From assembly GCF_040703035.1 (NCBI RefSeq), contig NZ_CP159996.1, positions 2,700,001 through 2,764,000 on the forward strand: 64,000 bases of DNA. The letters are read 5' to 3'. Origin of the DNA: Terribacillus aidingensis. GTDB lineage: Bacteria > Bacillota > Bacilli > Bacillales > Amphibacillaceae. Below are positions 1 to 64,000 of this stretch, piece by piece. The notes below the pieces were generated by a model that was given only the letters and a program-made list of their open reading frames with translations, did not search any database and had not been told where the DNA came from. Made by a program: the position numbers and the translations under genes. The first letter of the stretch is position 1. The number at the start of each line of letters is the position of its first letter.

Positions 1-3000
1 CTAGATTTTCTTTCACAACATTGCCTGATGCATCCTTCAGAGCATATTCTGCACCAGCTAATGTTTCGCCAGTATTGTGTTTATTGACCTTCTTCAGTTC
101 GACCTCGCCTGGCTTCAGCGTGTTCGTCTGTTGAATCACAAGCGCTTCTTTCTGGCTCTTTTCAACAGTGAATTTTATTGGTTCGGCATCCAGCTCATAA
201 TCTTTTGGTGCATCGATTTCAATGAACTGGTACTCGCCTGGCTTCAGATTGTCGACTGTGATACGTCCGTCTTTATCCGTTACCAATCTTTCTTCCACAA
301 CATCGCCCTTGCTGTTCACCAGCTTGAAGGAAGCACCTTCCAGCGTGATGCTGTGATCGGCACTATCAATCTTCTCCAGGACCACACTTCCTGGAATAAG
401 CGTATTCGTAGCAGTGACAACAGCAGCTTCTTGCTGTCCTTTTGCCACTTTCACTTCAATTGGTGTTTCATCCAGCTGGTAATGTTCCGGTGCTTTTGTC
501 TCCACGAAATAATAAGTTCCTGGAGCAAGATCTTCAACAACAATTCTGCCTTCTTCGTTCGTGACAAGATTATCTTTCACAACCTCGCCACTCGCATCTT
601 GCAGTTTGTATTCTGCGCCTGCCAAACGAAGATATTGATCATCTTCATCTACCTTGACCAAAGAAACTGCTCCTGGAGTAAGTGTATTCTCTGCTATGAC
701 CTGGGCAGCTTCCGCTTGACTGCGCTCGATCGTAAATGGAAGTTTTTCTCCATTCAACTCATAATTCACCGGTGCTTTCGTTTCTTGGAAATAATAACTG
801 CCTGGCTGCAAATCGGAAACAGTCAGCTTTCCTTCTGCATCAGTCTTTAATCCTTCATGGATGAGCTCTCCATTTTCTGTATAAAGCGAAAACTCTGTAT
901 CAGCTAGAAGGGAATTATCTCTATCATCTACCTTTGTCAAAATGACTTCTCCTGGCAAAAGCTTGTTGTTCATTTCACGCTCTACCTGAATCGTTGCTTC
1001 ATTGCTTTTCTCGATTGTGAAGGCAATTGGTGTCTGATCAAGTTGATAATCCTTTGGTGCTATTGTTTCGACCAACTGATAGTCACCAGGTGCAAGCTGA
1101 TCGACAACGAGTACACCAGCTTCATTTGTTGTCAGTCCCTCTCTCAGCGTCTTGCCGTCCGCTGTTTGCAATTCAAACACTGCTCCTGCAAGCAATGTCT
1201 CCTTCTGGTCCCTATCAACCTTTGTCAGTTGAATAGCGCCAGTGACTAGCTTATTTTGAATTTTACCAAGATCAATTTCAGCCTGTTTAGCTGGATTAAT
1301 TTCAAACTCATGCACTGCTGTGTCCAGCTGGTAGAATTCCGGAGCTTTCGTTTCCACGATTGCATATTTGCCTGGTCGCAAATCCTTTACTTCCACCAAT
1401 CCATTTTCATCGCTTGTAAGGTTATCTTTAACGACTTTGCCTGCGGCGTCTTTCAAAGTGAAGACTGCACCCTGCAATGGGTTGCCTGCTTCATCGACCT
1501 TCTGCAGTTTCACACTGCCCTTTTTGACTGCATTGTCTTTTGTGACAGTCGTCACAGTTGTCTGGTCGGATTTGATTTCAAAGTAAACAGGATCTTTATT
1601 TAATTCGTATAGATCCGGTGCCTCTGTCTCAATAAAACGGTAATTGCCAGCATCTAAATCTGTTACGGAAATCGTTCCATCTTCATCTGTTGTCAAGTTC
1701 TCCTGGATTTGTTTCCATTCCCCATCCACTTGCTGCTCCAATGCAAAAACTGCTCCTTGAAGCTTCTCTCTCGTTTCACTATCATATTTCGTCAGTTTCA
1801 CATCTCGTGTGATTTCTTTGTTTTGAATAGTCGTTTTTGTGTCGCCATCCACAGTAACTTTTTTTGTATCCTGGATGCCCACCACATAGCCAACTGGCGC
1901 TTTATCTTCTTTCAGAAGATAATCGTCATACAGCAGATTCTTGAATAACGCTTTTCCATCTTCGCCTGTTGTCACTGTACGGATTGCGATCTTTCCTTCA
2001 CTGTCGTACAACGTGAATGTTGCACCAGCTAATGCCTCTCCTGTCGCTGCATCCACTTTGGACACTTCCAAGCTGCCGTATTCTCCCGAACCAGAACCAC
2101 TGCCCCCGCTTTTGCGGACAATGATTGTCTTGCCAGATTCGACTGTTTCTGTTGTGATATTTTCACCGGAGAAGGTTGCTTTGTTGCTGACCGACTCACC
2201 GTTTGCGGCATTGATATACGATTGGTATTCCAGGATATAAGCACGATCAATATCATCCAGGAACGATAACTCAAACGTCTGGCTGCCATCATCAGCAGTA
2301 ATGATATCGAGCTTATAAGCCTCTTTCGATACTTCCTCTCCTTTTGAAAGACCGCCATTTTGCGCGACATTCGTTTCATATAGCTTGAAGCTGTCTTCTA
2401 AAAGGATTTGGTTGGCTTGCTGTTCATCTCTCACTTTCGCTTTCGATACATGGGATTGACCTTTATTGATGTCAATCTTCCAATTGATCACGTTTCCGTT
2501 TTGGGTGCCATCTTTTTCGTTATAGCTGCCGCCATTCGCAACGGAAACCTGCGCGTTCAAATTGATCGGTTCTTTGCCATCACTCGTCAGCGTAGCAGTG
2601 TTGTCGTAACGATTGACAATCAGCTCCCCAGCAAGGCTGGTTTTGTATTCGATCCAATATGCTTTACTGTTATCTTTAAGAATGTGCAACTTAAAACCAG
2701 GTTCATTCTTATCATTCTTAACAGTTTCCACATTATAATCTGTGCCATCTTGCAGCTCTGCACCTTTTCTGACACCATTATTGCCGCCAGTCAGCTCTAC
2801 TTCATACACCTTCAATGAGCCATCAACTAAGTTTTGCTTGCCTTGGATGTAATCTGTCACAACAATATTATCCAAGTCCTTCAAGTCATAGTTGACTCCG
2901 ACATTCCATGTGATTTCCTTTGAAACAGCATTATAAGAACCGTTCTTGAATCCGTTGTTTACTGTGTAGTTATCCGGATTGAATCCTGCTGCCGCCTCTT

Positions 3001-5410
3001 TGGTCTGGTCATTGCCTGATTCATCTTTCCAATCAAGCTGGACATGGTTTCGGAATTGTTTTTGTTCTCCAAGCTGGTCGTAATTAAATGCAGTAGTATA
3101 GGTAATACGATACGGCGTCTTGATCTCGTTTTTGAATTTGATCGTAAATCCATCTGCTGATACGACAAGTTCATAATCGTTTTCGGATACTGTTTCACCA
3201 GTAGCACGGTCTACTATCTTAAACGTATCCTCTTTCATCGTCAGTCCCTTGTTCGGGTACGTGTCTGTAATAAAAACATCTGTCATCTTATGGGAATCTT
3301 TATTGAAATCAATGGTCCAGTTATTCGTTTTATCCTTATAATTAACATTGGAGTAGCCTTTAGAAAGTACTTGCTGACTGACTCCTTGACCCGTTTCACT
3401 CGTGTTTTCTCCGACTACCACACTATTGTTGATGCGGCCGTCTTCCATAACCCGGCCATCAGCTTTTGTCTGATACGTTATTTTGTAAGCGTTCTGGATA
3501 TCTTCTTTAAATTGGAGCTGGAATCCGCGCTTTCCATCCGCAGCAGGCTGTTCATCTACTTGATAGTTCGTATACGGTTCAGCCCCTGTTTCCTGTCCAT
3601 TTTCGCCAATCGTGATTTTTTCGACATTCAATGAGTCACGAATCAGTACGTGGCTAGCATCGAATAAGTCTTGCAATACAGCGTCTTGCTGCTGGATGTT
3701 TTTTTCATTGTAGTTGTATTGAATTTCCCATGTGATTGTTTGCTTTTCGGCATCATAAGCAATACTGCGTTTCGCAAGCGGTTTACCCCGGCTCACACTG
3801 ACAGAAGCCTTTGCTGACAATTCTTCGGTGTTCGAACCTGCTAGGAATGCTGTATTCTCATATCTCGTACCTTCAGCGTCCGTAATATCTGTCTTGAACT
3901 CCACACGGTACGCATCTTTAAGCTGACCGAAATTGATCTGGAAAGGTTCTTCTTGGACCGTATAGGCGGAAGGACTTACCTCCTCCCCTTGCTTCACACT
4001 GCCATCCAGCTGCACATCCAGCTTATACACCTTGATAGAATCAGGCTGCAGCTGTTGATTGGCTTGAAGCGGGTCTTTCAGAACAGCATCTTCGATAGTC
4101 TTCAGTTGTTTGTTAAAATCAACTGTCCAAGTAATTTCTTTTGCGTTATAGCCGCGATCTGTCTTCCCGGATTTATCAATTGCACTTCCAGGTTTCGGCT
4201 GGAATTTAACTGGGATTACCGCTACATCTTCTTCTTTGATCGTAAAAATGATTTCCTGTTCGATACTTCCTTCAATTCTTTCATGGAACTCTGTCCAGAA
4301 ATGCAATGTACCTTCTACATTGGATAGCTTAGTAATATTGTCATTGAAGGTCAGGACAACCGTACCATCCATGCTCATCTTATAAGTTCCGACACTTTCA
4401 TTACCAAATTGAAGCTGGCCATCTACATCGTTATAAAGCTTAAAGTAGGCTGGCAAAGAGAAAGTAAAAGTCGATCCCGCTCCGTATGGATGGCCATTTT
4501 GCAAGGCCCAATCCATATCAATGGTAACTTCATCCCCTAAAGCCGGCTGATTATCCGGGTTTTCATCAGCATGTATGATGTTTCCGTCTTTGTCTTTTAA
4601 TACGATGTTTGAGATGATATTCTCTTCTATTTCACCTGTAAGGCGATCTTGGGCTGCAATTTCATTGTTTGCCTGTTTTACTTCAGCGTTTTCTTCAGCT
4701 TGCTCTTGATCTGTGTCCTCAGTCTCTTCTTTCACAGGCTCATCTGTTTCCTCTGTCTTGTCAGCAGCTGCAGCTTCTTCCGCTGCTTTTTCTTCTTCCA
4801 CAGGCTGCTCCTCTTCTTTCACTGGTTCAGCTGGAAGCTCATCTCCTTGTGGTTCCTCTGAAGGCTCTTCCTCCGGCAGGGGTTCTTTCTCAGCTGCTGG
4901 ATTCAAAAATAGCGGAATTACCTGTTCTTTGTTTTCAACGTAGAATGTTAAGTTCGTCTCTTGTTCCTCGCTGGCTTGAAGGGTCTGAACAACCTGTGCT
5001 GTTACCTCCAGCTCCCCGCTTGCAGGCTCTTGTTCTTCATTCGTAAATTGGAAAGATAATACCCCATCTTTCAGTTCATAAATTCCGACTTCGGCTTCTT
5101 CTGCATTAAGCAGAGTTGTTGATTCAATTGATGTAAAGTCAAGTTGGTCTGGTAGTGTAATCTTGTATGTATGATCTGATGTGTGCTGGTTTTTGTTCCA
5201 ATTCACTTTCAGTTTCAGCTGTGCATCTCTGTCTAAACGATTCTCTGAACTGATAACATTTCCGTCTCCATCAGTTACGTCGATTACCGCCTCAAAAGCT
5301 TCCGGATCATTTCCTTCTGCAAAAACTTGTGCGGTTCCAAGTGAACCGGACAAAACAGTTTGCATAAGCAGGATGGTAATAAGCATCATTACAGGAATCT
5401 TTCTTATCAC
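1..5410 (-). CDS. Giant CnaB-repeat surface adhesin (MSCRAMM-like), 3' end beyond window
   Basis: This open frame runs off the left edge, so at least 1803 residues are seen and the C-terminus, where an LPXTG sortase signal would be expected, is missing. I chose the GTG at 5410 because AGGAG lies 9 nt upstream; a hydrophobic signal peptide ending near VFAEG follows. A Glu/Pro/Ala-rich acidic segment lies near residues 160-240. After it come about five related segments, each with a phrase like 'EITWTVDFNK ... DAVLKD', the look of collagen-binding/bacterial-adhesion folds (PF05737-like). From about residue 1110, at least eight CnaB/SpaA-type repeats follow, each with an 'L.KVD' lysine strand, 'GA.F.L.D', 'G...V.DL.PG.Y' and a closing 'ETKAP..Y' segment. 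The lysine and the ETKAP glutamate are the usual parts of CnaB intramolecular isopeptide bonds. Such proteins form long protease-resistant stalks for host or surface attachment; the ligand is unknown. The promoter region is shared with the divergent two-component system. Confidence 0.9.
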   Translation of the reverse strand, partial: MIRKIPVMMLITILLMQTVLSGSLGTAQVFAEGNDPEAFEAVIDVTDGDGNVISSENRLDRDAQLKLKVNWNKNQHTSDHTYKITLPDQLDFTSIESTTLLNAEEAEVGIYELKDGVLSFQFTNEEQEPASGELEVTAQVVQTLQASEEQETNLTFYVENKEQVIPLFLNPAAEKEPLPEEEPSEEPQGDELPAEPVKEEEQPVEEEKAAEEAAAADKTEETDEPVKEETEDTDQEQAEENAEVKQANNEIAAQDRLTGEIEENIISNIVLKDKDGNIIHADENPDNQPALGDEVTIDMDWALQNGHPYGAGSTFTFSLPAYFKLYNDVDGQLQFGNESVGTYKMSMDGTVVLTFNDNITKLSNVEGTLHFWTEFHERIEGSIEQEIIFTIKEEDVAVIPVKFQPKPGSAIDKSGKTDRGYNAKEITWTVDFNKQLKTIEDAVLKDPLQANQQLQPDSIKVYKLDVQLDGSVKQGEEVSPSAYTVQEEPFQINFGQLKDAYRVEFKTDITDAEGTRYENTAFLAGSNTEELSAKASVSVSRGKPLAKRSIAYDAEKQTITWEIQYNYNEKNIQQQDAVLQDLFDASHVLIRDSLNVEKITIGENGQETGAEPYTNYQVDEQPAADGKRGFQLQFKEDIQNAYKITYQTKADGRVMEDGRINNSVVVGENTSETGQGVSQQVLSKGYSNVNYKDKTNNWTIDFNKDSHKMTDVFITDTYPNKGLTMKEDTFKIVDRATGETVSENDYELVVSADGFTIKFKNEIKTPYRITYTTAFNYDQLGEQKQFRNHVQLDWKDESGNDQTKEAAAGFNPDNYTVNNGFKNGSYNAVSKEITWNVGVNYDLKDLDNIVVTDYIQGKQNLVDGSLKVYEVELTGGNNGVRKGAELQDGTDYNVETVKNDKNEPGFKLHILKDNSKAYWIEYKTSLAGELIVNRYDNTATLTSDGKEPINLNAQVSVANGGSYNEKDGTQNGNVINWKIDINKGQSHVSKAKVRDEQQANQILLEDSFKLYETNVAQNGGLSKGEEVSKEAYKLDIITADDGSQTFELSFLDDIDRAYILEYQSYINAANGESVSNKATFSGENITTETVESGKTIIVRKSGGSGSGSGEYGSLEVSKVDAATGEALAGATFTLYDSEGKIAIRTVTTGEDGKALFKNLLYDDYLLKEDKAPVGYVVGIQDTKKVTVDGDTKTTIQNKEITRDVKLTKYDSETREKLQGAVFALEQQVDGEWKQIQENLTTDEDGTISVTDLDAGNYRFIETEAPDLYELNKDPVYFEIKSDQTTVTTVTKDNAVKKGSVKLQKVDEAGNPLQGAVFTLKDAAGKVVKDNLTSDENGLVEVKDLRPGKYAIVETKAPEFYQLDTAVHEFEINPAKQAEIDLGKIQNKLVTGAIQLTKVDRDQKETLLAGAVFELQTADGKTLREGLTTNEAGVLVVDQLAPGDYQLVETIAPKDYQLDQTPIAFTIEKSNEATIQVEREMNNKLLPGEVILTKVDDRDNSLLADTEFSLYTENGELIHEGLKTDAEGKLTVSDLQPGSYYFQETKAPVNYELNGEKLPFTIERSQAEAAQVIAENTLTPGAVSLVKVDEDDQYLRLAGAEYKLQDASGEVVKDNLVTNEEGRIVVEDLAPGTYYFVETKAPEHYQLDETPIEVKVAKGQQEAAVVTATNTLIPGSVVLEKIDSADHSITLEGASFKLVNSKGDVVEERLVTDKDGRITVDNLKPGEYQFIEIDAPKDYELDAEPIKFTVEKSQKEALVIQQTNTLKPGEVELKKVNKHNTGETLAGAEYALKDASGNVVKENL

Positions 5411-5584
5411 TCTCTCGTTCTCCTCTACAATTTTTTATCGGGTGTCTGCCCAGACTTCCTCACATTAGCAAAGGCTTCTGAACAAAAACTGTACATTTTA
5501 TCCAGAAAGAAGTGATAAAAGACCTGCAAATATTGTCGAAAGGCAAAATTTTTTCCAAATACAGGCTAATTTCCCACATTGGAT

Positions 5585-5593
5585 TGTTATAAT
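5585..5593 (+). promoter_or_regulatory. Extended -10 promoter for the two-component system
   Basis: TGTTATAAT combines a TGn extension with a perfect TATAAT, 35 bp before the response regulator ATG at 5628. No good -35 hexamer is seen 16-18 bp upstream, which fits an extended -10 or activator-dependent promoter. The start is preceded by GGAGG about 8 nt upstream. Confidence 0.5.
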
Positions 5594-5627
5594 ACTAGCT
5601 AGAAGACTTTATGCAGGAGGCTATAGT

Positions 5628-6746
5628 ATGAAAGTGATGCTCGTAGATGATGAGCCATTAGCGCTGCAATTTCTCGAAACACAATTACATAGCATTGGAG
5701 AATTTAAGATTGTCGGTGCTTATCAAACATCTCGTGGACTAACCGAAAAAATTAAAGAGAAGAAACCTGAACTTCTTTTTCTAGATATAAAGATCGGCTC
5801 TGTAAATGGCGTCGAACTTGCAGCAGCCATCCAAGAAGAACATCCAAATTTACCAATTGTATTTGTCACTGGCTATCATGAATATGCTGTTCAGGCATTT
5901 GAATTAAATGCCCTGGATTATATTGTGAAGCCAATTCAGAAAGATAGACTAAGGAAGACGATCCAGCGCTTGTATACGGAAGTACAGAAAAATACATCTC
6001 ATGCACCTATACAAATAAACTGTATGCCAACATTACAATTTCTTCAGAATGGTGAGGTACTGCCTGTACAATGGCGAACATCAAAAGCGAAGGAGGTATT
6101 TTGCTATCTGCTTCATCATGCAGGAAAGCCGATACGCAAAGATGTATTAATTGAAGAGTTCTGGAAAGATAAGGAGCCAGAGAAGGCTTTTACGCAGCTG
6201 TATTCCACGATCTATGTTATCCGGAAGACATTGTCTGCATCGCTTCCCGGCTTGTCCCTGCGCAGCGCCAATCAGTGCTATCAGCTATACCTGGGAGATG
6301 CTGAAGTGGATGTTATGGAATGGCGGAATCAAATAACCCATTTACCGGAACTAAATGAACATTCTCTATCCACTTATCAGAGACTGCTGCGACAATACAA
6401 AGGGGATTATTTCTCTGCAGAGACTTACGCCTGGGCAGAATCAGAGCAAAGGCAGCTGAGAGAGATTTGGTATAAAACCGCTGCACAGGTCGGGGTATTC
6501 TTAGAGGAGCAGAACGTATTGGAAGATGCTATTTCCCTTTACTTGCGTATGCAATCAAATTATCCGTATATTGCACACAGTTATATACGTCTCATGCATC
6601 TATACGATAGCTTTGGGGAAACCGGAGAAGTTGTCAGTCACTATGAACGCTTAAAGCAGATGCTGGAGGAAGAATTTGATATTGCTCCAGAGGCAGAACT
6701 GATGGATTGGTATGAATCGTGGAGAAAGCGGCATATGCAGGCTTAA
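5628..6746 (+). CDS. Response regulator, receiver domain plus SARP/BTAD output
   Basis: This is a cytoplasmic transcription regulator of 372 residues. Residues 1-115 form a receiver domain with acidic pair D7/D8, phosphoacceptor D53 in 'LFLDIKI', T81 and K101 in 'YIVKPI'. Residues ~130-215 look like a winged-helix DNA-binding domain, and ~230-370 a BTAD helical repeat domain, the SARP arrangement. It lies 13 bp before the hybrid kinase gene, so the two are almost certainly one operon and a cognate pair. The divergent adhesin gene is the nearest candidate target, but this is inference from position. SARP outputs are more familiar in actinomycetes, though receiver-BTAD regulators also occur in Bacillales. 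Confidence 0.88.
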   Translation: MKVMLVDDEPLALQFLETQLHSIGEFKIVGAYQTSRGLTEKIKEKKPELLFLDIKIGSVNGVELAAAIQEEHPNLPIVFVTGYHEYAVQAFELNALDYIVKPIQKDRLRKTIQRLYTEVQKNTSHAPIQINCMPTLQFLQNGEVLPVQWRTSKAKEVFCYLLHHAGKPIRKDVLIEEFWKDKEPEKAFTQLYSTIYVIRKTLSASLPGLSLRSANQCYQLYLGDAEVDVMEWRNQITHLPELNEHSLSTYQRLLRQYKGDYFSAETYAWAESEQRQLREIWYKTAAQVGVFLEEQNVLEDAISLYLRMQSNYPYIAHSYIRLMHLYDSFGETGEVVSHYERLKQMLEEEFDIAPEAELMDWYESWRKRHMQA

Positions 6747-6759
6747 CTAGCAGGAGGAC

Positions 6760-9700
6760 ATGATGAGACGCAGCATGAAAATGATGATTATTTTAACTTT
6801 TGCAATTGTCTTGACGTTAGGAAGAGTGATCTGGTATCACTCCCAGATACCTGAAGTTCAGCCTGAGGCAATCAATGGACAGCTGGATGCACACCAAGTT
6901 GATTTTTCAAACAGTCACTCTATAGCATTGAATGGCGATTGGAAACAGCTAAACAATGCTGATACCCCCCTCTATACACCGCTTCCGAAATATATGGAAG
7001 CAAAAGCTGCAGGCACTTATGAAATGACGATACAAACCGGTGAACAGGTTGATCGCTATGCCCTGTCCGTCCGATCGCTTTACTCCAGTTTCTCGGTATA
7101 TGCCAATGATCAGCTTGTCTACCAAAGCACAGATCTTGAAAAAGGACCTCCCACTCCTGTTTCCATTACAGATCTGCGTGCAAACGAGAATGGTCAAATC
7201 AAAATCAAATTCACGTTTGATGAATTCCAAGGCAATAAGCGGGCACGATCATTGATCAGCGTGAGATTCGGCTCCTCCCAGCAGATTCAAAAGGAGACAT
7301 ATCAAGCAGGCCTGCTCCAGTTTTTTGTTGGTGCCATCATATTTATCCACGCAATATATGCATTTGTACTTTACATAATGAAACCAAAAAAAATTGGTAC
7401 TTTCTTTTTTTCCATTGCAGCTTTATTGGCGAGCATAGCTGTTGTAGCTTCCGATTACAATACACTGGGCTACGTCATGCCGCTGAGTCACGAGTGGTAT
7501 GTTCGAATGGTTTATTTCAGTTATATTGGCTTAAGCTTTTTCTTTTTGCTTTTTGTCGTCTTCACCTATACAAAAGCAGCTTACAGGTGGCCATTTAAAA
7601 TCCTTTATGTCCTTTTTATTGCCTATTTGATTTATATCCTTGCAGCACCGATTGAATTCGTTCGGTATGTTATCGGCATCGCTATTTCTTTGGTAGTAGC
7701 TTTCTCCATCATTTTCTTGATTTTATTCCGGACTGTTCTTCTCAGCGGCGAGAAAGCTTTGCCACTGTTCTTTGCAGGTGCTGCTGTTATCTCTCATGTC
7801 GTCTGGTCTATCATTGTAAGTTTTCTCCCTATCGGGGATACGTTGCGAGCTGCTATCAAGGCTGGCTTTTATCCTTTCGATATAACAGTTGCATTGGTAT
7901 GCTTCTGCAGCTTTTGGTTCCTGCGCTTTTTCCAGACAGAAACTGAGAACGAGCAATACATTAAACAGCTGGAAGCGGAGCAGAGACGTAAGGACCAATT
8001 CTTAGCAAATACATCTCACGAGCTGCGCACACCATTGCATGGAATGATGAATATGGTCCAAAGCGTACTGGAACAGGAAAACAAGCTGACAGATCACAGC
8101 AGATATCAGCTGGAACTTGCGAAAACACTCAGTCGGAAGATGTCTTATCTTATAAATGACTTGATTGATGTCGATCAGATGAGGACCAATAAAATCCGAC
8201 TCCAACCTTCTGCTATGTCCATTGAACCTATCCTGGTCGGAACAGTCGATATGCTTCGTTTTATGGCAGATGAAAAGGATGTAAAGATCCATATGCGACT
8301 GCCGCAAGGCCTTCCTTACATACATGCAGATGAACACCGTGTCACGCAAATCGTGACAAATATACTGCATAATGCTTTAAAGTTTACATCGGAAGGTAAC
8401 ATAACCATTGAAGTTTCAGCGGATGAGTCCCATCTCTTTGTTAAGATAATGGATACTGGAATCGGAATGGATGCCAAGACGCAGGCAAGGATTTTCAGCC
8501 CTTATGAAAAAGGAGAAAATTCCATTTCTGAAAGCGAAGGTATCGGTCTGGGGCTTAGTATCAGCAGACAGCTGGCCGAGCTGCATGGGGGTTCTTTGTC
8601 TGCAGAATCAGTTCATGGAAAAGGTTCGGTTTTTACTCTCAGTTTGCCACTCGAGGCGGACTGTCCGGAAGAATACAAAGCAGATGCAATGGCACGCGTC
8701 GAATCTGCCGCTTCAGAGCAGTTTGCCGAACCGGATCTTCAAGCAGACAGCGGCTATCGCATACTTGCAATAGATGATGATCCCGTGAACTTAAAGATCT
8801 TAAAACAAGCACTGAAAACAGAAGGCTACCAGATCAAAACAACTGCATCACCGCATGATTTTTTCCGGCAATTGGATACAGACAGATGGGATTTGTTGAT
8901 TATTGATGTGATGATGCCTGAGATATCAGGTTTCCAATTAACGAAAATAGTGCGCAGCCGCTACAACCTTACAGAATTACCTGTTTTATTGCTGACTGCG
9001 CGCTCACAGCCTGAGGATGTATATGCAGGTTTTCAAGCAGGTGCCAATGAGTACGTTACCAAACCAGTGGATATGGTCGAGATGAAAATACGTATCAAAT
9101 CACTGCTGGAGTTAAAAAGCTCCATCGAAGATCGACTCAGCATGGAAGCTGCCTGGCTGCAGGCACAGATTCACCCACATTTCCTGTTTAATACATTAAA
9201 TACAATCGGCGCATTAAGTGCGATTGATAATGACCGCATGCTGCTATTGCTTCAAGAGTTCGGTAACTACCTGCAAGCAAGTTTCAATGGAAAGAACCTA
9301 TCAAGCAGTATCCCCATTGAAAAAGAATTGGAATTGGTTCGATCTTATCTATATATCCAAAAGGAACGATTTGGAGAAAGGCTGCATATCAGCTGGGATA
9401 TTAATTATGAACTTAAGTTCAGTATTCCTCCTCTGACGCTACAGCCCTTGGTTGAAAATGCAATTCTTCATGGTTTACAGCCAAAAGAAGATGGTGGCAC
9501 CATTCTGATACAACTGTTTAGAAAAGGAGATAATGCCTTTATTCGAATTAAAGATGACGGCATTGGTATCACTCCCGATAAACAGCGGCGATTGAATATA
9601 TCTACTGGCCACCAAGATAGCATCGGCTTGATCAATACGCATTCCCGACTGCAAAAGCTGAACGGCTGTGGGCTGATACTTTGCAGCGAAGAAGGATTAG

Positions 9701-9762
9701 GCACCACGATACAAATCAGCATCCCTATAATAGAAGGAAAGAAGAAGACCAGTAATCCCTAA
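6760..9762 (+). CDS. Hybrid sensor histidine kinase with two kinase cores
   Basis: This 1000-residue membrane kinase has, in order: an N-terminal membrane anchor (~7-25); an extracytoplasmic beta-rich domain (~35-175, resembling sugar-binding jelly rolls of 7TMR-DISM proteins); a multi-helix membrane block (~185-395); a HisKA dimerisation helix with H420 in 'SHELRTPLHG'; a HATPase (~520-645); and a receiver with D716 in 'IIDVMMPEISG'. A second kinase of the LytS/His_kinase type follows, with 'QIHPHFLFNTLN' (conserved H807) and its own HATPase to the C-terminus. It probably relays an envelope or nutrient signal to the upstream SARP regulator. AGGAGG precedes the start; the second ATG at 6763 is spaced slightly better. 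The stop codon sits inside a strong terminator hairpin. Confidence 0.9.
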   Translation: MMRRSMKMMIILTFAIVLTLGRVIWYHSQIPEVQPEAINGQLDAHQVDFSNSHSIALNGDWKQLNNADTPLYTPLPKYMEAKAAGTYEMTIQTGEQVDRYALSVRSLYSSFSVYANDQLVYQSTDLEKGPPTPVSITDLRANENGQIKIKFTFDEFQGNKRARSLISVRFGSSQQIQKETYQAGLLQFFVGAIIFIHAIYAFVLYIMKPKKIGTFFFSIAALLASIAVVASDYNTLGYVMPLSHEWYVRMVYFSYIGLSFFFLLFVVFTYTKAAYRWPFKILYVLFIAYLIYILAAPIEFVRYVIGIAISLVVAFSIIFLILFRTVLLSGEKALPLFFAGAAVISHVVWSIIVSFLPIGDTLRAAIKAGFYPFDITVALVCFCSFWFLRFFQTETENEQYIKQLEAEQRRKDQFLANTSHELRTPLHGMMNMVQSVLEQENKLTDHSRYQLELAKTLSRKMSYLINDLIDVDQMRTNKIRLQPSAMSIEPILVGTVDMLRFMADEKDVKIHMRLPQGLPYIHADEHRVTQIVTNILHNALKFTSEGNITIEVSADESHLFVKIMDTGIGMDAKTQARIFSPYEKGENSISESEGIGLGLSISRQLAELHGGSLSAESVHGKGSVFTLSLPLEADCPEEYKADAMARVESAASEQFAEPDLQADSGYRILAIDDDPVNLKILKQALKTEGYQIKTTASPHDFFRQLDTDRWDLLIIDVMMPEISGFQLTKIVRSRYNLTELPVLLLTARSQPEDVYAGFQAGANEYVTKPVDMVEMKIRIKSLLELKSSIEDRLSMEAAWLQAQIHPHFLFNTLNTIGALSAIDNDRMLLLLQEFGNYLQASFNGKNLSSSIPIEKELELVRSYLYIQKERFGERLHISWDINYELKFSIPPLTLQPLVENAILHGLQPKEDGGTILIQLFRKGDNAFIRIKDDGIGITPDKQRRLNISTGHQDSIGLINTHSRLQKLNGCGLILCSEEGLGTTIQISIPIIEGKKKTSNP

Positions 9763-9785
9763 GGAAGCTGGTCTTCTTCTTCATT
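9741..9785 (+). terminator. Rho-independent terminator of the two-component operon
   Basis: A perfect 12-bp stem, GAAGAAGACCAG (9741-9752) with CTGGTCTTCTTC (9768-9779), is followed by a short T-rich tract. It overlaps the kinase stop codon. Confidence 0.75.
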
Positions 9786-9915
9786 TCAAATTCTCCGGCA
9801 GACTATGGATGGAAGCAATCAGTGTATTCAGCTTGTTTTCGATCCGGTGCATCAAATAAAATGTGACAGCTGCCGGAAACCCGAATTCCTTTATGATCGC
9901 AAGCCATGGATCCAT
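9781..9915 (-). CDS. yvrJ: YvrJ family small protein
   Basis: This 44-residue protein has the YvrJ pattern: a short N-terminal hydrophobic stretch around 'FGFPAAVTFYL', then 'HRIENKL' and 'SIHSLPENL'. An AAAGGAGG ribosome site precedes the ATG at 9915. It is probably a single-pass membrane peptide of unknown function. Members of this family are often encoded beside DUF1659 and DUF2922 proteins, as here. A terminator hairpin separates it from the DUF2922 gene, so its expression may be lower than that of the two genes upstream. Confidence 0.85.
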   Translation of the reverse strand: MDPWLAIIKEFGFPAAVTFYLMHRIENKLNTLIASIHSLPENLK

Positions 9916-9937
9916 CAGCTACGCCTCCTTTCTTATT

Positions 9938-9974
9938 AAAAAGGAGTGCAGCACGCAGCGGCTGCACTCCTTTG
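9938..9974 (-). terminator. Terminator between the DUF2922 gene and yvrJ
   Basis: AAAGGAGTGCAGC (9940-9952) pairs with GCTGCACTCCTTT (9961-9973) around an 8-nt loop. On the minus strand a TTTTTAAT tract follows. It would stop or attenuate transcription before yvrJ. Confidence 0.75.
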
Positions 9975-9977
9975 GGA

Positions 9978-10187
9978 TTAGAATACTTCCTGTACAGTAC
10001 GATCGACGATACGGGCTGCTTTTTTAGAGACAAGCGCTCCGCCGCTCGATGTGATGACATTCTGTGCGAGAATCGCATCCATCGCCTGATTGATTGCTGT
10101 CTCGTCGTATGGTTCCACAGGCTGCTCCAAACTGATGGTTACAGTCTTGCCAGCTTCATTTAAAAACTGCAGATCAAGCTTCTTCAT
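9978..10187 (-). CDS. DUF2922 family protein
   Basis: This small soluble protein has 69 residues. It begins 'MKKLDLQFLNEAGKT', with a beta-rich first half and a conserved-looking 'DET.I...MDAILA.NV' segment, the pattern of DUF2922. GGAGG precedes the ATG. It follows the DUF1659 gene by 25 bp in the same direction, which implies cotranscription. The function of the family is not known. Confidence 0.85.
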   Translation of the reverse strand: MKKLDLQFLNEAGKTVTISLEQPVEPYDETAINQAMDAILAQNVITSSGGALVSKKAARIVDRTVQEVF

Positions 10188-10212
10188 GCTTTATTCCTCC
10201 TTTTTTGTCGAA

Positions 10213-10440
10213 TTAAGATTCACGCAGGATGGAGTGGTCGTTCTTCTCCACTGCGTACAGATTGCGCTGCTGCAATGGTACCAATGCATTGGCGAAAGCC
10301 TGCAGCTCATCCGGTGTTGCATCGAGTCTGATGTTGTTAAAAGATTTTGTTTTGTATTTGTCTTTTCCTGTGTCAGGATCTACACCGTCGTATAAAACGA
10401 TGCTGAGACGTGTTTTATTATGGGTTGCAATGACTGCCAT
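10213..10440 (-). CDS. DUF1659 family protein
   Basis: This 75-residue protein opens with 'MAVIATHNKTRLSIVLYDGVD' and carries 'GKDKYKTKSFNNIRLDA', typical of the DUF1659 family. It is the first gene of the DUF1659-DUF2922-YvrJ trio and has a GGAGGGG ribosome site. Its molecular role is not known. No promoter could be assigned with confidence in the 250 bp separating it from the divergent LCP gene. Confidence 0.85.
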   Translation of the reverse strand: MAVIATHNKTRLSIVLYDGVDPDTGKDKYKTKSFNNIRLDATPDELQAFANALVPLQQRNLYAVEKNDHSILRES

Positions 10441-10575
10441 GTTTCTCCCCTCCTTTCACAGCTATAATCGGAGCATGGCCCGAAAAAGTGTGGAAAAAGT
10501 TTAGAAAAATGATCAAGGGTACAGCCTCAGCCCAGTCACGAGCGGGATAGGCTTGTAATATAATAGTAATTTTAC

Positions 10576-10622
10576 GTTGCTGCTGTTTCATAGTACAATT
10601 AAGGTTAGCATGTTCTGCTAAC
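10576..10622 (+). promoter_or_regulatory. Possible sigma-A promoter and inverted repeat before the LCP gene
   Basis: TTTACG, 17 bp and TACAAT (to about 10599) form a plausible promoter. Just downstream is a perfect inverted repeat, GTTAGCA-TGTTC-TGCTAAC (10604-10622), placed where an operator or a 5' leader stem-loop would lie. A TATAAT at 10559-10564 is a second -10 candidate without a clear -35. Confidence 0.4.
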
Positions 10623-10690
10623 AGGTAGACTTTACCAGCAAAATTAATGAATAAACATACAGATACATCAGTAAATAAAGGAGTTTAATC

Positions 10691-12103
10691 ATGAGAAGAA
10701 GGTCACCTTACCAATCCCAGCCTCCCAGGCGAATAGTGAAGAAAAAAGTAAATAAAAAACGAATTTTGATGCTGCTCCTTATCCCCGTTTTAATCCTTGG
10801 AGCAGGCGGAGCAGCCTATGCTGCTCATTTATGGACCTCCGCAGCCAGTGCCATTGACAATGCCCATGTCGCAGATACACGGGATAAATCAGCATTACGG
10901 GATGAAGCAGTCGACCCCGTCGAGGATAATGTTTCGATTCTATTCATGGGAGTGGACGACAGTGACACCCGCGATGAAGGTAATTCCCGCTCCGATGCAA
11001 TGATTCTTGCTACTTTCAATAAAAAAGAGCATAGCGTAGATTTACTGAGTATTCCGCGTGACTCTTACGTATACGTGCCGGAAGTCGATCGCCAGACAAA
11101 AATCACCCACGCACACGCTTATGGCGGTGCCCAGGCTAGTGTGGAAACCGTTGAGAATTTCCTCAACGTCCCAGTCGACTATTATGCAGAAATCAACTTC
11201 AATGCCTTCATGGACATCATCGATACACTAGGCGGTATCGAAGTGGAAGTTCCTTATGAGCTATATGAACAGAACTCAAAGGATCAAAAAGACGCAATCC
11301 ACCTGGAAGAAGGATTGCAGGAGCTTAATGGGGAAGAAGCACTAGCGCTTGCCCGTACCCGTCATTACGACAATGACATCGAACGCGGTAAACGCCAGCA
11401 GGAAATCATCAAGGCGATGATCACCAAAGCATCATCAGCTGGATCTGTATTCAAATATGATGCATTGATTCAGGATGTAGGCGACAACCTAAGTACAAGT
11501 CTTACATTCGATCAGATCAAGAGTTTCATCTCTTACGGAACAAGCAATGACCTGACAATTAACACATTGAATTTGGACGGCACCGGCGGTAAGCTATCTG
11601 ACGGCATTTGGTACTATCAAGTCGACCCAACTTCACTGGCAGATGTACAGACACAGCTTCGTAAACATCTCGGCCTGTCTGAGGAAGTAGACACGGATAG
11701 TGTGGAAACGGATGGAAGCGGAGTTTACGATGATAGTACCGGAACTACTGACTCTACTGGTTCTACTAGCAGCGGAACCGGAGAAACTGGTACCACTGAC
11801 AGCAGTACTGGAACAACAGGAAGCACTGGTACATCTGACAGCAGTACTGGAACAACAGGAGGCACTGGTACATCTGACAGCAGTACTGGATCTACTGGAA
11901 CCACTGATAACAGTACCGGAACTAGCGGATCAACAGACAGCAGTACAGAATCAAGCGGGACTTCAAGCTATGATACAGGCAGCTCTAGCACTGACAGTAC
12001 GTCCAGCAATTCAACTAGCGGTTCAACCTATGAAGGTACAACAGGTACCACAACGAACGACAGCACTTCGGTCGGCTCGACAGGAAATACTACAACACCA
12101 TAA
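10691..12103 (+). CDS. LCP family (LytR-CpsA-Psr) wall polymer ligase with low-complexity tail
   Basis: LCP enzymes move undecaprenyl-linked wall polymers such as WTA onto peptidoglycan outside the membrane. The protein has a basic N-terminus, one membrane helix (~25-46) and an LCP domain (~75-245) with 'RSDAMIL', 'SIPRDS' and the arginine-rich 'ARTRH ... ERGKRQQ' segment that binds the pyrophosphate head group. From about residue 340 to the end (470) the chain is almost entirely Ser, Thr, Gly and Asp, with 13-residue repeats, much longer than in typical LCP proteins. An AAAGGAG ribosome site precedes the ATG. Its place just before tagGH supports a role in WTA attachment. Confidence 0.9.
   Translation: MRRRSPYQSQPPRRIVKKKVNKKRILMLLLIPVLILGAGGAAYAAHLWTSAASAIDNAHVADTRDKSALRDEAVDPVEDNVSILFMGVDDSDTRDEGNSRSDAMILATFNKKEHSVDLLSIPRDSYVYVPEVDRQTKITHAHAYGGAQASVETVENFLNVPVDYYAEINFNAFMDIIDTLGGIEVEVPYELYEQNSKDQKDAIHLEEGLQELNGEEALALARTRHYDNDIERGKRQQEIIKAMITKASSAGSVFKYDALIQDVGDNLSTSLTFDQIKSFISYGTSNDLTINTLNLDGTGGKLSDGIWYYQVDPTSLADVQTQLRKHLGLSEEVDTDSVETDGSGVYDDSTGTTDSTGSTSSGTGETGTTDSSTGTTGSTGTSDSSTGTTGGTGTSDSSTGSTGTTDNSTGTSGSTDSSTESSGTSSYDTGSSSTDSTSSNSTSGSTYEGTTGTTTNDSTSVGSTGNTTTP
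11798..11889 (+). repeat. 39-nt tandem repeat in the LCP gene tail
   Basis: A 39-nt unit beginning gacagcagtactgg occurs at 11798-11836 and again at 11837-11875 with one base change; a third copy breaks off after 14 nt. It encodes repeats of the type DSSTGTTGSTGTS. Such units are prone to slip and change copy number. Confidence 0.8.
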
Positions 12104-12112
12104 ACCAAACAA

Positions 12113-12148
12113 AACTGCCACCCCTCTTTTGGGTGGCAGTTCCTTTTG
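12113..12148 (+). terminator. Terminator of the LCP gene
   Basis: AACTGCCACCC (12113-12123) pairs with GGGTGGCAGTT (12131-12141), followed by CCTTTTG. It sits 10 bp after the stop. Confidence 0.8.
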
Positions 12149-12167
12149 TCACATTAGTCTTCGCCAT

Positions 12168-12184
12168 TGTAAAGACAGTGTAAA
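12168..12184 (+). promoter_or_regulatory. WalR/PhoP-type direct repeat before tagGH
   Basis: TGTAAA-GACAG-TGTAAA is a perfect match to TGTWAH-N5-TGTWAH, the known WalR (YycF) box form. It ends 6 bp upstream of the tagG -35 hexamer, a position typical of activator binding. Confidence 0.6.
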
Positions 12185-12190
12185 TTAAAA

Positions 12191-12219
12191 TTGTTTTCTA
12201 TTGTTGTTGCTAGTATAAT
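12191..12219 (+). promoter_or_regulatory. Sigma-A promoter of tagGH
   Basis: TTGTTT (12191-12196), a 17-bp spacer and a perfect TATAAT (12214-12219) lie about 47 bp before the tagG start. Confidence 0.65.
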
Positions 12220-12265
12220 TTAAGAGGTCTGAACAAAAGAACATCCTAGCAGGAAGGACTTTTTT

Positions 12266-13102
12266 ATGAAATCAGCAATTACTGTTCTTAAAGAACAATT
12301 CAAGCATTTTAATCTCATTAGACGCATATCGCTTTATGAACTTAGGAATAACAATAATGCAAACTATCTAGGATTGGCGTGGGAGATTATCAGCCCTGTC
12401 ATTCAAATCGCAATCTATTGGCTAGTATTCGGTTACTTGATTAGCGGTGGTGAAGGACGAACGATTCCGAATCCAACTCCTGGAGAACCTGATTTGCAGT
12501 TCTTCCCTTGGCTTGTTTCCGGTTTGATTATCTGGATGTTTTTCCAGCCCGCTGCAACTCAAGGCGCTAAATCAATCTATTCCAGACTGCGATTGTTATC
12601 CAAGATGAATTTCCCGATGAGCGTGATTCCAAATATCACGATCTTCTCTAAATTCTATCCACATTTGATACTCGTAGTTTTGACAATAATTCTTATGCAA
12701 TTTACTGGTTATCCAATCAGCGTTTATATGCTGCAGCTGCCATACTTCATGGTTGCGACATTTGCATTCACGTATGCATTTGTGTTGCTTATGACAACTC
12801 TAACAACGCTTATCCGGGATATTCAGTTGCTTTTGCAAGCAACTTTAAGAATGGTGCTATATCTGACACCTATACTATGGGTTTCTCATAAGCTGCCGGA
12901 TCCTTTGATTATCGTGATGAAGCTTAATCCGCTTTATTATTTGGTCGAAGGTTACCGCGCATCATTGATGGGACAGAATGGCTGGTACTTCATAACATCA
13001 TGGGAGTACACAATCTACTTCTGGGTAGTCACTGCAATCATCTTCATGATTGGTGCTGCCTTACACATCCGTTTCAGAAGACACTTTATCGACTTTCTCT
13101 AA
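12266..13102 (+). CDS. tagG: Teichoic acid ABC transporter permease TagG
   Basis: TagG is the membrane half of the exporter that flips lipid-linked WTA to the outer face. The protein has 278 residues and an ABC-2 type fold: an amphipathic N-terminus, then about six hydrophobic helices. The 'NYLGLAWEIISPVIQIAIYW' opening and 'LNPLYYLVEGYR' near the C-terminus are characteristic of this subfamily. AGGAAGG precedes the ATG. TagH starts 17 bp downstream in the same operon. Confidence 0.93.
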   Translation: MKSAITVLKEQFKHFNLIRRISLYELRNNNNANYLGLAWEIISPVIQIAIYWLVFGYLISGGEGRTIPNPTPGEPDLQFFPWLVSGLIIWMFFQPAATQGAKSIYSRLRLLSKMNFPMSVIPNITIFSKFYPHLILVVLTIILMQFTGYPISVYMLQLPYFMVATFAFTYAFVLLMTTLTTLIRDIQLLLQATLRMVLYLTPILWVSHKLPDPLIIVMKLNPLYYLVEGYRASLMGQNGWYFITSWEYTIYFWVVTAIIFMIGAALHIRFRRHFIDFL

Positions 13103-13118
13103 TTAGAAAGGGATTTTT

Positions 13119-13907
13119 ATGGATAAATCAATCATTGTTGAAAATGTAAGCAAAAAATATAAATTGTATAGCAAAAGCTCAGATCGTATTAAGGACATCA
13201 TTTTCCCGAAGGAATACGGGGAAGACTTTTACGCATTGCGCAATGTCAGCTTTACGGCTGAGAAAGGTGATGTTGTCGGATTTATCGGTATCAACGGTTC
13301 CGGTAAATCTACATTATCGAATATCATAGCTGGCATCGTTCCCGAAACGACGGGCTCAGTTACCTTGAATGGCGATGCAGCTTTGATCGCTGTTTCCGCT
13401 GGTTTGAAGGGTGATTTAACGGGCAGACAGAACATTGAATTGAAGTGTTTGATGCTTGGACTTAACAAGAAGGAAATTGCCGAGCTTGAACCGAAAATCA
13501 TCGAATTTGCTGAGCTGGAGAAGTTCATCGACCAGCCAGTTAAAAATTACTCGAGCGGAATGAAGTCACGCCTTGGGTTCTCTATCTCTGTTAATATCGA
13601 TCCGGAAATCTTGATTATCGATGAAGCGTTATCCGTAGGTGATAAGGCATTCGCTGAGAAGAGCCTTGCCAAGATGCATGAATTCAAGGATAAAGGCAAG
13701 ACGATGATATTCGTCAGCCACTCGCTTGGACAAATGAAGCAGTTCTGCGATAAAATCCTTTGGCTGGAATTTGGACAAGTACGGGAGTATGGCTCTATTC
13801 ATGAAGTCATCCCGAGATACGACCAATTTCTGAACGAATACAAGAAGATGTCGAAGGAAGAAAAAGAAGCATATCGTGAGCGCGCCATCGCAGGTGCAGG
13901 GAATTAA
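13119..13907 (+). CDS. tagH: Teichoic acid ABC transporter ATPase TagH, short form
   Basis: TagH powers WTA export with TagG. At 262 residues it has all ATPase signatures: Walker A 'GINGSGKST' (~62-70), the 'YSSGMKSRLGFS' signature, Walker B 'ILIIDEALSVGD' and the switch histidine in 'FVSHSLG'. B. subtilis TagH carries a large extra C-terminal half; this one ends after the ATPase, like S. aureus TarH. The stop lies against a bidirectional terminator shared with tagA. Confidence 0.93.
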   Translation: MDKSIIVENVSKKYKLYSKSSDRIKDIIFPKEYGEDFYALRNVSFTAEKGDVVGFIGINGSGKSTLSNIIAGIVPETTGSVTLNGDAALIAVSAGLKGDLTGRQNIELKCLMLGLNKKEIAELEPKIIEFAELEKFIDQPVKNYSSGMKSRLGFSISVNIDPEILIIDEALSVGDKAFAEKSLAKMHEFKDKGKTMIFVSHSLGQMKQFCDKILWLEFGQVREYGSIHEVIPRYDQFLNEYKKMSKEEKEAYRERAIAGAGN

Positions 13908-13943
13908 AAAAGACAGAGAGGCTACTCGCCTTTCTGTCTTTTT
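13906..13943. terminator. Bidirectional terminator between tagH and tagA
   Basis: AAAAAGACAGA pairs with TCTGTCTTTTT around a GC-containing inner loop, with A and T tracts on both sides. It serves the convergent tagH and tagA. Confidence 0.8.
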
Positions 13944-14673
13944 ATTTGCGTATAAGGACGCGGAACATAAATTCAAATGCTTTAAGGATCCGTTTCCACC
14001 GGAACGGCTGCTTAATCAAGCGGTAAAGCCATTCCAAATTCAGTTTTATCCATGCACGAGGTGCACGCTTCATTTCTCCGGCTAATATGTCGAATACACC
14101 GCCGACACCCATGAATACACCTTTTTCAAATAGATGCTTATGAGCAGCGATGAAGTTCTCTTGTCTCGGGAACCCCATTGCAACAAAGATAAGATCTGGT
14201 TTAGTTGCAGCTGCTTGCTCTGCAACTGCAGCTTCTGCATCTGCATTAAAATATCCATGGTGGCTTCCGGCAATGCGGATACCGGGATACTGAGAACGCA
14301 CACGGTTTACTGCTCGTTCGTTCGCTTCCTGTTTCGCTCCAAGGAAGTAGCAGCTAAGGTTATGCTTTTCAGCATAGCTGAGCAGCTTGAACATAAGATC
14401 GAAGCCAGTCACGCGTTCTTCAATTGGGTTACCAAGTATTTTAGAGGCAATGACGACCCCTGCACCGTCCGGTATTATATAGTCAGCACTTTTGACACTT
14501 TGTTTATAAACAGCATCCACTCTTGTCTGCATGACAATCTCCGGGTTAGCCGTTACGATATACGTACTTTCGCCAGCGTTGATCCGTGGATAAAGATGCT
14601 GCTGCAATAGTTCTTTTTGCGTTAATTTATTAAAAGGAATATCCATTATTTCTACGATTTCTTGATTTGACAC
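13942..14673 (-). CDS. tagA: WTA linkage-unit ManNAc transferase TagA
   Basis: TagA (WecG/TagA/CpsF family) adds N-acetylmannosamine to undecaprenyl-PP-GlcNAc, the second step of WTA linkage-unit assembly at the inner membrane face. The 243 residues contain the family landmarks 'TANPEIV', 'DGAGVV', 'GSHHGYF' and 'MGFPRQE' and the basic C-terminal segment of the membrane-associating appendage. The start is a GTG at 14673, with GAAAGG a little far upstream. The gene is monocistronic, bounded by terminators on both sides. Direct repeats of TTTACA type lie upstream. Confidence 0.93.
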   Translation of the reverse strand: MSNQEIVEIMDIPFNKLTQKELLQQHLYPRINAGESTYIVTANPEIVMQTRVDAVYKQSVKSADYIIPDGAGVVIASKILGNPIEERVTGFDLMFKLLSYAEKHNLSCYFLGAKQEANERAVNRVRSQYPGIRIAGSHHGYFNADAEAAVAEQAAATKPDLIFVAMGFPRQENFIAAHKHLFEKGVFMGVGGVFDILAGEMKRAPRAWIKLNLEWLYRLIKQPFRWKRILKAFEFMFRVLIRK

Positions 14674-14757
14674 ACTTGTAACAACCTTTCAAGATCAAAC
14701 CATCAGGTAGGAATCTTCGTATGATAGACTTTCCCATTATGCCACGAAAACAATAAC

Positions 14758-14784
14758 TTTACAATTATTCACATAGAATTTACA
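14758..14784 (-). promoter_or_regulatory. Imperfect WalR/PhoP-type triple repeat before tagA
   Basis: On the plus strand TTTACA-N4-TTCACA-N5-TTTACA. The first element overlaps a possible tagA -35 (TTGTAA, 17 bp, CATAAT on the minus strand). One spacer is 4 bp rather than 5, so this is a weaker match than the other boxes. Confidence 0.4.
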
Positions 14785-14790
14785 CAAATA

Positions 14791-14821
14791 GAAAACAGCC
14801 GGTAATATACCGGCTGTTTTC
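14791..14821 (-). terminator. Terminator of the TarM/TagE-like gene pair
   Basis: GAAAACAGCCGGTA pairs with TACCGGCTGTTTTC around a 3-nt loop at the stop codon of the downstream glycosyltransferase gene. Confidence 0.8.
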
Positions 14822-16372
14822 TTATTTACGGCCAAATCCGAAGAAAGATCTTTTCTTCTCCTGCGGCTTCTCGTTTTCTGATGGCGTATAGGATTGTCCG
14901 AACATTTCTACCCAATCCTTTTTGTAGCTCTCTTCACTGAATCTCTCAATCACTTCTGTTGCACGCTCTGATAGTCTGTCACGAAGATTTTTGTCATTCA
15001 TGATAGCGACTACTTTATCAGCCAGTGCCTTCTGATCGCCTTTTTTCACAAGATAGCCATCGATATCATCCCTGACAATATCTTTTGGTCCATACTTGAT
15101 ATCATAGGCGACCGCTGGCGTTCCCGCTGCAAGTGTCTCTGTAAGCACCATGCCGAAGCCTTCGAAATCGGAAGTTAAGATTGTACAAGCTGCTGACTGG
15201 TAGGATGCTGTCGGATCAGAGGAGAAGCCTAACAGCTTCACGTTCTTCTCCAGTCCAAGACGTTTGATTTGAGCCTTCAGCTCATCCTCAAGCGGTCCAA
15301 ATCCGTAAATATGGTACTCTGCATCCGGGATCTTGTCCACCACGTGTTTAAAGGCTGCAATTCCTTCATCCAGGCGCTTTTGTCCCTCAAAGCGAGCCAG
15401 TGTGACAGCTACCTTCGGCTGGTAGGCTTGCTGTGCAGCTGGCGTGTCCGGTGCTGCGTGCGGAATGACATGCAGCTTCGTTGTTACCTGGTAGCGGGAA
15501 GTAATATCCTTTTCCTGTTCATGCGTCAGGAAGACGACATGGTCAAAGCTATTGATACCTTCCACGAAATGATTCCAGGATTTCTTCGTTTTCGCGCTAT
15601 CATCATAAGGTGATTCGAAGTGGTTATTGTGCGCAACTGCAACTTTTTCCACATCTGCTTTTACGAGCAGGACAGTTTCATCTGTCTTTCTTGAATCAGA
15701 CATGAGCACAGGTGCTTCATAATCTAGTACTGCTGTATCTATCCAAGCAGCATACGCATGGTTGATAGAATCGTATTCGACATCTTCTTCACCGAAGAGG
15801 ATGGTCCTGCCTTCACTGCCCGATGGATTGACCCATACCGTAATACGGCATGTGCCGTCTTCCAAAAGATAGCGGTGCAGTTTCGGCTTATTCGTAAAGT
15901 GATCCATGTGGCTCGTCCTCACAAGACGACCATCCCGCAGGTATTCTGCTCTGCTGAGACGTGTACGGCTGTCATCCATATAATCGATGAGCTTCAGCGA
16001 GCCGTCCCCATTGAAGCGACGATATTCTTTATAAACGCCGTCCTTATAATAGCGAAAAGCAGGCTGCTTGCTCTTTTTATCCTGGATAGCGTGCAATCCC
16101 TCAACTTCGGCAGATGCTTCTTTAGGTTTATCCACCTTGCTGATATGAAGAAGATCCGTGAAATAATTTCTCACTTCGACTCTTCTATCCAGCTGGCCTG
16201 ACTTATACAATTTTTCGATGATGTTCTTGTGGTCCTGCTGAAAAGCCAGTGTGAAGAAAACAACTTTCCCGTAATGGTCTGCGAGAATATTCGCCCGCTT
16301 CATTACTGCTTTCGTCAGGCCGCCTCGCTCCACATTCAGTGAATTGAACACGAATATTGGGGTCTTCATCAT
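14822..16372 (-). CDS. TarM/TagE-like GT4 glycosyltransferase, copy 1
   Basis: This enzyme probably adds sugar (GlcNAc or glucose) to the WTA chain in the cytoplasm before export. It has 516 residues: a TarM-like opening 'FVFNSLNVERGGLTKAV', the 'NIIEKLYKSGQLDRR' phrase also found in S. aureus TarM, a beta-rich insertion domain (~85-215), then a GT4 C-terminal half with 'VTLARFEGQKR' and 'EGFGMVLTETLAAGTP'. The basic C-terminus ends in 'KKRSFFGFGRK'. It lies 72 bp downstream of a close paralogue, and the two are probably cotranscribed. An AGGAGG site precedes two possible ATGs. Confidence 0.82.
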   Translation of the reverse strand: MMKTPIFVFNSLNVERGGLTKAVMKRANILADHYGKVVFFTLAFQQDHKNIIEKLYKSGQLDRRVEVRNYFTDLLHISKVDKPKEASAEVEGLHAIQDKKSKQPAFRYYKDGVYKEYRRFNGDGSLKLIDYMDDSRTRLSRAEYLRDGRLVRTSHMDHFTNKPKLHRYLLEDGTCRITVWVNPSGSEGRTILFGEEDVEYDSINHAYAAWIDTAVLDYEAPVLMSDSRKTDETVLLVKADVEKVAVAHNNHFESPYDDSAKTKKSWNHFVEGINSFDHVVFLTHEQEKDITSRYQVTTKLHVIPHAAPDTPAAQQAYQPKVAVTLARFEGQKRLDEGIAAFKHVVDKIPDAEYHIYGFGPLEDELKAQIKRLGLEKNVKLLGFSSDPTASYQSAACTILTSDFEGFGMVLTETLAAGTPAVAYDIKYGPKDIVRDDIDGYLVKKGDQKALADKVVAIMNDKNLRDRLSERATEVIERFSEESYKKDWVEMFGQSYTPSENEKPQEKKRSFFGFGRK

Positions 16373-16444
16373 TTTATCCTCCTACTGGTATGCAATTTCG
16401 CTAAAAACACAGTACCAAACAGTCATTTACCATATCTAAGGGTA

Positions 16445-17980
16445 TTACTTTTTCATAAAACCGAATAATGATTTTTTCTTCTTATTCCCTTGTCCTGATT
16501 GTGAGCTAAACACTTCTATCCAAGACTGATTATAATTGTCTTCGCTGAAACGTCCGGATATATCAATAGCCTTTTCAGCCATCTCTCTGCGCAGTTCACT
16601 ATCCTCCATGACGGATAGTATCCGATCAGCGAGCAGTTTCTGATTGCCGGCTTCCACAATGAAGCCATCCACTCCATCCCGGATGATTTCCCTTGGGCCG
16701 TATTTCATATCATAGGTGATTGCCGGTGTACCTGCGGCCATACTTTCTGTCAGCACCATTCCAAAACCTTCGTATTTTGATGTAAGGATGGAGCATGCTG
16801 CTGATTGATAAGCTGCTGCCGGATCAGTGGTAAAGCCCATCAGCTTCACATTATCCTGCAGCCCAAGCTCCTTGATCAGTTTCTGCAGCTGCGATTCCAA
16901 CGGTCCGAAGCCGTAAATATGATAGCGTGCATCTGGCAGCTTGTCTACGACATGCCGGAATGCACGAATGCCCTCATCCACAGCTTTCTCTTCCGAATAT
17001 CTCGACAAGGAAACCGCAAGATGCTGATCGACGCTTCCTGCAGCAGCAGGGGCCGTTGGTGGCGCAGCATGCGGAATAACATGCAGCTTTTGTGAATCAA
17101 CTTGGTATCTGGAAATAATATCCTGTTTCTGATGTTCTGTCAGAACGATGACCTTGTCATAATCATTGATTCCATCAAAGAAGGTATGCCATGTGATTTT
17201 CGTTTCAGAATCATCTTTATATGGTGCAGCGATATGAGAACTATGCGCGACGCCTATTTTCTCGTAATCACCTTTTACTCGAAGCACCGTTTCATCTGTT
17301 TTTCTGGAATCGGATAGAAGAACTGGTGAATCATAGATCTTGACCGCCTCTTCAATCCAATCCGCATAAGCATGCTCGATCTTTGCATATTCCTTGTTCA
17401 GATCGAACCGAATAGTGCGGCCTTCTGTATTTGGTTCATCCAGCCAAACAGCAATCCTGCAAGAACCGTCTGCATGAAAATACCTATGCAGCTTCGCCTT
17501 ATTATTAGAGATATCCATGTGACTTGCCCTGACTAGACGACTATTACGCAAATATTCTTCTCGCCGCTGCCTTGTTCGGCTCTCGTCCATATAATCAATC
17601 AGTTTCAGCGAGCCATCCTGCTCAAATCGGCGATATTGTTCATAAAATCCATTGTTATAGTAGCGATAAGCTGGCAATTTACTTCTCTTATCAACAATAT
17701 GGCTGTAGCCTGGAAGCTCCACGGCTGTTTTCACCGGTTCCGTAACATGCTCCATTTCGAGCAGCTCGGCGTAGAAATTCCTCACCTTGATACGCCTGTC
17801 CATCTGTCCGGATTCGTAAAGCTTTTCAATAATATTCTTATGATCCTGTTGATAGGCAAGTGTAAAGAAGACAACCTCCGGACAATGATTGACCAAGAGG
17901 TTGGCACGTTTTAATACCGCTTTTGTTAAACCACCGCGTTTAACATTCAATGAGTTAAACACGAAGATTGGTGTTTTCAT
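16445..17980 (-). CDS. TarM/TagE-like GT4 glycosyltransferase, copy 2
   Basis: This is a paralogue of the preceding enzyme along its whole length (511 residues). About three quarters of the first 75 residues are identical, and the insertion domain, the GT4 motifs 'EGFGMVLTESMAAGTP' and 'VSLSRYSEEKA' and the basic tail 'KKKSLFGFMKK' are shared. It is likely the product of a local tandem duplication. Its sugar donor may equal or differ from that of copy 1; sequence reading cannot tell. GGAGG precedes the ATG. The upstream gap of 76 bp contains TTAA-rich elements but no clean direct repeat. Confidence 0.82.
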   Translation of the reverse strand: MKTPIFVFNSLNVKRGGLTKAVLKRANLLVNHCPEVVFFTLAYQQDHKNIIEKLYESGQMDRRIKVRNFYAELLEMEHVTEPVKTAVELPGYSHIVDKRSKLPAYRYYNNGFYEQYRRFEQDGSLKLIDYMDESRTRQRREEYLRNSRLVRASHMDISNNKAKLHRYFHADGSCRIAVWLDEPNTEGRTIRFDLNKEYAKIEHAYADWIEEAVKIYDSPVLLSDSRKTDETVLRVKGDYEKIGVAHSSHIAAPYKDDSETKITWHTFFDGINDYDKVIVLTEHQKQDIISRYQVDSQKLHVIPHAAPPTAPAAAGSVDQHLAVSLSRYSEEKAVDEGIRAFRHVVDKLPDARYHIYGFGPLESQLQKLIKELGLQDNVKLMGFTTDPAAAYQSAACSILTSKYEGFGMVLTESMAAGTPAITYDMKYGPREIIRDGVDGFIVEAGNQKLLADRILSVMEDSELRREMAEKAIDISGRFSEDNYNQSWIEVFSSQSGQGNKKKKSLFGFMKK

Positions 17981-18056
17981 TGCTGTGTCCTCCTAAGCGG
18001 AATTATTGTTCATTTAAGATAGCATAACTTAACAGTTATTTAAAACGATAACCTTA

Positions 18057-19670
18057 TCATGCTCTTAGCATCCGCTTGATTTTGTTGGCGATACGCTGTT
18101 TTTTGCTAAGCTGTTTCGGTTTCTTTTTCGTCGTATCCTGCAGTTTAAAGGATAGGTTACCGTGCTTTGTATTGTAGGTTGTGACATTAAGCAAATGATT
18201 CTTTTTCTTGGAAGATGTAAGCTTAGTTGTCGCATGACGAGGCATCTCACCTAAGATTCGCGCGATAGCTGTATAATTCTCGATTCTGCTGACAAGATGC
18301 AAATCTACTATGTCCTTCTCCGCTTCGATCCTTTCGATTATGGATGCCGGGATGACAACATGGAATGCCGATAGCATCTGCTCTTGCATCACTTCAGGAT
18401 TCACAGGAACTGGATTGTCTATATGATAAGCACCTTTTTGAACAGCAAGAGAGGTTACGCGGTCACTATCCCTGTCGCTAAGCTTCAAATAAAGCTGTTC
18501 CTCGGAGGCGTCAACCAAAGAATGATAGCTATACCCTTCTAGTAACAAGCCTTCTGCTTTTTTCTCCACACGTGTTACAGCTGCCGTAAGCTTATTCGAG
18601 CGGTGGAAGGATAAAGATTCAGCCTTAGCCAATTCATAAGCTTTTTCTGCCTTCGGATAGATGAGACCATGGAATACTTGCATATTACCTGGATGACGCT
18701 CTGCATACCAGAAGTTGATAAGATCATCAAGCTCACCTTGCTCAATGATTCGAAGCAGCAGCTTCTCCCTTGTATTGAAATTCGCATAAATCTCCAGGAA
18801 ATTATGCTGCTTGATCAATTCTTTCAAGGAATTGAAGATGAATAGCTTATCCTCCATCTGGAAGGAGCGTGTGATCGTCGTGCGCAGTTCAATATTCAGT
18901 ACTCGTGTTAAGTATTGATAATAGGTGAGCAGCTTTTTCTCTTTAGGAAGCTGCAAACCAGCAACTGCAGCAAGCGTCTCTTCAAACTGATGCATGTAAA
19001 GACGGCCAGTAATTGGTTTTTTTGTAAGCTGCTCTCTGCCTACAGTGAGATTATTCGTGAGATAATAGCATGGGTAATCTTTTACGATAGATATAGAATT
19101 AGAGTAAGCATAAGCTTGGATGACGAATGGCTGATCCTCACCAAGCGAGTAATGTTCTGGGAACCGGATATTATGCTCACGAAGCAAGCTTACTCGGAAC
19201 AGCTTCTGTACGCTGACTGTGTACATGGCGTTAGAGCCATAGAAGCTGAAATTATCTGGGTTCCGCTTGAAAATGGCTTGGGGAACACCTCTATTGATAC
19301 CGACATATCTCCCGACAACGATGTCACTGTCGTATTGAAGGATTTTCTCCTCCATCCGCTCTAATGCTTCTTCTCCAAGATAATCATCTCCGTCTACGAA
19401 GAAGATGAAATCACCTGTCGCAAGCTCGATTGCCTTATTTCGCGGACCGCTCGGTGAACCGCTGTTTTCCTGGTGGACAATACGTACAAAACTGTATGTA
19501 TTGCTGTACTCCTCCAAAATTGCTGGGCTTTGGTCAGTAGACCCATCATTTACACAGATAATCTCCAGTTTGTCTTTATCAATGGTCTGATTGATGATAC
19601 TGTCCAGACACTGCCTGATTGTATTTTCGTCATTATAAACTGGAATTGCAATTGTATACTTCAACTTCAT
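18057..19670 (-). CDS. TarS-like GT2 glycosyltransferase
   Basis: This is a probable cytoplasmic WTA glycosyltransferase. The GT2 catalytic domain occupies residues ~1-230, with 'IPVYNDENTI', 'VNDGSTDQSP', 'SGSPSGPRNKAI' and the metal-binding 'FFVDGDDYL'. Middle and C-terminal regions (~320-500) are beta-rich, and a Lys-rich tail ends the chain (537 residues). Domain order and phrases such as 'GRYVGINRGVPQ' and 'GEDQPFVIQAY' resemble S. aureus TarS, which puts beta-GlcNAc on poly(ribitol phosphate). The backbone here is presumably glycerol phosphate because tagB and tagF are present. An excellent WalR-type repeat lies just upstream of the ribosome site. Confidence 0.82.
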   Translation of the reverse strand: MKLKYTIAIPVYNDENTIRQCLDSIINQTIDKDKLEIICVNDGSTDQSPAILEEYSNTYSFVRIVHQENSGSPSGPRNKAIELATGDFIFFVDGDDYLGEEALERMEEKILQYDSDIVVGRYVGINRGVPQAIFKRNPDNFSFYGSNAMYTVSVQKLFRVSLLREHNIRFPEHYSLGEDQPFVIQAYAYSNSISIVKDYPCYYLTNNLTVGREQLTKKPITGRLYMHQFEETLAAVAGLQLPKEKKLLTYYQYLTRVLNIELRTTITRSFQMEDKLFIFNSLKELIKQHNFLEIYANFNTREKLLLRIIEQGELDDLINFWYAERHPGNMQVFHGLIYPKAEKAYELAKAESLSFHRSNKLTAAVTRVEKKAEGLLLEGYSYHSLVDASEEQLYLKLSDRDSDRVTSLAVQKGAYHIDNPVPVNPEVMQEQMLSAFHVVIPASIIERIEAEKDIVDLHLVSRIENYTAIARILGEMPRHATTKLTSSKKKNHLLNVTTYNTKHGNLSFKLQDTTKKKPKQLSKKQRIANKIKRMLRA

Positions 19671-19684
19671 CTTATCCTCCGATA

Positions 19685-19701
19685 TTTACATTCATTTTAC
19701 A
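19685..19701 (-). promoter_or_regulatory. WalR/PhoP-type direct repeat at the tarS-like gene
   Basis: On the minus strand TGTAAA-ATGAA-TGTAAA, a perfect TGTWAH-N5-TGTWAH match. It ends only 15 bp before the ATG, immediately upstream of the GGAGG site, so it would act on the 5' leader, or by blocking, rather than as a standard activator site. Confidence 0.55.
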
Positions 19702-19740
19702 CTAACTTTATTTTACAACTAATTCCTACAATATGTAACA

Positions 19741-19783
19741 AAAAATCACACCACGTGCGATTTCACGTGGTGTGATTTTTTTA
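19741..19783 (-). terminator. Strong terminator of the GW amidase gene
   Basis: AAAAATCACACCACGTG (19741-19757) and CACGTGGTGTGATTTTT (19764-19780) form a perfect 17-bp stem with T and A tracts. Confidence 0.85.
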
Positions 19784-22279
19784 TTTTAAGTATGCTGAAT
19801 GAATCCATACTTCTTTCCCTGCCAACATACCTCGATACCAAGTATTATTTCCGACTTTCTCCGTCAAATTGACCTGAAACTCTTTACCTGCATAACTCGA
19901 GAGATCATAGACAAGGTCTTTCGAGCCGCCCCATGCTTTGGCATAAGCACTGCCTGTTCCTAAGACATGCAAGGTTTTACGTGTCTTATCAACTGTAACA
20001 TGTGAATACGTCTTTATCTGTGCTGCTTCCACCCAGCCAATGGTACCGCTTGTGCTGCTAGGCTCTCTGCTGATCAGATAATATGTTTTCTTATCAAAAA
20101 CAAGTTGTTTCTTTATGTAATATACCTGATTTGTATAGCCATTCGTTGCCTTTTTGGCACCTGTTGTTATACCAGGGGAAGTCAGAATGAGGGCTTCTGC
20201 CCTCACATGACCAAGCCTGCTTGTCTTGCTCTCTTCTTTTGTAGACAAATAAGCACTGTGCAGCCACATCTGCTTTCCGTCAAGAGTTCCGCGATACCAG
20301 GTATTATTGCCGACTTTCTCCGTCAGATTCACATAAAAGGCCTTACCTCTTGATGCAGACAGATTACCGCTGACAAGATTCTTGCTTCCGCCCCAGGCTT
20401 TATTATAAGACTTTCCAGATCCAGTCAGGTAAAGCGTCTGAGCAGTCTTATTGACGCCCTTATGGTCATGTGTCTGCAGCTGTTCCGCTTTTACCCAACC
20501 TACTACTTCTTCTGTCCTGCTTGGTGCATAGCTGATAAGGTAGAATAGCTGTCCATCTCTTTCAATCTGCTTCTTGATGTAATAGACCTGATTATATTCA
20601 TTGCTTGCAGCATTTCTGTATTTAGCTGTATTTTTAGCTTCTGTGTAGATTTTGGCTCCACTGCGCAGATGTCCCAGCTTGCTTGTATTGCTTTCTTTTC
20701 TCTTATCAGTGACAAAGCTGGAGTGCACCCACACTTCCTTACCATTGAGGGTACCGCGTATCCAAGTATTGTTCCCGACTGTTTCCGTAAGGTTTGAGGT
20801 GAAAACCTTGCCCTTCATTGACGCTAAATCATACACTTGGTTCTTGGAACCACCCCAGGCTTTATTATAGGCTTTACCGACTCCCGCAACTGTGTACATA
20901 TACTGATCATGGTTAACCGTTTTATGATCATATACTTTCACATCACTTGCTTTCATCCACCCTATTGTCCCGGAAGAGGGACTTGGCTGAGTGCTTAATA
21001 AATAGTAAGTGGTTCCGCTGACGTTGGCTTGCTTCTTGATGTAATAGACTTGGTCTGTTTTAGTTGATCCTGCTTGTATACTGCTGGACAAGTTCGATAG
21101 ATTCGGATAGATTCTCGCACTCGTAGTCCGAATATGTCCTAGTTTGCTAGTGTTGCTGTACTTAATCGCTTTCTGGTTATACTTCTCCGTAACAAGTGTC
21201 ACAAATTCGCTCCAGTTGTAGCCGTATTGTGCAAAGTAGCCATGCGGGTCTACATGTGTCGTACCACCCAGGAAATTGCTTACAGCTTTATGCGACCACA
21301 ACGTTCCTCGTCCATTCGCTTCTGCACTTGTTACACCAAGATTATATTTTGCCAGCACATAAGCAATATAATCCGCATAGTTATTAATAGATTTTGCAAA
21401 GTCCTCGAAGTTATCCTCCCGGACCAATTCCACATGAACAAAACGTTGGTTCGCGTAATATCCCCCGCCCCATGCGGCATAATCAGTCGGATGGATTTCG
21501 ATGATATTTCCATGATCGACAAATGCATGAACAAATGCATTATTGTAATTCTGTGTCATGTAGTTTATCTCACCGCGGATTGTAGAATTTGGATTTGCTG
21601 TTTCATGTGCTACGACACCTTCTACAGCACCTCTCCCGTTTCGGTAATTGAATTTGGGAAACTGGCTTTTATACTCATATTTAATGGAAGACGTAGACGG
21701 CGTATTTTTTTTAATCCAGTCGTTAACGTCCGGATAACTAGCTCGAATAGATAAGCGAGGTTCTGTAGAGGATTGTACTTCAGATTCATCCACTCCATCA
21801 CGCCACTCAAGCGGAATGTATTGAAGCTCTTCAGCAGATAGCTTACTGATATCAATTCCATAAACCATCGTACCCTCTTTAATACCGAGTTCGTTGTATC
21901 GTGGCTCTTCTTCCTCTTGCTCTTTGACTGCAGATTCCTGCTTCGTACTGTCTTGTTCTGTATCTGGCGTATCTGTTTGTAATTCTGACTGCTCTGCCTG
22001 TTCTTCTTCAGATTCCTGTTCTTCTGCTGCTGGCAGATCAGTTTCTTCCTTGCCAATCGATTCATTATCTATCTGAGCAGACGACGCAGCAGGTTCCTTT
22101 TCGGTCTCTTTTGCTATCGATGAATCTTCTGTGTCTATTTCCTGAGGTGCAACATTAGTATTAGAATCACTAATGTTATCCTCTTTATTCTGAACATCAT
22201 GCTCTTCTGCAAAAACTCCCACTGGCATGATACTGAAACATACCATCAAAACGACTATCAAGCTAATAACTTTTTTCAT
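19781..22279 (-). CDS. N-acetylmuramoyl-L-alanine amidase with GW modules
   Basis: This 832-residue secreted wall hydrolase cleaves the bond between MurNAc and the stem peptide. It has a signal peptide (1-24), an acidic Glu/Gln/Ser/Asp linker (~25-130), an Amidase_2 domain (~185-370; candidate zinc and catalytic residues H225/E226 in 'VAHETAN', H330 and the 'THVDPHGYF' segment), then three ~150-residue modules. Each starts with a 'S+LGH+R' phrase and holds two GW/SH3-like halves ('YYIKKQ ... GW', then 'KAWGGSK ... GNNTW.RG ... WVHS'). GW modules hold proteins to teichoic acids, fitting its place in the WTA locus. It resembles the amidase half of staphylococcal Atl; the partner glucosaminidase is the next gene upstream. 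Confidence 0.92.
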   Translation of the reverse strand: MKKVISLIVVLMVCFSIMPVGVFAEEHDVQNKEDNISDSNTNVAPQEIDTEDSSIAKETEKEPAASSAQIDNESIGKEETDLPAAEEQESEEEQAEQSELQTDTPDTEQDSTKQESAVKEQEEEEPRYNELGIKEGTMVYGIDISKLSAEELQYIPLEWRDGVDESEVQSSTEPRLSIRASYPDVNDWIKKNTPSTSSIKYEYKSQFPKFNYRNGRGAVEGVVAHETANPNSTIRGEINYMTQNYNNAFVHAFVDHGNIIEIHPTDYAAWGGGYYANQRFVHVELVREDNFEDFAKSINNYADYIAYVLAKYNLGVTSAEANGRGTLWSHKAVSNFLGGTTHVDPHGYFAQYGYNWSEFVTLVTEKYNQKAIKYSNTSKLGHIRTTSARIYPNLSNLSSSIQAGSTKTDQVYYIKKQANVSGTTYYLLSTQPSPSSGTIGWMKASDVKVYDHKTVNHDQYMYTVAGVGKAYNKAWGGSKNQVYDLASMKGKVFTSNLTETVGNNTWIRGTLNGKEVWVHSSFVTDKRKESNTSKLGHLRSGAKIYTEAKNTAKYRNAASNEYNQVYYIKKQIERDGQLFYLISYAPSRTEEVVGWVKAEQLQTHDHKGVNKTAQTLYLTGSGKSYNKAWGGSKNLVSGNLSASRGKAFYVNLTEKVGNNTWYRGTLDGKQMWLHSAYLSTKEESKTSRLGHVRAEALILTSPGITTGAKKATNGYTNQVYYIKKQLVFDKKTYYLISREPSSTSGTIGWVEAAQIKTYSHVTVDKTRKTLHVLGTGSAYAKAWGGSKDLVYDLSSYAGKEFQVNLTEKVGNNTWYRGMLAGKEVWIHSAYLK

Positions 22280-22445
22280 TTTTACCCTCTGTCCTCTAAT
22301 TAGAAAATGGTTATAGCTGCCGTTTCAAAATTCGCCTCCTTCTCGGCCTGATTGGACTAGGAAGTATGTGATGTAAAATAATTGCTAAAACCTTTCCTAC
22401 CTAATATATCGACAAAAAATTTACAATCTGAAATACTAATTTACA

Positions 22446-22484
22446 AAAAAAGCACATTATCCGTATCGGATAATGTGCTTTTCT
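22446..22484 (-). terminator. Terminator of the GW glucosaminidase gene
   Basis: AGCACATTATCCG (22451-22463) pairs with CGGATAATGTGCT (22467-22479); the minus strand continues with TTTTTT. Confidence 0.8.
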
Positions 22485-22487
22485 GAT

Positions 22488-25400
22488 TTAACGATAGTTT
22501 GGTATATCAAGATACAAGGTATATATACCCATATTTTGATATAAATTGTACATCGTTGAGACTTGTTTGGATGCCCAGCCGATATCGGTAGCGTACTGCT
22601 TGCCGAATGTACCGGTTGCTGCCATCGCCTCAGGGTTCCATCTCATCTTATACAATGTATTTTGACCTGAATTGATGTAGCCGGATCCTATATACTGTGC
22701 TCCCCCGACTATCGCAAGATATGGAGAAGTCCAGCCTTCTTCATAAGCACGTTTTGCCCCGCATTCTATTGCGCAGGAGTCATAAGCTCCGATGCCATAC
22801 ATGTTATAGACCTTCGTGCCGTTATACATTACTCCTTGGGCAAGTGTGGAAGAACCATTACCTGTCTCAAGTGTAGCATGTGAAACCAAATAAACATCAT
22901 TGATTCCGTAAAGCTTAGCTGCATCAATGAATGCTTGTCCTTGTCCGGAAAGTGTTCCTTTTCCATTAAGGTATTTATTCAATGTCGCTGCGTCTGCATC
23001 ACTGGCTCTCGTCAGATCCAGGAATTGGAAGCGCTGTCGCTCATCATTGATGAAGTTATTTGGATCCAGATAGTACTCGATATCCTCCGGACTTGCATTC
23101 ACCCACTGACGTGAATTCGTGAATTCAATTTGCAGCCAGCTGCCTGATTGACCAAGAACAGTGACTTTTGCTCCTTTGCTCAATGTTCCGACTACCCAAT
23201 AGCTAGTACTAGGACCGCCGCGTACATTCAGCAGGTCTGCCGTAACTTGGTTATTGCTGTTGATGTATTCAGCAGATACATATGTCTTGTACTCGCTGTC
23301 TGTCTGTGCAGATGCAGTACTCTGAATAGCTACTGCTTCTTCCAGTGTCAAATCGTATTGTGTTTGTTTATCGTAGCTTTCAACCACAAATGCTTCATGC
23401 AGCCACATCGTTTTCCCATCCAGTACACCACGGTACCAAATGTTGTTTCCGACTTTTTCTGTCAGATTGACTTTGAATTGAGAACCTTCATATTTGGACA
23501 TATCGCTTGCGACTAAGTCCTTCGATCCACCCCACGCTTTAGCGTAGGAACTGCCTTTTCCATTCGAGTAGAATGTTTTTGCAGTTTTGTCGATAGTCGT
23601 ATGTTCATGCGACGACATCTCAGTGGATTTCACCCAGCCGACAACACCAGTTGTACTGCTTGGCTCTTTGCTGATCTTATAATACGTTGTGCCATTCACT
23701 TCAACTTGTGCCTTGATATAGTAGACAGCATCCGTCAGGCCTGCATCAGAAGCATTTCTTCCTGATGTATCAGACCAGTTATCGTACACGGTTGCACTAC
23801 CATTCAAATGGCCAAGACGGCTGATCTTCGTTTCACTTACTTCCTGGACGTAAGCACTGTGAATGAACACTTTTTTACCACCGAGCATTCCGCGGTACCA
23901 CGTATTATTCCCGACTGTCTCAGTCAGATCAACACTGAAAACTTCATTCTTATAGTCTGATAGATTATAAACTAGATCCTTGGATCCGCCCCAAGCTTTG
24001 GCAAATGCCTGGCCAGTTCCTTTCACAAGGAAGCCCTTCTTCTCTTTGCTGATCGTTGTGTGATCATGCGTAGACAATTGGGATGCTTTCACCCAGCCAA
24101 CAACTCCGTTAGTTGCGCTCGGTTCCTTGCTGATTAAGTAGTAAAGCTCACCTGCAACAGTTGCTTCTTTTTTAATGTAATAGACAGCATCTGTGTATCC
24201 GCCATTTACAGCCGAAAGTGTAGAAGCCGGGTTTTTCAAATCAGGATAAATCACTGCATCGGCATGCAGATGACCAAGCTTACTTACACGCTGCTCAGTG
24301 ATTTCAGGCTCGTATGCTGATAGATAAGCAGAATGGATAAACACTTGCTTACCATCCAGCATTCCGCGATACCATGTATTACTGCCGACAGTCTCAGTCA
24401 AGTTTACATAGAAGGTTTTGCCTTCTAGATCGCTCAGGTTGTAGACAAGATCCTTAGATCCTCCCCATGCCTTCGCAAAAGCTTGGCCAGATCCTTTAAC
24501 AGTGAAGGTCTTCTTGTTTTTATCGATTGTCGTATGAGTATGCGTAGACAACTGGGATGCTTTCACCCAGCCAACAACACCGTTAGTTGCACTTGGTTCT
24601 TTGCTGATCAAATAATGCAGTTCTCCGTTTATCTTCGCCTGCTTTTTGATATAGTAAACGGCGCTTGTGTAACCACCGGCTACTGCATTGATTGCAGAAG
24701 ACGGATCATTGATATCTGGATAAATAACCGCACTGCTCTTTAGATGACCAAGCAGACTAGTTTTCTGTTCCTCTTCGATTTTAACTGGCTCATATGCTTC
24801 CACGTAAGCAGAATGGACATAGACAGTCTTACCAGCTAGGGTTCCTTTGTACCAAGTGTTGGCACCGATTTTTTCTTCAGCGCTCACTTTGAACTGCTGG
24901 CCTTTGTATTGGCTAAGGCTATAGACAAGATCCTTAGATCCTCCCCAAGGCTTGCTGTAGGCATTCCCAGATCCGCTGATGACAAATGTCTGCTGATCGC
25001 TGTTCACTACCGAATGCTCATGTGTAGTCATTTCAGTAGACTTCACCCAGCCGACAACACCAGACGTACTGCTTGCCTGTTTACTAATAAGATAATATGT
25101 TTCATTATTCCATTTCGCTTGTTTCTTGATGTAGTAAACAGCGTCTGTATAGCCGCCAGCGACAGCTCCTTTGAAAGTATCCATATCGTTAAGATCCGGA
25201 TAGATGACTGCATTGGAACGCAAATGACCCATTAGGTCAATTGAAGTTTCCACGGGAGCAGCTGCTGCAGCACGCATCGTCTGCTTTTCAGAATCATCAG
25301 CCTCTTCGGTGTCAGTTTCGGAATCTTCCTCTACTGCCGGGGCATCAGTTTCTTTCTCCTGGTTCACAGCTTCATCCTCAATCTGCTGATCTTCGCTGTC

Positions 25401-25664
25401 GGTTTCGTTACCTGTTGTAACATCACTCTTGTTTTCTTGCGTTTCTTCAACAGGGGCTGTTTCTGTTTCATTAGTCTCATCGACAGTGCCAGTTTGATTC
25501 TCTGGAGCAACAGTTTCTGACTGCTCTGTCTGTGTCTCATCTACTTGCTGGCCAGATTCTGTCTGCTGATCAGACTTTATCGTTTCTTCCGCAGACACGT
25601 AGTTGGCCGGAGACACTAAGCTAAACAAAAGCAGAAAGATTAAAACATATGCAAATTTCTTCAT
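22488..25664 (-). CDS. Endo-beta-N-acetylglucosaminidase with GW modules
   Basis: This secreted hydrolase cuts GlcNAc-MurNAc glycan bonds. I start it at the ATG at 25664, after GGAGGG, rather than a TTG four codons upstream, giving 1058 residues. Parts in order: signal peptide (1-25), a long acidic Glu/Thr/Asp-rich linker (~26-130), four double-GW modules (~143-735, each opening with a 'LGHL' phrase), a bacterial SH3 domain (~780-830; 'TADLLNVRGGPST') and a C-terminal glucosaminidase domain (~885-1040) with the catalytic glutamate in 'SHATLETGNGSS'. B. subtilis LytD and the staphylococcal Atl glucosaminidase have a similar catalytic domain. It is expressed separately from the amidase because a terminator lies between them. 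Confidence 0.92.
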   Translation of the reverse strand: MKKFAYVLIFLLLFSLVSPANYVSAEETIKSDQQTESGQQVDETQTEQSETVAPENQTGTVDETNETETAPVEETQENKSDVTTGNETDSEDQQIEDEAVNQEKETDAPAVEEDSETDTEEADDSEKQTMRAAAAAPVETSIDLMGHLRSNAVIYPDLNDMDTFKGAVAGGYTDAVYYIKKQAKWNNETYYLISKQASSTSGVVGWVKSTEMTTHEHSVVNSDQQTFVISGSGNAYSKPWGGSKDLVYSLSQYKGQQFKVSAEEKIGANTWYKGTLAGKTVYVHSAYVEAYEPVKIEEEQKTSLLGHLKSSAVIYPDINDPSSAINAVAGGYTSAVYYIKKQAKINGELHYLISKEPSATNGVVGWVKASQLSTHTHTTIDKNKKTFTVKGSGQAFAKAWGGSKDLVYNLSDLEGKTFYVNLTETVGSNTWYRGMLDGKQVFIHSAYLSAYEPEITEQRVSKLGHLHADAVIYPDLKNPASTLSAVNGGYTDAVYYIKKEATVAGELYYLISKEPSATNGVVGWVKASQLSTHDHTTISKEKKGFLVKGTGQAFAKAWGGSKDLVYNLSDYKNEVFSVDLTETVGNNTWYRGMLGGKKVFIHSAYVQEVSETKISRLGHLNGSATVYDNWSDTSGRNASDAGLTDAVYYIKAQVEVNGTTYYKISKEPSSTTGVVGWVKSTEMSSHEHTTIDKTAKTFYSNGKGSSYAKAWGGSKDLVASDMSKYEGSQFKVNLTEKVGNNIWYRGVLDGKTMWLHEAFVVESYDKQTQYDLTLEEAVAIQSTASAQTDSEYKTYVSAEYINSNNQVTADLLNVRGGPSTSYWVVGTLSKGAKVTVLGQSGSWLQIEFTNSRQWVNASPEDIEYYLDPNNFINDERQRFQFLDLTRASDADAATLNKYLNGKGTLSGQGQAFIDAAKLYGINDVYLVSHATLETGNGSSTLAQGVMYNGTKVYNMYGIGAYDSCAIECGAKRAYEEGWTSPYLAIVGGAQYIGSGYINSGQNTLYKMRWNPEAMAATGTFGKQYATDIGWASKQVSTMYNLYQNMGIYTLYLDIPNYR

Positions 25665-25985
25665 TTCACCCTCCAAAATATTCAGTTTTCAATGTGCAGA
25701 CGCCATAGCATCGTTATTGTGTATCGAAAAACGCATCGACCACTCCTTCGTTTTTACTAGGAATAGGCAACAATGGTATGTAGTAGGCAACTATTTACCT
25801 ATTTATCTATAATTCTACAAAATCAAACAAAGCTTTACAATCTAATATCTGATTTTCATTTAGTTTACAATTAAAATAGTTCTATAGATTCAATTTTTTC
25901 CATTATATTGAAAAAGACTTTTCCCGCTTATATAAATCAAAATTAATTAATAAAAACCACCGTCAGCTAGTGACGGTGGTTCACA
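25665..25985 (-). other. 321-bp region between the glucosaminidase gene and tagF
   Basis: This holds the tagF terminator and a long leader of the glucosaminidase gene. TTGTAA, 17 bp and TAGAAT on the minus strand (about 25803-25832) is a possible promoter. Two TTTACA elements about 30 bp apart flank it (25830s and 25860s). An 8-nt direct repeat TAGGCAAC occurs at 25764-25771 and 25784-25791. No gene was seen. Confidence 0.4.
25951..25983 (-). terminator. Terminator of tagF
   Basis: AACCACCGTCA (25955-25965) pairs with TGACGGTGGTT (25971-25981); on the minus strand it is followed by TTTTTATTAA. Confidence 0.85.
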
Positions 25986-28112
25986 TTATTTAATCACTTG
26001 TTTTACTACGCGTTCCGAAGCTTTCCCATCCTCTAGATAACAGAAACGGTTGTAGAATGCTTCAAATCGTTCATCCGGCTGATAGCCTTCCCTGTCAATT
26101 CGTTTTACTTCTTGGATGATTTGCTCTGTTTGTTTCAATAAAGGTCCAGGAGCAGTTTCTTCAAAATCAAAGTAGAATCCGCGAAGGTTATCCCGATAGT
26201 CATCCAAATCATACACGAAGAACATCATAGGACGACGCAGGTTGGCATAGTCAAAGAATACGGAAGAATAATCCGTAATCAGCATATCAGCCATCAAGTA
26301 AAGTTCACGGATATCTTCATGCTTGGAAAAGTCATAAGCAAATCCTTCATAGCTGGAAAGATCTAAATTCTCAGCAACAAGATAATGAAGACGCAATACA
26401 ACGACATATTCGTCTCCCAGTTCCTGACGCATACGTTCCAGATCCAGCTCTAAATCAAACTTATATTTTCCTTTCTGATAAAACTGATTATCCCGCCAGG
26501 TTGGTGCATACAGGATAATTTTCTTATCCTCAGAAAGCCCGCAGCTTTTTTTAAGTGCTTCTATATTCTCCGGCTTATTATGTGTATAAAGGAAGTCGTT
26601 TCGCGGGTATCCTGTTTCAAGCATATCCTTCTCAAATCCGAACGCCCTCGCGAAGATTTCACTGGAGTACGCATTTGGCGAAACAAGATAATCCCATTTG
26701 GAAGCTTCGAATAAGAAATTGCGTTTATACGCCTCGGTATTCGTACCAGGCATATGCACCTCGTCCATATCTGCAGCAAGTCGCTTCAGCGGTGTGCCAT
26801 GCCAGGTTTGCAAATAAATCGTATGATTTGGTTTTGGAATCCATAGCGGCAGACGACTGTTGGAGACCCAATACCTTGCCCTTGTCATAAGGAACAACCA
26901 ACGAACGGAAAACCTGCGCACATAAGGAACGTCCTTTGTTTCAAAGTAAGGAACTGCACGTCGGTCCGAGCTCCAATACATTTTGTACTCCGGATGGTGT
27001 TCCCGCATGTACTCATAAATCGCTCTTGGATTGTCACTGTATTGTTTGCCAAGGAAACTTTCGAAAACCATAAGTTTTTTATCAACAGGCAAGATAGCTC
27101 CGAAAAGCTTGAACACCTGCTGATAACTATTTTTAAGGAATCTGCCTCTGCGGATACTGACCCACTTGCGTCTCGCTCGCGAGATACTTTCCCGAATAAA
27201 GAAATACTCAGAAGTTTGAACAGAAAGATATTTCGACTTCTTCGTTAATCTCACGGTCATTTTATATTTCTTACCATTGATAGTCGTTTTCGCAGCCGCT
27301 GGCAAGGTTGAATCTTTTTTCAGATGGCGCATGCGGATACTGCGGATGGTCTGGCGCACACCATTGTGTGAATAAGTCAGCTCTACATAAAATTTCAGAA
27401 ACTTCTTATCTGACAAATCAATATGAGGTGTTATATCGAATAGTCCCTCAAATCCAGAGTGCCGGAGCAGCTCATTTCCTTCATATTTATCTGCTAAGTC
27501 CTCGCGTTCCTTAAACTGAAGCGGGAAAGTGAGCTCTTCCTCTTCATTCAAGTTGTTTGTCACCACGAGTTTCAGTTCTTCCAATTTATAAGCATCGCTT
27601 TGGTATAGCGGAGCATAGTTAATTGAACCGGAAAAATGCATGACTCCCGTTTTCTTTAAATGAACTTCTTCCAAATTGGCAAACAAAACATAATCGTTTA
27701 CTCGGAAAGAGATGTTACCTTTTCCGGTGCGATACGGGTAGAAAACCTTGTCCGTTCCTGGTATGAAATAGGAATTATATTGCAGGTGCTCCGGCGGATT
27801 AGAAATCCGAGCCCGCTTCGTTTCTCCTTCATTTTCCCGTTCAACGTACAGATCCCACATAACTCCATCCTGAAGCATCTGTGTATGCTCCGACGGGTCC
27901 AGCGTTACTTTACAAATCGTATATTCATCTACGCTGTGATCTTCATTAAATGTAAGGTAAATGTCCTCATTTGTATAACGATTCATCAATAAGAACCGAT
28001 ATGTTTCATAATCAGCGATGTAGGAGGCTTTTATCGGAATCTCCATATAGAAAATTCCCGCTTCAATACGAACCGATATGGCTCTCCTATTTCGAAGGCT
28101 GATGTTTTCCAT
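25986..28112 (-). CDS. tagF: Poly(glycerol-phosphate) polymerase TagF
   Basis: TagF extends the WTA main chain from CDP-glycerol at the inner membrane face. I start at the ATG at 28112, with GAGAGGAG upstream, giving 708 residues; a longer frame upstream lacks a ribosome site. The N-terminal ~320 residues are a beta-rich region, as in full-length TagF. The C-terminal ~380 residues are the glyphos_transf domain, with 'QTWHGTPLKRL', 'GYPRNDFL', 'YAPTWRD', 'VLRLHYLV' and 'MLITDYSSVFFDYA'. The two conserved histidines of the family lie in 'TWHGTP' and 'RLHYL'. The gene is divergent from tagDB. Confidence 0.93.
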   Translation of the reverse strand: MENISLRNRRAISVRIEAGIFYMEIPIKASYIADYETYRFLLMNRYTNEDIYLTFNEDHSVDEYTICKVTLDPSEHTQMLQDGVMWDLYVERENEGETKRARISNPPEHLQYNSYFIPGTDKVFYPYRTGKGNISFRVNDYVLFANLEEVHLKKTGVMHFSGSINYAPLYQSDAYKLEELKLVVTNNLNEEEELTFPLQFKEREDLADKYEGNELLRHSGFEGLFDITPHIDLSDKKFLKFYVELTYSHNGVRQTIRSIRMRHLKKDSTLPAAAKTTINGKKYKMTVRLTKKSKYLSVQTSEYFFIRESISRARRKWVSIRRGRFLKNSYQQVFKLFGAILPVDKKLMVFESFLGKQYSDNPRAIYEYMREHHPEYKMYWSSDRRAVPYFETKDVPYVRRFSVRWLFLMTRARYWVSNSRLPLWIPKPNHTIYLQTWHGTPLKRLAADMDEVHMPGTNTEAYKRNFLFEASKWDYLVSPNAYSSEIFARAFGFEKDMLETGYPRNDFLYTHNKPENIEALKKSCGLSEDKKIILYAPTWRDNQFYQKGKYKFDLELDLERMRQELGDEYVVVLRLHYLVAENLDLSSYEGFAYDFSKHEDIRELYLMADMLITDYSSVFFDYANLRRPMMFFVYDLDDYRDNLRGFYFDFEETAPGPLLKQTEQIIQEVKRIDREGYQPDERFEAFYNRFCYLEDGKASERVVKQVIK

Positions 28113-28150
28113 GCAGTACTTTCTCCTCTCGACTAGCAAATCCATTCCTT

Positions 28151-28179
28151 ATTATAAATTTCATATGTAGGTAATTCAA
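28151..28179 (-). promoter_or_regulatory. Sigma-A promoter of tagF
   Basis: On the minus strand TTGAAT, a 17-bp spacer and TATAAT. It lies about 40 bp before the tagF start. Confidence 0.7.
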
Positions 28180-28188
28180 CAATGCTTT

Positions 28189-28204
28189 TGTAAAGTTCTT
28201 TACA
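28189..28204. promoter_or_regulatory. Palindrome TGTAAAG-TT-CTTTACA upstream of tagF
   Basis: A perfect 7-bp inverted repeat made of two opposed TGTAAA half-sites, 9 bp upstream of the tagF -35. It may be a WalR/PhoP half-site arrangement or an unrelated operator. Confidence 0.4.
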
Positions 28205-28361
28205 TATACTTCGTATTTGATTTGGTTTTTTTGCTCTTCCTTAGCATGTTTCATACCTAGTCATTTATACATTTTCTTAACCAATTGTAGGAAAATTAGG
28301 TAAATATGTATGCAGATTCGACAATTCGCGCATATATTTGCATTCTATTATCATAGCAGAC

Positions 28362-28390
28362 TTGAAATTTAATTAAAATGTAAATATAAT
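28362..28390 (+). promoter_or_regulatory. Sigma-A promoter of tagDB
   Basis: TTGAAA (28362-28367), 17 bp and a perfect TATAAT (28385-28390). The expected start point near 28397 falls inside the direct repeat at 28390-28406. Confidence 0.7.
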
Positions 28391-28406
28391 GTTAATCAGG
28401 TGTAAA
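28390..28406 (+). promoter_or_regulatory. WalR/PhoP-type direct repeat at tagD
   Basis: TGTTAA-TCAGG-TGTAAA, a perfect TGTWAH-N5-TGTWAH match, overlaps the probable +1 of the TATAAT promoter, a repressor-like position. Weaker -10 candidates (TATGAT 28410, TATACT 28417) lie just after it. In B. subtilis both WalR (YycF) and PhoP are known to act on tag promoters. Confidence 0.6.
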
Positions 28407-28498
28407 TGTTATGATCTATACTTACACTGTGACAATGATGATGCAGACAACTTTTATATATGAAAAACCAAAACTAATAAAGGAAATGAGGCACAACA

Positions 28499-28897
28499 AT
28501 GAAGAAAGTAATTACGTACGGTACATTTGATTTGTTGCACTGGGGCCATGTAAACTTGCTTCGCCGCGCGAAAGAAATGGGCGATTATCTAGTAGTGGCA
28601 ATCTCTTCTGATGAATTCAACAAGCTGAAAGATAAGAAGTCTTACCACAGCTTTGAAAACCGCAAAATGATCCTTGAAGCGATTCGTTATGTGGATGAAG
28701 TTATCGCAGAAGAAAGCTGGGATCAAAAAGTCCACGATGTAGTGGACCATAACATTGATGTATTCGTCATGGGCAGCGACTGGGAAGGCAAATTCGACTT
28801 CTTGAAAGACCATTGTGAAGTCGTATATCTTCCACGTACAGTTGGTATCTCCACTTCTAAGATCAAAGACGATCTTTTAGATGTTAATAATGGTTAG
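28499..28897 (+). CDS. tagD: Glycerol-3-phosphate cytidylyltransferase TagD
   Basis: TagD makes CDP-glycerol from CTP and sn-glycerol-3-phosphate, the donor for TagB and TagF. It has 132 residues, the normal length, with the nucleotidyltransferase motif 'HWGH' in 'GTFDLLHWGHVNLL' and the C-terminal 'RTVGISTS' loop. AAAGGA precedes the ATG by about 10 nt. The end overlaps the start of tagB. Confidence 0.96.
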   Translation: MKKVITYGTFDLLHWGHVNLLRRAKEMGDYLVVAISSDEFNKLKDKKSYHSFENRKMILEAIRYVDEVIAEESWDQKVHDVVDHNIDVFVMGSDWEGKFDFLKDHCEVVYLPRTVGISTSKIKDDLLDVNNG

Positions 28898-30089
28898 AGA
28901 ACTTGCTATTTCTCTCTATCTAGCGTTCTTCAAAACGCTATTTATATGTTTCAAGCTATTTCCCCAAAAGAACAAAACCACCTTGGTTTCCTCTTTTGGG
29001 GATAATGTTTTGTATACGGCTAAATCGCTTGAAAAATGGAACGCGGGAGAAATAGTCATATTAAAAACATCTTCCTGCAGGGAAGAATTCACTGATCTGG
29101 ATGCGGAGATTGTACCATTTGCCATGACGAATATCAGCGCTTTTGTAAAAGGTATCTATCATCTGGCCACTTCACGCGTCGTGATGGTAGATAATTACTT
29201 CGGATTTCTTGCCGTAACGGATTTCAAACCAAATGTCACATGCATTCAGCTGTGGCACGCAGCAGGTGCGATGAAGAAATTCGGCTTGATGGACCCTTCT
29301 GTCCAGACTAGAAGTCCAAAGGCACAGGAAAGATTCAAACGGGTTTACAGCCGTTTCACATATGTTACGGTCGGTTCGGAAAAGATGGCATCCATCTTCC
29401 AGGAGAGCTTCGGTCTGTCGAATGCGAATATATTGCGGACTGGTATGCCGCGAACGGATTTCTTCTTCGACGATAGTCAAATCGATCAATTCGAGAGAGA
29501 AATCACCGAGCAATATCCGATTATCAAGAAGCGTAAGGTTATCCTATATGCTCCGACTTATCGCGATGATGAGCTGGCCAAGCCTAAAATAGAACTTGAT
29601 ATCGAACGCTTATATCGGGAGCTGGGTCAGGAATATGTATTGTTCCTTCGCCTTCATCCTGCTGTTACATGGGATCTAGCAAACTATTACCCGAATTTCG
29701 TAATCGATGTCACACACTATAAAAATATCAATCCACTTTTACTAGTGACGGATATCTTGATTACCGATTATTCTTCCATACCATTTGAATATTCGCTGCT
29801 GAACCGCCCGATTATCTTCTTTACGTATGATCTGGAGGATTACCAGAAAAAACGCGGTGTGTCAGACGAATATCTAGAATCATTACCTGGACCAATGGTC
29901 AGAGATACAAAATCAATCATTAAAGTGATCAAAAAGAGTGATTTCCAACTGGAGAAGGTACAGGCTTTCTCTAAACAGTGGAACCAATACTCAAACGGAC
30001 ATGCGAGCGAGCAGCTGGTACAAGCGATGTATACATCCAACCCGGCCGTTGCTGCAACAGCCAATCCGTCCACACAGACGACACGCTGA
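28881..30089 (+). CDS. tagB: WTA primase TagB (CDP-glycerol glycerophosphotransferase)
   Basis: TagB adds the first glycerol phosphate to the GlcNAc-ManNAc linkage unit. The 402-residue protein starts inside the end of tagD (ATG at 28881 or 28890; no clear ribosome site, so coupled translation is likely). It has a hydrophobic N-terminal segment and then the glyphos_transf domain with 'QLWHAAGAMKKFG', 'TGMPRTDFF', 'YAPTYRDD', 'FLRLHPAV' and 'ILITDYSSIPFEY'. It is shorter than TagF and lacks that protein's N-terminal region, which favours the primase assignment. The C-terminal ~15 residues are Ala/Thr/Asn-rich and probably disordered. Confidence 0.9.
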   Translation: MLIMVRELAISLYLAFFKTLFICFKLFPQKNKTTLVSSFGDNVLYTAKSLEKWNAGEIVILKTSSCREEFTDLDAEIVPFAMTNISAFVKGIYHLATSRVVMVDNYFGFLAVTDFKPNVTCIQLWHAAGAMKKFGLMDPSVQTRSPKAQERFKRVYSRFTYVTVGSEKMASIFQESFGLSNANILRTGMPRTDFFFDDSQIDQFEREITEQYPIIKKRKVILYAPTYRDDELAKPKIELDIERLYRELGQEYVLFLRLHPAVTWDLANYYPNFVIDVTHYKNINPLLLVTDILITDYSSIPFEYSLLNRPIIFFTYDLEDYQKKRGVSDEYLESLPGPMVRDTKSIIKVIKKSDFQLEKVQAFSKQWNQYSNGHASEQLVQAMYTSNPAVAATANPSTQTTR

Positions 30090-30110
30090 TAATTTCAGCG
30101 TGTTTTTTTG
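30079..30110 (+). terminator. Terminator of tagDB
   Basis: ACACGCTGA pairs with TCAGCGTGT around a 4-5-nt loop, followed by TTTTTTTG. It includes the tagB stop codon. Confidence 0.8.
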
Positions 30111-30116
30111 TATAAA

Positions 30117-30148
30117 AAAAACCCCTTCTCCAATGGAGAAGGGGTTTC
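30117..30148 (-). terminator. Terminator of tagO
   Basis: AAACCCCTTCTCC pairs with GGAGAAGGGGTTT around a 4-nt loop, with a T tract on the minus strand. Confidence 0.8.
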
Positions 30149-30150
30149 CT

Positions 30151-31248
30151 TTATTGCTGATGCTGTTTGCGCCGTTCTTCTTCTGTTTCTGTCACTTTCG
30201 GGAAACCTACCATATTGAGTAATGGGCGATAGCGGTCGCTGATCAGTCCCGTAATCTCGACGATCAATTCAATCAGTATTGCCAAGGCAATAATCAGGAT
30301 GGTCGATCCCCACATGGTTGCTTCCGTGTAAAGTACACCTGTAATGCTGAAGATTCCGCTGATCGCATAGATAACAATAACAGTCTGGCGATGCGAGAAT
30401 CCTAGATTCAAGAGACAGTGATGCAAGTGCAGCTTATCCGGTGCTGACAAAGGCTTCTTCTGTACAATCCGGCGGATGATAGCAAATGTTGTATCCAGGA
30501 TCGGAACACCAAGTATGATGATCGGCACGATCAAGGAGAACAATGCAACGTTCTTGAACAACCCGCTTACGGATAGAACAGCAATCATATAACCGAGGAA
30601 TAATGCTCCTGTATCCCCCATGAATATCTTAGCCGGGTGGAAGTTGAACACTAGGAAGCCAAGTGTGCTGCCTAAAAGCAGGACGCCCATCATTGCAGAG
30701 ATTGGGTTACCCATGCTGATGGCGATCATGGCAATCGTGAACAGCGCGATAGCTGACACTCCTGCTGCCAATCCATCCAATCCATCAATCAAGTTGATAG
30801 CGTTCGTTATACCGACAATCCACAGAATCGTGATTGGAATTGCCCAAACACCGAATTCAATTCGTCCAGTGAATGGCAATGTTACAAAGTCGATCTGGAT
30901 GCCGCCCAATACCGTTACAGTAGCGGCTGCAATCTGTCCGATTAACTTCACTTTTGCGGATAGCATGAACTTATCGTCCAGCACTCCGATTAAAGTAATC
31001 ATTGTTGCACCAATCAGGATTGGTGCTGTATTCGAATCATGTGGCATGAAAACCAAATAACCGATGATGAAACTGATGTAAATGGCCAATCCGCCCAGTC
31101 GCGGCATGATTTTCTGGTGTACTTTTCTAGCGTTTGGTTTATCCGTTGCTCCGATTGCGAATGCCAGCTTTTTCACCATAGGCGTCAGCGCAATTGAAAG
31201 GATGAAACATGCTGCCAACGCTACGATTAAAGGCGTTATGTGTACCAT
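30151..31248 (-). CDS. tagO: Undecaprenyl-phosphate GlcNAc-1-phosphate transferase TagO
   Basis: TagO starts WTA and related polymers by moving GlcNAc-1-P from UDP-GlcNAc to undecaprenyl phosphate. The start at 31248 follows AGGAGG by 6 nt; a longer frame upstream lacks such a site. The 365 residues form about ten or eleven membrane helices. Family motifs include 'DKPNARKVHQKIMPRLGG', 'NLIDGLDGLAAG', 'FMGDTGALFLG' and the His-rich 'DKLHLHHCLL'. It has its own promoter and is separate from the tagDB unit, so its product may also serve the adjacent polysaccharide module. Confidence 0.95.
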   Translation of the reverse strand: MVHITPLIVALAACFILSIALTPMVKKLAFAIGATDKPNARKVHQKIMPRLGGLAIYISFIIGYLVFMPHDSNTAPILIGATMITLIGVLDDKFMLSAKVKLIGQIAAATVTVLGGIQIDFVTLPFTGRIEFGVWAIPITILWIVGITNAINLIDGLDGLAAGVSAIALFTIAMIAISMGNPISAMMGVLLLGSTLGFLVFNFHPAKIFMGDTGALFLGYMIAVLSVSGLFKNVALFSLIVPIIILGVPILDTTFAIIRRIVQKKPLSAPDKLHLHHCLLNLGFSHRQTVIVIYAISGIFSITGVLYTEATMWGSTILIIALAILIELIVEITGLISDRYRPLLNMVGFPKVTETEEERRKQHQQ

Positions 31249-31351
31249 TTGTATCCTCCTAAATAGCTTGCAAATCGTTCCAAAAATGCTTTTATAATCC
31301 AAGTATCATAAATTACTAGATTTCGACAGTATTCTGCGTAGGTTCTGTACT

Positions 31352-31380
31352 ATTATAATGTTTCTATTGACAAAACACAA
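31352..31380 (-). promoter_or_regulatory. Sigma-A promoter of tagO
   Basis: On the minus strand TTGTGT, a 17-bp spacer and TATAAT, about 105 bp before the start. The leader is therefore fairly long. Confidence 0.6.
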
Positions 31381-31423
31381 TTGCACATAATGTAAATTTT
31401 ACATCATAACCGGGTTAAGCGCC

Positions 31424-31440
31424 TTTACATTTCTTTTACA
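31424..31440 (-). promoter_or_regulatory. WalR/PhoP-type direct repeat upstream of tagO
   Basis: On the minus strand TGTAAA-AGAAA-TGTAAA, a perfect TGTWAH-N5-TGTWAH match 44 bp upstream of the -35. Additional half-sites (TGTAAA at 31391, TTTACA at 31398) lie between it and the promoter. Confidence 0.55.
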
Positions 31441-31444
31441 TTTA

Positions 31445-31924
31445 TCAAGCTTCTTTGATAAAGTTGCTGAGAATCGTGAACATCCGCTCTTTCCCTGATT
31501 GAAATGGCTCTGGTTCAAAGTGCTCTGTCTCCTGTATTACCTTACCGAGATCTTCTCCTTCTCCCCAGCTAAGGATATGCTTCTGTTCCAGGAAGATGGA
31601 CATCAGCTGCAGCTGATGATCATCATTATGTTCGCCGTACTTTTTCAGTCTGGCTGCCGCGATTACCTTTTTACCCTTTTTCAAGGCAGAGATAACCGAT
31701 CCGGTACCTGCATGCGTGATCACAAGCCGGGCATCCTCCATCAGCTGATCCATGACCTCATAGTTAACGAATGGTTTTATTGTCAGTAAGTCACTGTCAA
31801 ACTTCGTGTGTCCAGCTTGAACGATAACTTCCTCATTGATGATTCCTTCCCGTTTCAGCCGTTCCACCTCTTCAAGCAGTCGGGTGAATGGAAGCTCGTG
31901 GGTACCTAAGACGACCAGTATCAA
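31445..31924 (-). CDS. Alg13-like glycosyltransferase subunit (PssE/Cps14G type)
   Basis: This is the nucleotide-sugar-binding partner of an Alg13/Alg14-type two-subunit glycosyltransferase. I start it at the TTG at 31924, giving 159 residues: the chain then opens 'ILVVLGTHELPF', as family members do, GGGGGG lies 8 nt upstream, and the TTG overlaps the TGA of the partner gene. A longer ATG frame lacks these features. 'VITHAGTGSV' is the family's GT28 C-terminal motif. It probably adds the second sugar to an undecaprenyl-PP-linked sugar with its partner. Confidence 0.88.
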   Translation of the reverse strand: MILVVLGTHELPFTRLLEEVERLKREGIINEEVIVQAGHTKFDSDLLTIKPFVNYEVMDQLMEDARLVITHAGTGSVISALKKGKKVIAAARLKKYGEHNDDHQLQLMSIFLEQKHILSWGEGEDLGKVIQETEHFEPEPFQSGKERMFTILSNFIKEA

Positions 31925-32400
31925 TAGATGGACCCCCCATAGACCGCTTTCGGATAAATCTGTTTCATCGTCTCCCATTGGACGATGAATAAATCGGCGA
32001 TAGGATAAATCAGCTTACCTGAAATGGTCGGTGAAGTGGACTTTGCAAAGCTCTCGATGAAGATGACACGCTTCCCAAACAGCTTGGCGATATAGCACAT
32101 CGGCACGGATGTATGTGCTCCCGTGGAGATGACAACATCCGGACGATGCTTCAGGAATAAAAAGATCGATTTTATAATGTTATAACTGAACTTGAATATA
32201 TAGCGAAAAGGATAATTGCGTGCGCCGTATACAAGGAAGCTCATCGGGTGCTTGCCCTTCATCTGCTCCGTGATTTCAGATTTCTCTGTCACGATATGGT
32301 AGTCATATTCCTTGAAGAGCGGCTCCAGCTGCAAAAGCTGCGTTAAATGTCCGCCAATGGATGAGATCAGAAGCAATTTTTTCTTTTTCATTTTCATCAC
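31921..32400 (-). CDS. Alg14-like glycosyltransferase subunit (PssD/Cps14F type)
   Basis: This is the membrane-anchoring, acceptor-binding subunit of the two-part enzyme. It has 159 residues with the Alg14 opening 'LLLISSIGGHLTQLLQL', a hydrophobic segment at ~65-85, 'VVISTGAHTSVPMC' and 'FIESFAKSTSPT'. The start may be the GTG at 32400 or the ATG one codon later. The gene ends in a TTGA overlap with the Alg13-like gene, ensuring coupled translation of equal amounts. Confidence 0.9.
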   Translation of the reverse strand: MMKMKKKKLLLISSIGGHLTQLLQLEPLFKEYDYHIVTEKSEITEQMKGKHPMSFLVYGARNYPFRYIFKFSYNIIKSIFLFLKHRPDVVISTGAHTSVPMCYIAKLFGKRVIFIESFAKSTSPTISGKLIYPIADLFIVQWETMKQIYPKAVYGGSIY

Positions 32401-32431
32401 AGATTCGCTCCATTCCAGTTAAGGTGAGATG

Positions 32432-33814
32432 CTATTGAAAGAATTTCTCAGGCTTCTGTTTGACCAACCCATACAGGAACCCGAGGAACAACGCCAGATA
32501 AAATCCGGATGCCGGTGACGATAAAATGTGTCCGGCTATAAATGCTGCACCAAGACCGATACAAGCGCCAACACCGCTGAATAAAGCAGTTGTGCTTACT
32601 GTACGGAATCGCTGCTTGAAGATGAATACCAGGATTCTGCCGATAATAAACAAAAGCGGCAGTACGAGGATCAGTGTCCCGAGATATCCAAAGCCGAAGA
32701 ACCAATCCAGGATATCCATTTCAATGATCCTAGGTTCTTCCCCGGTATAGTTTCCGCCAATTCCCATGCCAAAGACTTTCTGGATGACGGGTGCCCGTTC
32801 AAAGTAATAAAGTACTGTGCCAAAGAATTCTTCCCGGCCATTCAATGCCATGAGCTGCCAGGAACTCCACTGTCTTACGCTGCCAGGAGGCGGGACCTCC
32901 CCTTCTGCTTCCTCCGGCAATGGTGGCGCTTCTGCTTGTTCCTGCTGCTGTGCCGCCTTTTCATTTGCCATGTCTACAGATAACCCGAGGTTATTACCGA
33001 TTGGCATCTCAGGAGAGATGAAGACGGTCACTGCTAGCAAGACTAACACGACACCAGACTGGATGAAGTTGCTTCGTGTGATGATTGCTTGTATGAGAAG
33101 TATTAGGAACGCCATTCCCAACACAAGCAGGGCTGCTCCGAATGCGACCTTCGTTCCGATTGTCAGCATCGCCCATATCATGACTGCTATAAGTGCTGTA
33201 CAGATAATTTGCGCCACAAGTCCCTTCTTTATGAAGAGATAGTAGATGATTGCCCCGCAGAAACCCATACCTAAAATGGCACTGATTTCATTACCGGAAA
33301 AGAACCAGCCAGAATGTCCTTGCTTTGCTAAGTAATCATAGCTCCGCTTCCCTGTACCAGTTAGTTCGGCAAGAAGCATAACGACACTGACGACACTTGT
33401 GTTTATAAATAGATATTTCGGTACAATCACTTTCCATTCCCTATTTTCTCCTATATGGCGGAAAATCATCACATAGACAAGTAAGGCTGTGATAAAGAAG
33501 AAGGTCTTCAGGATAAACGTCAATTCGCCTGCCGCTGAAACGGGATCCTTCCATATCATATTGACACCGAAATTGATGGCAAAATAGACAGCCAGCACCA
33601 GCATGTAAATGAAAGTATTTCTGCTCCAGCGCCGATCCGGATAGCTAAGCATGTACAATGCCCCAATCGGAATGACGAGCAGCCGTACTGGATTGGAAAT
33701 CGGTATCGAGAAGTACGACAGCAAGTCGAGAAACGGCTGAGCCAAAATGAAGAAAATAAAAAGTTTTTCGAATATATGATAGTTGTGCTTGAGTTTCTGT
33801 GTCAGAGCTTGCAA
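32432..33814 (-). CDS. Wzy-type polymerase / O-antigen ligase family membrane protein
   Basis: This is a probable polysaccharide polymerase joining repeat units outside the membrane. I use the TTG at 33814 because AAGGAGG lies 9 nt upstream, giving 460 residues with about ten to twelve membrane helices. A large outside loop (~285-330) is rich in Glu, Ala and Pro and is followed by 'NGREEFFGTVLYYFE', the Wzy_C-type signature region. It sits between a flippase and a two-part glycosyltransferase, the context expected of a Wzy protein. Confidence 0.82.
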   Translation of the reverse strand: MQALTQKLKHNYHIFEKLFIFFILAQPFLDLLSYFSIPISNPVRLLVIPIGALYMLSYPDRRWSRNTFIYMLVLAVYFAINFGVNMIWKDPVSAAGELTFILKTFFFITALLVYVMIFRHIGENREWKVIVPKYLFINTSVVSVVMLLAELTGTGKRSYDYLAKQGHSGWFFSGNEISAILGMGFCGAIIYYLFIKKGLVAQIICTALIAVMIWAMLTIGTKVAFGAALLVLGMAFLILLIQAIITRSNFIQSGVVLVLLAVTVFISPEMPIGNNLGLSVDMANEKAAQQQEQAEAPPLPEEAEGEVPPPGSVRQWSSWQLMALNGREEFFGTVLYYFERAPVIQKVFGMGIGGNYTGEEPRIIEMDILDWFFGFGYLGTLILVLPLLFIIGRILVFIFKQRFRTVSTTALFSGVGACIGLGAAFIAGHILSSPASGFYLALFLGFLYGLVKQKPEKFFQ

Positions 33815-33847
33815 AATGATTGTCCTCCTTCTTGCCACTCTTGCCAA

Positions 33848-35359
33848 TTACTTAGCAGCGGAGCCGCCTCTTCCCAATAGGATATAAAATGATTTGATTT
33901 TCATCAGGAATACGCAGATCAGAAATACGATGACACCGACTGCTGAACAGATCATAATCGTCAGGATAGGCTGTACATCGCTTAAAGTCTCTTTGATCAA
34001 GAGAACAGCGATTCCCATGATGAGTACACTGGCAGTCGTCTTGGCGACATCTGCTAGCATTGCACTTACAGATATGCCACCCGTGAGCTTCCGGAACAAA
34101 AGGAAGCAGGCAACTGCATAGATCAAGCCTGTCACGGATGAAGAAAGCGGGATACCGATGAAACCGAAGCTTTCTGTAAATAAGTAGTTGAGCAAAAGCT
34201 TCAAACCGATAGATAAGAACCCCAGCCGCATCATGTAATGTCCCTTTTCCATCGTATAAAAACCATTGTTGACGATAATGACCAGACTGTAGAACAAGAT
34301 GGTTCCGAAGTAATAATATGCTGCGATGCTCGTCTCTCCTGCATGCTGTGCAGTGAATTCTCCGTTTACAAAAAGCAGGGTAACTATCTCAGGCATCAGC
34401 AGCATCATTCCTGTCAGAACTGGCAGCAGGACGAAATACATAATCTGCAGGCCGCGTGTGATGTTCTCCTTAAAGCTTTCCATGTCCCGCTTTGCATATG
34501 CGGCAGCAAGCAGTGGAAATACAATTGTACCAACTGTCACTCCGATAATATTCTGCGGGAATTGTGTTAAGTTCTTTGCGATATTTAAATATGTAACAAA
34601 GCTACTGCCAAGCATATTTGCAAAAGATGTATCAATCAGCAAAGTAATTTGACCGATCATCGCCGTAAGCGCTACCGGAATGAAGATATGGTAGAAGCGC
34701 TTGTTTTCTTCCCAATTTATTTTGCCTTTTAAGGTAAGCGTCCGTTTTGGGAGCAAGAGCAATAGCTTGAATAGCAAGCTCAGGATCACGCCTGCCAAGT
34801 TACCAAATGCAAAAGCATAAGCCCCGATCTCATCCGCGAAGAGCAAGGCGCTTCCAATTGTTCCTAAGAGCACGATTGCTTGTGCCAGTACCGATAAATA
34901 GTATTTGTTCTCGGCATCGAAGTAGGCTTCGAGCACCGCATTGACACCGACGAATAGTAACGAGGAAAGGAATATGATCGTCATGATCATTGCCATATGC
35001 GCTGTATCGCCTGTCAGATTCGGATATAGAAGACGGATATATACCGGCGCGATAAAAATGAAAACAACCGAGATCAGTAAACTGAGCAGCAGTGTCCCTT
35101 TCCATACATCCTGCAGATGTGAAAGCCCTCTGCTCTTTTCTTTGTATTTGATATAACTTGGAACGAACGCACTCTTCATACCTGTTGTCAGGAACAAGAT
35201 GAACATATTCGGCAGTGCGAATGCCGCGTAGTAGGCGTCCGATTCGCCGCTGGCTCCGAAATAATTAGTTATGAGCATATCCCGGATCAACCCTGACACC
35301 TTCAGAACGAGGGTCACGAACAGCAGCAGCAGACTGGCGATGCGAAGTTTCGACTTCAT
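33848..35359 (-). CDS. MurJ/Wzx-type lipid-linked oligosaccharide flippase
   Basis: This 503-residue membrane protein has about fourteen helices and the MVF/MurJ opening 'SGLIRDMLITNYFGASGESDAYYAAFALPN'-like segment with 'FVPSYIKYKE'. It probably flips lipid-linked repeat units. The family includes the lipid II flippase MurJ, but the place of the gene beside a Wzy-like polymerase suggests a polysaccharide substrate; both remain possible. A GAGAGAGG site precedes the ATG. The stop lies about 34 bp before the next gene's start. Confidence 0.85.
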   Translation of the reverse strand: MKSKLRIASLLLLFVTLVLKVSGLIRDMLITNYFGASGESDAYYAAFALPNMFILFLTTGMKSAFVPSYIKYKEKSRGLSHLQDVWKGTLLLSLLISVVFIFIAPVYIRLLYPNLTGDTAHMAMIMTIIFLSSLLFVGVNAVLEAYFDAENKYYLSVLAQAIVLLGTIGSALLFADEIGAYAFAFGNLAGVILSLLFKLLLLLPKRTLTLKGKINWEENKRFYHIFIPVALTAMIGQITLLIDTSFANMLGSSFVTYLNIAKNLTQFPQNIIGVTVGTIVFPLLAAAYAKRDMESFKENITRGLQIMYFVLLPVLTGMMLLMPEIVTLLFVNGEFTAQHAGETSIAAYYYFGTILFYSLVIIVNNGFYTMEKGHYMMRLGFLSIGLKLLLNYLFTESFGFIGIPLSSSVTGLIYAVACFLLFRKLTGGISVSAMLADVAKTTASVLIMGIAVLLIKETLSDVQPILTIMICSAVGVIVFLICVFLMKIKSFYILLGRGGSAAK

Positions 35360-35455
35360 GATAGGACCTCTCTCTATTGCCCATGCAGATATAGCTTATG
35401 GGATGCGTATTGCTGGCTAAATTATAAGACTGAACAGAAAGCCGTTTCAAGGCAA

Positions 35456-35472
35456 TTTACAGTAACTTAACG
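35456..35472 (-). promoter_or_regulatory. Near-match WalR/PhoP-type repeat before the flippase gene
   Basis: On the minus strand CGTTAA-GTTAC-TGTAAA: correct 5-bp spacing, one mismatch. It is about 97 bp upstream of the flippase start. Confidence 0.35.
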
Positions 35473-35557
35473 TACCGCATAGCATGCAACACGCCTTCAT
35501 CCCTTCCAGTAACTGGGCTGGGGCATAACTTTACAAAATATTCGCATATTCATACTA

Positions 35558-35585
35558 TTTACAATTACTTCACCATTGGTTAACA
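35558..35585 (+). promoter_or_regulatory. Three 11-bp-spaced TTNACN repeats before the GT2 gene
   Basis: TTTACA (35558), TTCACC (35569) and TTAACA (35580), each separated by 5 bp. Tandem TTNACA elements at 11-bp steps are the form of PhoP boxes. The group ends 66 bp before the GTG start. Confidence 0.45.
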
Positions 35586-35650
35586 GTTGCACAATAATCC
35601 TTTGCTAGACTTGGTTCGACATATCCTAGAAAAGGAATGGAGTGTACGTA

Positions 35651-36619
35651 GTGAAAATAGCTGTATTGATTCCATGCTACAACGAAGAACAAACAATCGG
35701 TGATGTTATCGATGCTTTCCGGAACCAGCTGCCCCATGCAGATATCTATGTGTTCGACAACAACTCAAAAGACAAGACGAGCGAGGTTGCCCGGAGGCAT
35801 GGCGCAATCGTCCGTCATGAATATCAGCAGGGCAAGGGACATGTTGTCCGTTCTATGTTCCGTAATATTGAAGCGGATTGTTATGTAATGGTCGACGGGG
35901 ATAATACATATCCTGCTGAATTCGTCCATGATTTGATTGCACCGATCCAGGAAGGCCGAGCCAATATGGTTATCGGGGACCGTCTGTCGAATGGCACATA
36001 TGTAAAAGAGAATAAACGCAAATTCCATAACCTTGGTAACACAATGGTGAAAAGTTGCATCAACTTCCTATATAAAAAGAAGCTTAGCGATATCATGACA
36101 GGCTACCGTGCCTTTGACCGTCTTTTTGTCAAGACAATGCCCATCATGAGTCCCGGCTTCGAGATCGAGACCGAGATGTCAATCCATGCACTCGATAAGC
36201 GACTTGCAATCGTCGAAGTACCTATCGCTTATCGGGACCGTCCGGAAGGAAGCCATTCAAAATTGAACACACTGGCTGATGGCCGCAAAGTGCTGTATAA
36301 GATTTTCACCCTGTTTAAGGAATACAAACCGATGCTCTTTTTCACAGCATGGTCCCTGCTGTTTCTCATTCTCGGGCTAGCTGTCGGCATTCCGGTTATT
36401 GCTGAATACTTCGCTACCGATTTCATCACCCGGGTTCCTTCAGCCATCCTCGCTGTCGGATTAGTTGTCCTATCGGTGCTGAGCTTTGCTTGCGGCGCAA
36501 TTTTGGATACTGTTGCTTCCAATCAGCGTAAGCAATACGAATTGGAATTGAACCGGATTCAGGCAGAAAGCAAACCGAAACCTGTCCAAGGTATGACCAG
36601 AACTGGAGGCTCCATGTAA
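35651..36619 (+). CDS. Polyprenyl-phosphate glycosyltransferase (DPM1/CsbB-like GT2)
   Basis: This probably makes an undecaprenyl-phosphate-sugar from a nucleotide sugar. I start at the GTG at 35651, with GGAATGGAG upstream, giving 322 residues. The GT2 domain (~1-220) has 'LIPCYNEEQTI', 'VFDNNSKDKT', 'MVDGDNTYP' and 'MTGYRAFDR'. Two C-terminal membrane helices (~230-285) follow, as in CsbB and GtrB. The stop overlaps the next ATG (TAATG), so the products are likely to work together as the donor-making step of extracytoplasmic glycosylation. Confidence 0.87.
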   Translation: MKIAVLIPCYNEEQTIGDVIDAFRNQLPHADIYVFDNNSKDKTSEVARRHGAIVRHEYQQGKGHVVRSMFRNIEADCYVMVDGDNTYPAEFVHDLIAPIQEGRANMVIGDRLSNGTYVKENKRKFHNLGNTMVKSCINFLYKKKLSDIMTGYRAFDRLFVKTMPIMSPGFEIETEMSIHALDKRLAIVEVPIAYRDRPEGSHSKLNTLADGRKVLYKIFTLFKEYKPMLFFTAWSLLFLILGLAVGIPVIAEYFATDFITRVPSAILAVGLVVLSVLSFACGAILDTVASNQRKQYELELNRIQAESKPKPVQGMTRTGGSM

Positions 36620-38367
36620 TGACGCTTGTTCGAAATCTTTTGATCAGTGTGGCTGCAGGTCTTGCAGCCACTATTTCTGTATTGGCTGTTATGCAGGAAA
36701 GGCAGGACACGTCACTTTTGAAATATGCTGTCCTTGCTGTTATCAGTATTTGTTTCTTTTATGCTTTCCTTATCTTTAGTAAACAAATTCTCCGGGCTGT
36801 TCTGGAGAAACGTTACATAATGATAGGCATTGCTTTGCTGTCAGTTTATACGCTGATCAGCTTGATTGACTGGCCGCTGTTCATCAATCGCCCTTGGTAT
36901 GAGACGGTAATTGTAGATGTCATTTCACTCGCTACAATTTTCTGCTTCTTTTCCTTCATTGCTTTTATCCTGCTACGCGGAGGTTATATGTGGCATAGGA
37001 CGGCGGTAAGCAGGTGGCAAATCCTTTGGTATATGCTGCCGATGATTCTTGTTTGGATGGTCTACTTGCTCGCTTTCTTCCCAGGTAATATGAGCCCTGA
37101 TTCCTTGAACCATTGGCGGCAAGTAGAAAATATGGAGTTCAATAACTGGCATCCATTCGCTTACACAATGGTGATTCTCGTCCTGACACAGATTTGGGAT
37201 TCTCCGGCCATCATCGTGTTATTCCAAATTTTGCTCATGTCGTTTGTGTATTCCTATGGAATCTATTCCTTCCGCCAATATGGACTCGGAAAAACGATCG
37301 CTTGGATTGCAGCCCTCCTATGGGCAGCACTGCCGGTAAACGGCATTTTCTCCACCATTCTTTGGAAGGATGTCGTTTATAGTACTTTCATCGTTTTCCT
37401 GACACTCTTTGTTATGAAAACAGTGCTGCAGGAAGGGAAAAATCTGCGGACTTGGAGTGGCATCGCGACATTTACAGTAGTTCTCCTCGGCATTGCATTC
37501 TTCCGTAATAATGGATTACCAATTGCCATTTTAACGGCGATAGGCATGCTCCTTGCTTATCGGAGAAACTGGAAGCAGCTGCTGACACCGCTCGTGCTCG
37601 TTTCCGCTCTTTATATTGTCGTCACGGGACCAGTATTTACTGCTTACAACATCCAATCTGCCAACCCGAATGAATCTATGAGCATACCGACGCAGCAGAT
37701 TGCCGCAGTCGTATCCCAGGATGGAGAACTGACGGAAGAACAGCTCAATTACTTAGATACGATATTGCCGATTGAGGACTGGGATGCGTACAATCCATAT
37801 CTGACAGATCGTATCAAGTTCCACGATAATTTTAAGGACGATGTCATTGTGGCCGATATGGGCAAGTACTTATCCATCTGGTTCGATATTGTCAAACAGA
37901 ACCCAGCTACCGTCATCGAGGCATATCTGAAGCAGACTTCCCTCGTATGGCAGATCAATAAGCCAGTGGACGGTTATACAAATCCGTACACGATTGACGT
38001 GGATCCAAACGAGATGGGATTGGAAACGAGACCGGTGAGCCAAACACTATATGATGTAGTGGAATATGGTCTGGAAACATCCCGCTACCATACAGAAGAA
38101 CTCTTCTGGCGTCCGGCTGTTTTCAGTATTCTCATCATCTTATTCAGCTTGATCGCTTCCCGGAAACTTGGAGCAATTGCTTGGCTGCCGATTTTGCCAG
38201 TGCTTTTGAATACGGCAACAATCTTTGTTGGACTGCCGGCTCAGGATTATCGCTATCAAGTAAGCAATAGCATGGTAAGTATCTTCTTCCTTCTCTTTGC
38301 ATGTTTGTACAAGAAAGGAAAGGAGCCAAGCCATGGAGAACGCGCGACCTCAACAAAACAGTCATAA
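36619..38367 (+). CDS. Polytopic membrane protein, probable GT-C glycosyltransferase (DUF6020-like)
   Basis: This 582-residue protein has about twelve to fourteen membrane helices. An early outside loop carries 'FFPGNMSPDSLNHW' and 'NNWHPFAYT'; the acidic residue in such a loop is the usual catalytic site of GT-C enzymes. A large soluble region (~340-480) precedes the final helices. It resembles DUF6020 proteins. Between a polyprenyl-phosphate sugar synthase and a small-flippase pair, it most likely transfers sugars from undecaprenyl-phosphate to an envelope polymer. The acceptor is unknown. Confidence 0.75.
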   Translation: MTLVRNLLISVAAGLAATISVLAVMQERQDTSLLKYAVLAVISICFFYAFLIFSKQILRAVLEKRYIMIGIALLSVYTLISLIDWPLFINRPWYETVIVDVISLATIFCFFSFIAFILLRGGYMWHRTAVSRWQILWYMLPMILVWMVYLLAFFPGNMSPDSLNHWRQVENMEFNNWHPFAYTMVILVLTQIWDSPAIIVLFQILLMSFVYSYGIYSFRQYGLGKTIAWIAALLWAALPVNGIFSTILWKDVVYSTFIVFLTLFVMKTVLQEGKNLRTWSGIATFTVVLLGIAFFRNNGLPIAILTAIGMLLAYRRNWKQLLTPLVLVSALYIVVTGPVFTAYNIQSANPNESMSIPTQQIAAVVSQDGELTEEQLNYLDTILPIEDWDAYNPYLTDRIKFHDNFKDDVIVADMGKYLSIWFDIVKQNPATVIEAYLKQTSLVWQINKPVDGYTNPYTIDVDPNEMGLETRPVSQTLYDVVEYGLETSRYHTEELFWRPAVFSILIILFSLIASRKLGAIAWLPILPVLLNTATIFVGLPAQDYRYQVSNSMVSIFFLLFACLYKKGKEPSHGERATSTKQS

Positions 38368-38689
38368 CAAGCAAAAGCTCGGTATAGCTTTAATCTTATT
38401 GTCAGCTGTCTTTACAAGCGTCGGTCAGTTGTTGTGGAAGATCGCGGACGGGGAAATCAATATTCCCCTCCTGATCGGCTGTGCCTGTTATGGAGCAGGA
38501 GCAGTCACCATGATGATTGCATTCCGTTTCGGTAAGCTTAGTGTGCTGCACCCGATGCTGAGCCTTGGTTATGTGTTCGCATTAGTGATGGGCTCCATCT
38601 TTTTGGATGAGCATATTTCTGCCATGCATATCATCGGGACGGCGCTGATTATCGTTGGGGCGATCCTGATTGGGGGTGGGGAGAATTAG
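38333..38689 (+). CDS. Small EamA/SMR-like membrane protein, subunit 1
   Basis: This protein has 118 residues and four membrane helices ('LGIALILLSAVFTSVGQLLWK' opening). I use the ATG at 38333 with AAAGGAG upstream, not an earlier in-frame start. SMR-sized proteins such as ArnE/ArnF are thought to flip undecaprenyl-phosphate-aminoarabinose. Sequence, size and position next to a GT2/GT-C pair suggest a flippase for undecaprenyl-phosphate sugar. It overlaps the start of a second, similar gene, so a heterodimer is likely. Confidence 0.82.
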   Translation: MENARPQQNSHNKQKLGIALILLSAVFTSVGQLLWKIADGEINIPLLIGCACYGAGAVTMMIAFRFGKLSVLHPMLSLGYVFALVMGSIFLDEHISAMHIIGTALIIVGAILIGGGEN

Positions 38690-38996
38690 CTGGATCTTAT
38701 TAGTTACCTGTACGATGCTCGGTGCGGGCGGCGGATTCTTCTTCAAGCGGGCCAGTGATCCATCAACACATACGTCTCGTACACTTCTAATTGGTCTCAC
38801 TTGTTATGGATCTGCTGCATTGATCAACATCTATGTGCTCGCATTGCTGCCTTATTCTGTCGTCTTCCCACTGACGGCCATTACCTACGTGTGGACATTA
38901 TTGCTGTCGTATTACTTCTTAAAAGAACATATTCGCTTACGGCAAATAGTCGGTGTCGGACTGCTTGTCGCCGGCGCTGCCTGTCTTGTCCTATAA
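38670..38996 (+). CDS. Small EamA/SMR-like membrane protein, subunit 2
   Basis: This protein has 108 residues and four membrane helices, with the EamA/SMR hallmarks 'GAGGGFFFKRAS' and 'VFPLTAITYVWTLLLSYYFLKEHI'. It starts with a TTG (38670) or GTG (38676) inside the end of the preceding gene, indicating coupled translation. It is the probable partner of subunit 1. The operon ends at a strong bidirectional terminator. Confidence 0.8.
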   Translation: MGVGRISWILLVTCTMLGAGGGFFFKRASDPSTHTSRTLLIGLTCYGSAALINIYVLALLPYSVVFPLTAITYVWTLLLSYYFLKEHIRLRQIVGVGLLVAGAACLVL

Positions 38997-39037
38997 AAAA
39001 ACGACTCCCGCTTTAATCGCGGGAGTCGTTTTCTTTT
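38995..39037. terminator. Bidirectional terminator after the glycosylation operon
   Basis: AAAACGACTCCCGC (38997-39010) pairs with GCGGGAGTCGTTTT (39019-39032). It also serves the convergent tetR-type gene. Confidence 0.85.
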
Positions 39038-39627
39038 TGTACAGTCTTATTGACTAGTCTGTAGGGGCGTACACGTACCAATTCAGTAAATTGTTCCGAT
39101 AGATGCAAGGTTGAAAATTTGAAGTTCGAGTCTGCCCAGCGCATGATAAAGCCGACAGTAGCTGCCATTTGAAAATGAATCATCAGATCATAATCCACCG
39201 GAATCCTTGGAGTTTCTGTTTCCATATAAAAATCACCTGATAAGCAGTCGACGAATACTCGCAGCATCTTGTCAGCTATATCAGGATAAAGAATTCGCAG
39301 AGCCTGCAAGACATGCCTTTCTTCATAAATATGTGTGAATATGCGCATCGTGGAAGGAGCCTGCTCCTGTAAATCGACAAAAGCACTTTCCTTATAAGGT
39401 TCTAACAAAGCGATAGCAATACCATCCAGGAAATCAGCAAGGATACTTTCCTTCAGACTCTCTTTATCAGCAAAATGCTTATAGAAGGTGCCACGGTTAT
39501 AATCGGCTTGATCGGCTATTTGCTGGATGCTGATCCTCTTTTCTTCTTCCTCCAGAATCAAATCGATATATGCCTGTTTAAGCGCCTTCACACTTCTTTT
39601 GCTACGTCGGTCCGTTTTCAATTTCAT
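39013..39627 (-). CDS. TetR family transcriptional regulator
   Basis: This is a probable repressor of 204 residues. The N-terminal helix-turn-helix reads 'ISIQQIADQADYNRGTFYKHFADKESL'-like, typical of TetR proteins; the rest is a helical ligand domain with a C-terminal 'FIMRWADSNF' segment. I choose the ATG at 39627 because AAGGCGG lies 8 nt upstream; two TTG codons precede it in frame. It is divergent from an SDR oxidoreductase gene, which it may control. Confidence 0.88.
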   Translation of the reverse strand: MKLKTDRRSKRSVKALKQAYIDLILEEEEKRISIQQIADQADYNRGTFYKHFADKESLKESILADFLDGIAIALLEPYKESAFVDLQEQAPSTMRIFTHIYEERHVLQALRILYPDIADKMLRVFVDCLSGDFYMETETPRIPVDYDLMIHFQMAATVGFIMRWADSNFKFSTLHLSEQFTELVRVRPYRLVNKTVQKENDSRD

Positions 39628-39718
39628 CAACAAAACCGCCTTTTTTGTATATTAAATCTATTTATCTTCTATCTCTAAAATCTTTTTGTTGATTAGGTTA
39701 CATTAGCTAAATTATTGA

Positions 39719-39742
39719 GCATTGTTACCTAGTTGTCAATGC
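39719..39742. promoter_or_regulatory. Possible TetR-type operator
   Basis: GCATTG and CAATGC are 12 bp apart in the divergent region; the 24-bp site is only partly symmetric (about 16 of 24 positions). It overlaps a TTGTCA that could be the SDR gene's -35. Confidence 0.3.
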
Positions 39743-39816
39743 GCTAAGATTACTATGACATAACCTTCTAAAAATCTTCAGTAATATCTTCTATATATAC
39801 TAAGGAGGCTCGCACA

Positions 39817-40587
39817 GTGAAGGAATTCCAAGGAAAGGTCGTTTTGATCACTGGCGCTGCCGGCGGAATCGGGTCAGCTGCAGCCAAAGCATTTGCAGAA
39901 GCAGGCGCCAAGCTTGCGTTGGTCGACCTTTCAGAAAAGGCATTAGACAGGGCTGCGGCAGCTATTGAAACAGAAAAGATCCTGCTTCCTGCAGACGTCA
40001 CGAAAGAAGCAGATGTAGAACAATTCGTGGAAAAGACACTGCAGCGATTTGGAAGAATTGATGTGTTCATTAATCAGGCAGGATTGAGCGGTGACTTTGT
40101 TCCGATTACTGAACAAACTGCAGCGAGCCTGGAGGAAGTACTTCAGGTGAATGTGGTCGGTGCCTTCCTCGGCTTAAAACATGTTTTGCGTGTCATGATT
40201 GAGCAAAAAAGCGGCGTAGTCGTCAATACTGCATGCAGCGGCAGCTTACTGGGCGGACCGGGTATGAGCACGTACGTAGCCTCCAAGCACGCTATGCTCG
40301 GACTTAATAAGACAGCGGCTTTGGAAGTCGCAGATTACGGTATCCGAGTGAACGCAATTTGCCCGTCAGCTTTGGACACAGAATGGATGGAAGCTATCGA
40401 AACGAAGGCAGCTAAAGGGAATGAGAACACAGCCCGCCGAGGCTTTGAAGCGAGTTCACCTATGAATCGGTATGGAGAAGTCGAAGAGGTGACTGGACTG
40501 ATGCTCTTCCTCGCTTCTGATCGCTCCAGCTTCATCACCGGCTCTTATTACCGTGTTGATGGCGGACAAGGAACAACATCAGTATAA
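39817..40587 (+). CDS. SDR family NAD(P)-dependent oxidoreductase
   Basis: This classical short-chain dehydrogenase has 256 residues: 'TGAAGGIG' cofactor loop (~12-19), D for the cofactor ribose in 'LVDLS', and a catalytic Ser in the 'CSGSLLGG' segment with Tyr/Lys in 'YVASK'. The usual NNAG motif reads 'NQAG' here. The start is a GTG with AAGGAGG upstream. The substrate is unknown. A terminator follows the stop. Confidence 0.88.
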   Translation: MKEFQGKVVLITGAAGGIGSAAAKAFAEAGAKLALVDLSEKALDRAAAAIETEKILLPADVTKEADVEQFVEKTLQRFGRIDVFINQAGLSGDFVPITEQTAASLEEVLQVNVVGAFLGLKHVLRVMIEQKSGVVVNTACSGSLLGGPGMSTYVASKHAMLGLNKTAALEVADYGIRVNAICPSALDTEWMEAIETKAAKGNENTARRGFEASSPMNRYGEVEEVTGLMLFLASDRSSFITGSYYRVDGGQGTTSV

Positions 40588-40633
40588 AAAAGAAAGACGA
40601 GCGGACAGGTACCTGTCTGCTGCGTCTTTTTTA
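40588..40633. terminator. Bidirectional terminator between the SDR gene and the abrB-like gene
   Basis: AAAGACG-A-GCGGACAGGT pairs with ACCTGTCTGC-TG-CGTCTTT, flanked by A and T tracts. It lies between converging genes. Confidence 0.75.
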
Positions 40634-40909
40634 GTTGGAATCAAATTCTTCTTTCAGTTTATCAAAGAGGATGCGGGCACCTTCCGGACTTAAATACAAG
40701 TTGTCTGCATACTGCTTGTTTTCCGGCGTGATTTCTCCCGTTATAGCACAAGTAAAACCAGGCTGATACTTTCGGAAGATGATCTTGTCACCTTCGACAA
40801 AAATTTCCACAGGATCTTTTTCTTCTATGCCGAACTCTCTTCTAATTTCTTTCGGCACGACGACACGCCCAAGATGATCGACCCGTCTCGTAATCCCGGT
40901 ACTCTTCAT
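40631..40909 (-). CDS. AbrB/Abh family transition-state regulator
   Basis: This 92-residue protein has an N-terminal swapped-hairpin DNA-binding domain ('TRRVDHLGRVVVPKEIRREFGI', within residues 7-28) and a C-terminal SpoVT/AbrB-type dimerisation part ('CAITGEITPENKQYA ... LSPEGARILFDKL'). It matches AbrB and Abh of B. subtilis in length and layout, but which of the two it represents cannot be told here. Family members repress stationary-phase, biofilm and antibiotic genes. It has its own leader and terminators on both sides. Confidence 0.9.
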   Translation of the reverse strand: MKSTGITRRVDHLGRVVVPKEIRREFGIEEKDPVEIFVEGDKIIFRKYQPGFTCAITGEITPENKQYADNLYLSPEGARILFDKLKEEFDSN

Positions 40910-40977
40910 GAAAACGCCTCCTTTACTGTGATGTTAACACTATACTATATATTTCTTATTATTGAAAATATTATTGT

Positions 40978-41023
40978 CGTAAAAAGAAGCACAAACACTG
41001 ATTCTGTTTGTGCTTCTTTTTGT
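40978..41023 (-). terminator. Terminator of the CWB2/SLT gene
   Basis: AAAAAGAAGCACAAAC (40981-40996) pairs with GTTTGTGCTTCTTTTT (41006-41021), a 16-bp stem. Confidence 0.85.
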
Positions 41024-43422
41024 TACTGAAGGATTCCTTCGAGTTCCTGTCGTGTCCGGTCTGCAATAGCAGCATCTGAGCCGAGATAGAAAATCTCAGG
41101 CTGATCGGTAACCTTATTTAGAAAAGCTCGTGTCGGCTTCGTAACAGCATCCGGTCTCGTCAGAACGATAGGTGCATCATATTTAGCTGCAAGCGGTGCA
41201 CCAGACAGACTGTCTACCGTCGTTTGACCGTTAGCAAAGAATACTTGATCCGGATTGTTTCCATAATACTTCGTGATAACAGCAGCATTCGTCGAATAGC
41301 GATCAGGTCCGTATACACGTTCCACAGAAGCACCAAGCTGCTTGACTGCATCCGCTACACGTTTAGACACGACTGTCTCACTGCCGATAATTGTCACTTT
41401 TTTAATACTATTGCGCTTGATATAATTCTTTACTTCTTCATGCAGCTCTCCCGTTCTTGTCAGCAAGATAGGGATGCCTTCTTTTCCTGCATGAGGTCCG
41501 ATAGTGAGCGCATCCGGCGATTTCTCATCTCCGACTGCAAGGAAGACCTCTGATGGCTTACTTGCAACAGCTGCTACTTCCTCTGCTACTTTTACGGCTG
41601 TCGCATAACGAGTAGAGCCGGCTACTCGTTCGACTGTGCTATTAGGAAACTTTTTACGCAAATCGTTCTCGACATTTTTCGAAATAGCTGGTTCTGCACC
41701 GACTATATAGATGGTAGACGGATTCAGTCGATCAATCTCCGTAATTGTCACCTGCTCCAGCTTATTCTGATCCGTTAACAGAAGCGGAGAATCCGTTTGG
41801 GCTGCCAGGACGCTTCCTGTGAAAGCATCAATTGGCAGATCGCTTCTTCCAATTACGACTGCTTCAGGAGATTCCAGATGCCAGCCGTAGTTGGAAATGC
41901 TCGCACTTGTGGCATTACGGCGTGAACCCTCCAAATTGTGCACGACCATAGGTGCCTTGCTCAAATAACCGCTGGCTACATAACCTGTTTTGCCGCTGCT
42001 AGTACGCACTGGATACCAGACATAGTGATTTACATTGGAATTATTTGCAGTGTAGCCGCCAGTGATTGTCAGCTTTTCCCCTCTTGACAAGGAGCCGATG
42101 GAAGAACCATTCGGACTATTGCGCAGCGTGAGCTGGTCAGCTGTAACATATACTGTGCTGCCATTTCCATAATTCTGTGTGCTTTCATGCAATGGTCCAG
42201 GCGTGGATACTTGGTTTGTCTGGAATGAGAAGTATGAACCAAGTTTTCCGCTAATTCTGCCAGGTGTCAAAAGATGAGTCGGGAAAGGCGTCGTGGTAAT
42301 CAACGACTGATTCTCCATTTCCTTATACACAAGCTCCTGGTAAGCAGTTTGCGGATTTGCTATTGGATCATTCCGTTCTAACCGTCCATTGTATGCCAGA
42401 ATAGCAAAGTACCAGTTTTCTAATTTATCAGGATTACCATCGTTGACCTTTGGAATCAGATTATATGCCAAAGTGGATTCAGCTTTCGCGTTAGCCTCAT
42501 TCCATTTGTCTTTCAGAATACGCATCCCGCGATCGATATTGTAATCGATATCGTGCATCAGGCGCTCTATTTCCTCGGTGTCATTGCGGTTATAATCGGA
42601 AACCTGCATGATACCGATACCAATACAATCATAGCCGATCACCACATTGGATCCGTCCGAAATGCTGCAGGAAGCCTGATAGGAAGGTGTGCTCCCCGTC
42701 CAATACTGTTTCCAGCCGCTTTCACGGAAAGCGATTGATTTCACGATCTCTGCTGGCACATCGTATTTAACCGCAGCTGCTGTCAGCTTACGGCTGATGG
42801 TGTCATAGCTTGGGTTTGAATAGCTTGCAGCACTAGCACGAAACGTGCGTGCTTGTGAAGCACTTGCTGTCGGTTCTGTCCGCTTATCCTCTTTCGTCAC
42901 TTGCTGCGGAGCTACTGTGAATGCTTCGATATATACTTCTTTCGGTTCTGCAAGCGGTACATCCTGTTCGATTTTTGGGTAGCTTACTTCAAGCTGTGTC
43001 CCTTCCTCATCTACAGTGAGTCTCGCTCCTTCATATAAATCGGATTGATAAATGCGTTCCAGTTTCTCATTTGTGACATGCAAGATATCGAATTGCAAGG
43101 CTTGTGCTGTTCCATGTGTACGATACTCTACAATTACATAAGATGTATTGTCCATTGTTGTTTCCTGAACAGAGGCAATATCTGCATCTGGAATCGTGGA
43201 TTCATAAAGTGTCCCAGAATCTCCCTTAATCCGAATTACCCCGTTCGTATCATTCGTTACTTCGACAGTTTTACCATCTGACAATTGTACCGTTGCCGCA
43301 CCCTCTGAAAAAGCATGACTATTCGACTCTGCTTGGACATCAGCAGGCTGGATAAATGCTAAGCATGCAAGAAAAAGACCAGCAAAAAAGACATATATAT
43401 TCGTCGCTCTGCTTCTTTCCAC
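41023..43422 (-). CDS. Secreted lytic transglycosylase-like protein with SH3 and CWB2 repeats
   Basis: This wall-associated protein has 799 residues: a signal peptide (1-31), a beta-rich N-terminal region (~35-170), an SLT-type lysozyme-like domain (~205-365) with the catalytic glutamate E234 in 'AFRESGW', a bacterial SH3 domain (~415-490, 'ADQLTLRNSPNG'), and three CWB2 repeats (~505-799; 'YATAVKVAEEV' and 'YSTNAAVITKYY' type). CWB2 repeats bind anionic wall polymers non-covalently. The start is a GTG with AGAGGG 8 nt upstream. A perfect WalR-type repeat lies 138 bp upstream, which suits a wall hydrolase. Confidence 0.9.
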   Translation of the reverse strand: MERSRATNIYVFFAGLFLACLAFIQPADVQAESNSHAFSEGAATVQLSDGKTVEVTNDTNGVIRIKGDSGTLYESTIPDADIASVQETTMDNTSYVIVEYRTHGTAQALQFDILHVTNEKLERIYQSDLYEGARLTVDEEGTQLEVSYPKIEQDVPLAEPKEVYIEAFTVAPQQVTKEDKRTEPTASASQARTFRASAASYSNPSYDTISRKLTAAAVKYDVPAEIVKSIAFRESGWKQYWTGSTPSYQASCSISDGSNVVIGYDCIGIGIMQVSDYNRNDTEEIERLMHDIDYNIDRGMRILKDKWNEANAKAESTLAYNLIPKVNDGNPDKLENWYFAILAYNGRLERNDPIANPQTAYQELVYKEMENQSLITTTPFPTHLLTPGRISGKLGSYFSFQTNQVSTPGPLHESTQNYGNGSTVYVTADQLTLRNSPNGSSIGSLSRGEKLTITGGYTANNSNVNHYVWYPVRTSSGKTGYVASGYLSKAPMVVHNLEGSRRNATSASISNYGWHLESPEAVVIGRSDLPIDAFTGSVLAAQTDSPLLLTDQNKLEQVTITEIDRLNPSTIYIVGAEPAISKNVENDLRKKFPNSTVERVAGSTRYATAVKVAEEVAAVASKPSEVFLAVGDEKSPDALTIGPHAGKEGIPILLTRTGELHEEVKNYIKRNSIKKVTIIGSETVVSKRVADAVKQLGASVERVYGPDRYSTNAAVITKYYGNNPDQVFFANGQTTVDSLSGAPLAAKYDAPIVLTRPDAVTKPTRAFLNKVTDQPEIFYLGSDAAIADRTRQELEGILQ

Positions 43423-43453
43423 CTGTTACCCTCTTTCTTTTACTAGATTCGCA

Positions 43454-43482
43454 ATACAAAATGCTTATGTCGAATTTTGTAT
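43454..43482 (-). promoter_or_regulatory. Leader hairpin of the CWB2/SLT gene
   Basis: A perfect 9-bp inverted repeat, ATACAAAAT and ATTTTGTAT around an 11-nt loop, lies 32 bp upstream of the GTG start. It is AT-only, so a regulator site is as likely as an RNA structure. Confidence 0.35.
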
Positions 43483-43559
43483 CACCTCTTTTAAACTATA
43501 AAAAGAGTAGGCGGAATTTACTATACCCTCAGAACAAACTTAACATTGCAAAAACCGAT

Positions 43560-43576
43560 TTTACAATCGCTTAACA
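43560..43576 (-). promoter_or_regulatory. WalR/PhoP-type direct repeat upstream of the CWB2/SLT gene
   Basis: On the minus strand TGTTAA-GCGAT-TGTAAA, a perfect TGTWAH-N5-TGTWAH match. A TATAGT -10 lies 34 bp downstream (43520-43525) without a good -35, as expected of a WalR-activated promoter. Confidence 0.6.
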
Positions 43577-43603
43577 AAAAAGCCCAACCATAGTTGGACT
43601 TCA
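43577..43603 (-). terminator. Terminator of the GT4 gene
   Basis: AAGCCCAAC pairs with GTTGGACTT (one mismatch), with TTTTTTG following on the minus strand. Confidence 0.6.
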
Positions 43604-44689
43604 TCGAGAGAATATTTTTGTCAAGCGAGGCTTGATTTCTTCCACTTCATAAGCTGCTGCTGTCTGTTTTGCCGATTCTTGAATCGTTTGCTTCGCTGCC
43701 TCTGGCAGTTCCATATAGGCAGTGATGCAGCCAGCCAGCTCCTCAGCAGATCCTGGTTCAAAAAGAAAGCCATTCCTGCCATGTTGCATATAGTCTAACA
43801 GTCCTGCCATCCGGCTGCCGATTACAGGTGTTCCGCAAGCCATCGCTTCCAGACCTACAAGACCAAGGCTTTCTCCTTCTCGCATCGTTGGAAAACAGAA
43901 CACTGTCATACTATTGTATACACTGTTCAGCTTTTGTTGGGACAGAAGCGGGAAATGCACAAGATTTTTCCGTAATCCATAACTGTCCACCATATTATCA
44001 AAGCTTTCTTTCTCCAGTCCATCACCGATGAACAATAGCTTGCGTTTTTCCAGTTTGCCTTGTTCCTTCAGGAGCTTGGCAGCCTTCAGATAGACATCCC
44101 AGCCTTTTCCTCTATCAATCCTGCCAACAAATCCTATATAGCTATATGCCGGATTGATCTCAAGCTCCCGGCAAGCAAGCTGGGTATCTTTCTCATAGAA
44201 GGTATCCTTGTTAATGCCTCCGGATGGAAATATTTCGATCCGATTCGTCAAACCATATTTCTGCTGCACAAGCTGCTTATAATAATCACTCGGTGTAATG
44301 ACAGTATCTGATACTTCTAATAAACGCTTCACGTAAGGCTGGTATTTCTGCCGTTTCTGAAACTCTGGCACAACATCACTGCCATGCACATTTGTGTAGA
44401 CAACCATATTCTTGTTCAATTTCTTGGCAATCAGCACCGGAATTGAATTATGTGTTGCATAATGCACATAGGTAACATCATATTTCCGGAAAACAGATTT
44501 CCCGATCACTTTGATAAAATGACTGGCATAAGCAATCAGCTTACCTAAGGAACTCGATTGCTTTGTGACGACAGTACGGTCGAATGCTACTCCCGACTGT
44601 GCAAGGATCTTTTCTGTATTTTCGACAAACACCCCATAATTGGGATGCTGCTTGCTTGGATACATATTTGCGATCAAATGAACTTTCAT
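43601..44689 (-). CDS. GT4 family glycosyltransferase
   Basis: This cytoplasmic retaining glycosyltransferase has 362 residues. I start at the ATG at 44689 with AAGGGGC upstream. The N-terminal Rossmann half begins 'MKVHLIANMYPSKQHPNYGVFVE' and contains 'NVHGSDVVPE'; the C-terminal half has 'IGFVGRIDRGKG' and 'EGESLGLVGLEAMACGTPVIGS', the GT4 donor site. It stands alone between a wall hydrolase gene and an efflux-adaptor gene. Substrate and pathway cannot be read from the sequence; capsule or exopolysaccharide is likely. Confidence 0.88.
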   Translation of the reverse strand: MKVHLIANMYPSKQHPNYGVFVENTEKILAQSGVAFDRTVVTKQSSSLGKLIAYASHFIKVIGKSVFRKYDVTYVHYATHNSIPVLIAKKLNKNMVVYTNVHGSDVVPEFQKRQKYQPYVKRLLEVSDTVITPSDYYKQLVQQKYGLTNRIEIFPSGGINKDTFYEKDTQLACRELEINPAYSYIGFVGRIDRGKGWDVYLKAAKLLKEQGKLEKRKLLFIGDGLEKESFDNMVDSYGLRKNLVHFPLLSQQKLNSVYNSMTVFCFPTMREGESLGLVGLEAMACGTPVIGSRMAGLLDYMQHGRNGFLFEPGSAEELAGCITAYMELPEAAKQTIQESAKQTAAAYEVEEIKPRLTKIFSR

Positions 44690-44785
44690 ACGAATGCCCC
44701 TTACGTACTTAATTGTAAACAAATTGTACGCTTATTCGACAATGCTTGCAGTAGGATTGTCTACTTCTTTAGAAACAATTTACAA

Positions 44786-46030
44786 TCAATGATCAAGCAG
44801 ACCGAGGAGGAATTCATAGCTTGAGAAGGAATCTCTCCAGGTCGACCAATTTATTTGCTGCGGTTTCCACGGCGTAACGAAAGGTTCATTTTGGTAATAA
44901 TCACCTTGATTCGCAGGAAGGAATGCTCCTGTTTCGAGACCAGATGTGATAGCTGCCTGGTTATCATTCTGCGCTCCGATATCCACCTTGGTTGTGAATA
45001 ACTGACCGTTTGCCATTCTCCAAACTTGATCGTCTTCCACCTGTGCCGGTTTAACGGTAGGAGCTTGACTGGCATAAGCAAGTAAAATATCGGTATCCAC
45101 ATGATAGCCAGCTAAAAGCTTATCTGCTTGGTCATCTTCTGCCAAGTAAGATGCTTCAAATTTGTACGTGCTTTCTTTTCCGGCATTAGAAACGGGCTGT
45201 TCAGCCAACTCCGTGATTTCCCCTTTCAAAGCAGGACCATCTTTAAGCTTCGCCTCAATCGTCATGGCATTCTGCACCTGTTTCCGCTCCGATTCGACCA
45301 GTTCTCCAGTAATAACGAGTTCACTGCTCTTTATCGTAATAATAGGTTTATTCCCAGGTTCATTGATAGCTTCCACAGTGCCTGCCGCTGGACTCGTGAC
45401 AGTCACATATTCCCCTGTCTCCTCCAAACCAGCCAGCTGTTCTTCCGCGGCTGCAAGTTCTGCATTTTTCTGGGCAAGCTCTTTTTCCAAACTGATGCGG
45501 TATTGCTCCTGCAGCTGGGCAGTCTGCTCTTCCGTTGCCTGCTGCAGCGCTTCAGTTGCTTGATCTGTATTTTCCTCGTTCTCAGGTTCGTCAATCGTTT
45601 CTGGAACGCTCACATCTTCTGAAAATGCTGTAGCAGTAATATCAGACTCGCCTGCTTCTGAAATTGCTTGCTCCACTGCCGCCGCCTGTTCATCCAGCGA
45701 AGTAATGCTGGCTGTCAATTCACGGTACGTTTTCGCATAATCTGCTACTTTATAGGTGAAAAGGTCAGCTCCCTCTTCTACTGCATCGCCAGGCTCTACA
45801 AGCATTTCTGAGACAGATCCTGACTCGGAATCCAAGTAGACTGGCACTTCATTCGCAGAGGCTAGTACACCCGGAACAGATAACGTCTCTGTTACATCCT
45901 GCGCTGTTACCTGCTCCCACTTATGTATAAAATTCGTCCTGCCTACCCGGCCTTCATCATCCAAGAATAGGATGGAGATGTTGACCAGTACAAGGACGAT
46001 TCCTAATGCTAGTAATAGCTTTTTCTTCAT
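44786..46030 (-). CDS. yknX: YknX-like membrane fusion (efflux adaptor) protein
   Basis: This 414-residue protein is anchored by one N-terminal helix (~4-24). It has the adaptor layout: a first half-lipoyl segment ('GSVSEMLVEPGDAVEEGADLF'), a long coiled coil rich in Glu, Gln and Ala (~100-205), a second half-lipoyl segment ('VTSPAAGTVEAINEPG') and a beta barrel. It resembles YknX of B. subtilis, part of a transporter protecting against the SdpC toxin. The preceding gene is YknW-like, 13 bp away. No YknY ATPase or YknZ permease gene lies nearby. Confidence 0.8.
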   Translation of the reverse strand: MKKKLLLALGIVLVLVNISILFLDDEGRVGRTNFIHKWEQVTAQDVTETLSVPGVLASANEVPVYLDSESGSVSEMLVEPGDAVEEGADLFTYKVADYAKTYRELTASITSLDEQAAAVEQAISEAGESDITATAFSEDVSVPETIDEPENEENTDQATEALQQATEEQTAQLQEQYRISLEKELAQKNAELAAAEEQLAGLEETGEYVTVTSPAAGTVEAINEPGNKPIITIKSSELVITGELVESERKQVQNAMTIEAKLKDGPALKGEITELAEQPVSNAGKESTYKFEASYLAEDDQADKLLAGYHVDTDILLAYASQAPTVKPAQVEDDQVWRMANGQLFTTKVDIGAQNDNQAAITSGLETGAFLPANQGDYYQNEPFVTPWKPQQINWSTWRDSFSSYEFLLGLLDH

Positions 46031-46043
46031 CCTTCAAGTCCTC

Positions 46044-46718
46044 CTATGCGAAGATGAATGCAACAATTTTGTTCCCGATGCCGCCAAGCAGAGTCAGCAA
46101 AAGCATGTAGCAAAGATAGATCATACCGACAACAGCCCATACATGCCATCGTTTAGCAGGGAAAAGCATAAGCAAACATCTGGTTTGGAAATACAGGATG
46201 AACAGCTGGAACAATGACATTGCGCCAAACAAGCTGATTACCCAGGGTCTGTCTGTAACCAAATCTGCAATGACACCAAGTGAAAACGGCGAGCGATCCC
46301 ATTCCAGGCCGGCTGCTGGCAATAGGATCAGCCAGGAGAGAGCTTCCAGCAGGAATACAATACCTACACTTAATTGGATAACTAGCAGCTTCTGATAAGG
46401 AATTTCATAAAAAAGGTAAAATACGAGAGACACAACAAAAATGATAAGCAGTCCCAGTCCTAATCCGGAGACGAGACGGCCGATGATGAACCAAAACTTC
46501 GCGTATTCATAATCCGAACCTATGTAATCTGCTTTCAATTGATTCAGCGTCTCTGTCCCAGCACCAACCCATCCCAGCGCTGCATAAACGAGACAGAAAG
46601 CGAGGAGGATCAAGACAGTCCATAGCCAATGGCCACGCAGCTGCTCAGCTTCCCGCAGTTTGAATAATGTTTCCTTCGGGTTAGTCAGGAGACGGAAAGG
46701 ATTCGTATGATATGTCAT
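46044..46718 (-). CDS. yknW: Yip1 domain membrane protein, YknW-like
   Basis: This 224-residue protein has about five membrane helices and a Yip1-type layout beginning 'NPFRLLTNPKETLFKLREAEQLRGHW'. In B. subtilis, YknW is needed for assembly of the YknXYZ transporter; the same YknW-then-YknX order is seen here. It is the first gene of the pair. The upstream 76 bp contain a TTTACA element but no clear promoter. Confidence 0.75.
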   Translation of the reverse strand: MTYHTNPFRLLTNPKETLFKLREAEQLRGHWLWTVLILLAFCLVYAALGWVGAGTETLNQLKADYIGSDYEYAKFWFIIGRLVSGLGLGLLIIFVVSLVFYLFYEIPYQKLLVIQLSVGIVFLLEALSWLILLPAAGLEWDRSPFSLGVIADLVTDRPWVISLFGAMSLFQLFILYFQTRCLLMLFPAKRWHVWAVVGMIYLCYMLLLTLLGGIGNKIVAFIFA

Positions 46719-46794
46719 GTTATGCCATCCTTCTTCTATGTATATAGTAAAAGATTACCGTAATTTTTCAAAATTTGCACATATATTTACAATA

Positions 46795-46827
46795 AAAAAA
46801 TAGACTGGCAATATGCCAGTCTATTTA
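46795..46827 (-). terminator. Terminator of the acyltransferase gene
   Basis: AAATAGACTGGCA (46798-46810) pairs with TGCCAGTCTATTT (46814-46826). Confidence 0.8.
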
Positions 46828-47939
46828 ATAAGACTGTTGCTTGGGCGAAGTGCAGTGCGATGCTTCGCGCGTTTTGGCACAACTGGGTTGCTGAGTTTTC
46901 CTTTCACGTACTGTATGCCTACATAAGAAAGCAGAGATAACATATACAGTATAGGTGCATAAAGCAGGCCCCAAGCAAACGTGTGCGTCACAGCTGATTG
47001 ATCGAGTGCCTGATCAAAGATGCTGCGCCATAGTGTATGAATCAAGTAGATACCAACTACATTTTTAGCAATAATGCTAACATAACGATGCTTTCCGATG
47101 TTACGTGCTTTCAAGGTGAACAGCAGAAGGGAAATTGTCAAAGGAATTGTACTGATAAGATACTCTCCCTGCGGCAAATCCAGCCCGTAATATAGGATAG
47201 ACCGCTCCATCAGCTGCAGAACAAATCCAGCAGCTACCATTATAACGATCGTCCTTACACGGATTGCTTGTGCTGCATGAACGATTTGTTTTTCATATAA
47301 ACCAAAGCAAGCTCCTAGTGCTGTATAAAATAAACCAAAGTAAATTCCGTTTCTTGTCGTCTCTTCCATCGTGACATGGAAGAGTGGTCCATAAGATTGT
47401 CCCAGGAGACCAATTAGATTAAGAATAAGACCCACTAACAAGGTCACCTTCATTAGGCGTAATCTGTAAGCCGCATAAATGATGATGATTGAAAAGATCA
47501 AAGCGAACATAAACCAAAGCTGAAATTGCGTATAAGATATCCCATCCAATAATGTGCGCCACTGGAAGGTATCCTGAATGTATGCCGTCAGCTCAGCTTT
47601 TTGCTCACTCATTGTTCCGTTTGAAGTCGTAAGCATCTTTATAAAATCATATACCCAATAAAAAGCAAACCATGCAGCAAGCAAGCTGATCAGCTTTCCA
47701 GTATAGCGTTTGAAGTACGCGAATGTGTCATCTGTTCGCTGGAGTTTCATTGCAAATAAATAGCCTGATGCAGCAAAGAAGAACGGGACTGAGAAGCGTG
47801 CGATTGTATCGATGATGAATGCCCAGGTTTCACCGTTCCCGAATGGGACAGCGGTGTCTCGGAATGTATGTGTATGAATACAAACGACGCCGAAGATCGC
47901 CAGGCATTTGAAGAAATCAATGGAGTAATTCCTCGTCAT
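46821..47939 (-). CDS. Acyltransferase family 3 membrane protein
   Basis: This 372-residue protein has about ten membrane helices and the acyltransferase-3 opening 'RNYSIDFFKCLAIFGVVCIHTHTF', with the family histidine in 'CIHTH' and 'RFSVPFFFAASGYLFA'. It probably acetylates or otherwise acylates a wall or exopolysaccharide sugar. I start at the ATG at 47939; the ATG two codons earlier abuts the AGGTAG site. The C-terminus is basic. No partner hydrolase is adjacent. Confidence 0.88.
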   Translation of the reverse strand: MTRNYSIDFFKCLAIFGVVCIHTHTFRDTAVPFGNGETWAFIIDTIARFSVPFFFAASGYLFAMKLQRTDDTFAYFKRYTGKLISLLAAWFAFYWVYDFIKMLTTSNGTMSEQKAELTAYIQDTFQWRTLLDGISYTQFQLWFMFALIFSIIIIYAAYRLRLMKVTLLVGLILNLIGLLGQSYGPLFHVTMEETTRNGIYFGLFYTALGACFGLYEKQIVHAAQAIRVRTIVIMVAAGFVLQLMERSILYYGLDLPQGEYLISTIPLTISLLLFTLKARNIGKHRYVSIIAKNVVGIYLIHTLWRSIFDQALDQSAVTHTFAWGLLYAPILYMLSLLSYVGIQYVKGKLSNPVVPKRAKHRTALRPSNSLIK

Positions 47940-48107
47940 GTGCATCTACCTGCTTTCTATATTCTAAGAAATCATATCCGTCTTTTCTTCTTTATATACC
48001 CTCAATTCGGGGTGCCGCAAGAGTTTTAACAGAACTGTAACGACAACACAATCTGCTCGCAATATGATTACAAACTCTATCCAATTAGCCCTAATTTTTC
48101 CCACAAA

Positions 48108-48136
48108 AAAAAGCACTTACAGTAGTAAGTGCTTAG
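48108..48136 (-). terminator. Terminator of the 208-residue unknown gene
   Basis: AAGCACTTAC (48111-48120) pairs with GTAAGTGCTT (48125-48134), T tract on the minus strand. Confidence 0.75.
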
Positions 48137-48759
48137 GTGGTTTGGCTGAATGCCTGCACAAGCAGATCAAGCTTCTTGGCATCACTTGGCGGCTCATAGC
48201 TATCGTCTTTGAAATGCTCGTCGAATGCAGCAGTCAATGCGCCGAAACGGCTGTCCTGCAGAATGGATTGGTAAAACTCGAAAAGCTGACCGTATTGTTC
48301 GATATAACGCGTCATCTTCTTATCGAATCCAATCAAGTGATTGGCTGATGGCATACCTAGGAATGAAATTCTTGCCGGATCATATATCGGATAATGCACA
48401 TTCAAAAGATGCAGCATATGCGTAACGAGGGGAAATTGCATGGAAGGGTTGCCCCGGCGATTTCTCACTTCATATAACGCTGCTGTCAATCCGACGATTT
48501 TCCGCTTGTCCGGCTGACATGCGGCTTCCTGGAACAGACGGAAAAAGGTTTGTTCGAATGCCTCTGTCAGATTGGGATTGACCAAGCCTATGTAGTGCTT
48601 CAATACGTATTGAAATACTGGACTGTGTTCAGGTCTTCTCGCTTCTTGGCGCAAGAACGCATCGAGGGCGATATCCTCCCGTCTGATTGATGATAGAAGC
48701 TGGTCTTTATGAAGCAGCAGCTGCTCCAGAAAATCGGCTTCGGTATATGTGTCGCGCAT
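48133..48759 (-). CDS. Unknown soluble protein
   Basis: I do not recognise this family. The ATG at 48759 with GGAGGAGG upstream gives 208 residues; seven further residues upstream would need a GTG. It is predicted cytoplasmic and largely helical, with no signal peptide or membrane segment. Segments worth searching are 'NRRGNPSMQFPLVTHMLHLL' and 'YPIYDPARISFLGMP'. It lies alone between an acyltransferase gene and comK, with its own terminator. Clean coding bias and ribosome site make it a real gene. Confidence 0.75.
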   Translation of the reverse strand: MRDTYTEADFLEQLLLHKDQLLSSIRREDIALDAFLRQEARRPEHSPVFQYVLKHYIGLVNPNLTEAFEQTFFRLFQEAACQPDKRKIVGLTAALYEVRNRRGNPSMQFPLVTHMLHLLNVHYPIYDPARISFLGMPSANHLIGFDKKMTRYIEQYGQLFEFYQSILQDSRFGALTAAFDEHFKDDSYEPPSDAKKLDLLVQAFSQTT

Positions 48760-48847
48760 AAGACAGGTTTCCTCCTCCACTCCAAAGCTGGTAATGATAG
48801 TTTACATGATAACATAACCGCTTCGGCAGAAGAAGTGATTGATAGCT

Positions 48848-49333
48848 TCAGGATAAGCTTTGCCCCATGAAGAAATGTTCATTATTAAGTAAGGCAATGA
48901 CAGTACCTGTCCTTTTATACTGCTGGTCGAAGGAACGCTCTGACGTTTCTACAAACAAAGCAGTACCATTATAGAAGCTGACTCGGGTGCGGCTTTTTGT
49001 TTCTTTAAAGGATTGAATATGATAGAAGGACAGCCAGACGCAATGGGTGTTCGTAGGTGAGGAAGTCGGGAGCATAAAAACGCCATGGGCCGGATGCACT
49101 GGAATAGGCACCTTCTTGTCCGTCCGCAGCAGTCTGCCAATTGCATGTACTCTGCCCTCATAAGAGGATCCGTACTGCATGCAGCTATGATCAATGATCG
49201 TAAGAGGTGATTGTTCCACCCATATTTCTTTATCGGCTTCAAGAACACGGGATTGGTACACTGGATCGCGCAAACGAAAGACAGCAATGGTATTGCGGGT
49301 GATGATGTACTGTTCCCTTTTTTCTATTTGCAT
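48848..49333 (-). CDS. comK: Competence transcription factor ComK, short form
   Basis: ComK activates DNA-uptake genes. The ATG at 49333 with GGAGGGGG upstream gives 161 residues. Phrases shared with B. subtilis ComK include 'IIDHSCMQYGSSYEGR' (IVDRSCRFFGSSYAGR), the 'VHPAHGVFMLPTSSPTNTHC' segment (VDPSNQIFLFPTLSSTRPQC) and 'VSFYNGT'. The B. subtilis protein is 192 residues; the missing part is the C-terminal segment that contains the FMLYPK signal through which MecA/ClpCP degrades ComK. Control may therefore differ. A promoter lies at 49371-49398 and overlaps a WalR-type repeat. Confidence 0.87.
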   Translation of the reverse strand: MQIEKREQYIITRNTIAVFRLRDPVYQSRVLEADKEIWVEQSPLTIIDHSCMQYGSSYEGRVHAIGRLLRTDKKVPIPVHPAHGVFMLPTSSPTNTHCVWLSFYHIQSFKETKSRTRVSFYNGTALFVETSERSFDQQYKRTGTVIALLNNEHFFMGQSLS

Positions 49334-49370
49334 AATTTCCCCCTCCAATTGACTGATACAAGACTATATT

Positions 49371-49398
49371 ACTATAAACAGCTGCCCTAATATGTAAA
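49371..49398 (-). promoter_or_regulatory. Promoter of comK
   Basis: On the minus strand TTTACA, a 16-bp spacer and TATAGT, 38 bp before the ATG. I looked for ComK boxes (AAAA-N5-TTTT pairs) and saw none. Confidence 0.5.
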
Positions 49399-49409
49399 GG
49401 AGTTGTAAA
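49393..49409 (+). promoter_or_regulatory. WalR/PhoP-type direct repeat over the comK -35
   Basis: TGTAAA-GGAGT-TGTAAA, a perfect TGTWAH-N5-TGTWAH match on the plus strand, opposite in direction to comK. It covers the comK -35, a repressor-like position. Confidence 0.4.
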
Positions 49410-49416
49410 AAATAGT

Positions 49417-49449
49417 AAAAAAGGACGAAGCATACGCTTCGCCCTTTTA
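49417..49449 (-). terminator. Terminator of fabZ
   Basis: AAAAGG-A-CGAAGC pairs with GCTTCG-C-CCTTTT, followed by a T tract on the minus strand. It lies between fabZ and the comK promoter. Confidence 0.75.
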
Positions 49450-49869
49450 TTTGATTGCAAAAGTGATTTCAGCTTCGCAAGCAAGCTCTCCATCAACAGT
49501 TGCTGTTGCTTTTCCTTTACCGATTGGTCCTTTCAAACGGACAATCTCTACTTCCAGCTTCAATGTATCACCTGGTTTCACCTGGCGTTTGAAGCGGCAT
49601 TTATCGACGCCGGCAAGGAAGCCGATTTTTCCTTTGTTTTCTTCCTTCATCAGCATCGCAAATGCACCTGTCTGTGCAAGAGCTTCAAGGATCAAGACAC
49701 CTGGCATTACCGGATAATCAGGAAAATGTCCTTGGAAGAATGGTTCATTGATTGTTACATTCTTCTTGCCGACAGCGCGTTTGCCTTCTTCGATTTCAGT
49801 TATTTGATCCACAAGCAAGAAAGGATAGCGATGCGGGATTATTTCTTTGATTTGTTGAACATCATACAT
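49447..49869 (-). CDS. fabZ: 3-hydroxyacyl-ACP dehydratase FabZ
   Basis: FabZ dehydrates 3-hydroxyacyl-ACP in fatty acid elongation. It has 140 residues and a hot-dog fold, with the catalytic histidine in '[14 protein letters not shown]' and glutamate in '[14 protein letters not shown]'; the family phrase '[14 protein letters not shown]' is intact. A TGGTATAAT extended -10 lies upstream on the minus strand (around 49900-49915). In B. subtilis fabZ (ywpB) also lies beside flhP, flhO and mbl, so the block is conserved. Confidence 0.96.
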
Positions 49870-49933
49870 AATATGGTGAGCCTCCTGAATGGTTGTCTTT
49901 CCTAACGTATTATACCAAAAATGATGCTTGCAT

Positions 49934-49960
49934 GTTTAACGCGTTTTGCGTTAAGGGTAT
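49934..49960 (+). promoter_or_regulatory. Sigma-B-type promoter of the 52-residue membrane protein gene
   Basis: GTTTAA (49934-49939), a 15-bp spacer and GGGTAT (49955-49960) match the general-stress sigma-B consensus. The spacer is mostly a perfect inverted repeat, TTAACGC-GTTTT-GCGTTAA (49936-49954). Confidence 0.6.
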
Positions 49961-49991
49961 GGTTCTATAAAACTGCTGGGAGGGAAGCCAA

Positions 49992-50150
49992 TTGCTTAAT
50001 CTTTTATTATGGATCGGCATCATCGTAGTCGCGTTCTGGCTTATTGGTGTCATTTTCAATATCCTCGGAGGAATCATTCACATTTTCCTTATCATTGCTG
50101 TGATCCTGTTCGTTATTTATGCAATCAGGAAAAGCAGGGGAAGGAAATAG
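49992..50150 (+). CDS. Small membrane protein, lmo0937 family
   Basis: This 52-residue protein starts with a TTG at 49992 after GGGAGG. It has two hydrophobic helices around an 'NILGGIIHIFLII' centre and a basic tail 'RKSRGRK'. This is the pattern of the lmo0937/DUF5670-type small membrane proteins, whose function is unknown. A sigma-B-like promoter 32 bp upstream suggests it is stress-induced. It is the only plus-strand gene in this stretch. Confidence 0.78.
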   Translation: MLNLLLWIGIIVVAFWLIGVIFNILGGIIHIFLIIAVILFVIYAIRKSRGRK

Positions 50151-50188
50151 AAAAAAGGCTTGCCCGGTAACCGGAGCAAGCCTTTTTT
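50151..50188. terminator. Bidirectional terminator
   Basis: AAAAAAGGCTTGC and GCAAGCCTTTTTT form a stem with an inner CCGG-TAA-CCGG hairpin. It serves the 52-residue gene and the convergent epuA-like gene. Confidence 0.85.
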
Positions 50189-50450
50189 ATGACTTCTGGT
50201 TGATCAAGTCATATATGTGTGTCCATGTATCTCGTTTGAGGACGTCCAGCGCGTTGCCATCACCCAGTACGCCGTAGCCGAACAGCAAACCAAGCAGCAG
50301 GAAGACGATCAGGATAATCGGCACTACAAGCAAGCGAAGCCAAATCGGAAATAATCTTCTCCGCTGTTTTTTCGGCGCCTTTTCTCCTTCTGCCTGCTTC
50401 TTTTTATCATGTTGTTCTTTTGTCTGGAGTTTGGATGCATTACTCGGCAT
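50187..50450 (-). CDS. EpuA-like small membrane protein (annotated as RNA polymerase subunit beta family)
   Basis: This protein has 87 residues: a hydrophilic Lys/Gln-rich N-terminus (~1-35), one membrane helix (~37-63) and a short outside tail with 'FGYGVLGDG' and 'VLKRDTWTHIYDLI'. It matches the PF11772/EpuA family, which databases misleadingly call 'DNA-directed RNA polymerase subunit beta'. It follows flhP by 20 bp and is in the same operon. Its role is unknown. Confidence 0.8.
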   Translation of the reverse strand: MPSNASKLQTKEQHDKKKQAEGEKAPKKQRRRLFPIWLRLLVVPIILIVFLLLGLLFGYGVLGDGNALDVLKRDTWTHIYDLINQKS

Positions 50451-50470
50451 AGCGTTGTGGCTCCTTATTC

Positions 50471-51268
50471 TTATCTAATCTGGTTAATGAGACCGCTCAT
50501 CTGATCACTCATGGAAATGGAGCGTGCATTGAACTGATAAGCGCGCTGTGTATTTACCATTGCAGTCATCTGTTCACTAAGATCAACGTTTGACCCTTCC
50601 AGGCTGCCTGCCTGCAATTCGCCTTCTCCCTCATTAAGCGCTTGGGCAAGCGCAGGGTCAGCAAGCTCAAAGGCAGTATCACCTGTACGTGTCAGGACGC
50701 GTGGATTATCGATGGCTGTAATCTGAAGGTTTGCTTCCACAGCATTTACTCCATTACGCTCTACAACGATTTCTCCGCGGTCATTGATTGTAATACTATC
50801 AAAATCAGAACGTAATGCAATAGGTCCATCGACACCGTTCACCAAGTTTCCTTCTGCTGTCGTCAAAGCAACTGTGCCGTCCTGCTGCGGCTGAAGGTAG
50901 AAATTCCCGGCACGTGTATAGAGCTGCTGTCCGTTTTCGCCTGTAATCGTGAAGTATTGGTTGTCATTCAAAAGTGCTGCATCCAGATTGCGATCCGTTG
51001 TCTGGATCGTTCCCATCGTCATGAGCGGGTTTGTACTGCTCATGTATGCTCCAGAGCCGATCCGGATGCCGTCACTTGTGCTTCGGCTTGTCGTATTCGC
51101 CTCATCATTCGGCGGGTTATACATCTGCTGATAAAGCAAGGAAGAGAAATTAGAGGTCTGTGCTTTATAGCCTGATGTATTTGTATTCGCCATATTATTC
51201 GCGATCAAATCCAATCGCTGCTGCAGCTGCCCCATTGTTACGGCAGCCTGTGTCATCATCCTGCTCAT
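50471..51268 (-). CDS. flhP: Flagellar hook-basal body protein FlhP
   Basis: This is a FlgF/FlgG-type rod or hook protein, 265 residues. The N-terminal 'TQAAVTMGQLQQRLDLIANNMANTNTSGYKAQ' and C-terminal 'LEGSNVDLSEQMTAMVNTQRAYQFNARSI' helices that form the rod coiled coil are both complete. It is exported by the flagellar type III system. It lies 12 bp after flhO. Confidence 0.92.
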   Translation of the reverse strand: MSRMMTQAAVTMGQLQQRLDLIANNMANTNTSGYKAQTSNFSSLLYQQMYNPPNDEANTTSRSTSDGIRIGSGAYMSSTNPLMTMGTIQTTDRNLDAALLNDNQYFTITGENGQQLYTRAGNFYLQPQQDGTVALTTAEGNLVNGVDGPIALRSDFDSITINDRGEIVVERNGVNAVEANLQITAIDNPRVLTRTGDTAFELADPALAQALNEGEGELQAGSLEGSNVDLSEQMTAMVNTQRAYQFNARSISMSDQMSGLINQIR

Positions 51269-51280
51269 TTTGCTCCTCCT

Positions 51281-52099
51281 TTACAGCTTCCCGACTTCAT
51301 TGACTGCTTTTCCAAGGCTATCATCATATGCTGTCAGTACTTTTTGGTTCGTTTCAAACGTCCGGTATGCCTGCATCATGTCTGCCATTGTCTGCTGCAA
51401 ATCGACATTCGAGCCTTCTACTGCACCCTGGACGATATTATATGTCACTCCAGCAGTTGCCCGGGCATCTGCTGCCTGAGCTTCTTCGCTTGCGGTATAT
51501 ACGTTCTCACCCTGCTTGTCCAGCAAATTTGCATCCTGTACGTATGTCAGGCCGAGCTGGATATTCCTGCCGTCGGTGAATTGCATAGAACCATCGGCTG
51601 ACATCGTATATGTTTGATTATTTGTCTGAATCGGGTTGCCTGCTGTATCAAGAACATAACTGCCTTGATCATTCGTCAGAAAACCTTCTGCATCAATGGT
51701 AAAATTGCCATTACGAGTATACGCTTCACCATCAGCTGTCTGCAGATTGAAGAATACAGAGCCATTTTCATCCGGGTACGCTCCGTCCACTAGAGCCGTA
51801 TCTGTACTGATACCTGTTTCCCGTAAATCTCCTTGGACAAAGTTCGGAATCGTCTCTTGCACATACACGCCGGAATTGATACTGCCGATTTCCTTGGAAG
51901 TCGTAACATAGCGGGAGTTATCCGCTGATGTCGGCTTGCTCTCCATCGATTTCAAAAGCATCTCCGGAAAAGCCCGCAGCTGCCCTTGATCTGCTTTATA
52001 TCCATTTGTATTCGCATTAGCTAAGTTATTAGACAGTACTTCCTGTCTGCGCTGCTGGGCGAGCATACCGGATGCAGCTGTATATAATCCTTTAAGCAA
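51281..52099 (-). CDS. flhO: Flagellar hook-basal body protein FlhO
   Basis: This is a paralogue of FlhP, 272 residues, with N-terminal 'GLYTAASGMLAQQRRQEVLSNNLANANTNGYKA' and C-terminal 'VEGSNVDLQQTMADMMQAYRTFETNQKVL' rod helices. A sigma-D-like promoter lies about 56-82 bp upstream. The gene order mbl-flhO-flhP is the same as in B. subtilis. Confidence 0.92.
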   Translation of the reverse strand: MLKGLYTAASGMLAQQRRQEVLSNNLANANTNGYKADQGQLRAFPEMLLKSMESKPTSADNSRYVTTSKEIGSINSGVYVQETIPNFVQGDLRETGISTDTALVDGAYPDENGSVFFNLQTADGEAYTRNGNFTIDAEGFLTNDQGSYVLDTAGNPIQTNNQTYTMSADGSMQFTDGRNIQLGLTYVQDANLLDKQGENVYTASEEAQAADARATAGVTYNIVQGAVEGSNVDLQQTMADMMQAYRTFETNQKVLTAYDDSLGKAVNEVGKL

Positions 52100-52154
52100 T
52101 GTTTCGGTCCTCCTAGGCAGTTAGATTGCCAGTGTTTTTGGTTTCTATCTATTT

Positions 52155-52181
52155 ATATCGGCAGAATCCTAAACAAATTGA
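52155..52181 (-). promoter_or_regulatory. Sigma-D-type promoter of flhOP
   Basis: On the minus strand TCAA, a 15-bp spacer and GCCGATAT, close to the motility consensus TAAA-N15-GCCGATAT. Confidence 0.6.
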
Positions 52182-52182
52182 A

Positions 52183-52228
52183 CCTCTTCCGTATACATTA
52201 GAGAATAAAGTACACAGAAGAGGTCAAA
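52183..52228 (-). terminator. Probable terminator of mbl
   Basis: An imperfect stem of GACCTCTTCTGTGTAC and GTATACGGAAGAGGTT with a long loop. Weaker than the other terminators. Confidence 0.45.
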
Positions 52229-52231
52229 TTA

Positions 52232-53230
52232 TCATACTACTTTACGTTTTTCCAGTTTGTCGATGTTTTCAAGCATGATGCCAGTACCTTTTGCTACACA
52301 ATCCATCGGATCTTCCGCAATGAATACAGGAACCTTCAATTGTTCAGCAAGCAGCTGGTCAATACCGTGAAGCAGTGCTCCACCGCCAGTCAGGATAATA
52401 CCGCGGTCGATGATGTCTGCAGACAGCTCAGGAGGTGTCTGTTCCAGTACAGTACGCGCCGCTTGTACAATCATGGCAACTGACTCACGCAGTGCTTCTT
52501 CTATTTCTTGCGAATGTACAGTGATCGTACGCGGAAGACCGCTTACCATGTCCCGGCCGCGGATATCAATCGATTCCTGACGTGCGCCTTCAAATACTGT
52601 CGCAATTTCAATTTTGATATTTTCGGCTGTACGTTCACCGATCAATAGCTTGTATTTACGTTTGATATACTGCAGGATTTCTGAATCGAACTTATCCCCA
52701 GCCATCCGAATGGACTGTGCTGTCACGATGTCACCCATGGAAAGAACAGCAACATCTGTTGTGCCGCCGCCGATATCGACGACCATATTACCGCTCGGCT
52801 GGAAGATATCCATTCCTGCACCGATAGCTGCAATTTTCGGTTCTTCCTCCAAGTATACTTTCTTACCGCCGGATTTCTCCGCAGCTTCCCTGATTGCTTT
52901 TTGTTCCACTTTCGTGATATTAGTTGGGCAGCAAATCAGCATTCGCGGTTTAGATAGAAAACCTTTTACATTGATCTTGTTGATGAAATAGCGGAGCATC
53001 GCTTCAGTTACATCAAAATCAGCGATTACGCCGTCTTTCAACGGACGAATCGCCTCAATATTTCCAGGTGTTCTGCCTACCATGCGTCGTGCTTCTTCCC
53101 CGACTTCAAGTACATTGCCTGTAATTCTGTCCATCGCGACAACGGATGGTTCATTCAGAACGATACCTTTTCCTTTTACATGTATTAGTACGTTTGCCGT
53201 ACCGAGGTCAATTCCTATATCTCGTGCCAA
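52232..53230 (-). CDS. mbl: Actin-like rod-shape protein Mbl
   Basis: Mbl is an MreB-type filament protein that guides wall synthesis along the cylinder. I start at the TTG at 53230: the chain then begins 'ARDIGIDLGTANVLIHVKGKG' like other Mbl proteins, AGGGAGG lies upstream, and the length is 332 residues against 333 in B. subtilis. Phosphate-binding loops 'DLGTANV' and 'DIGGGTTDVAV' are intact. Confidence 0.96.
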   Translation of the reverse strand: MARDIGIDLGTANVLIHVKGKGIVLNEPSVVAMDRITGNVLEVGEEARRMVGRTPGNIEAIRPLKDGVIADFDVTEAMLRYFINKINVKGFLSKPRMLICCPTNITKVEQKAIREAAEKSGGKKVYLEEEPKIAAIGAGMDIFQPSGNMVVDIGGGTTDVAVLSMGDIVTAQSIRMAGDKFDSEILQYIKRKYKLLIGERTAENIKIEIATVFEGARQESIDIRGRDMVSGLPRTITVHSQEIEEALRESVAMIVQAARTVLEQTPPELSADIIDRGIILTGGGALLHGIDQLLAEQLKVPVFIAEDPMDCVAKGTGIMLENIDKLEKRKVV

Positions 53231-53413
53231 TATCCTCAGATCCTCCCTGTAAAGATAGAAACTTTGTCGCATCCGTTCGAGAACATAATGCTACTTATCT
53301 TATAGTGTAGCACAAAACATGGAGAATAGTAGCAAATTCTGAAAGAAAAGAAGGATAAAAGTAGGAATATTGGAAAGGGATTGGATGAACCTTTACAGGA
53401 TGAAAGTTGGGTT

Positions 53414-53683
53414 TTAGGCAGGAGCGTCGGTATTTGTTTCCAGCTTATACTTCAATTTGGTAGCCTCCCCGCCCCTTAGATGACGGATAGCTTTGTGATA
53501 ATCAAGGATCTCCTTCACTTCATTGGCCAAATCCGGATTGATCTCCGGCAGTCTCTCTGTCAGATCTTTATGCACAGTACTCTTGGATACACCGAATTCC
53601 TTTGCAATCACGCGAACTGTCTTCTTCGTTTCCACAATGTGCTTACCTATGCGCACCGTGCGCTCTTTGATATAATCATGCAC
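53414..53683 (-). CDS. spoIIID: Sporulation regulator SpoIIID
   Basis: SpoIIID controls mother-cell genes during sporulation. I start at the GTG at 53683, with AAGGAGG upstream; the chain then reads 'HDYIKERTVRIGKHIVETKKTVR', matching B. subtilis SpoIIID, and has 89 residues. The helix-turn-helix is 'TVRVIAKEFGVSKSTVHKDLTERL'-like (~residues 22-45). A longer frame to 53722 lacks support. It is followed by mbl, as in B. subtilis. Confidence 0.96.
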   Translation of the reverse strand: MHDYIKERTVRIGKHIVETKKTVRVIAKEFGVSKSTVHKDLTERLPEINPDLANEVKEILDYHKAIRHLRGGEATKLKYKLETNTDAPA

Positions 53684-53882
53684 AGCCCATGCCTCCTTAA
53701 GTTGACGGTTCTTGATGTTCATGAGACAAGATGAGAAGCGATGAAGTAATTCGGATATGTATTTTTCTTGTGCAAGTCATAGATGATTGGGCATCTGCGG
53801 CGTTGAGCGCTTCACACTCGTTCCCTTCAAACACTTGCTTTGGTTTGTAACATCTTATTAGCTGGAAAGCTGTTTTATTCCA

Positions 53883-53916
53883 TAAAAAAGACCCTCTCAG
53901 CTAGTGGAGGGTCTGT
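53883..53916 (-). terminator. Terminator at the end of the AimR-like gene
   Basis: AGACCCTC pairs with GAGGGTCT around CTAG-containing loop sequence, directly at the stop codon, with TTTTTTATG following on the minus strand. Confidence 0.75.
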
Positions 53917-54964
53917 CGTTATCTATTTTCTGGATTGCGTACATAGGTAAACGGGAAAAATAGAAGTCTTTATGTCTGCGGATGAATAGGTGATAGGATG
54001 CCACTAGATAATCCTTATTCTGGTGGATGAGTCCATAGAAGTATTTATAAAAAGCTGTCTGTTTTTCAGGCTTCCACTTAGGATAGCGCTTTCTTGCATT
54101 TTCCACTTCGCCAAGCTGAAACTCGATATATGCAAGTGCATGCGGGTCATCTGTCAAATACGTATGCAAAATCCCAAAGTGGGCTGCTACGATCGGCAGC
54201 ACTTGCCGGTCAAGTAATTGTGCCAGACAAGTGATGCTGTATTGCTTTGCCATCTTGCTCCCTTCAGCAAGATGAGAAAAGCTTGCAATCTTGTCATCGA
54301 AAAGGAAGGTCAAACCCATCTTGTAATGCTGTACGGCTCGCTGGCCTGGCAGATATGTATGTTGGAGAATGTTCCTGCTATGTTTCCGGGCAATGATCAA
54401 TTCGTTCCGTTTCCAATGATATTGGAACAGCAGCTTGTCCATTCGTACAGTCATCATGATGCGCAGGAAATAATCTTTGATAAGGATAATCGTCTCCTGT
54501 AATTCATCCAGATAATATGCAATGGCATGATAATCGTGGCATTGGAAATGCTGGTAGATCCTGCCGAACAGAATCAAAGCCTTCGCCTCTGGAAAATCCG
54601 CTTGATGGCGGCTTATCTGCCTTTCAAACTCATTACCTGGCAGCTTGTACACCTGGTACTGATTTATTAGTTCATATAAGTGGGCATATGACCTGTTCCG
54701 CCGGTGCAATGATTGCTTATTCTTTTGTATCAGCAGCTGAAGCTCTTCTTCATAAAAGTTCATACCAAGGAAATCCATTGCTGCCAACTGAACATCGGCA
54801 GATGCGGAATGTACACAGAAATTCGCAGTCAGGTCTGTTACCTGCTTCACATCATGACTTGTCTCTACTAGCTGAATGAAGGACCAAAGATCTGTCATCC
54901 GGCTTGTTGCTGCCGAGAGCTTGCCCAAGTCAGTCGCTTCCTTACGCAAACTGGATTGATTCAA
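53897..54964 (-). CDS. AimR-like TPR peptide receptor
   Basis: AimR proteins are RRNPP-type receptors of short arbitrium peptides in SPbeta-like phages. The 355 residues are nearly all helical TPR-like. Matches to phage AimR are visible in order: 'VQLAAMDFLGMNFYEEELQLLI' against the AimR segment 'RSALEYADANMFFEIEDVLI', a central 'EARKHSRNIL'-type helix ('IIARKHSRNILQHT'), and the end 'FYFSRLPMYAIQKI' against 'FLIRLPLLELQK'. The N-terminal DNA-binding part is about 15 residues shorter than in phi3T AimR and may be degenerate. No aimP-like peptide gene follows: a terminator sits at the stop, and the neighbours are sporulation genes, not phage genes. Confidence 0.68.
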   Translation of the reverse strand: MNQSSLRKEATDLGKLSAATSRMTDLWSFIQLVETSHDVKQVTDLTANFCVHSASADVQLAAMDFLGMNFYEEELQLLIQKNKQSLHRRNRSYAHLYELINQYQVYKLPGNEFERQISRHQADFPEAKALILFGRIYQHFQCHDYHAIAYYLDELQETIILIKDYFLRIMMTVRMDKLLFQYHWKRNELIIARKHSRNILQHTYLPGQRAVQHYKMGLTFLFDDKIASFSHLAEGSKMAKQYSITCLAQLLDRQVLPIVAAHFGILHTYLTDDPHALAYIEFQLGEVENARKRYPKWKPEKQTAFYKYFYGLIHQNKDYLVASYHLFIRRHKDFYFSRLPMYAIQKIDNDRPSTS

Positions 54965-55145
54965 CGTTCCTTTCTCCTCTCACATTTCCCAATCTTACCT
55001 CCATGGAATCACTTGACTTCGACTTTCACTTTGTGTTTTGCACCATTTCATTATTCCATCTTTTCAGATAATTTCAAGCAGTTTCTAGTCTGATTCGTTC
55101 GACAAATTATTAGGTTTCCTGGTTTTATTGTTGGGCTGCTTTATG

Positions 55146-55178
55146 CCTAAAAAAAGCACCCCGGGCTCGGGGTGCTTC
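55146..55178 (-). terminator. Terminator of spoIIQ
   Basis: AAGCACCCCG (55154-55163) pairs with CGGGGTGCTT (55168-55177), T tract on the minus strand. Confidence 0.85.
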
Positions 55179-55185
55179 TGTCGAA

Positions 55186-56103
55186 TCAAGTTTGGGCTGA
55201 AGAAGAGGAAGACGTTGCTTCGTCCTCTGGCTGCTCATCTTGTTCTGGAGATTTTTCTTCATCAGATGTATCAGGCGTTTCTTCTGTATCACCTGATTCA
55301 TCTGTTGGAGTTGCTTCAGCATCTGCATTTTCTTCCGCTGGAGCTTCAGTCTCAGTCTGTTCATTCTGACCAGCTGTGTCAGCTGTATCTTCCTGTACTG
55401 CTTCTGCTTCAGCTTTTGCTTCCTGCAATTTGCTTACAGGCTGATTGAAAAAGCTTTCCGGGTTTACAGGTGTATCGCCGTTAAGCACTTCAAAGTGCAA
55501 ATGTGTCGCTTTATCTTTTGCAAATAGGCTCTGTCCTGCTGTTGCAAGCACATCACCTTGTTTCACTTCCTGGCCTGCTTCTACTTTCACATCTTCCAGA
55601 CTTGCATAATACGTTACTACACCATTTTTATGCTCGATCTGAACAACGTTTCCGTGGAGGGCATCTTCCTTCACTTCTGTGACTGTCCCGCTCAGTGCAG
55701 CAAGGACATCGAATGCTCCGCCATCAGCTGCAGCGTAATCCACTCCGGTGCTTTGATAGTATTTGTTGTCGTAGAGTACGAGTGCATTCTCTTGGGCTTC
55801 GCTGTCTGCATTGTGGTCATAGAATTTCGTTACGACTGTTGCTTCTGCGTCTTCAGCTACAGGAGCTTTCACTACTTCGTCTTGTTCTGCTACAGGAGTT
55901 GCTTCTTCATCTCCATTAAAATTCAGGGAGTCGAAGATGCCTTTGTCATCCTCTGCTTGTTCCGGATCATTCGTACCGCTTTGGTACCACAATACGGCTG
56001 TCAGAAGCAAAGCAGAAATACCAAGATACAACGCTGGGAAAAACCATTTTTTACGGAAAAGACGTTTCCACTTAGATTTTGAAACGCTATTTTTTTCCTT
56101 CAT
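55186..56103 (-). CDS. spoIIQ: Forespore channel protein SpoIIQ
   Basis: SpoIIQ is made in the forespore and binds SpoIIIAH of the mother cell. It has 305 residues: a basic N-terminus, one membrane helix (~20-40), a linker and an M23/LytM domain (~100-225). The first zinc ligand is replaced by Ser ('YQSTGVDYA' where active enzymes have H...D), as in B. subtilis SpoIIQ, while 'HLHFEV' remains; the domain is likely structural, not catalytic. The last ~80 residues are a highly acidic Glu/Thr/Ala/Asp tail ending in a serine run. A sigma-F-type promoter precedes it. Confidence 0.92.
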   Translation of the reverse strand: MKEKNSVSKSKWKRLFRKKWFFPALYLGISALLLTAVLWYQSGTNDPEQAEDDKGIFDSLNFNGDEEATPVAEQDEVVKAPVAEDAEATVVTKFYDHNADSEAQENALVLYDNKYYQSTGVDYAAADGGAFDVLAALSGTVTEVKEDALHGNVVQIEHKNGVVTYYASLEDVKVEAGQEVKQGDVLATAGQSLFAKDKATHLHFEVLNGDTPVNPESFFNQPVSKLQEAKAEAEAVQEDTADTAGQNEQTETEAPAEENADAEATPTDESGDTEETPDTSDEEKSPEQDEQPEDEATSSSSSAQT

Positions 56104-56123
56104 AGATCATCACCTCTGCAACC

Positions 56124-56152
56124 ATTGTCGTCACAAAGATAGATTCCTATAC
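56124..56152 (-). promoter_or_regulatory. Sigma-F-type promoter of spoIIQ
   Basis: On the minus strand GTATA, a 15-bp spacer and GACGACAAT, close to the sigma-F consensus GYATA-N15-GGNNANANT (one mismatch at the second -10 base). Confidence 0.6.
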
Positions 56153-56178
56153 ATATGTTTCAGAAAATTTTTCCATCC

Positions 56179-57216
56179 TTACTTGGACACGAGCTTGGCG
56201 CCTTCTGCCGGCAGTTTATTAATCTCCGTATCTTTATAATAGTACGTCAGGATATCCTTATACGATTTGCCTTCTGCAGCCATGCCATTCGCACCATATT
56301 GACTCATCCCGACGCCATGACCATACCCCTTTGTTTGAAAGATGAGATGATCATCCTTCATTGATAACGTGAAATCTGTCGATTTGAGTCCTAGTTTTTC
56401 GCGAATTTCCCTGCCTGTGAACTGCTTGCCTCCAATTGCCACTTCGGCTACGCGCTGACTGCTGTTGCGTTTCAGCTCACCTGGGGGGGTATTCGGATCA
56501 ATTTCGACACCAAGCAGCTTCTCTGCTTCCTCGATTTCAATTACTTTCTGATCTTCAAATTTCGGTGACTGCTTATCCCATGGACTTTCAACTGATTTCA
56601 AATATGGCAGCGGATTTTCCCAATAGTTCTCCGCATTTTCCGTGTATCCATTGCTTGTGGAGAAAAAGGAAGGCGTAATCGGTTCACCGTCATATGTGAT
56701 AATCTCCCCGCTTGTTCCTTCCGCCGCCTCTGTCAGCTTCGTCATTTTTTCTTCATAATCCCTGCCCCATGCCTGGCGGAGCTCGTCTTCATTCTTGTAT
56801 ACTTGGTCGCTGGTAGAATCCGATACCTCAATCGCTTCCGGTTTCTCTGCTTGATGATCTTCCATATAACGTACCACGTAAGTCCGAGCTGCGACCGCTT
56901 GCGCCTTGAGTGCTTCCAGTTCGAAGTCGGCGGGCATCTCAGAAGCGACTACACGTGTCACGTACGTCTCAAGCGGAACCGTTTCAACTGTATTGCTTGC
57001 TGTACGGCTTACTTCCACTGCTACACTGGCTGTTTCCTTGATCTCTTTTTCTTGTTCCATTGCTGTTGCCGTCCTCTCCATTCCGCCGGGGTCTATAAAT
57101 GGTACTACAATCAATGTAGGGAGCGCCACGATGACAGTGAATAAACAGACGATCAAGATGCTGATGACTATGTGGGACTTGAGACGTCGCTTTGTGCTTG
57201 GTTTCTTATTTTGCAT
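56179..57216 (-). CDS. spoIID: Sporulation lytic transglycosylase SpoIID
   Basis: SpoIID cleaves glycan strands during engulfment with SpoIIM and SpoIIP. It has 345 residues, one N-terminal membrane helix (~14-38) and the SpoIID domain with 'RVVASEMPADFELEALKAQAVAARTYV' (active-site Glu region), 'YTENAENYWENPLPYL' and 'GYGHGVGMSQYGA'. AAGGAGG precedes the ATG. I looked for a sigma-E promoter; CATAGAGT upstream is a possible -10, but the -35 is not convincing. Confidence 0.94.
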   Translation of the reverse strand: MQNKKPSTKRRLKSHIVISILIVCLFTVIVALPTLIVVPFIDPGGMERTATAMEQEKEIKETASVAVEVSRTASNTVETVPLETYVTRVVASEMPADFELEALKAQAVAARTYVVRYMEDHQAEKPEAIEVSDSTSDQVYKNEDELRQAWGRDYEEKMTKLTEAAEGTSGEIITYDGEPITPSFFSTSNGYTENAENYWENPLPYLKSVESPWDKQSPKFEDQKVIEIEEAEKLLGVEIDPNTPPGELKRNSSQRVAEVAIGGKQFTGREIREKLGLKSTDFTLSMKDDHLIFQTKGYGHGVGMSQYGANGMAAEGKSYKDILTYYYKDTEINKLPAEGAKLVSK

Positions 57217-57292
57217 AGAGGACCTCCTTATCTGCCTGCTGGTCTACTCTTTACTCTATGTATCTTCTGTGGATTGCTAGAACATCTGCCCA

Positions 57293-57325
57293 TAAAAAAA
57301 TAGAGTACCCGCGGGCACTCTATCA
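57293..57325 (-). terminator. Terminator of the murein-peptide operon
   Basis: ATAGAGT-A-CCC and GGG-C-ACTCTAT form a stem around GC; the minus strand continues with TTTTTTT. It closes the dpp-ykf operon. Confidence 0.8.
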
Positions 57326-58210
57326 GCTCCAATATCTTCTGACGGCACAAAGCTCTGTTTCATATACTGTGCCCGCCAAATTCAGTATTTCAATTTGTCT
57401 TCCTGTTTTCGGGGCATGCAGCATTTTTCCGTTTCCATAATAGAAACCAACATGGTGAATACGTCCCTTTCCACCATCATAAGCGAAGAACAGCAAATCC
57501 CCCGGTTCTGCTTGATCCAAACTAATGGCTTTTCCCTCCAAAGCCTGTGCACTCGCATCCCGCGGAATGACATAACCGCTCGCAAGATGCATATTGTAAG
57601 CAAATCCGGAGCAGTCGTAGCCCCAGCTGCTCATTCCGCCCCATAGATAGTCCAGCCCAATGAATTGTTCCGCATACGTGATCAGTGCCTCACCGTCTTC
57701 CTCATGAAAAGTCCAGATACTGCTTTGGGCCTTGGAAAGTCGCCCCCGACCGAGCGGTGTCAGAACGGTAAAGGCTGTTCCCGACTCTTCAATAAATGGC
57801 AGCTTTGTCAAAAAACTGAGTTGAACTATCTTGCCGGAACCCTCTACTTGCAGAGCAGCCTGCTTCGCTCGTACTTCAACCATATGATCTGATTTTGGCA
57901 GCGGATCTGCAAGCTGACGAGCGGGAATCCATCCGGGATATCCTTGTTCATCTTTTGGTGTGGACTGGGAGGGTATCACCACTTTGACCCAGTCACCCTT
58001 CCGCTCCACTTCCCATACTGTTGTGCCGAATAGCACTTGTGATTGAAGCAAATTGTTTTCATGAAGCTCCAATCTATCGGCGTGAGAAAGGTCATGCACC
58101 CAGCGTGACGGATTAGACGGATTAGAAACAATCGGTGTATCCACTTGTCTGGAGGAGGCAGGATTTGTCCACAGATTAGCGACGGAAACAGCAATCACAC
58201 TTTCTTTCAT
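57323..58210 (-). CDS. ykfC: Gamma-D-glutamyl-L-diamino acid endopeptidase YkfC (NlpC/P60)
   Basis: YkfC-type enzymes split murein tripeptides to L-Ala-D-Glu plus diaminopimelate in the cytoplasm. It has 295 residues: two SH3-like N-terminal domains (~10-165) and a C-terminal NlpC/P60 domain with catalytic Cys in 'GYDCSGFAY', His in 'IHHVGFYYG' and a third residue in 'MLHAPKTG'. There is no signal peptide. Its ATG overlaps the ykfB stop (ATGA). Confidence 0.92.
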   Translation of the reverse strand: MKESVIAVSVANLWTNPASSRQVDTPIVSNPSNPSRWVHDLSHADRLELHENNLLQSQVLFGTTVWEVERKGDWVKVVIPSQSTPKDEQGYPGWIPARQLADPLPKSDHMVEVRAKQAALQVEGSGKIVQLSFLTKLPFIEESGTAFTVLTPLGRGRLSKAQSSIWTFHEEDGEALITYAEQFIGLDYLWGGMSSWGYDCSGFAYNMHLASGYVIPRDASAQALEGKAISLDQAEPGDLLFFAYDGGKGRIHHVGFYYGNGKMLHAPKTGRQIEILNLAGTVYETELCAVRRYWS

Positions 58211-59304
58211 AATACCTTTTCTCCTTGGACATCCACTGCCAGGATACCGAGCCCTGGCGATGCATTGAGCAGCAGTCTGCTACCTTCATATCGGACACCG
58301 CCTGTAACGATATCCTCCCGGAGCATGAGCGGTGCATCAAAATCGACCCGTGTAATATGCTGCTGACTGGCAGCCAGATGCGCTGCTGCACTGATACCGA
58401 TTCGGGATTCGATCATACAGCCGACCATGCATTCTACACCATAAGAGCGAGCTATACGGGCGATATCCAGGGCAGGCTGAATGCCGCCCGCTTTCATCAA
58501 TTTGATATTGAGCAAGTCAGCCGCACGCATTTCCAGCAGTGCAAGGGCATCCTGCGGAGAAAATAAGCTTTCATCAGCCATGACTGGTGTCTGGACATTT
58601 GCTGTTACATACTGTAATCCCTTCAAATCTGCAGCAGCTGTGGGCTGTTCCACAAGTTCGATAGCAAGATCCATATCCTCCATCCTGCTGATGGCACGGA
58701 CTGCGGTTTTCCTATCCCACCCTTGGTTTGCATCAAGACGAAGCGTGATACTGCTGCCTACTGCCTCCCGAATTGCTTGAAGTCTTTTTATATCCGTTTC
58801 GATATCATCCTTGCCGACTTTTATTTTCAAGGTCCGGAAACCGTCCTTTACATAGCCTGCAGCGTCTGACGCCATTTCCGATGGTGTATTGACGCTGACT
58901 GTGTAGTCGGTTTCCAATGTATCACGAGCGCCGCCCAGCAGCTGATACAGCGGAATACCTGCATACTGTGCAATACAGTCATGCAATGCCATATCTACAG
59001 CTGCTTTGGCGCTTGTGTTGCCGACGAGGCATTGCTGCAGCTGATGAAATAATGCGTCTCGTTCCAGCAATGACATGCCGATGATGGCAGGTTTGATGAT
59101 GGCTTCAACAGCATAACGAATGCTTGCCAGGCTGTCTCCCGTTATCACATGCGTCGGCGGAGCTTCCCCCCAGCCAATCACACCATCATCAGTTGTCACT
59201 TTTACAACGATGCTCTCTGCTACTGTCACCGTTCGCAGCGCTGTCTTGAAGGCTTTTTTCAAAGGAACTGCAGATTGGTATACATCTATTCGAGCAACCT
59301 TCAT
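58207..59304 (-). CDS. ykfB: L-Ala-D/L-Glu epimerase YkfB
   Basis: This enzyme turns L-Ala-D-Glu from murein into L-Ala-L-Glu. It has 365 residues from the ATG at 59304, which overlaps the ykfA stop. It is an enolase-superfamily protein with the KxK base in 'TLKIKVG' and metal ligands in 'LRLDANQGW', 'IELVEQP' and 'VMADESLFS'; a second lysine lies in 'LLNIKLMKAGG'. A longer upstream frame lacks a ribosome site. Confidence 0.93.
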   Translation of the reverse strand: MKVARIDVYQSAVPLKKAFKTALRTVTVAESIVVKVTTDDGVIGWGEAPPTHVITGDSLASIRYAVEAIIKPAIIGMSLLERDALFHQLQQCLVGNTSAKAAVDMALHDCIAQYAGIPLYQLLGGARDTLETDYTVSVNTPSEMASDAAGYVKDGFRTLKIKVGKDDIETDIKRLQAIREAVGSSITLRLDANQGWDRKTAVRAISRMEDMDLAIELVEQPTAAADLKGLQYVTANVQTPVMADESLFSPQDALALLEMRAADLLNIKLMKAGGIQPALDIARIARSYGVECMVGCMIESRIGISAAAHLAASQQHITRVDFDAPLMLREDIVTGGVRYEGSRLLLNASPGLGILAVDVQGEKVL

Positions 59305-60224
59305 GCTCTCACCCCAGCACTCACCTGCAGGGTTTTCGTTTTTGTATCCATCGTTGCTTCTGTTCCAAGCGGCACTGTGATATTCGGATTGCAATGTCCG
59401 ATACGGAACCCTTTAAGGACAGGCTTTTCCAGGTCCGTCAGGTAATCAACAAGGACTTGATCAAAGGAGAGTGACGTTTCTGGATCCTTCGCTTCGCAAT
59501 CCGTGAAATCCCCAATAAGAATGCCTGCTGCCTGATCCAGCTTGCCTGCCAGCTTCAGCTGATTCAGCATACTGTCAATTTTATATGGCGATTCAGAAAC
59601 ATCTTCTAACAAAAGCAGCTTACCCTTTGTATCAATTTCATCTGGTGTACCAAGTGTACTCGTCAGCAAGGATAGGTTGCCGCCAACTAATGCTCCTGTA
59701 GCTCTTCCATGCACGATAGCCTCCAGCGGAGAAATAGCTGTTGTATAAACAACATCCTGTGGGATGAAGAATTGCTGGAGCAAATCATAACTCAGTTTGG
59801 CAAAGTCAGATTCCCCCATGTCGGAAGCTACCATGGGACCATGAAAAGTAATCAGTCCAGTCCGCTGTCTGATTGCTGTATGTAGATACGTTATATCACT
59901 GTATCCGAGCAGCACTTTCGGGTTTTGTTTGATAGCTTCATAATCCAGCATTTCAACAATCCGAGCAGAACCATAGCCGCCTCTGCTGCAAATGATTCCT
60001 TTTACTTCATTATCTTTGAACATATCGTTCAGATCAGCAGCTCGATCAGAGTCAGAACCCGCAAGATAGCCATATTTGTCAAACACATGCTTCCCCAGCT
60101 TCACATGCAGACCTAACGATTCCACAATCTTGATCCCCTGCTCGAGTTCCTCGCGTTTAATCGGACCTGCTGGTGATACAATCCCGATTGTATCTCCTTT
60201 TTTCCACACAGATGCTTTCATCAT
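59301..60224 (-). CDS. ykfA: LD-carboxypeptidase YkfA (peptidase S66)
   Basis: This enzyme removes the terminal D-Ala from murein tetrapeptides. I start at the ATG at 60224 after GGGAGGAG, giving 307 residues. S66 features: 'VSPAGPI' near the N-terminus, 'CSRGGYGSARI', the nucleophile Ser in 'LLGYSDITYLH', and the C-terminal 'GFRIGHCNPNITVPLG' with the catalytic His. It overlaps ykfB by 4 nt and follows the binding-protein gene by 74 bp. Confidence 0.93.
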   Translation of the reverse strand: MMKASVWKKGDTIGIVSPAGPIKREELEQGIKIVESLGLHVKLGKHVFDKYGYLAGSDSDRAADLNDMFKDNEVKGIICSRGGYGSARIVEMLDYEAIKQNPKVLLGYSDITYLHTAIRQRTGLITFHGPMVASDMGESDFAKLSYDLLQQFFIPQDVVYTTAISPLEAIVHGRATGALVGGNLSLLTSTLGTPDEIDTKGKLLLLEDVSESPYKIDSMLNQLKLAGKLDQAAGILIGDFTDCEAKDPETSLSFDQVLVDYLTDLEKPVLKGFRIGHCNPNITVPLGTEATMDTKTKTLQVSAGVRA

Positions 60225-60298
60225 TATCTCCTCCCAGTCTATATGTATGGTATGACAGACGGAAGAGAAGTGGCTCTCACCACTTCTCTTCATCTGCT

Positions 60299-61924
60299 TT
60301 ATTCAATATCCGCCCATTTCAGCTCCAAGTAGCCGACTGGGTGCATGATGACATTCTTTACATTCGTCTTTTGCAGGTACACATGCTGGTAGAAGTGAAG
60401 CGGTACGATCGGCATTTCATCCATCAATATTTTCTCTGCTTCCATCAGCATCTCGTAACGCGTAGCCTCATCGCTTTGTGTTTTCGAGTCAGCAATCAGC
60501 TTATCGTATTCTTCATTGGACCAGCCTGTTCGATTAGAAGAGGATTCAGTCGTAAAGCTTTCCAGGAAGTTAACCGGATCGCCATAATCAGCCAAGAAGG
60601 ATCCGCGGAACAACTGATAGACGAGCTTCGTCTGCTCTTCGCTGAACACACTGGATTCGACGGTCTGCAATGTTACATCAACACCTAAGTTTTCAGAAAG
60701 CATATTCTGCACGCCTTCAGCCAAGCGTTCGTTTTCTGTATTTGTACCATATGTCAGTGTCACAGCAGGCAACTCATCCCAGCCTTCTTCAGCCATGCCT
60801 TCTTCCAGCAATTTCTTCGCTTCGGCTGGATTATCTTGGATTAAATCGCCATTTTCTTCACGGAAGTCACCGCCATCAGGTGTTTCAAAGCCATATGGTA
60901 CGAAGCCGCGAGCAGGCTGTTCGCCAATACCGCGGACAAACTCGACGATATCATCACGATTCATTGCCATAGCAAATGCTTTACGGATTTTTTCATTCGT
61001 AAATGGTTCTTTCTGTACGTTGAAGCGGAGGAATTGATCACCGGCCTGCACCTCAGTTACCAGCTCATCACTTTCCATCAGTTCCTTCGCATTATCCGCA
61101 GGGATGGAGGATCTGTCCAAGTCTCCGCTCTGATACATTTGGTACTCCGTATTCCGGTCAGCAACCATTGCCCAGTTCACTTGATCCAGCTTCACTGTTT
61201 CAGCATCCCAGTACTCTGGGTTTTTGACCATGATCAGTTCTTTATCATGCGACCAGCTGTCAATTTTGAATGGACCGTTGCTAACATATGTGTCTGCTTC
61301 GGCGAACCATTCCGGATTTTCCTCTGCTACTTTTTCATTGACTGGGAAGAAAGCAGGGTTAGTCAGCAGGTTCAAAAAGTATCCAGTTGGTGCTGTTAGT
61401 GTCACTTTGAACGTCTTTTCATCGACTGCTTCAATGGCAACATCATCCGCACTGCCTTCCCCGCTGTTATACGCTTCGGCTCCTTCAATCACATATGCCA
61501 GGAATGCTGGCTGATAAGCCTGTTCCGGATCAAGCATATGCTTCCATGCATAGACAAAATCGTTGGCAGTAACGTCATCACCATTGGACCACTTGGCATC
61601 TTCACGAAGATGGAAAGTATATTCCTTGCCGTCCTCGCTGACATCCCAGCTCTTTGCAATCGCTGCTTGTGGCTGGTGACTTTCATCAAGACGAGTCAGT
61701 CCCTCCATCAAGTTGTTGACCATTACCCAGGAAACACTGTCAAAGCCTTCTGGCGGATCAAGGGATGTAGGCTCCTGGCCGTTATTAAGGCGAAGGACTT
61801 TCTTATCCTCTCCTTCTCCACCATCGCCGCTTCCTCCGGCACTGTTATTCGCAGTACACGCAGATAGCAAAAGGACCAATGCAGCAAGACAAGCAATCAT
61901 AGATAATTTCCAGTTTCTTTCCAT
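60299..61924 (-). CDS. Peptide ABC transporter substrate-binding lipoprotein
   Basis: This is an oligopeptide or murein-peptide binding protein of the OppA/DppE (SBP_5) family. The ATG at 61924 with AAGGGGG upstream gives 541 residues. A lipoprotein signal ends at C23 ('VLLLSAC'), then a Ser/Gly/Glu linker and the SBP_5 fold with 'YTFHLREDAKWSNGDDVTANDFVYAW', the family signature. It sits between the transporter core and the ykf enzymes, so imported murein peptides are its likely ligand. Confidence 0.9.
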   Translation of the reverse strand: MERNWKLSMIACLAALVLLLSACTANNSAGGSGDGGEGEDKKVLRLNNGQEPTSLDPPEGFDSVSWVMVNNLMEGLTRLDESHQPQAAIAKSWDVSEDGKEYTFHLREDAKWSNGDDVTANDFVYAWKHMLDPEQAYQPAFLAYVIEGAEAYNSGEGSADDVAIEAVDEKTFKVTLTAPTGYFLNLLTNPAFFPVNEKVAEENPEWFAEADTYVSNGPFKIDSWSHDKELIMVKNPEYWDAETVKLDQVNWAMVADRNTEYQMYQSGDLDRSSIPADNAKELMESDELVTEVQAGDQFLRFNVQKEPFTNEKIRKAFAMAMNRDDIVEFVRGIGEQPARGFVPYGFETPDGGDFREENGDLIQDNPAEAKKLLEEGMAEEGWDELPAVTLTYGTNTENERLAEGVQNMLSENLGVDVTLQTVESSVFSEEQTKLVYQLFRGSFLADYGDPVNFLESFTTESSSNRTGWSNEEYDKLIADSKTQSDEATRYEMLMEAEKILMDEMPIVPLHFYQHVYLQKTNVKNVIMHPVGYLELKWADIE

Positions 61925-61947
61925 CTCTTTTCCCCCTTGAAATTTGA

Positions 61948-62937
61948 TCAGACTGGCTGCCGTTTGGCTCGTGCATCCTGCAGCCAGCATTCCACCTGAT
62001 GTGAATCGGATAGATAACTGGTGCTAGGATGTACATTTGCGCATACCTGCATCGCATGCGCACAGCGGGCCGTAAATGGACAGCCTTGCGGCGGTGCGAA
62101 CAAATCCGGCGGAGTCCCGTCGATTGGCTGCAGGATATCTTCTTTCATATCGAGCCGTGGCACGGATTGCAGCAAACCGATTGTGTACGGATGCTGCGGA
62201 CGATAAAAGATATCATCCTTATCACCGGTCTCAATGATCTTCCCACCGTACATGACAGCGACACGATCTGCTACGCGGGCAACGACCCCAAGGTCATGTG
62301 TGACAAGAATGATGGATACTCCCGTCTTTTCCTGGATTTCCTTGAACAGCTCCATGATCTGTGCCTGGATGGTCACATCAAGTGCTGTCGTTGGTTCATC
62401 AGCAATGAGCAAATCTGGTTCACATATTAGCGCCATAGCGATGACAATCCGCTGCCGCATCCCGCCGCTGAATTGATGCGGGTATTGCTTCAGCCTGCTC
62501 TCCGGATTGGCTATACCGACAAGCCGGAGCATTTCCAAGGCCTTTGCCTTCGCTTCGCCTGAACTCACTGATGTGTGCTGCTTCAGTCCTTCCGTCAGCT
62601 GATCACCGACAGTCAAGGTCGGATTGAGTGCTGTCATCGGATCTTGAAAAATCATCGAGATGTCGACACCGCGGATAGCTCTCATTTCCTTTTTCGATGT
62701 TTGTACAAGATCCTTGCCTTTGAAACGAATCGAACCGCGGACGATTTTACCGGACGGAGATGGAATGAGCTGCATGATGCTGTTGCTCGTCACACTTTTC
62801 CCGCTGCCGGATTCACCAACAATCGCAAGCGTCTCTCCTTTTTTCAAATACAGATTCACACCCCTGACAGCCTGGACTGTTCCGCCATATGTCGAGAAAT
62901 GCACATGCAAGTCATCAATTTCAAGTATCTTTTCCAT
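61948..62937 (-). CDS. dppD: Peptide ABC transporter ATPase (DppD/OppD type)
   Basis: This 329-residue ATPase has Walker A 'VGESGSGKSVTS', signature 'FSGGMRQRIVIA', Walker B 'LLIADEPTTALD' and the switch His in 'LVTHDLGVV'. The C-terminal oligopeptide domain carries the 'CPFTARC..A...C' cysteine motif (iron-sulfur type in DppD). Transporters of this class usually have a second, DppF-type ATPase; none lies between here and the operon end. Confidence 0.92.
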   Translation of the reverse strand: MEKILEIDDLHVHFSTYGGTVQAVRGVNLYLKKGETLAIVGESGSGKSVTSNSIMQLIPSPSGKIVRGSIRFKGKDLVQTSKKEMRAIRGVDISMIFQDPMTALNPTLTVGDQLTEGLKQHTSVSSGEAKAKALEMLRLVGIANPESRLKQYPHQFSGGMRQRIVIAMALICEPDLLIADEPTTALDVTIQAQIMELFKEIQEKTGVSIILVTHDLGVVARVADRVAVMYGGKIIETGDKDDIFYRPQHPYTIGLLQSVPRLDMKEDILQPIDGTPPDLFAPPQGCPFTARCAHAMQVCANVHPSTSYLSDSHQVECWLQDARAKRQPV

Positions 62938-62941
62938 TCTG

Positions 62942-63895
62942 TCACCTCCTCAGCTTCGGATCGAATGCATCCCGTAAGCCATCACCAAGTACATTGAAGG
63001 CGAACATTGTCAAACTGATGAACAATGCCGGGAAGAACAGCAGCCACCAATCTCCGGATAAAATTGCAGACAGACCATCATTGGCCATCGATCCCCAGCT
63101 CGCATTCGGCGCTTGTATACCAAGACCTAAAAAGCTTAGGAAAGCTTCTGCGAAGATTGCGGATGGTACAGTCAGCGTGATCTGCACGATGATCGGACCC
63201 ATCGTATTCGGCAGCAAGTTCTTGCGGATGATTCGACCTGTACTTGCTCCTAATGTTTTGGATGCAAGCACATATTCATGGTTGCGCAGCTGCATCACTT
63301 GGCCGCGGACAATCCTAGCCATTCCAATCCAGCCCGTAATCGTCAAAGCAACAATAATCGTGAAGAGACTCGGCCCCATTACAACAAGCAGCAAGATAAC
63401 AACCAGCAAATGCGGCAGTCCGTAAAGCACCTCGATGATACGCATCATGACACTGTCCGTACGTCCGCCTTTATAGCCTGCGACACCTCCATATATGATT
63501 CCGATAAAGAAATCGATCAAGGCAGCCGCTACACCGACAAATAACGAAACACGTGCTCCGTGCCAAAGCCGGGTAAACACATCACGTCCCAAATTATCAG
63601 TGCCAAACCAGTGTGCAGCAGATGGCGCTAGGTTTTGGTTCCGTAATGCCCCTTCTGAAATGGAATAAGGCGAGAAAATTGGAGCGAAGACTGCTGCTAG
63701 GATTAGGACGATTAGAAAGAATAACCCTGTAATGGCTAATCGATTTTGCTTCAATCGCAGCCATGCATCTTTGTAGAAGGACAAACTTGGACGAGCTACT
63801 TCCTCCGCTTTGTTCAGATCCTTTTCTATCGGCTGGAACCATTCATCCGGTATTTGCTGTCCAGTCGTATCAATCGGTCTATTATGATGTTCCAT
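62942..63895 (-). CDS. dppC: Peptide ABC transporter permease (DppC/OppC type)
   Basis: This 317-residue protein has an N-terminal cytoplasmic tail (~1-50) and about six helices. The loop 'FGTDNLGRDVFTRLWHGARVSL' and the coupling helix region 'LNVLGDGLRDAFDPKLR' are typical of OppC-type permeases. It is 4 bp from the ATPase gene. Confidence 0.93.
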   Translation of the reverse strand: MEHHNRPIDTTGQQIPDEWFQPIEKDLNKAEEVARPSLSFYKDAWLRLKQNRLAITGLFFLIVLILAAVFAPIFSPYSISEGALRNQNLAPSAAHWFGTDNLGRDVFTRLWHGARVSLFVGVAAALIDFFIGIIYGGVAGYKGGRTDSVMMRIIEVLYGLPHLLVVILLLVVMGPSLFTIIVALTITGWIGMARIVRGQVMQLRNHEYVLASKTLGASTGRIIRKNLLPNTMGPIIVQITLTVPSAIFAEAFLSFLGLGIQAPNASWGSMANDGLSAILSGDWWLLFFPALFISLTMFAFNVLGDGLRDAFDPKLRR

Positions 63896-63896
63896 A

Positions 63897-64000
63897 TCAG
63901 CTGCCTCCTTTCTTGTGCAGCTTGATTCTTGGATCCAGAATGCTGTAAACGATATCGACTAGGAAAAGCATGAAAATGAGAAAGGCACTGTAGAAAACGG
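63897..64000 (-). CDS. dppB: Peptide ABC transporter permease (DppB type), C-terminal end only
   Basis: Only the last ~34 residues are in the window: a membrane helix ('FLIFMLFLVDIVYSILDPRIK') and a basic tail ending 'KKGGS', as in OppB-type permeases. The stop lies just 2 bp before the dppC ATG. Confidence 0.8.
   Translation of the reverse strand, partial: VFYSAFLIFMLFLVDIVYSILDPRIKLHKKGGS

Follow-up and report, generated by a model that had tools for sequence, protein, structure and literature searches.

Most wall teichoic acid promoters of Terribacillus aidingensis share a direct repeat with phosphate-starvation genes, which suggests one phosphate-sensing regulator for the wall programme

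In the parts of the Bacillus subtilis literature cited here, phosphorylated PhoP (PhoP~P) represses tagA and tagD and activates tuaA, through half-sites spaced 4 to 6 bases apart, and boxes lie at tagA, tagD, pstS, phoPR and the alkaline phosphatase genes (PMC6232261, PMC13403408). The WalR (YycF) regulon of B. subtilis and Staphylococcus aureus also uses a 17-bp direct repeat (PMC9210968, PMC10746227). Among the S. aureus WalR targets named in PMC10746227 are tagG and tarF, and the sign of regulation is attributed there to the position of the box, not its orientation. Bacillus coahuilensis, reported in the sections of PMC4744853 used here to be without teichoic acid genes, carries sqd1/sqdX. 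We compare with these systems a window of 64,000 nucleotides from Terribacillus aidingensis (contig NZ_CP159996.1, positions 2,700,001 to 2,764,000), which includes a wall teichoic acid (WTA) and envelope locus.

An earlier note on this DNA named six intergenic places with perfect TGTWAH-N5-TGTWAH repeats. All six are present and yield seven perfect pairs, at 12168 (+), 19685 (-), 28379/28390 (+), 31424 (-), 43560 (-) and 49393 (+), the two pairs at 28379/28390 overlapping to give three half-sites. One hundred dinucleotide shuffles of the window gave a mean of 0.13 perfect pairs and at most 2. When one mismatch is allowed, the window contains 23 TGTWAH pairs (8.6 expected) and 14 TGTWAA pairs (1.4 expected). 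The 23 intergenic segments from 12 to 50 kb, which total 4,077 bases at 37% GC, hold 7 perfect TGTWAA pairs, against a mean of 0.015 and a maximum of 1 in 1000 shuffles, and 38 single half-sites, against 11 expected. No perfect TGTWAA pair occurs in this intergenic set with spacers of 0-4 or 6-9, and the window outside the set is free of perfect pairs. Genome-wide, the broad TGTWAH pattern has 46 perfect pairs and its reversed control 31, so that scattered matches of this kind barely exceed noise. The TGTWAA subset makes up 15 of the 46. Equal density across the genome would have spoken against the repeat, but 7 of these 15 TGTWAA pairs fall in the window, which is 1.8% of the genome (p = 3e-9). 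Across sister genomes the half-sites are better kept than the spacers, with differences in 33 of 669 cells versus 78 of 280. The repeats are thus real and of the WalR/PhoP type, and they reach well past tagA and tagD.

At most of the sites the array reads TGTWAA on the coding strand. The perfect box of tagGH (12168..12184, +) lies 6 bp upstream of the -35 of a candidate promoter at 12191-12219; among the 7 genomes that could be evaluated, 6 have it perfect. Three places had been described as weaker versions of the repeat. The one at tagA (14747..14784, -) is an array of four half-sites, two of them imperfect, with spacers of 5, 4 and 5; it spans the candidate -35 of tagA, and a one-mismatch pair is found in 6 of 9 genomes. 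The flippase box (35456..35472, -) has one mismatch, ends 5 bp upstream of a candidate -35 and is kept in 9/9 genomes. The third, at 35558, would need two mismatches as a pair but belongs to an array of three half-sites in 11-bp phase (35558..35585, -), which reads TTTACA-N5-TTCACC-N5-TTAACA on the + strand, upstream of the GT2 gene 35642; the array, and its outer half-sites, are kept in 9/9 genomes. The GT2 gene 18057-19670 has a perfect box in its leader (19685..19701, -), downstream of the candidate promoter; of the 5 genomes whose ortholog is 60% identical or more, 4 have the box perfect. The three perfect half-sites of tagD (28379..28406, +) also stand in 11-bp phase, the first two flanking the candidate -10, TATAAT, of a promoter at 28362-28390, and at least one perfect pair occurs in all 9 genomes. 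The perfect tagO box (31424..31440, -) ends 43 bp upstream of a candidate -35; it is perfect in 7/9 genomes and has one mismatch in 2/9. Upstream of the SLT/CWB2 gene 41023-43422 the perfect box (43560..43576, -) is found perfect in 4/9 genomes and with one mismatch in 5/9, and the weak, one-mismatch box of the glycosyltransferase gene 43601-44722 (44768..44784, -) is present in 9/9. The perfect comK box (49393..49409, +, with a third, imperfect half-site to 49419) reads TTTACA on the coding strand, its last half-site 16 bp from TATAGT; among 7 evaluable genomes it is perfect in 5 and has one mismatch in 2. A weak box with one mismatch precedes the amidase gene 19781-22279 (22372..22388, +), and a one-mismatch pair is found there in 4 genomes. 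One-mismatch sites at 18029 and 25853, kept in 1 and 2 genomes respectively, are not claimed, and another at 29344 lies inside a coding region.

The sites divide by direction. The pstS boxes of other genera have TTWACA on the coding strand in 20 of 20 cases, and the boxes of comK, the GT2 gene 35642 and the amidase gene run the same way; at eight teichoic acid and envelope promoters (tagGH, tagA, the GT2 gene 18057-19670, tagD, tagO, the flippase gene, the SLT/CWB2 gene and the gene at 43601) the direction is reversed. Other genera have tagD boxes in matching direction at five loci, and in a wider set of tagO loci 68 of 80 are without a perfect pair. The earlier note was correct that the position of the repeat varies, some sites preceding candidate promoters, some crossing them and some following them. 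Position relative to the -35 and -10 as the sole key to sign consequently gives no single answer. The note's suggestion that activation and repression are split among these genes is plausible; sorting by direction gives cleaner groups than sorting by position. Such a separation of gene groups by direction is a point of difference from B. subtilis PhoP~P control as far as the cited accounts describe it.

The same box occurs at genes of the phosphate-starvation response. The window sites have at least two TTWACA-type half-sites in one direction with spacers of 4-6, as in the Pho box consensus quoted in the part of PMC12404567 consulted, and the genome's other five intergenic TGTWAA pairs lie upstream of pstS, phoPR, an alkaline phosphatase gene, a small lipoprotein gene and an sqdB-like gene of sulfolipid type. 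A triple half-site precedes the phosphonate transporter (phn) operon. Across Terribacillus the box is present at pstS and phoPR in 10/10 genomes each, and at phoA it is perfect in 7/10 and has one mismatch in 3/10. As in the published description of B. coahuilensis, a member of the Bacillaceae, the UDP-sulfoquinovose-synthase-like gene is followed by a glycosyltransferase gene; unlike what is described there, the Terribacillus sqdB-like gene has a Pho box in 5 of 9 loci (absent from 4 of 9), and outside Terribacillus 0 of 10 sqdB loci have a perfect box.

Both regulators appear to be encoded. A candidate phoP lies between mdh and a gene that we read by eye as that of the kinase, phoR. Against solved receiver domains its product scores 172.7 bits with PhoP (1mvo) and 133.3 and 132.3 bits with YycF (2zwm, 3f6p); against the PhoB model it scores 212 bits, under the cut-off of 296. 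A WalR orthologue scores 438 bits (cut-off 340), and the two proteins are 48% identical. Base six of the half-site differs between the classes, being A in Pho boxes and T or C in the WalR-type boxes of lytE- and yocH-like genes (two promoters in one genus). In the 7 perfect window pairs, which comprise 13 half-sites, base six is A throughout. Thirteen window pairs, including the 7 perfect pairs, which were chosen without regard to base six, favour the Pho over the Wal matrix by 6.7-14.9 bits. As a control from other genera we took 30 loci of LysM-3D proteins and excluded 10 that lacked a LysM motif; a WalR-type box was found in 1 of the remaining 20, and in 2 of 20 with a relaxed pattern, leaving few boxes from which to read base six.

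We consider it probable that these repeats are PhoP sites which place the WTA and envelope locus in the Pho regulon, with the WTA genes repressed and comK and the GT2 gene 35642 activated. PhoP binding at the window sites, and the sign at each promoter, are what we infer from the boxes. On phosphate exhaustion PhoP~P would occupy two to four half-sites in 11-bp phase. Where TTWACA lies on the coding strand, as at pstS, phoPR, the alkaline phosphatase gene, phn and sqdB, it would activate, and activation is likewise predicted for comK and the GT2 gene 35642. The WTA genes have the array in reverse, and it often meets promoter parts, crossing the -35 of tagA, flanking the -10 of tagD, abutting the -35 of tagGH and of the flippase gene, and following the promoter of 18057; there PhoP~P would most likely repress, and phosphate would be saved. 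The earlier note's extension to tagGH, tagO, glycosyltransferases and comK is borne out as to conservation of the boxes in sister genomes, the regulation being predicted from sequence. Compared with B. subtilis control as the cited sources give it, Terribacillus has additional boxes at tagGH, tagO, the flippase gene, several glycosyltransferase genes, the wall-lytic gene, comK and the sqdB-like gene, and all but the last are proposed here as new candidate members. The least certain are tagO, the SLT/CWB2 gene and 43601.

Two regulators may instead share the sites, WalR acting on the tag boxes in growth and being displaced by PhoP~P when phosphate is short. The published consensus motifs overlap, the two proteins are similar, and each B. 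subtilis kinase phosphorylates the other's partner in vitro, PhoR acting on YycF and YycG on PhoP, according to the relevant part of PMC13403408; base six, however, separates the Pho and Wal classes within the genus, and we regard such sharing as unlikely. WalR as sole factor, by which a growth-linked wall regulator would tune WTA synthesis and export along with the autolysins, was considered first and was the preference of the earlier note. The window pairs match TGTWAH-N5-TGTWAH, the WalR consensus as printed in the part of PMC9210968 cited, an orthologue is encoded, tagG and tarF are targets in S. aureus, and hydrolase genes lie in the locus, one of them (41023-43422) with a perfect box. 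The assignment to a WalR/PhoP-type motif stood, but the first choice of WalR is less well supported, because the pair found in the window recurs at pstS, phoPR, the alkaline phosphatase gene and the sqdB-like gene and is absent from the two hydrolase genes. The boxes of lytE and yocH, the only two Wal promoters recognised, differ in sub-type at base six and run opposite to the tag boxes, unlike the regulon as described in the sources cited. PhoP therefore appears the better fit, and WalR alone is quite improbable. That intergenic DNA of 63% AT produced the repeats by chance is ruled out for practical purposes by the shuffle counts for the whole window and its intergenic part, by the restriction to spacer 5 among 0-9 and by the conservation of half-sites over spacers.

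A broader form of the PhoP proposal is possible rather than probable. PhoP alone would run the whole wall-polymer programme, its sign set by box direction: pst, phoPR, phoA, phn, the sulfolipid gene sqdB, comK and the GT2 gene 35642 would be turned on, and tagO, tagA, tagD, tagGH, the flippase gene, the WTA glycosyltransferase genes and the wall-lytic gene turned off. Starved cells might then replace phosphate polymers and phospholipids by counterparts that contain no phosphate, and switch on the uptake of DNA as a source of phosphorus.

If PhoP control is correct, phosphate status would govern WTA supply beyond tagA and tagD, starting with TagO, the first enzyme, and reaching as far as export by TagGH, and phosphate stress would be tied to competence through comK and perhaps to membrane sulfolipid. 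The comparison also offers two rules that can be checked in sequence, base six for PhoP versus WalR and direction for activated versus repressed. If true, both would aid the annotation of Pho and Wal regulons in the Bacillaceae without experiments.

Perfect copies of a 17-bp direct repeat, TGTWAH-N5-TGTWAH, were sought at the six sites in this envelope locus that the earlier note had named: at tagGH (12168, forward strand), the GT2 gene 18057-19670 (19685, reverse), tagD (28379/28390, forward), tagO (31424, reverse), the SLT/CWB2 gene 41023-43422 (43560, reverse) and comK (49393, forward). All six are borne out, with seven perfect pairs found against 0.13 in shuffles; at tagD two of the pairs overlap and together make up three half-sites. 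All seven belong to the narrower form TGTWAA, which with up to one mismatch gives 14 pairs in the window against 1.4 in shuffles. Within the 4,077 intergenic bases between 12 and 50 kb the seven perfect TGTWAA pairs compare with 0.015 in 1000 shuffles and single half-sites number 38 against 11, and no perfect TGTWAA pair is seen there at spacers of 0-4 or 6-9, nor in the window outside this intergenic DNA. The genome is one contig of 3,576,432 bases, with the window at 2,700,001-2,764,000. The broad TGTWAH pattern has 46 matches in it, against 31 for the reversed control. Fifteen of the 46 are TGTWAA pairs, and the genome-wide comparison of density that the earlier note proposed finds the window enriched, with 7 of the 15 (p = 3e-9) or, by separate places, 6 of 14 (p = 9e-8). 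A one-mismatch genome search places 14 of 154 matches in the window, the reversed control of that search being 109. Judged from sequence, the boxes over the wall teichoic acid (WTA)/envelope locus are a real, dense Pho-type set.

Outside the window are eight TGTWAA pairs, three within open frames (465131, 814721, 3020683) and five intergenic. Of the intergenic pairs, one precedes pstS (1925108), one precedes an alkaline phosphatase gene (3129611) and one sits in the mdh-phoP gap (2207003); that before a UDP-sulfoquinovose-synthase-like (sqdB-like) gene (1699438) runs 4 bases into the end of the adjacent frame. A perfect pair in the Pho-gene direction precedes the gene for a 73-residue acidic lipoprotein (511612), and a triple half-site (2882868-2882895), with a 5'-nucleotidase-like gene on its other side, precedes a phosphonate transporter operon, where the gene for a phosphonate-binding protein is accompanied by three transporter genes (these three assigned by eye). 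The PstS family model scores 264.6 bits (cut-off 206.6), and family models also back the names of the alkaline phosphatase and the phosphonate-binding protein. On the sulfoquinovose-synthase model the sqdB-like gene reaches 499.7 bits, under the cut-off of 575, so its name is likely but not certain. This gene and a glycosyltransferase gene behind it span 1697018-1699330 and carry a Pho-type box. All 9/9 Terribacillus have the synthase-like gene, as do 10 of the 32 other genomes searched, at 76-85% identity. In the genus Bacillus, sulfolipid genes have been described from B. coahuilensis (PMC4744853).

The earlier note read the repeat as the WalR box form, to which PhoP boxes are similar, and it does match the published WalR motif, TGTWAH-N5-TGTWAH (PMC9210968). 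Within the genus, perfect TGTWAA pairs occur at pstS and phoPR in 10/10 loci each, at phoA in 7/10 (one mismatch in 3/10) and at sqdB in 5/9. A TGTAAT/TGTAAC pair precedes the lytE-like gene (LysM, NlpC/P60) in 10/10 genomes (one of them entered twice). At the yocH-like gene (LysM, 3D) a pair of this Wal-type class occurs in 6/8 loci and with one mismatch in two more. Base six thus divides the boxes into a Pho class with A and a Wal class with T or C, the Wal side being two promoters in one genus. The complement of the published PhoP motif, TT(A/T/C)ACA-N4-6-TT(A/T/C)ACA (PMC12404567), ends in A; this motif and the WalR one both agree with the rule. Elsewhere in the family, a perfect pair occurs at 19 of the 27 pstS-like promoters covered (20 boxes), with A at the end of 40/40 half-sites; the Wal-side test there was short of boxes, with hits at 1/20 promoters, or 2/20 under a relaxed pattern. 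Scored with a Pho matrix (four promoters) against a Wal matrix (two), 13/13 window pairs favour Pho, with margins of 6.7-14.9 bits, although six one-mismatch pairs were preselected by a pattern ending in A and only the seven perfect ones test base six freely. The motif stands, but PhoP is a more probable binder than WalR, the Pho genes sharing TGTWAA pairs. A WalR-type TGTAAT pair lies directly upstream of a murG-like gene (955008; named by eye).

Both regulators appear to be encoded. The PhoP candidate, between mdh and a kinase gene (read by eye), aligns at 172.7 bits to 1mvo, a solved receiver structure annotated as PhoP response regulator, and to the YycF receivers 2zwm and 3f6p at 133.3 and 132.3 bits; position and similarity support the name, and it falls under both model cut-offs (YycF 273 against 340, PhoB 212 against 296 bits). 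The WalR orthologue (3436760) reaches 438 bits on the YycF model (cut-off 340) and is 48% identical to the PhoP candidate.

TTWACA lies on the coding strand at pstS, phoPR, phoA, sqdB and phn, and in 20/20 boxes at pstS-like genes of other genera. The lytE and yocH boxes have the same direction, which therefore cannot tell Pho from Wal; it does separate the tag boxes from both. Direction is reversed at tagGH, tagA (14747-14784), 18057, tagD, tagO, the flippase gene (35456), SLT/CWB2 and the glycosyltransferase gene 43601-44722, and pstS-like at comK, the GT2 gene at 35642 (array 35558-35585) and a weak amidase box (22372). Box position relative to candidate promoters, assigned by eye on alignments, varies as had been claimed: across the -35 at tagA, around the -10 at tagD, downstream of the promoter at 18057, and 6, 5 and 43 bp before the -35 at tagGH, the flippase gene and tagO. 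At comK, 16 bp separate the last half-site from TATAGT, and the pstS alignment permits an equal spacing to TTAATA. A simple promoter scan (49 against 44.0 in shuffles) had tagD as its best match and added little beyond it. Divergent from tagD, the gene at 25986-28145 is TarF-like over residues 324-707 (below the model cut-off), with a long N-terminal extension.

The comparison set holds eight further genomes of the genus and, added to these, one of the same species. The window box counts include this genome, and non-evaluable cells are those with the gene or upstream DNA beyond the stretch. TagO shares 97% identity with its counterpart in Terribacillus saccharophilus 7517-1 and 92% with the T. 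aidingensis protein, which places the host in Terribacillus. Boxes are kept in 9/9 genomes at tagD, tagO (7 perfect), SLT/CWB2 (4 perfect), the flippase gene and 43601 (one mismatch each), in 7/7 evaluable genomes at comK (5 perfect), in 6/7 at tagGH, in 6/9 at tagA (one mismatch) and in 4/5 orthologs of 18057. Over eight window sites (tagA and GT2 35642 excluded), cells differing from this genome number 33/669 in half-sites, 78/280 in spacers and 504/2,197 in flanks; the four Pho genes give 9/420, 36/175 and 221/1,398. At the flippase gene and 43601 alone there is no such contrast, the spacer being conserved like the half-sites (1/40 each), and conservation p-values are overstated because the genomes are related. 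The window also holds 20 copies of TGTCGAA, which we take to be the Spo0A box, against 8.9 expected (20 reached by 1 of 100 shuffles); those before tagO, GT2 35642 and SLT/CWB2 are kept in 9/9 genomes and that before 43601 in 6/9 (copies at 31322, 35615, 43468 and 44735).

Among 80 named tagO loci, sampled to about 10 kb either side, 24 perfect pairs occur against 3.6 in shuffles; 68 loci have no perfect pair, and the 12 with pairs are two Terribacillus and ten others. A box precedes tagD, in the Terribacillus direction, in five loci (Aquibacillus saliphilus, two Paraliobacillus, Paucisalibacillus and Pseudalkalibacillus), Fictibacillus has a pair between tagD and tagA, and Neobacillus mesonae and Viridibacillus arenosi have a box before tagO. 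In this sample the tagD box extends across several genera and a box at tagO recurs; whole-locus coverage is seen in Terribacillus only.

Under phosphate limitation, PhoP~P is predicted to bind these arrays. Box position suggests that it would repress tagA, tagD and 18057; in B. subtilis, PhoP~P is reported to repress tagA and tagD and to activate tuaA (PMC6232261, PMC13403408). From box direction, repression may extend to tagGH, the flippase gene, tagO, SLT/CWB2 and 43601, with activation of comK and GT2 35642. Against PhoP, its sites overlap with those of WalR in recognition, tagG and tarF are reported among S. aureus WalR targets (PMC10746227), and sqdB is without a box in 4/9 Terribacillus loci. 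The same source has the sign of S. aureus WalR set by position, not orientation, which urges caution toward a direction rule. Among the matches listed from the open-access literature, with most subscription papers outside its scope, we found no paper that deals with these Terribacillus genes as targets of PhoP or WalR, and none with a title or opening of the abstract that reports comK as under PhoP control. For the PhoP reading, the type of regulator and its first targets would be known, while the wider reach and directional split of the boxes appear new, as far as we have seen, and are easily testable.
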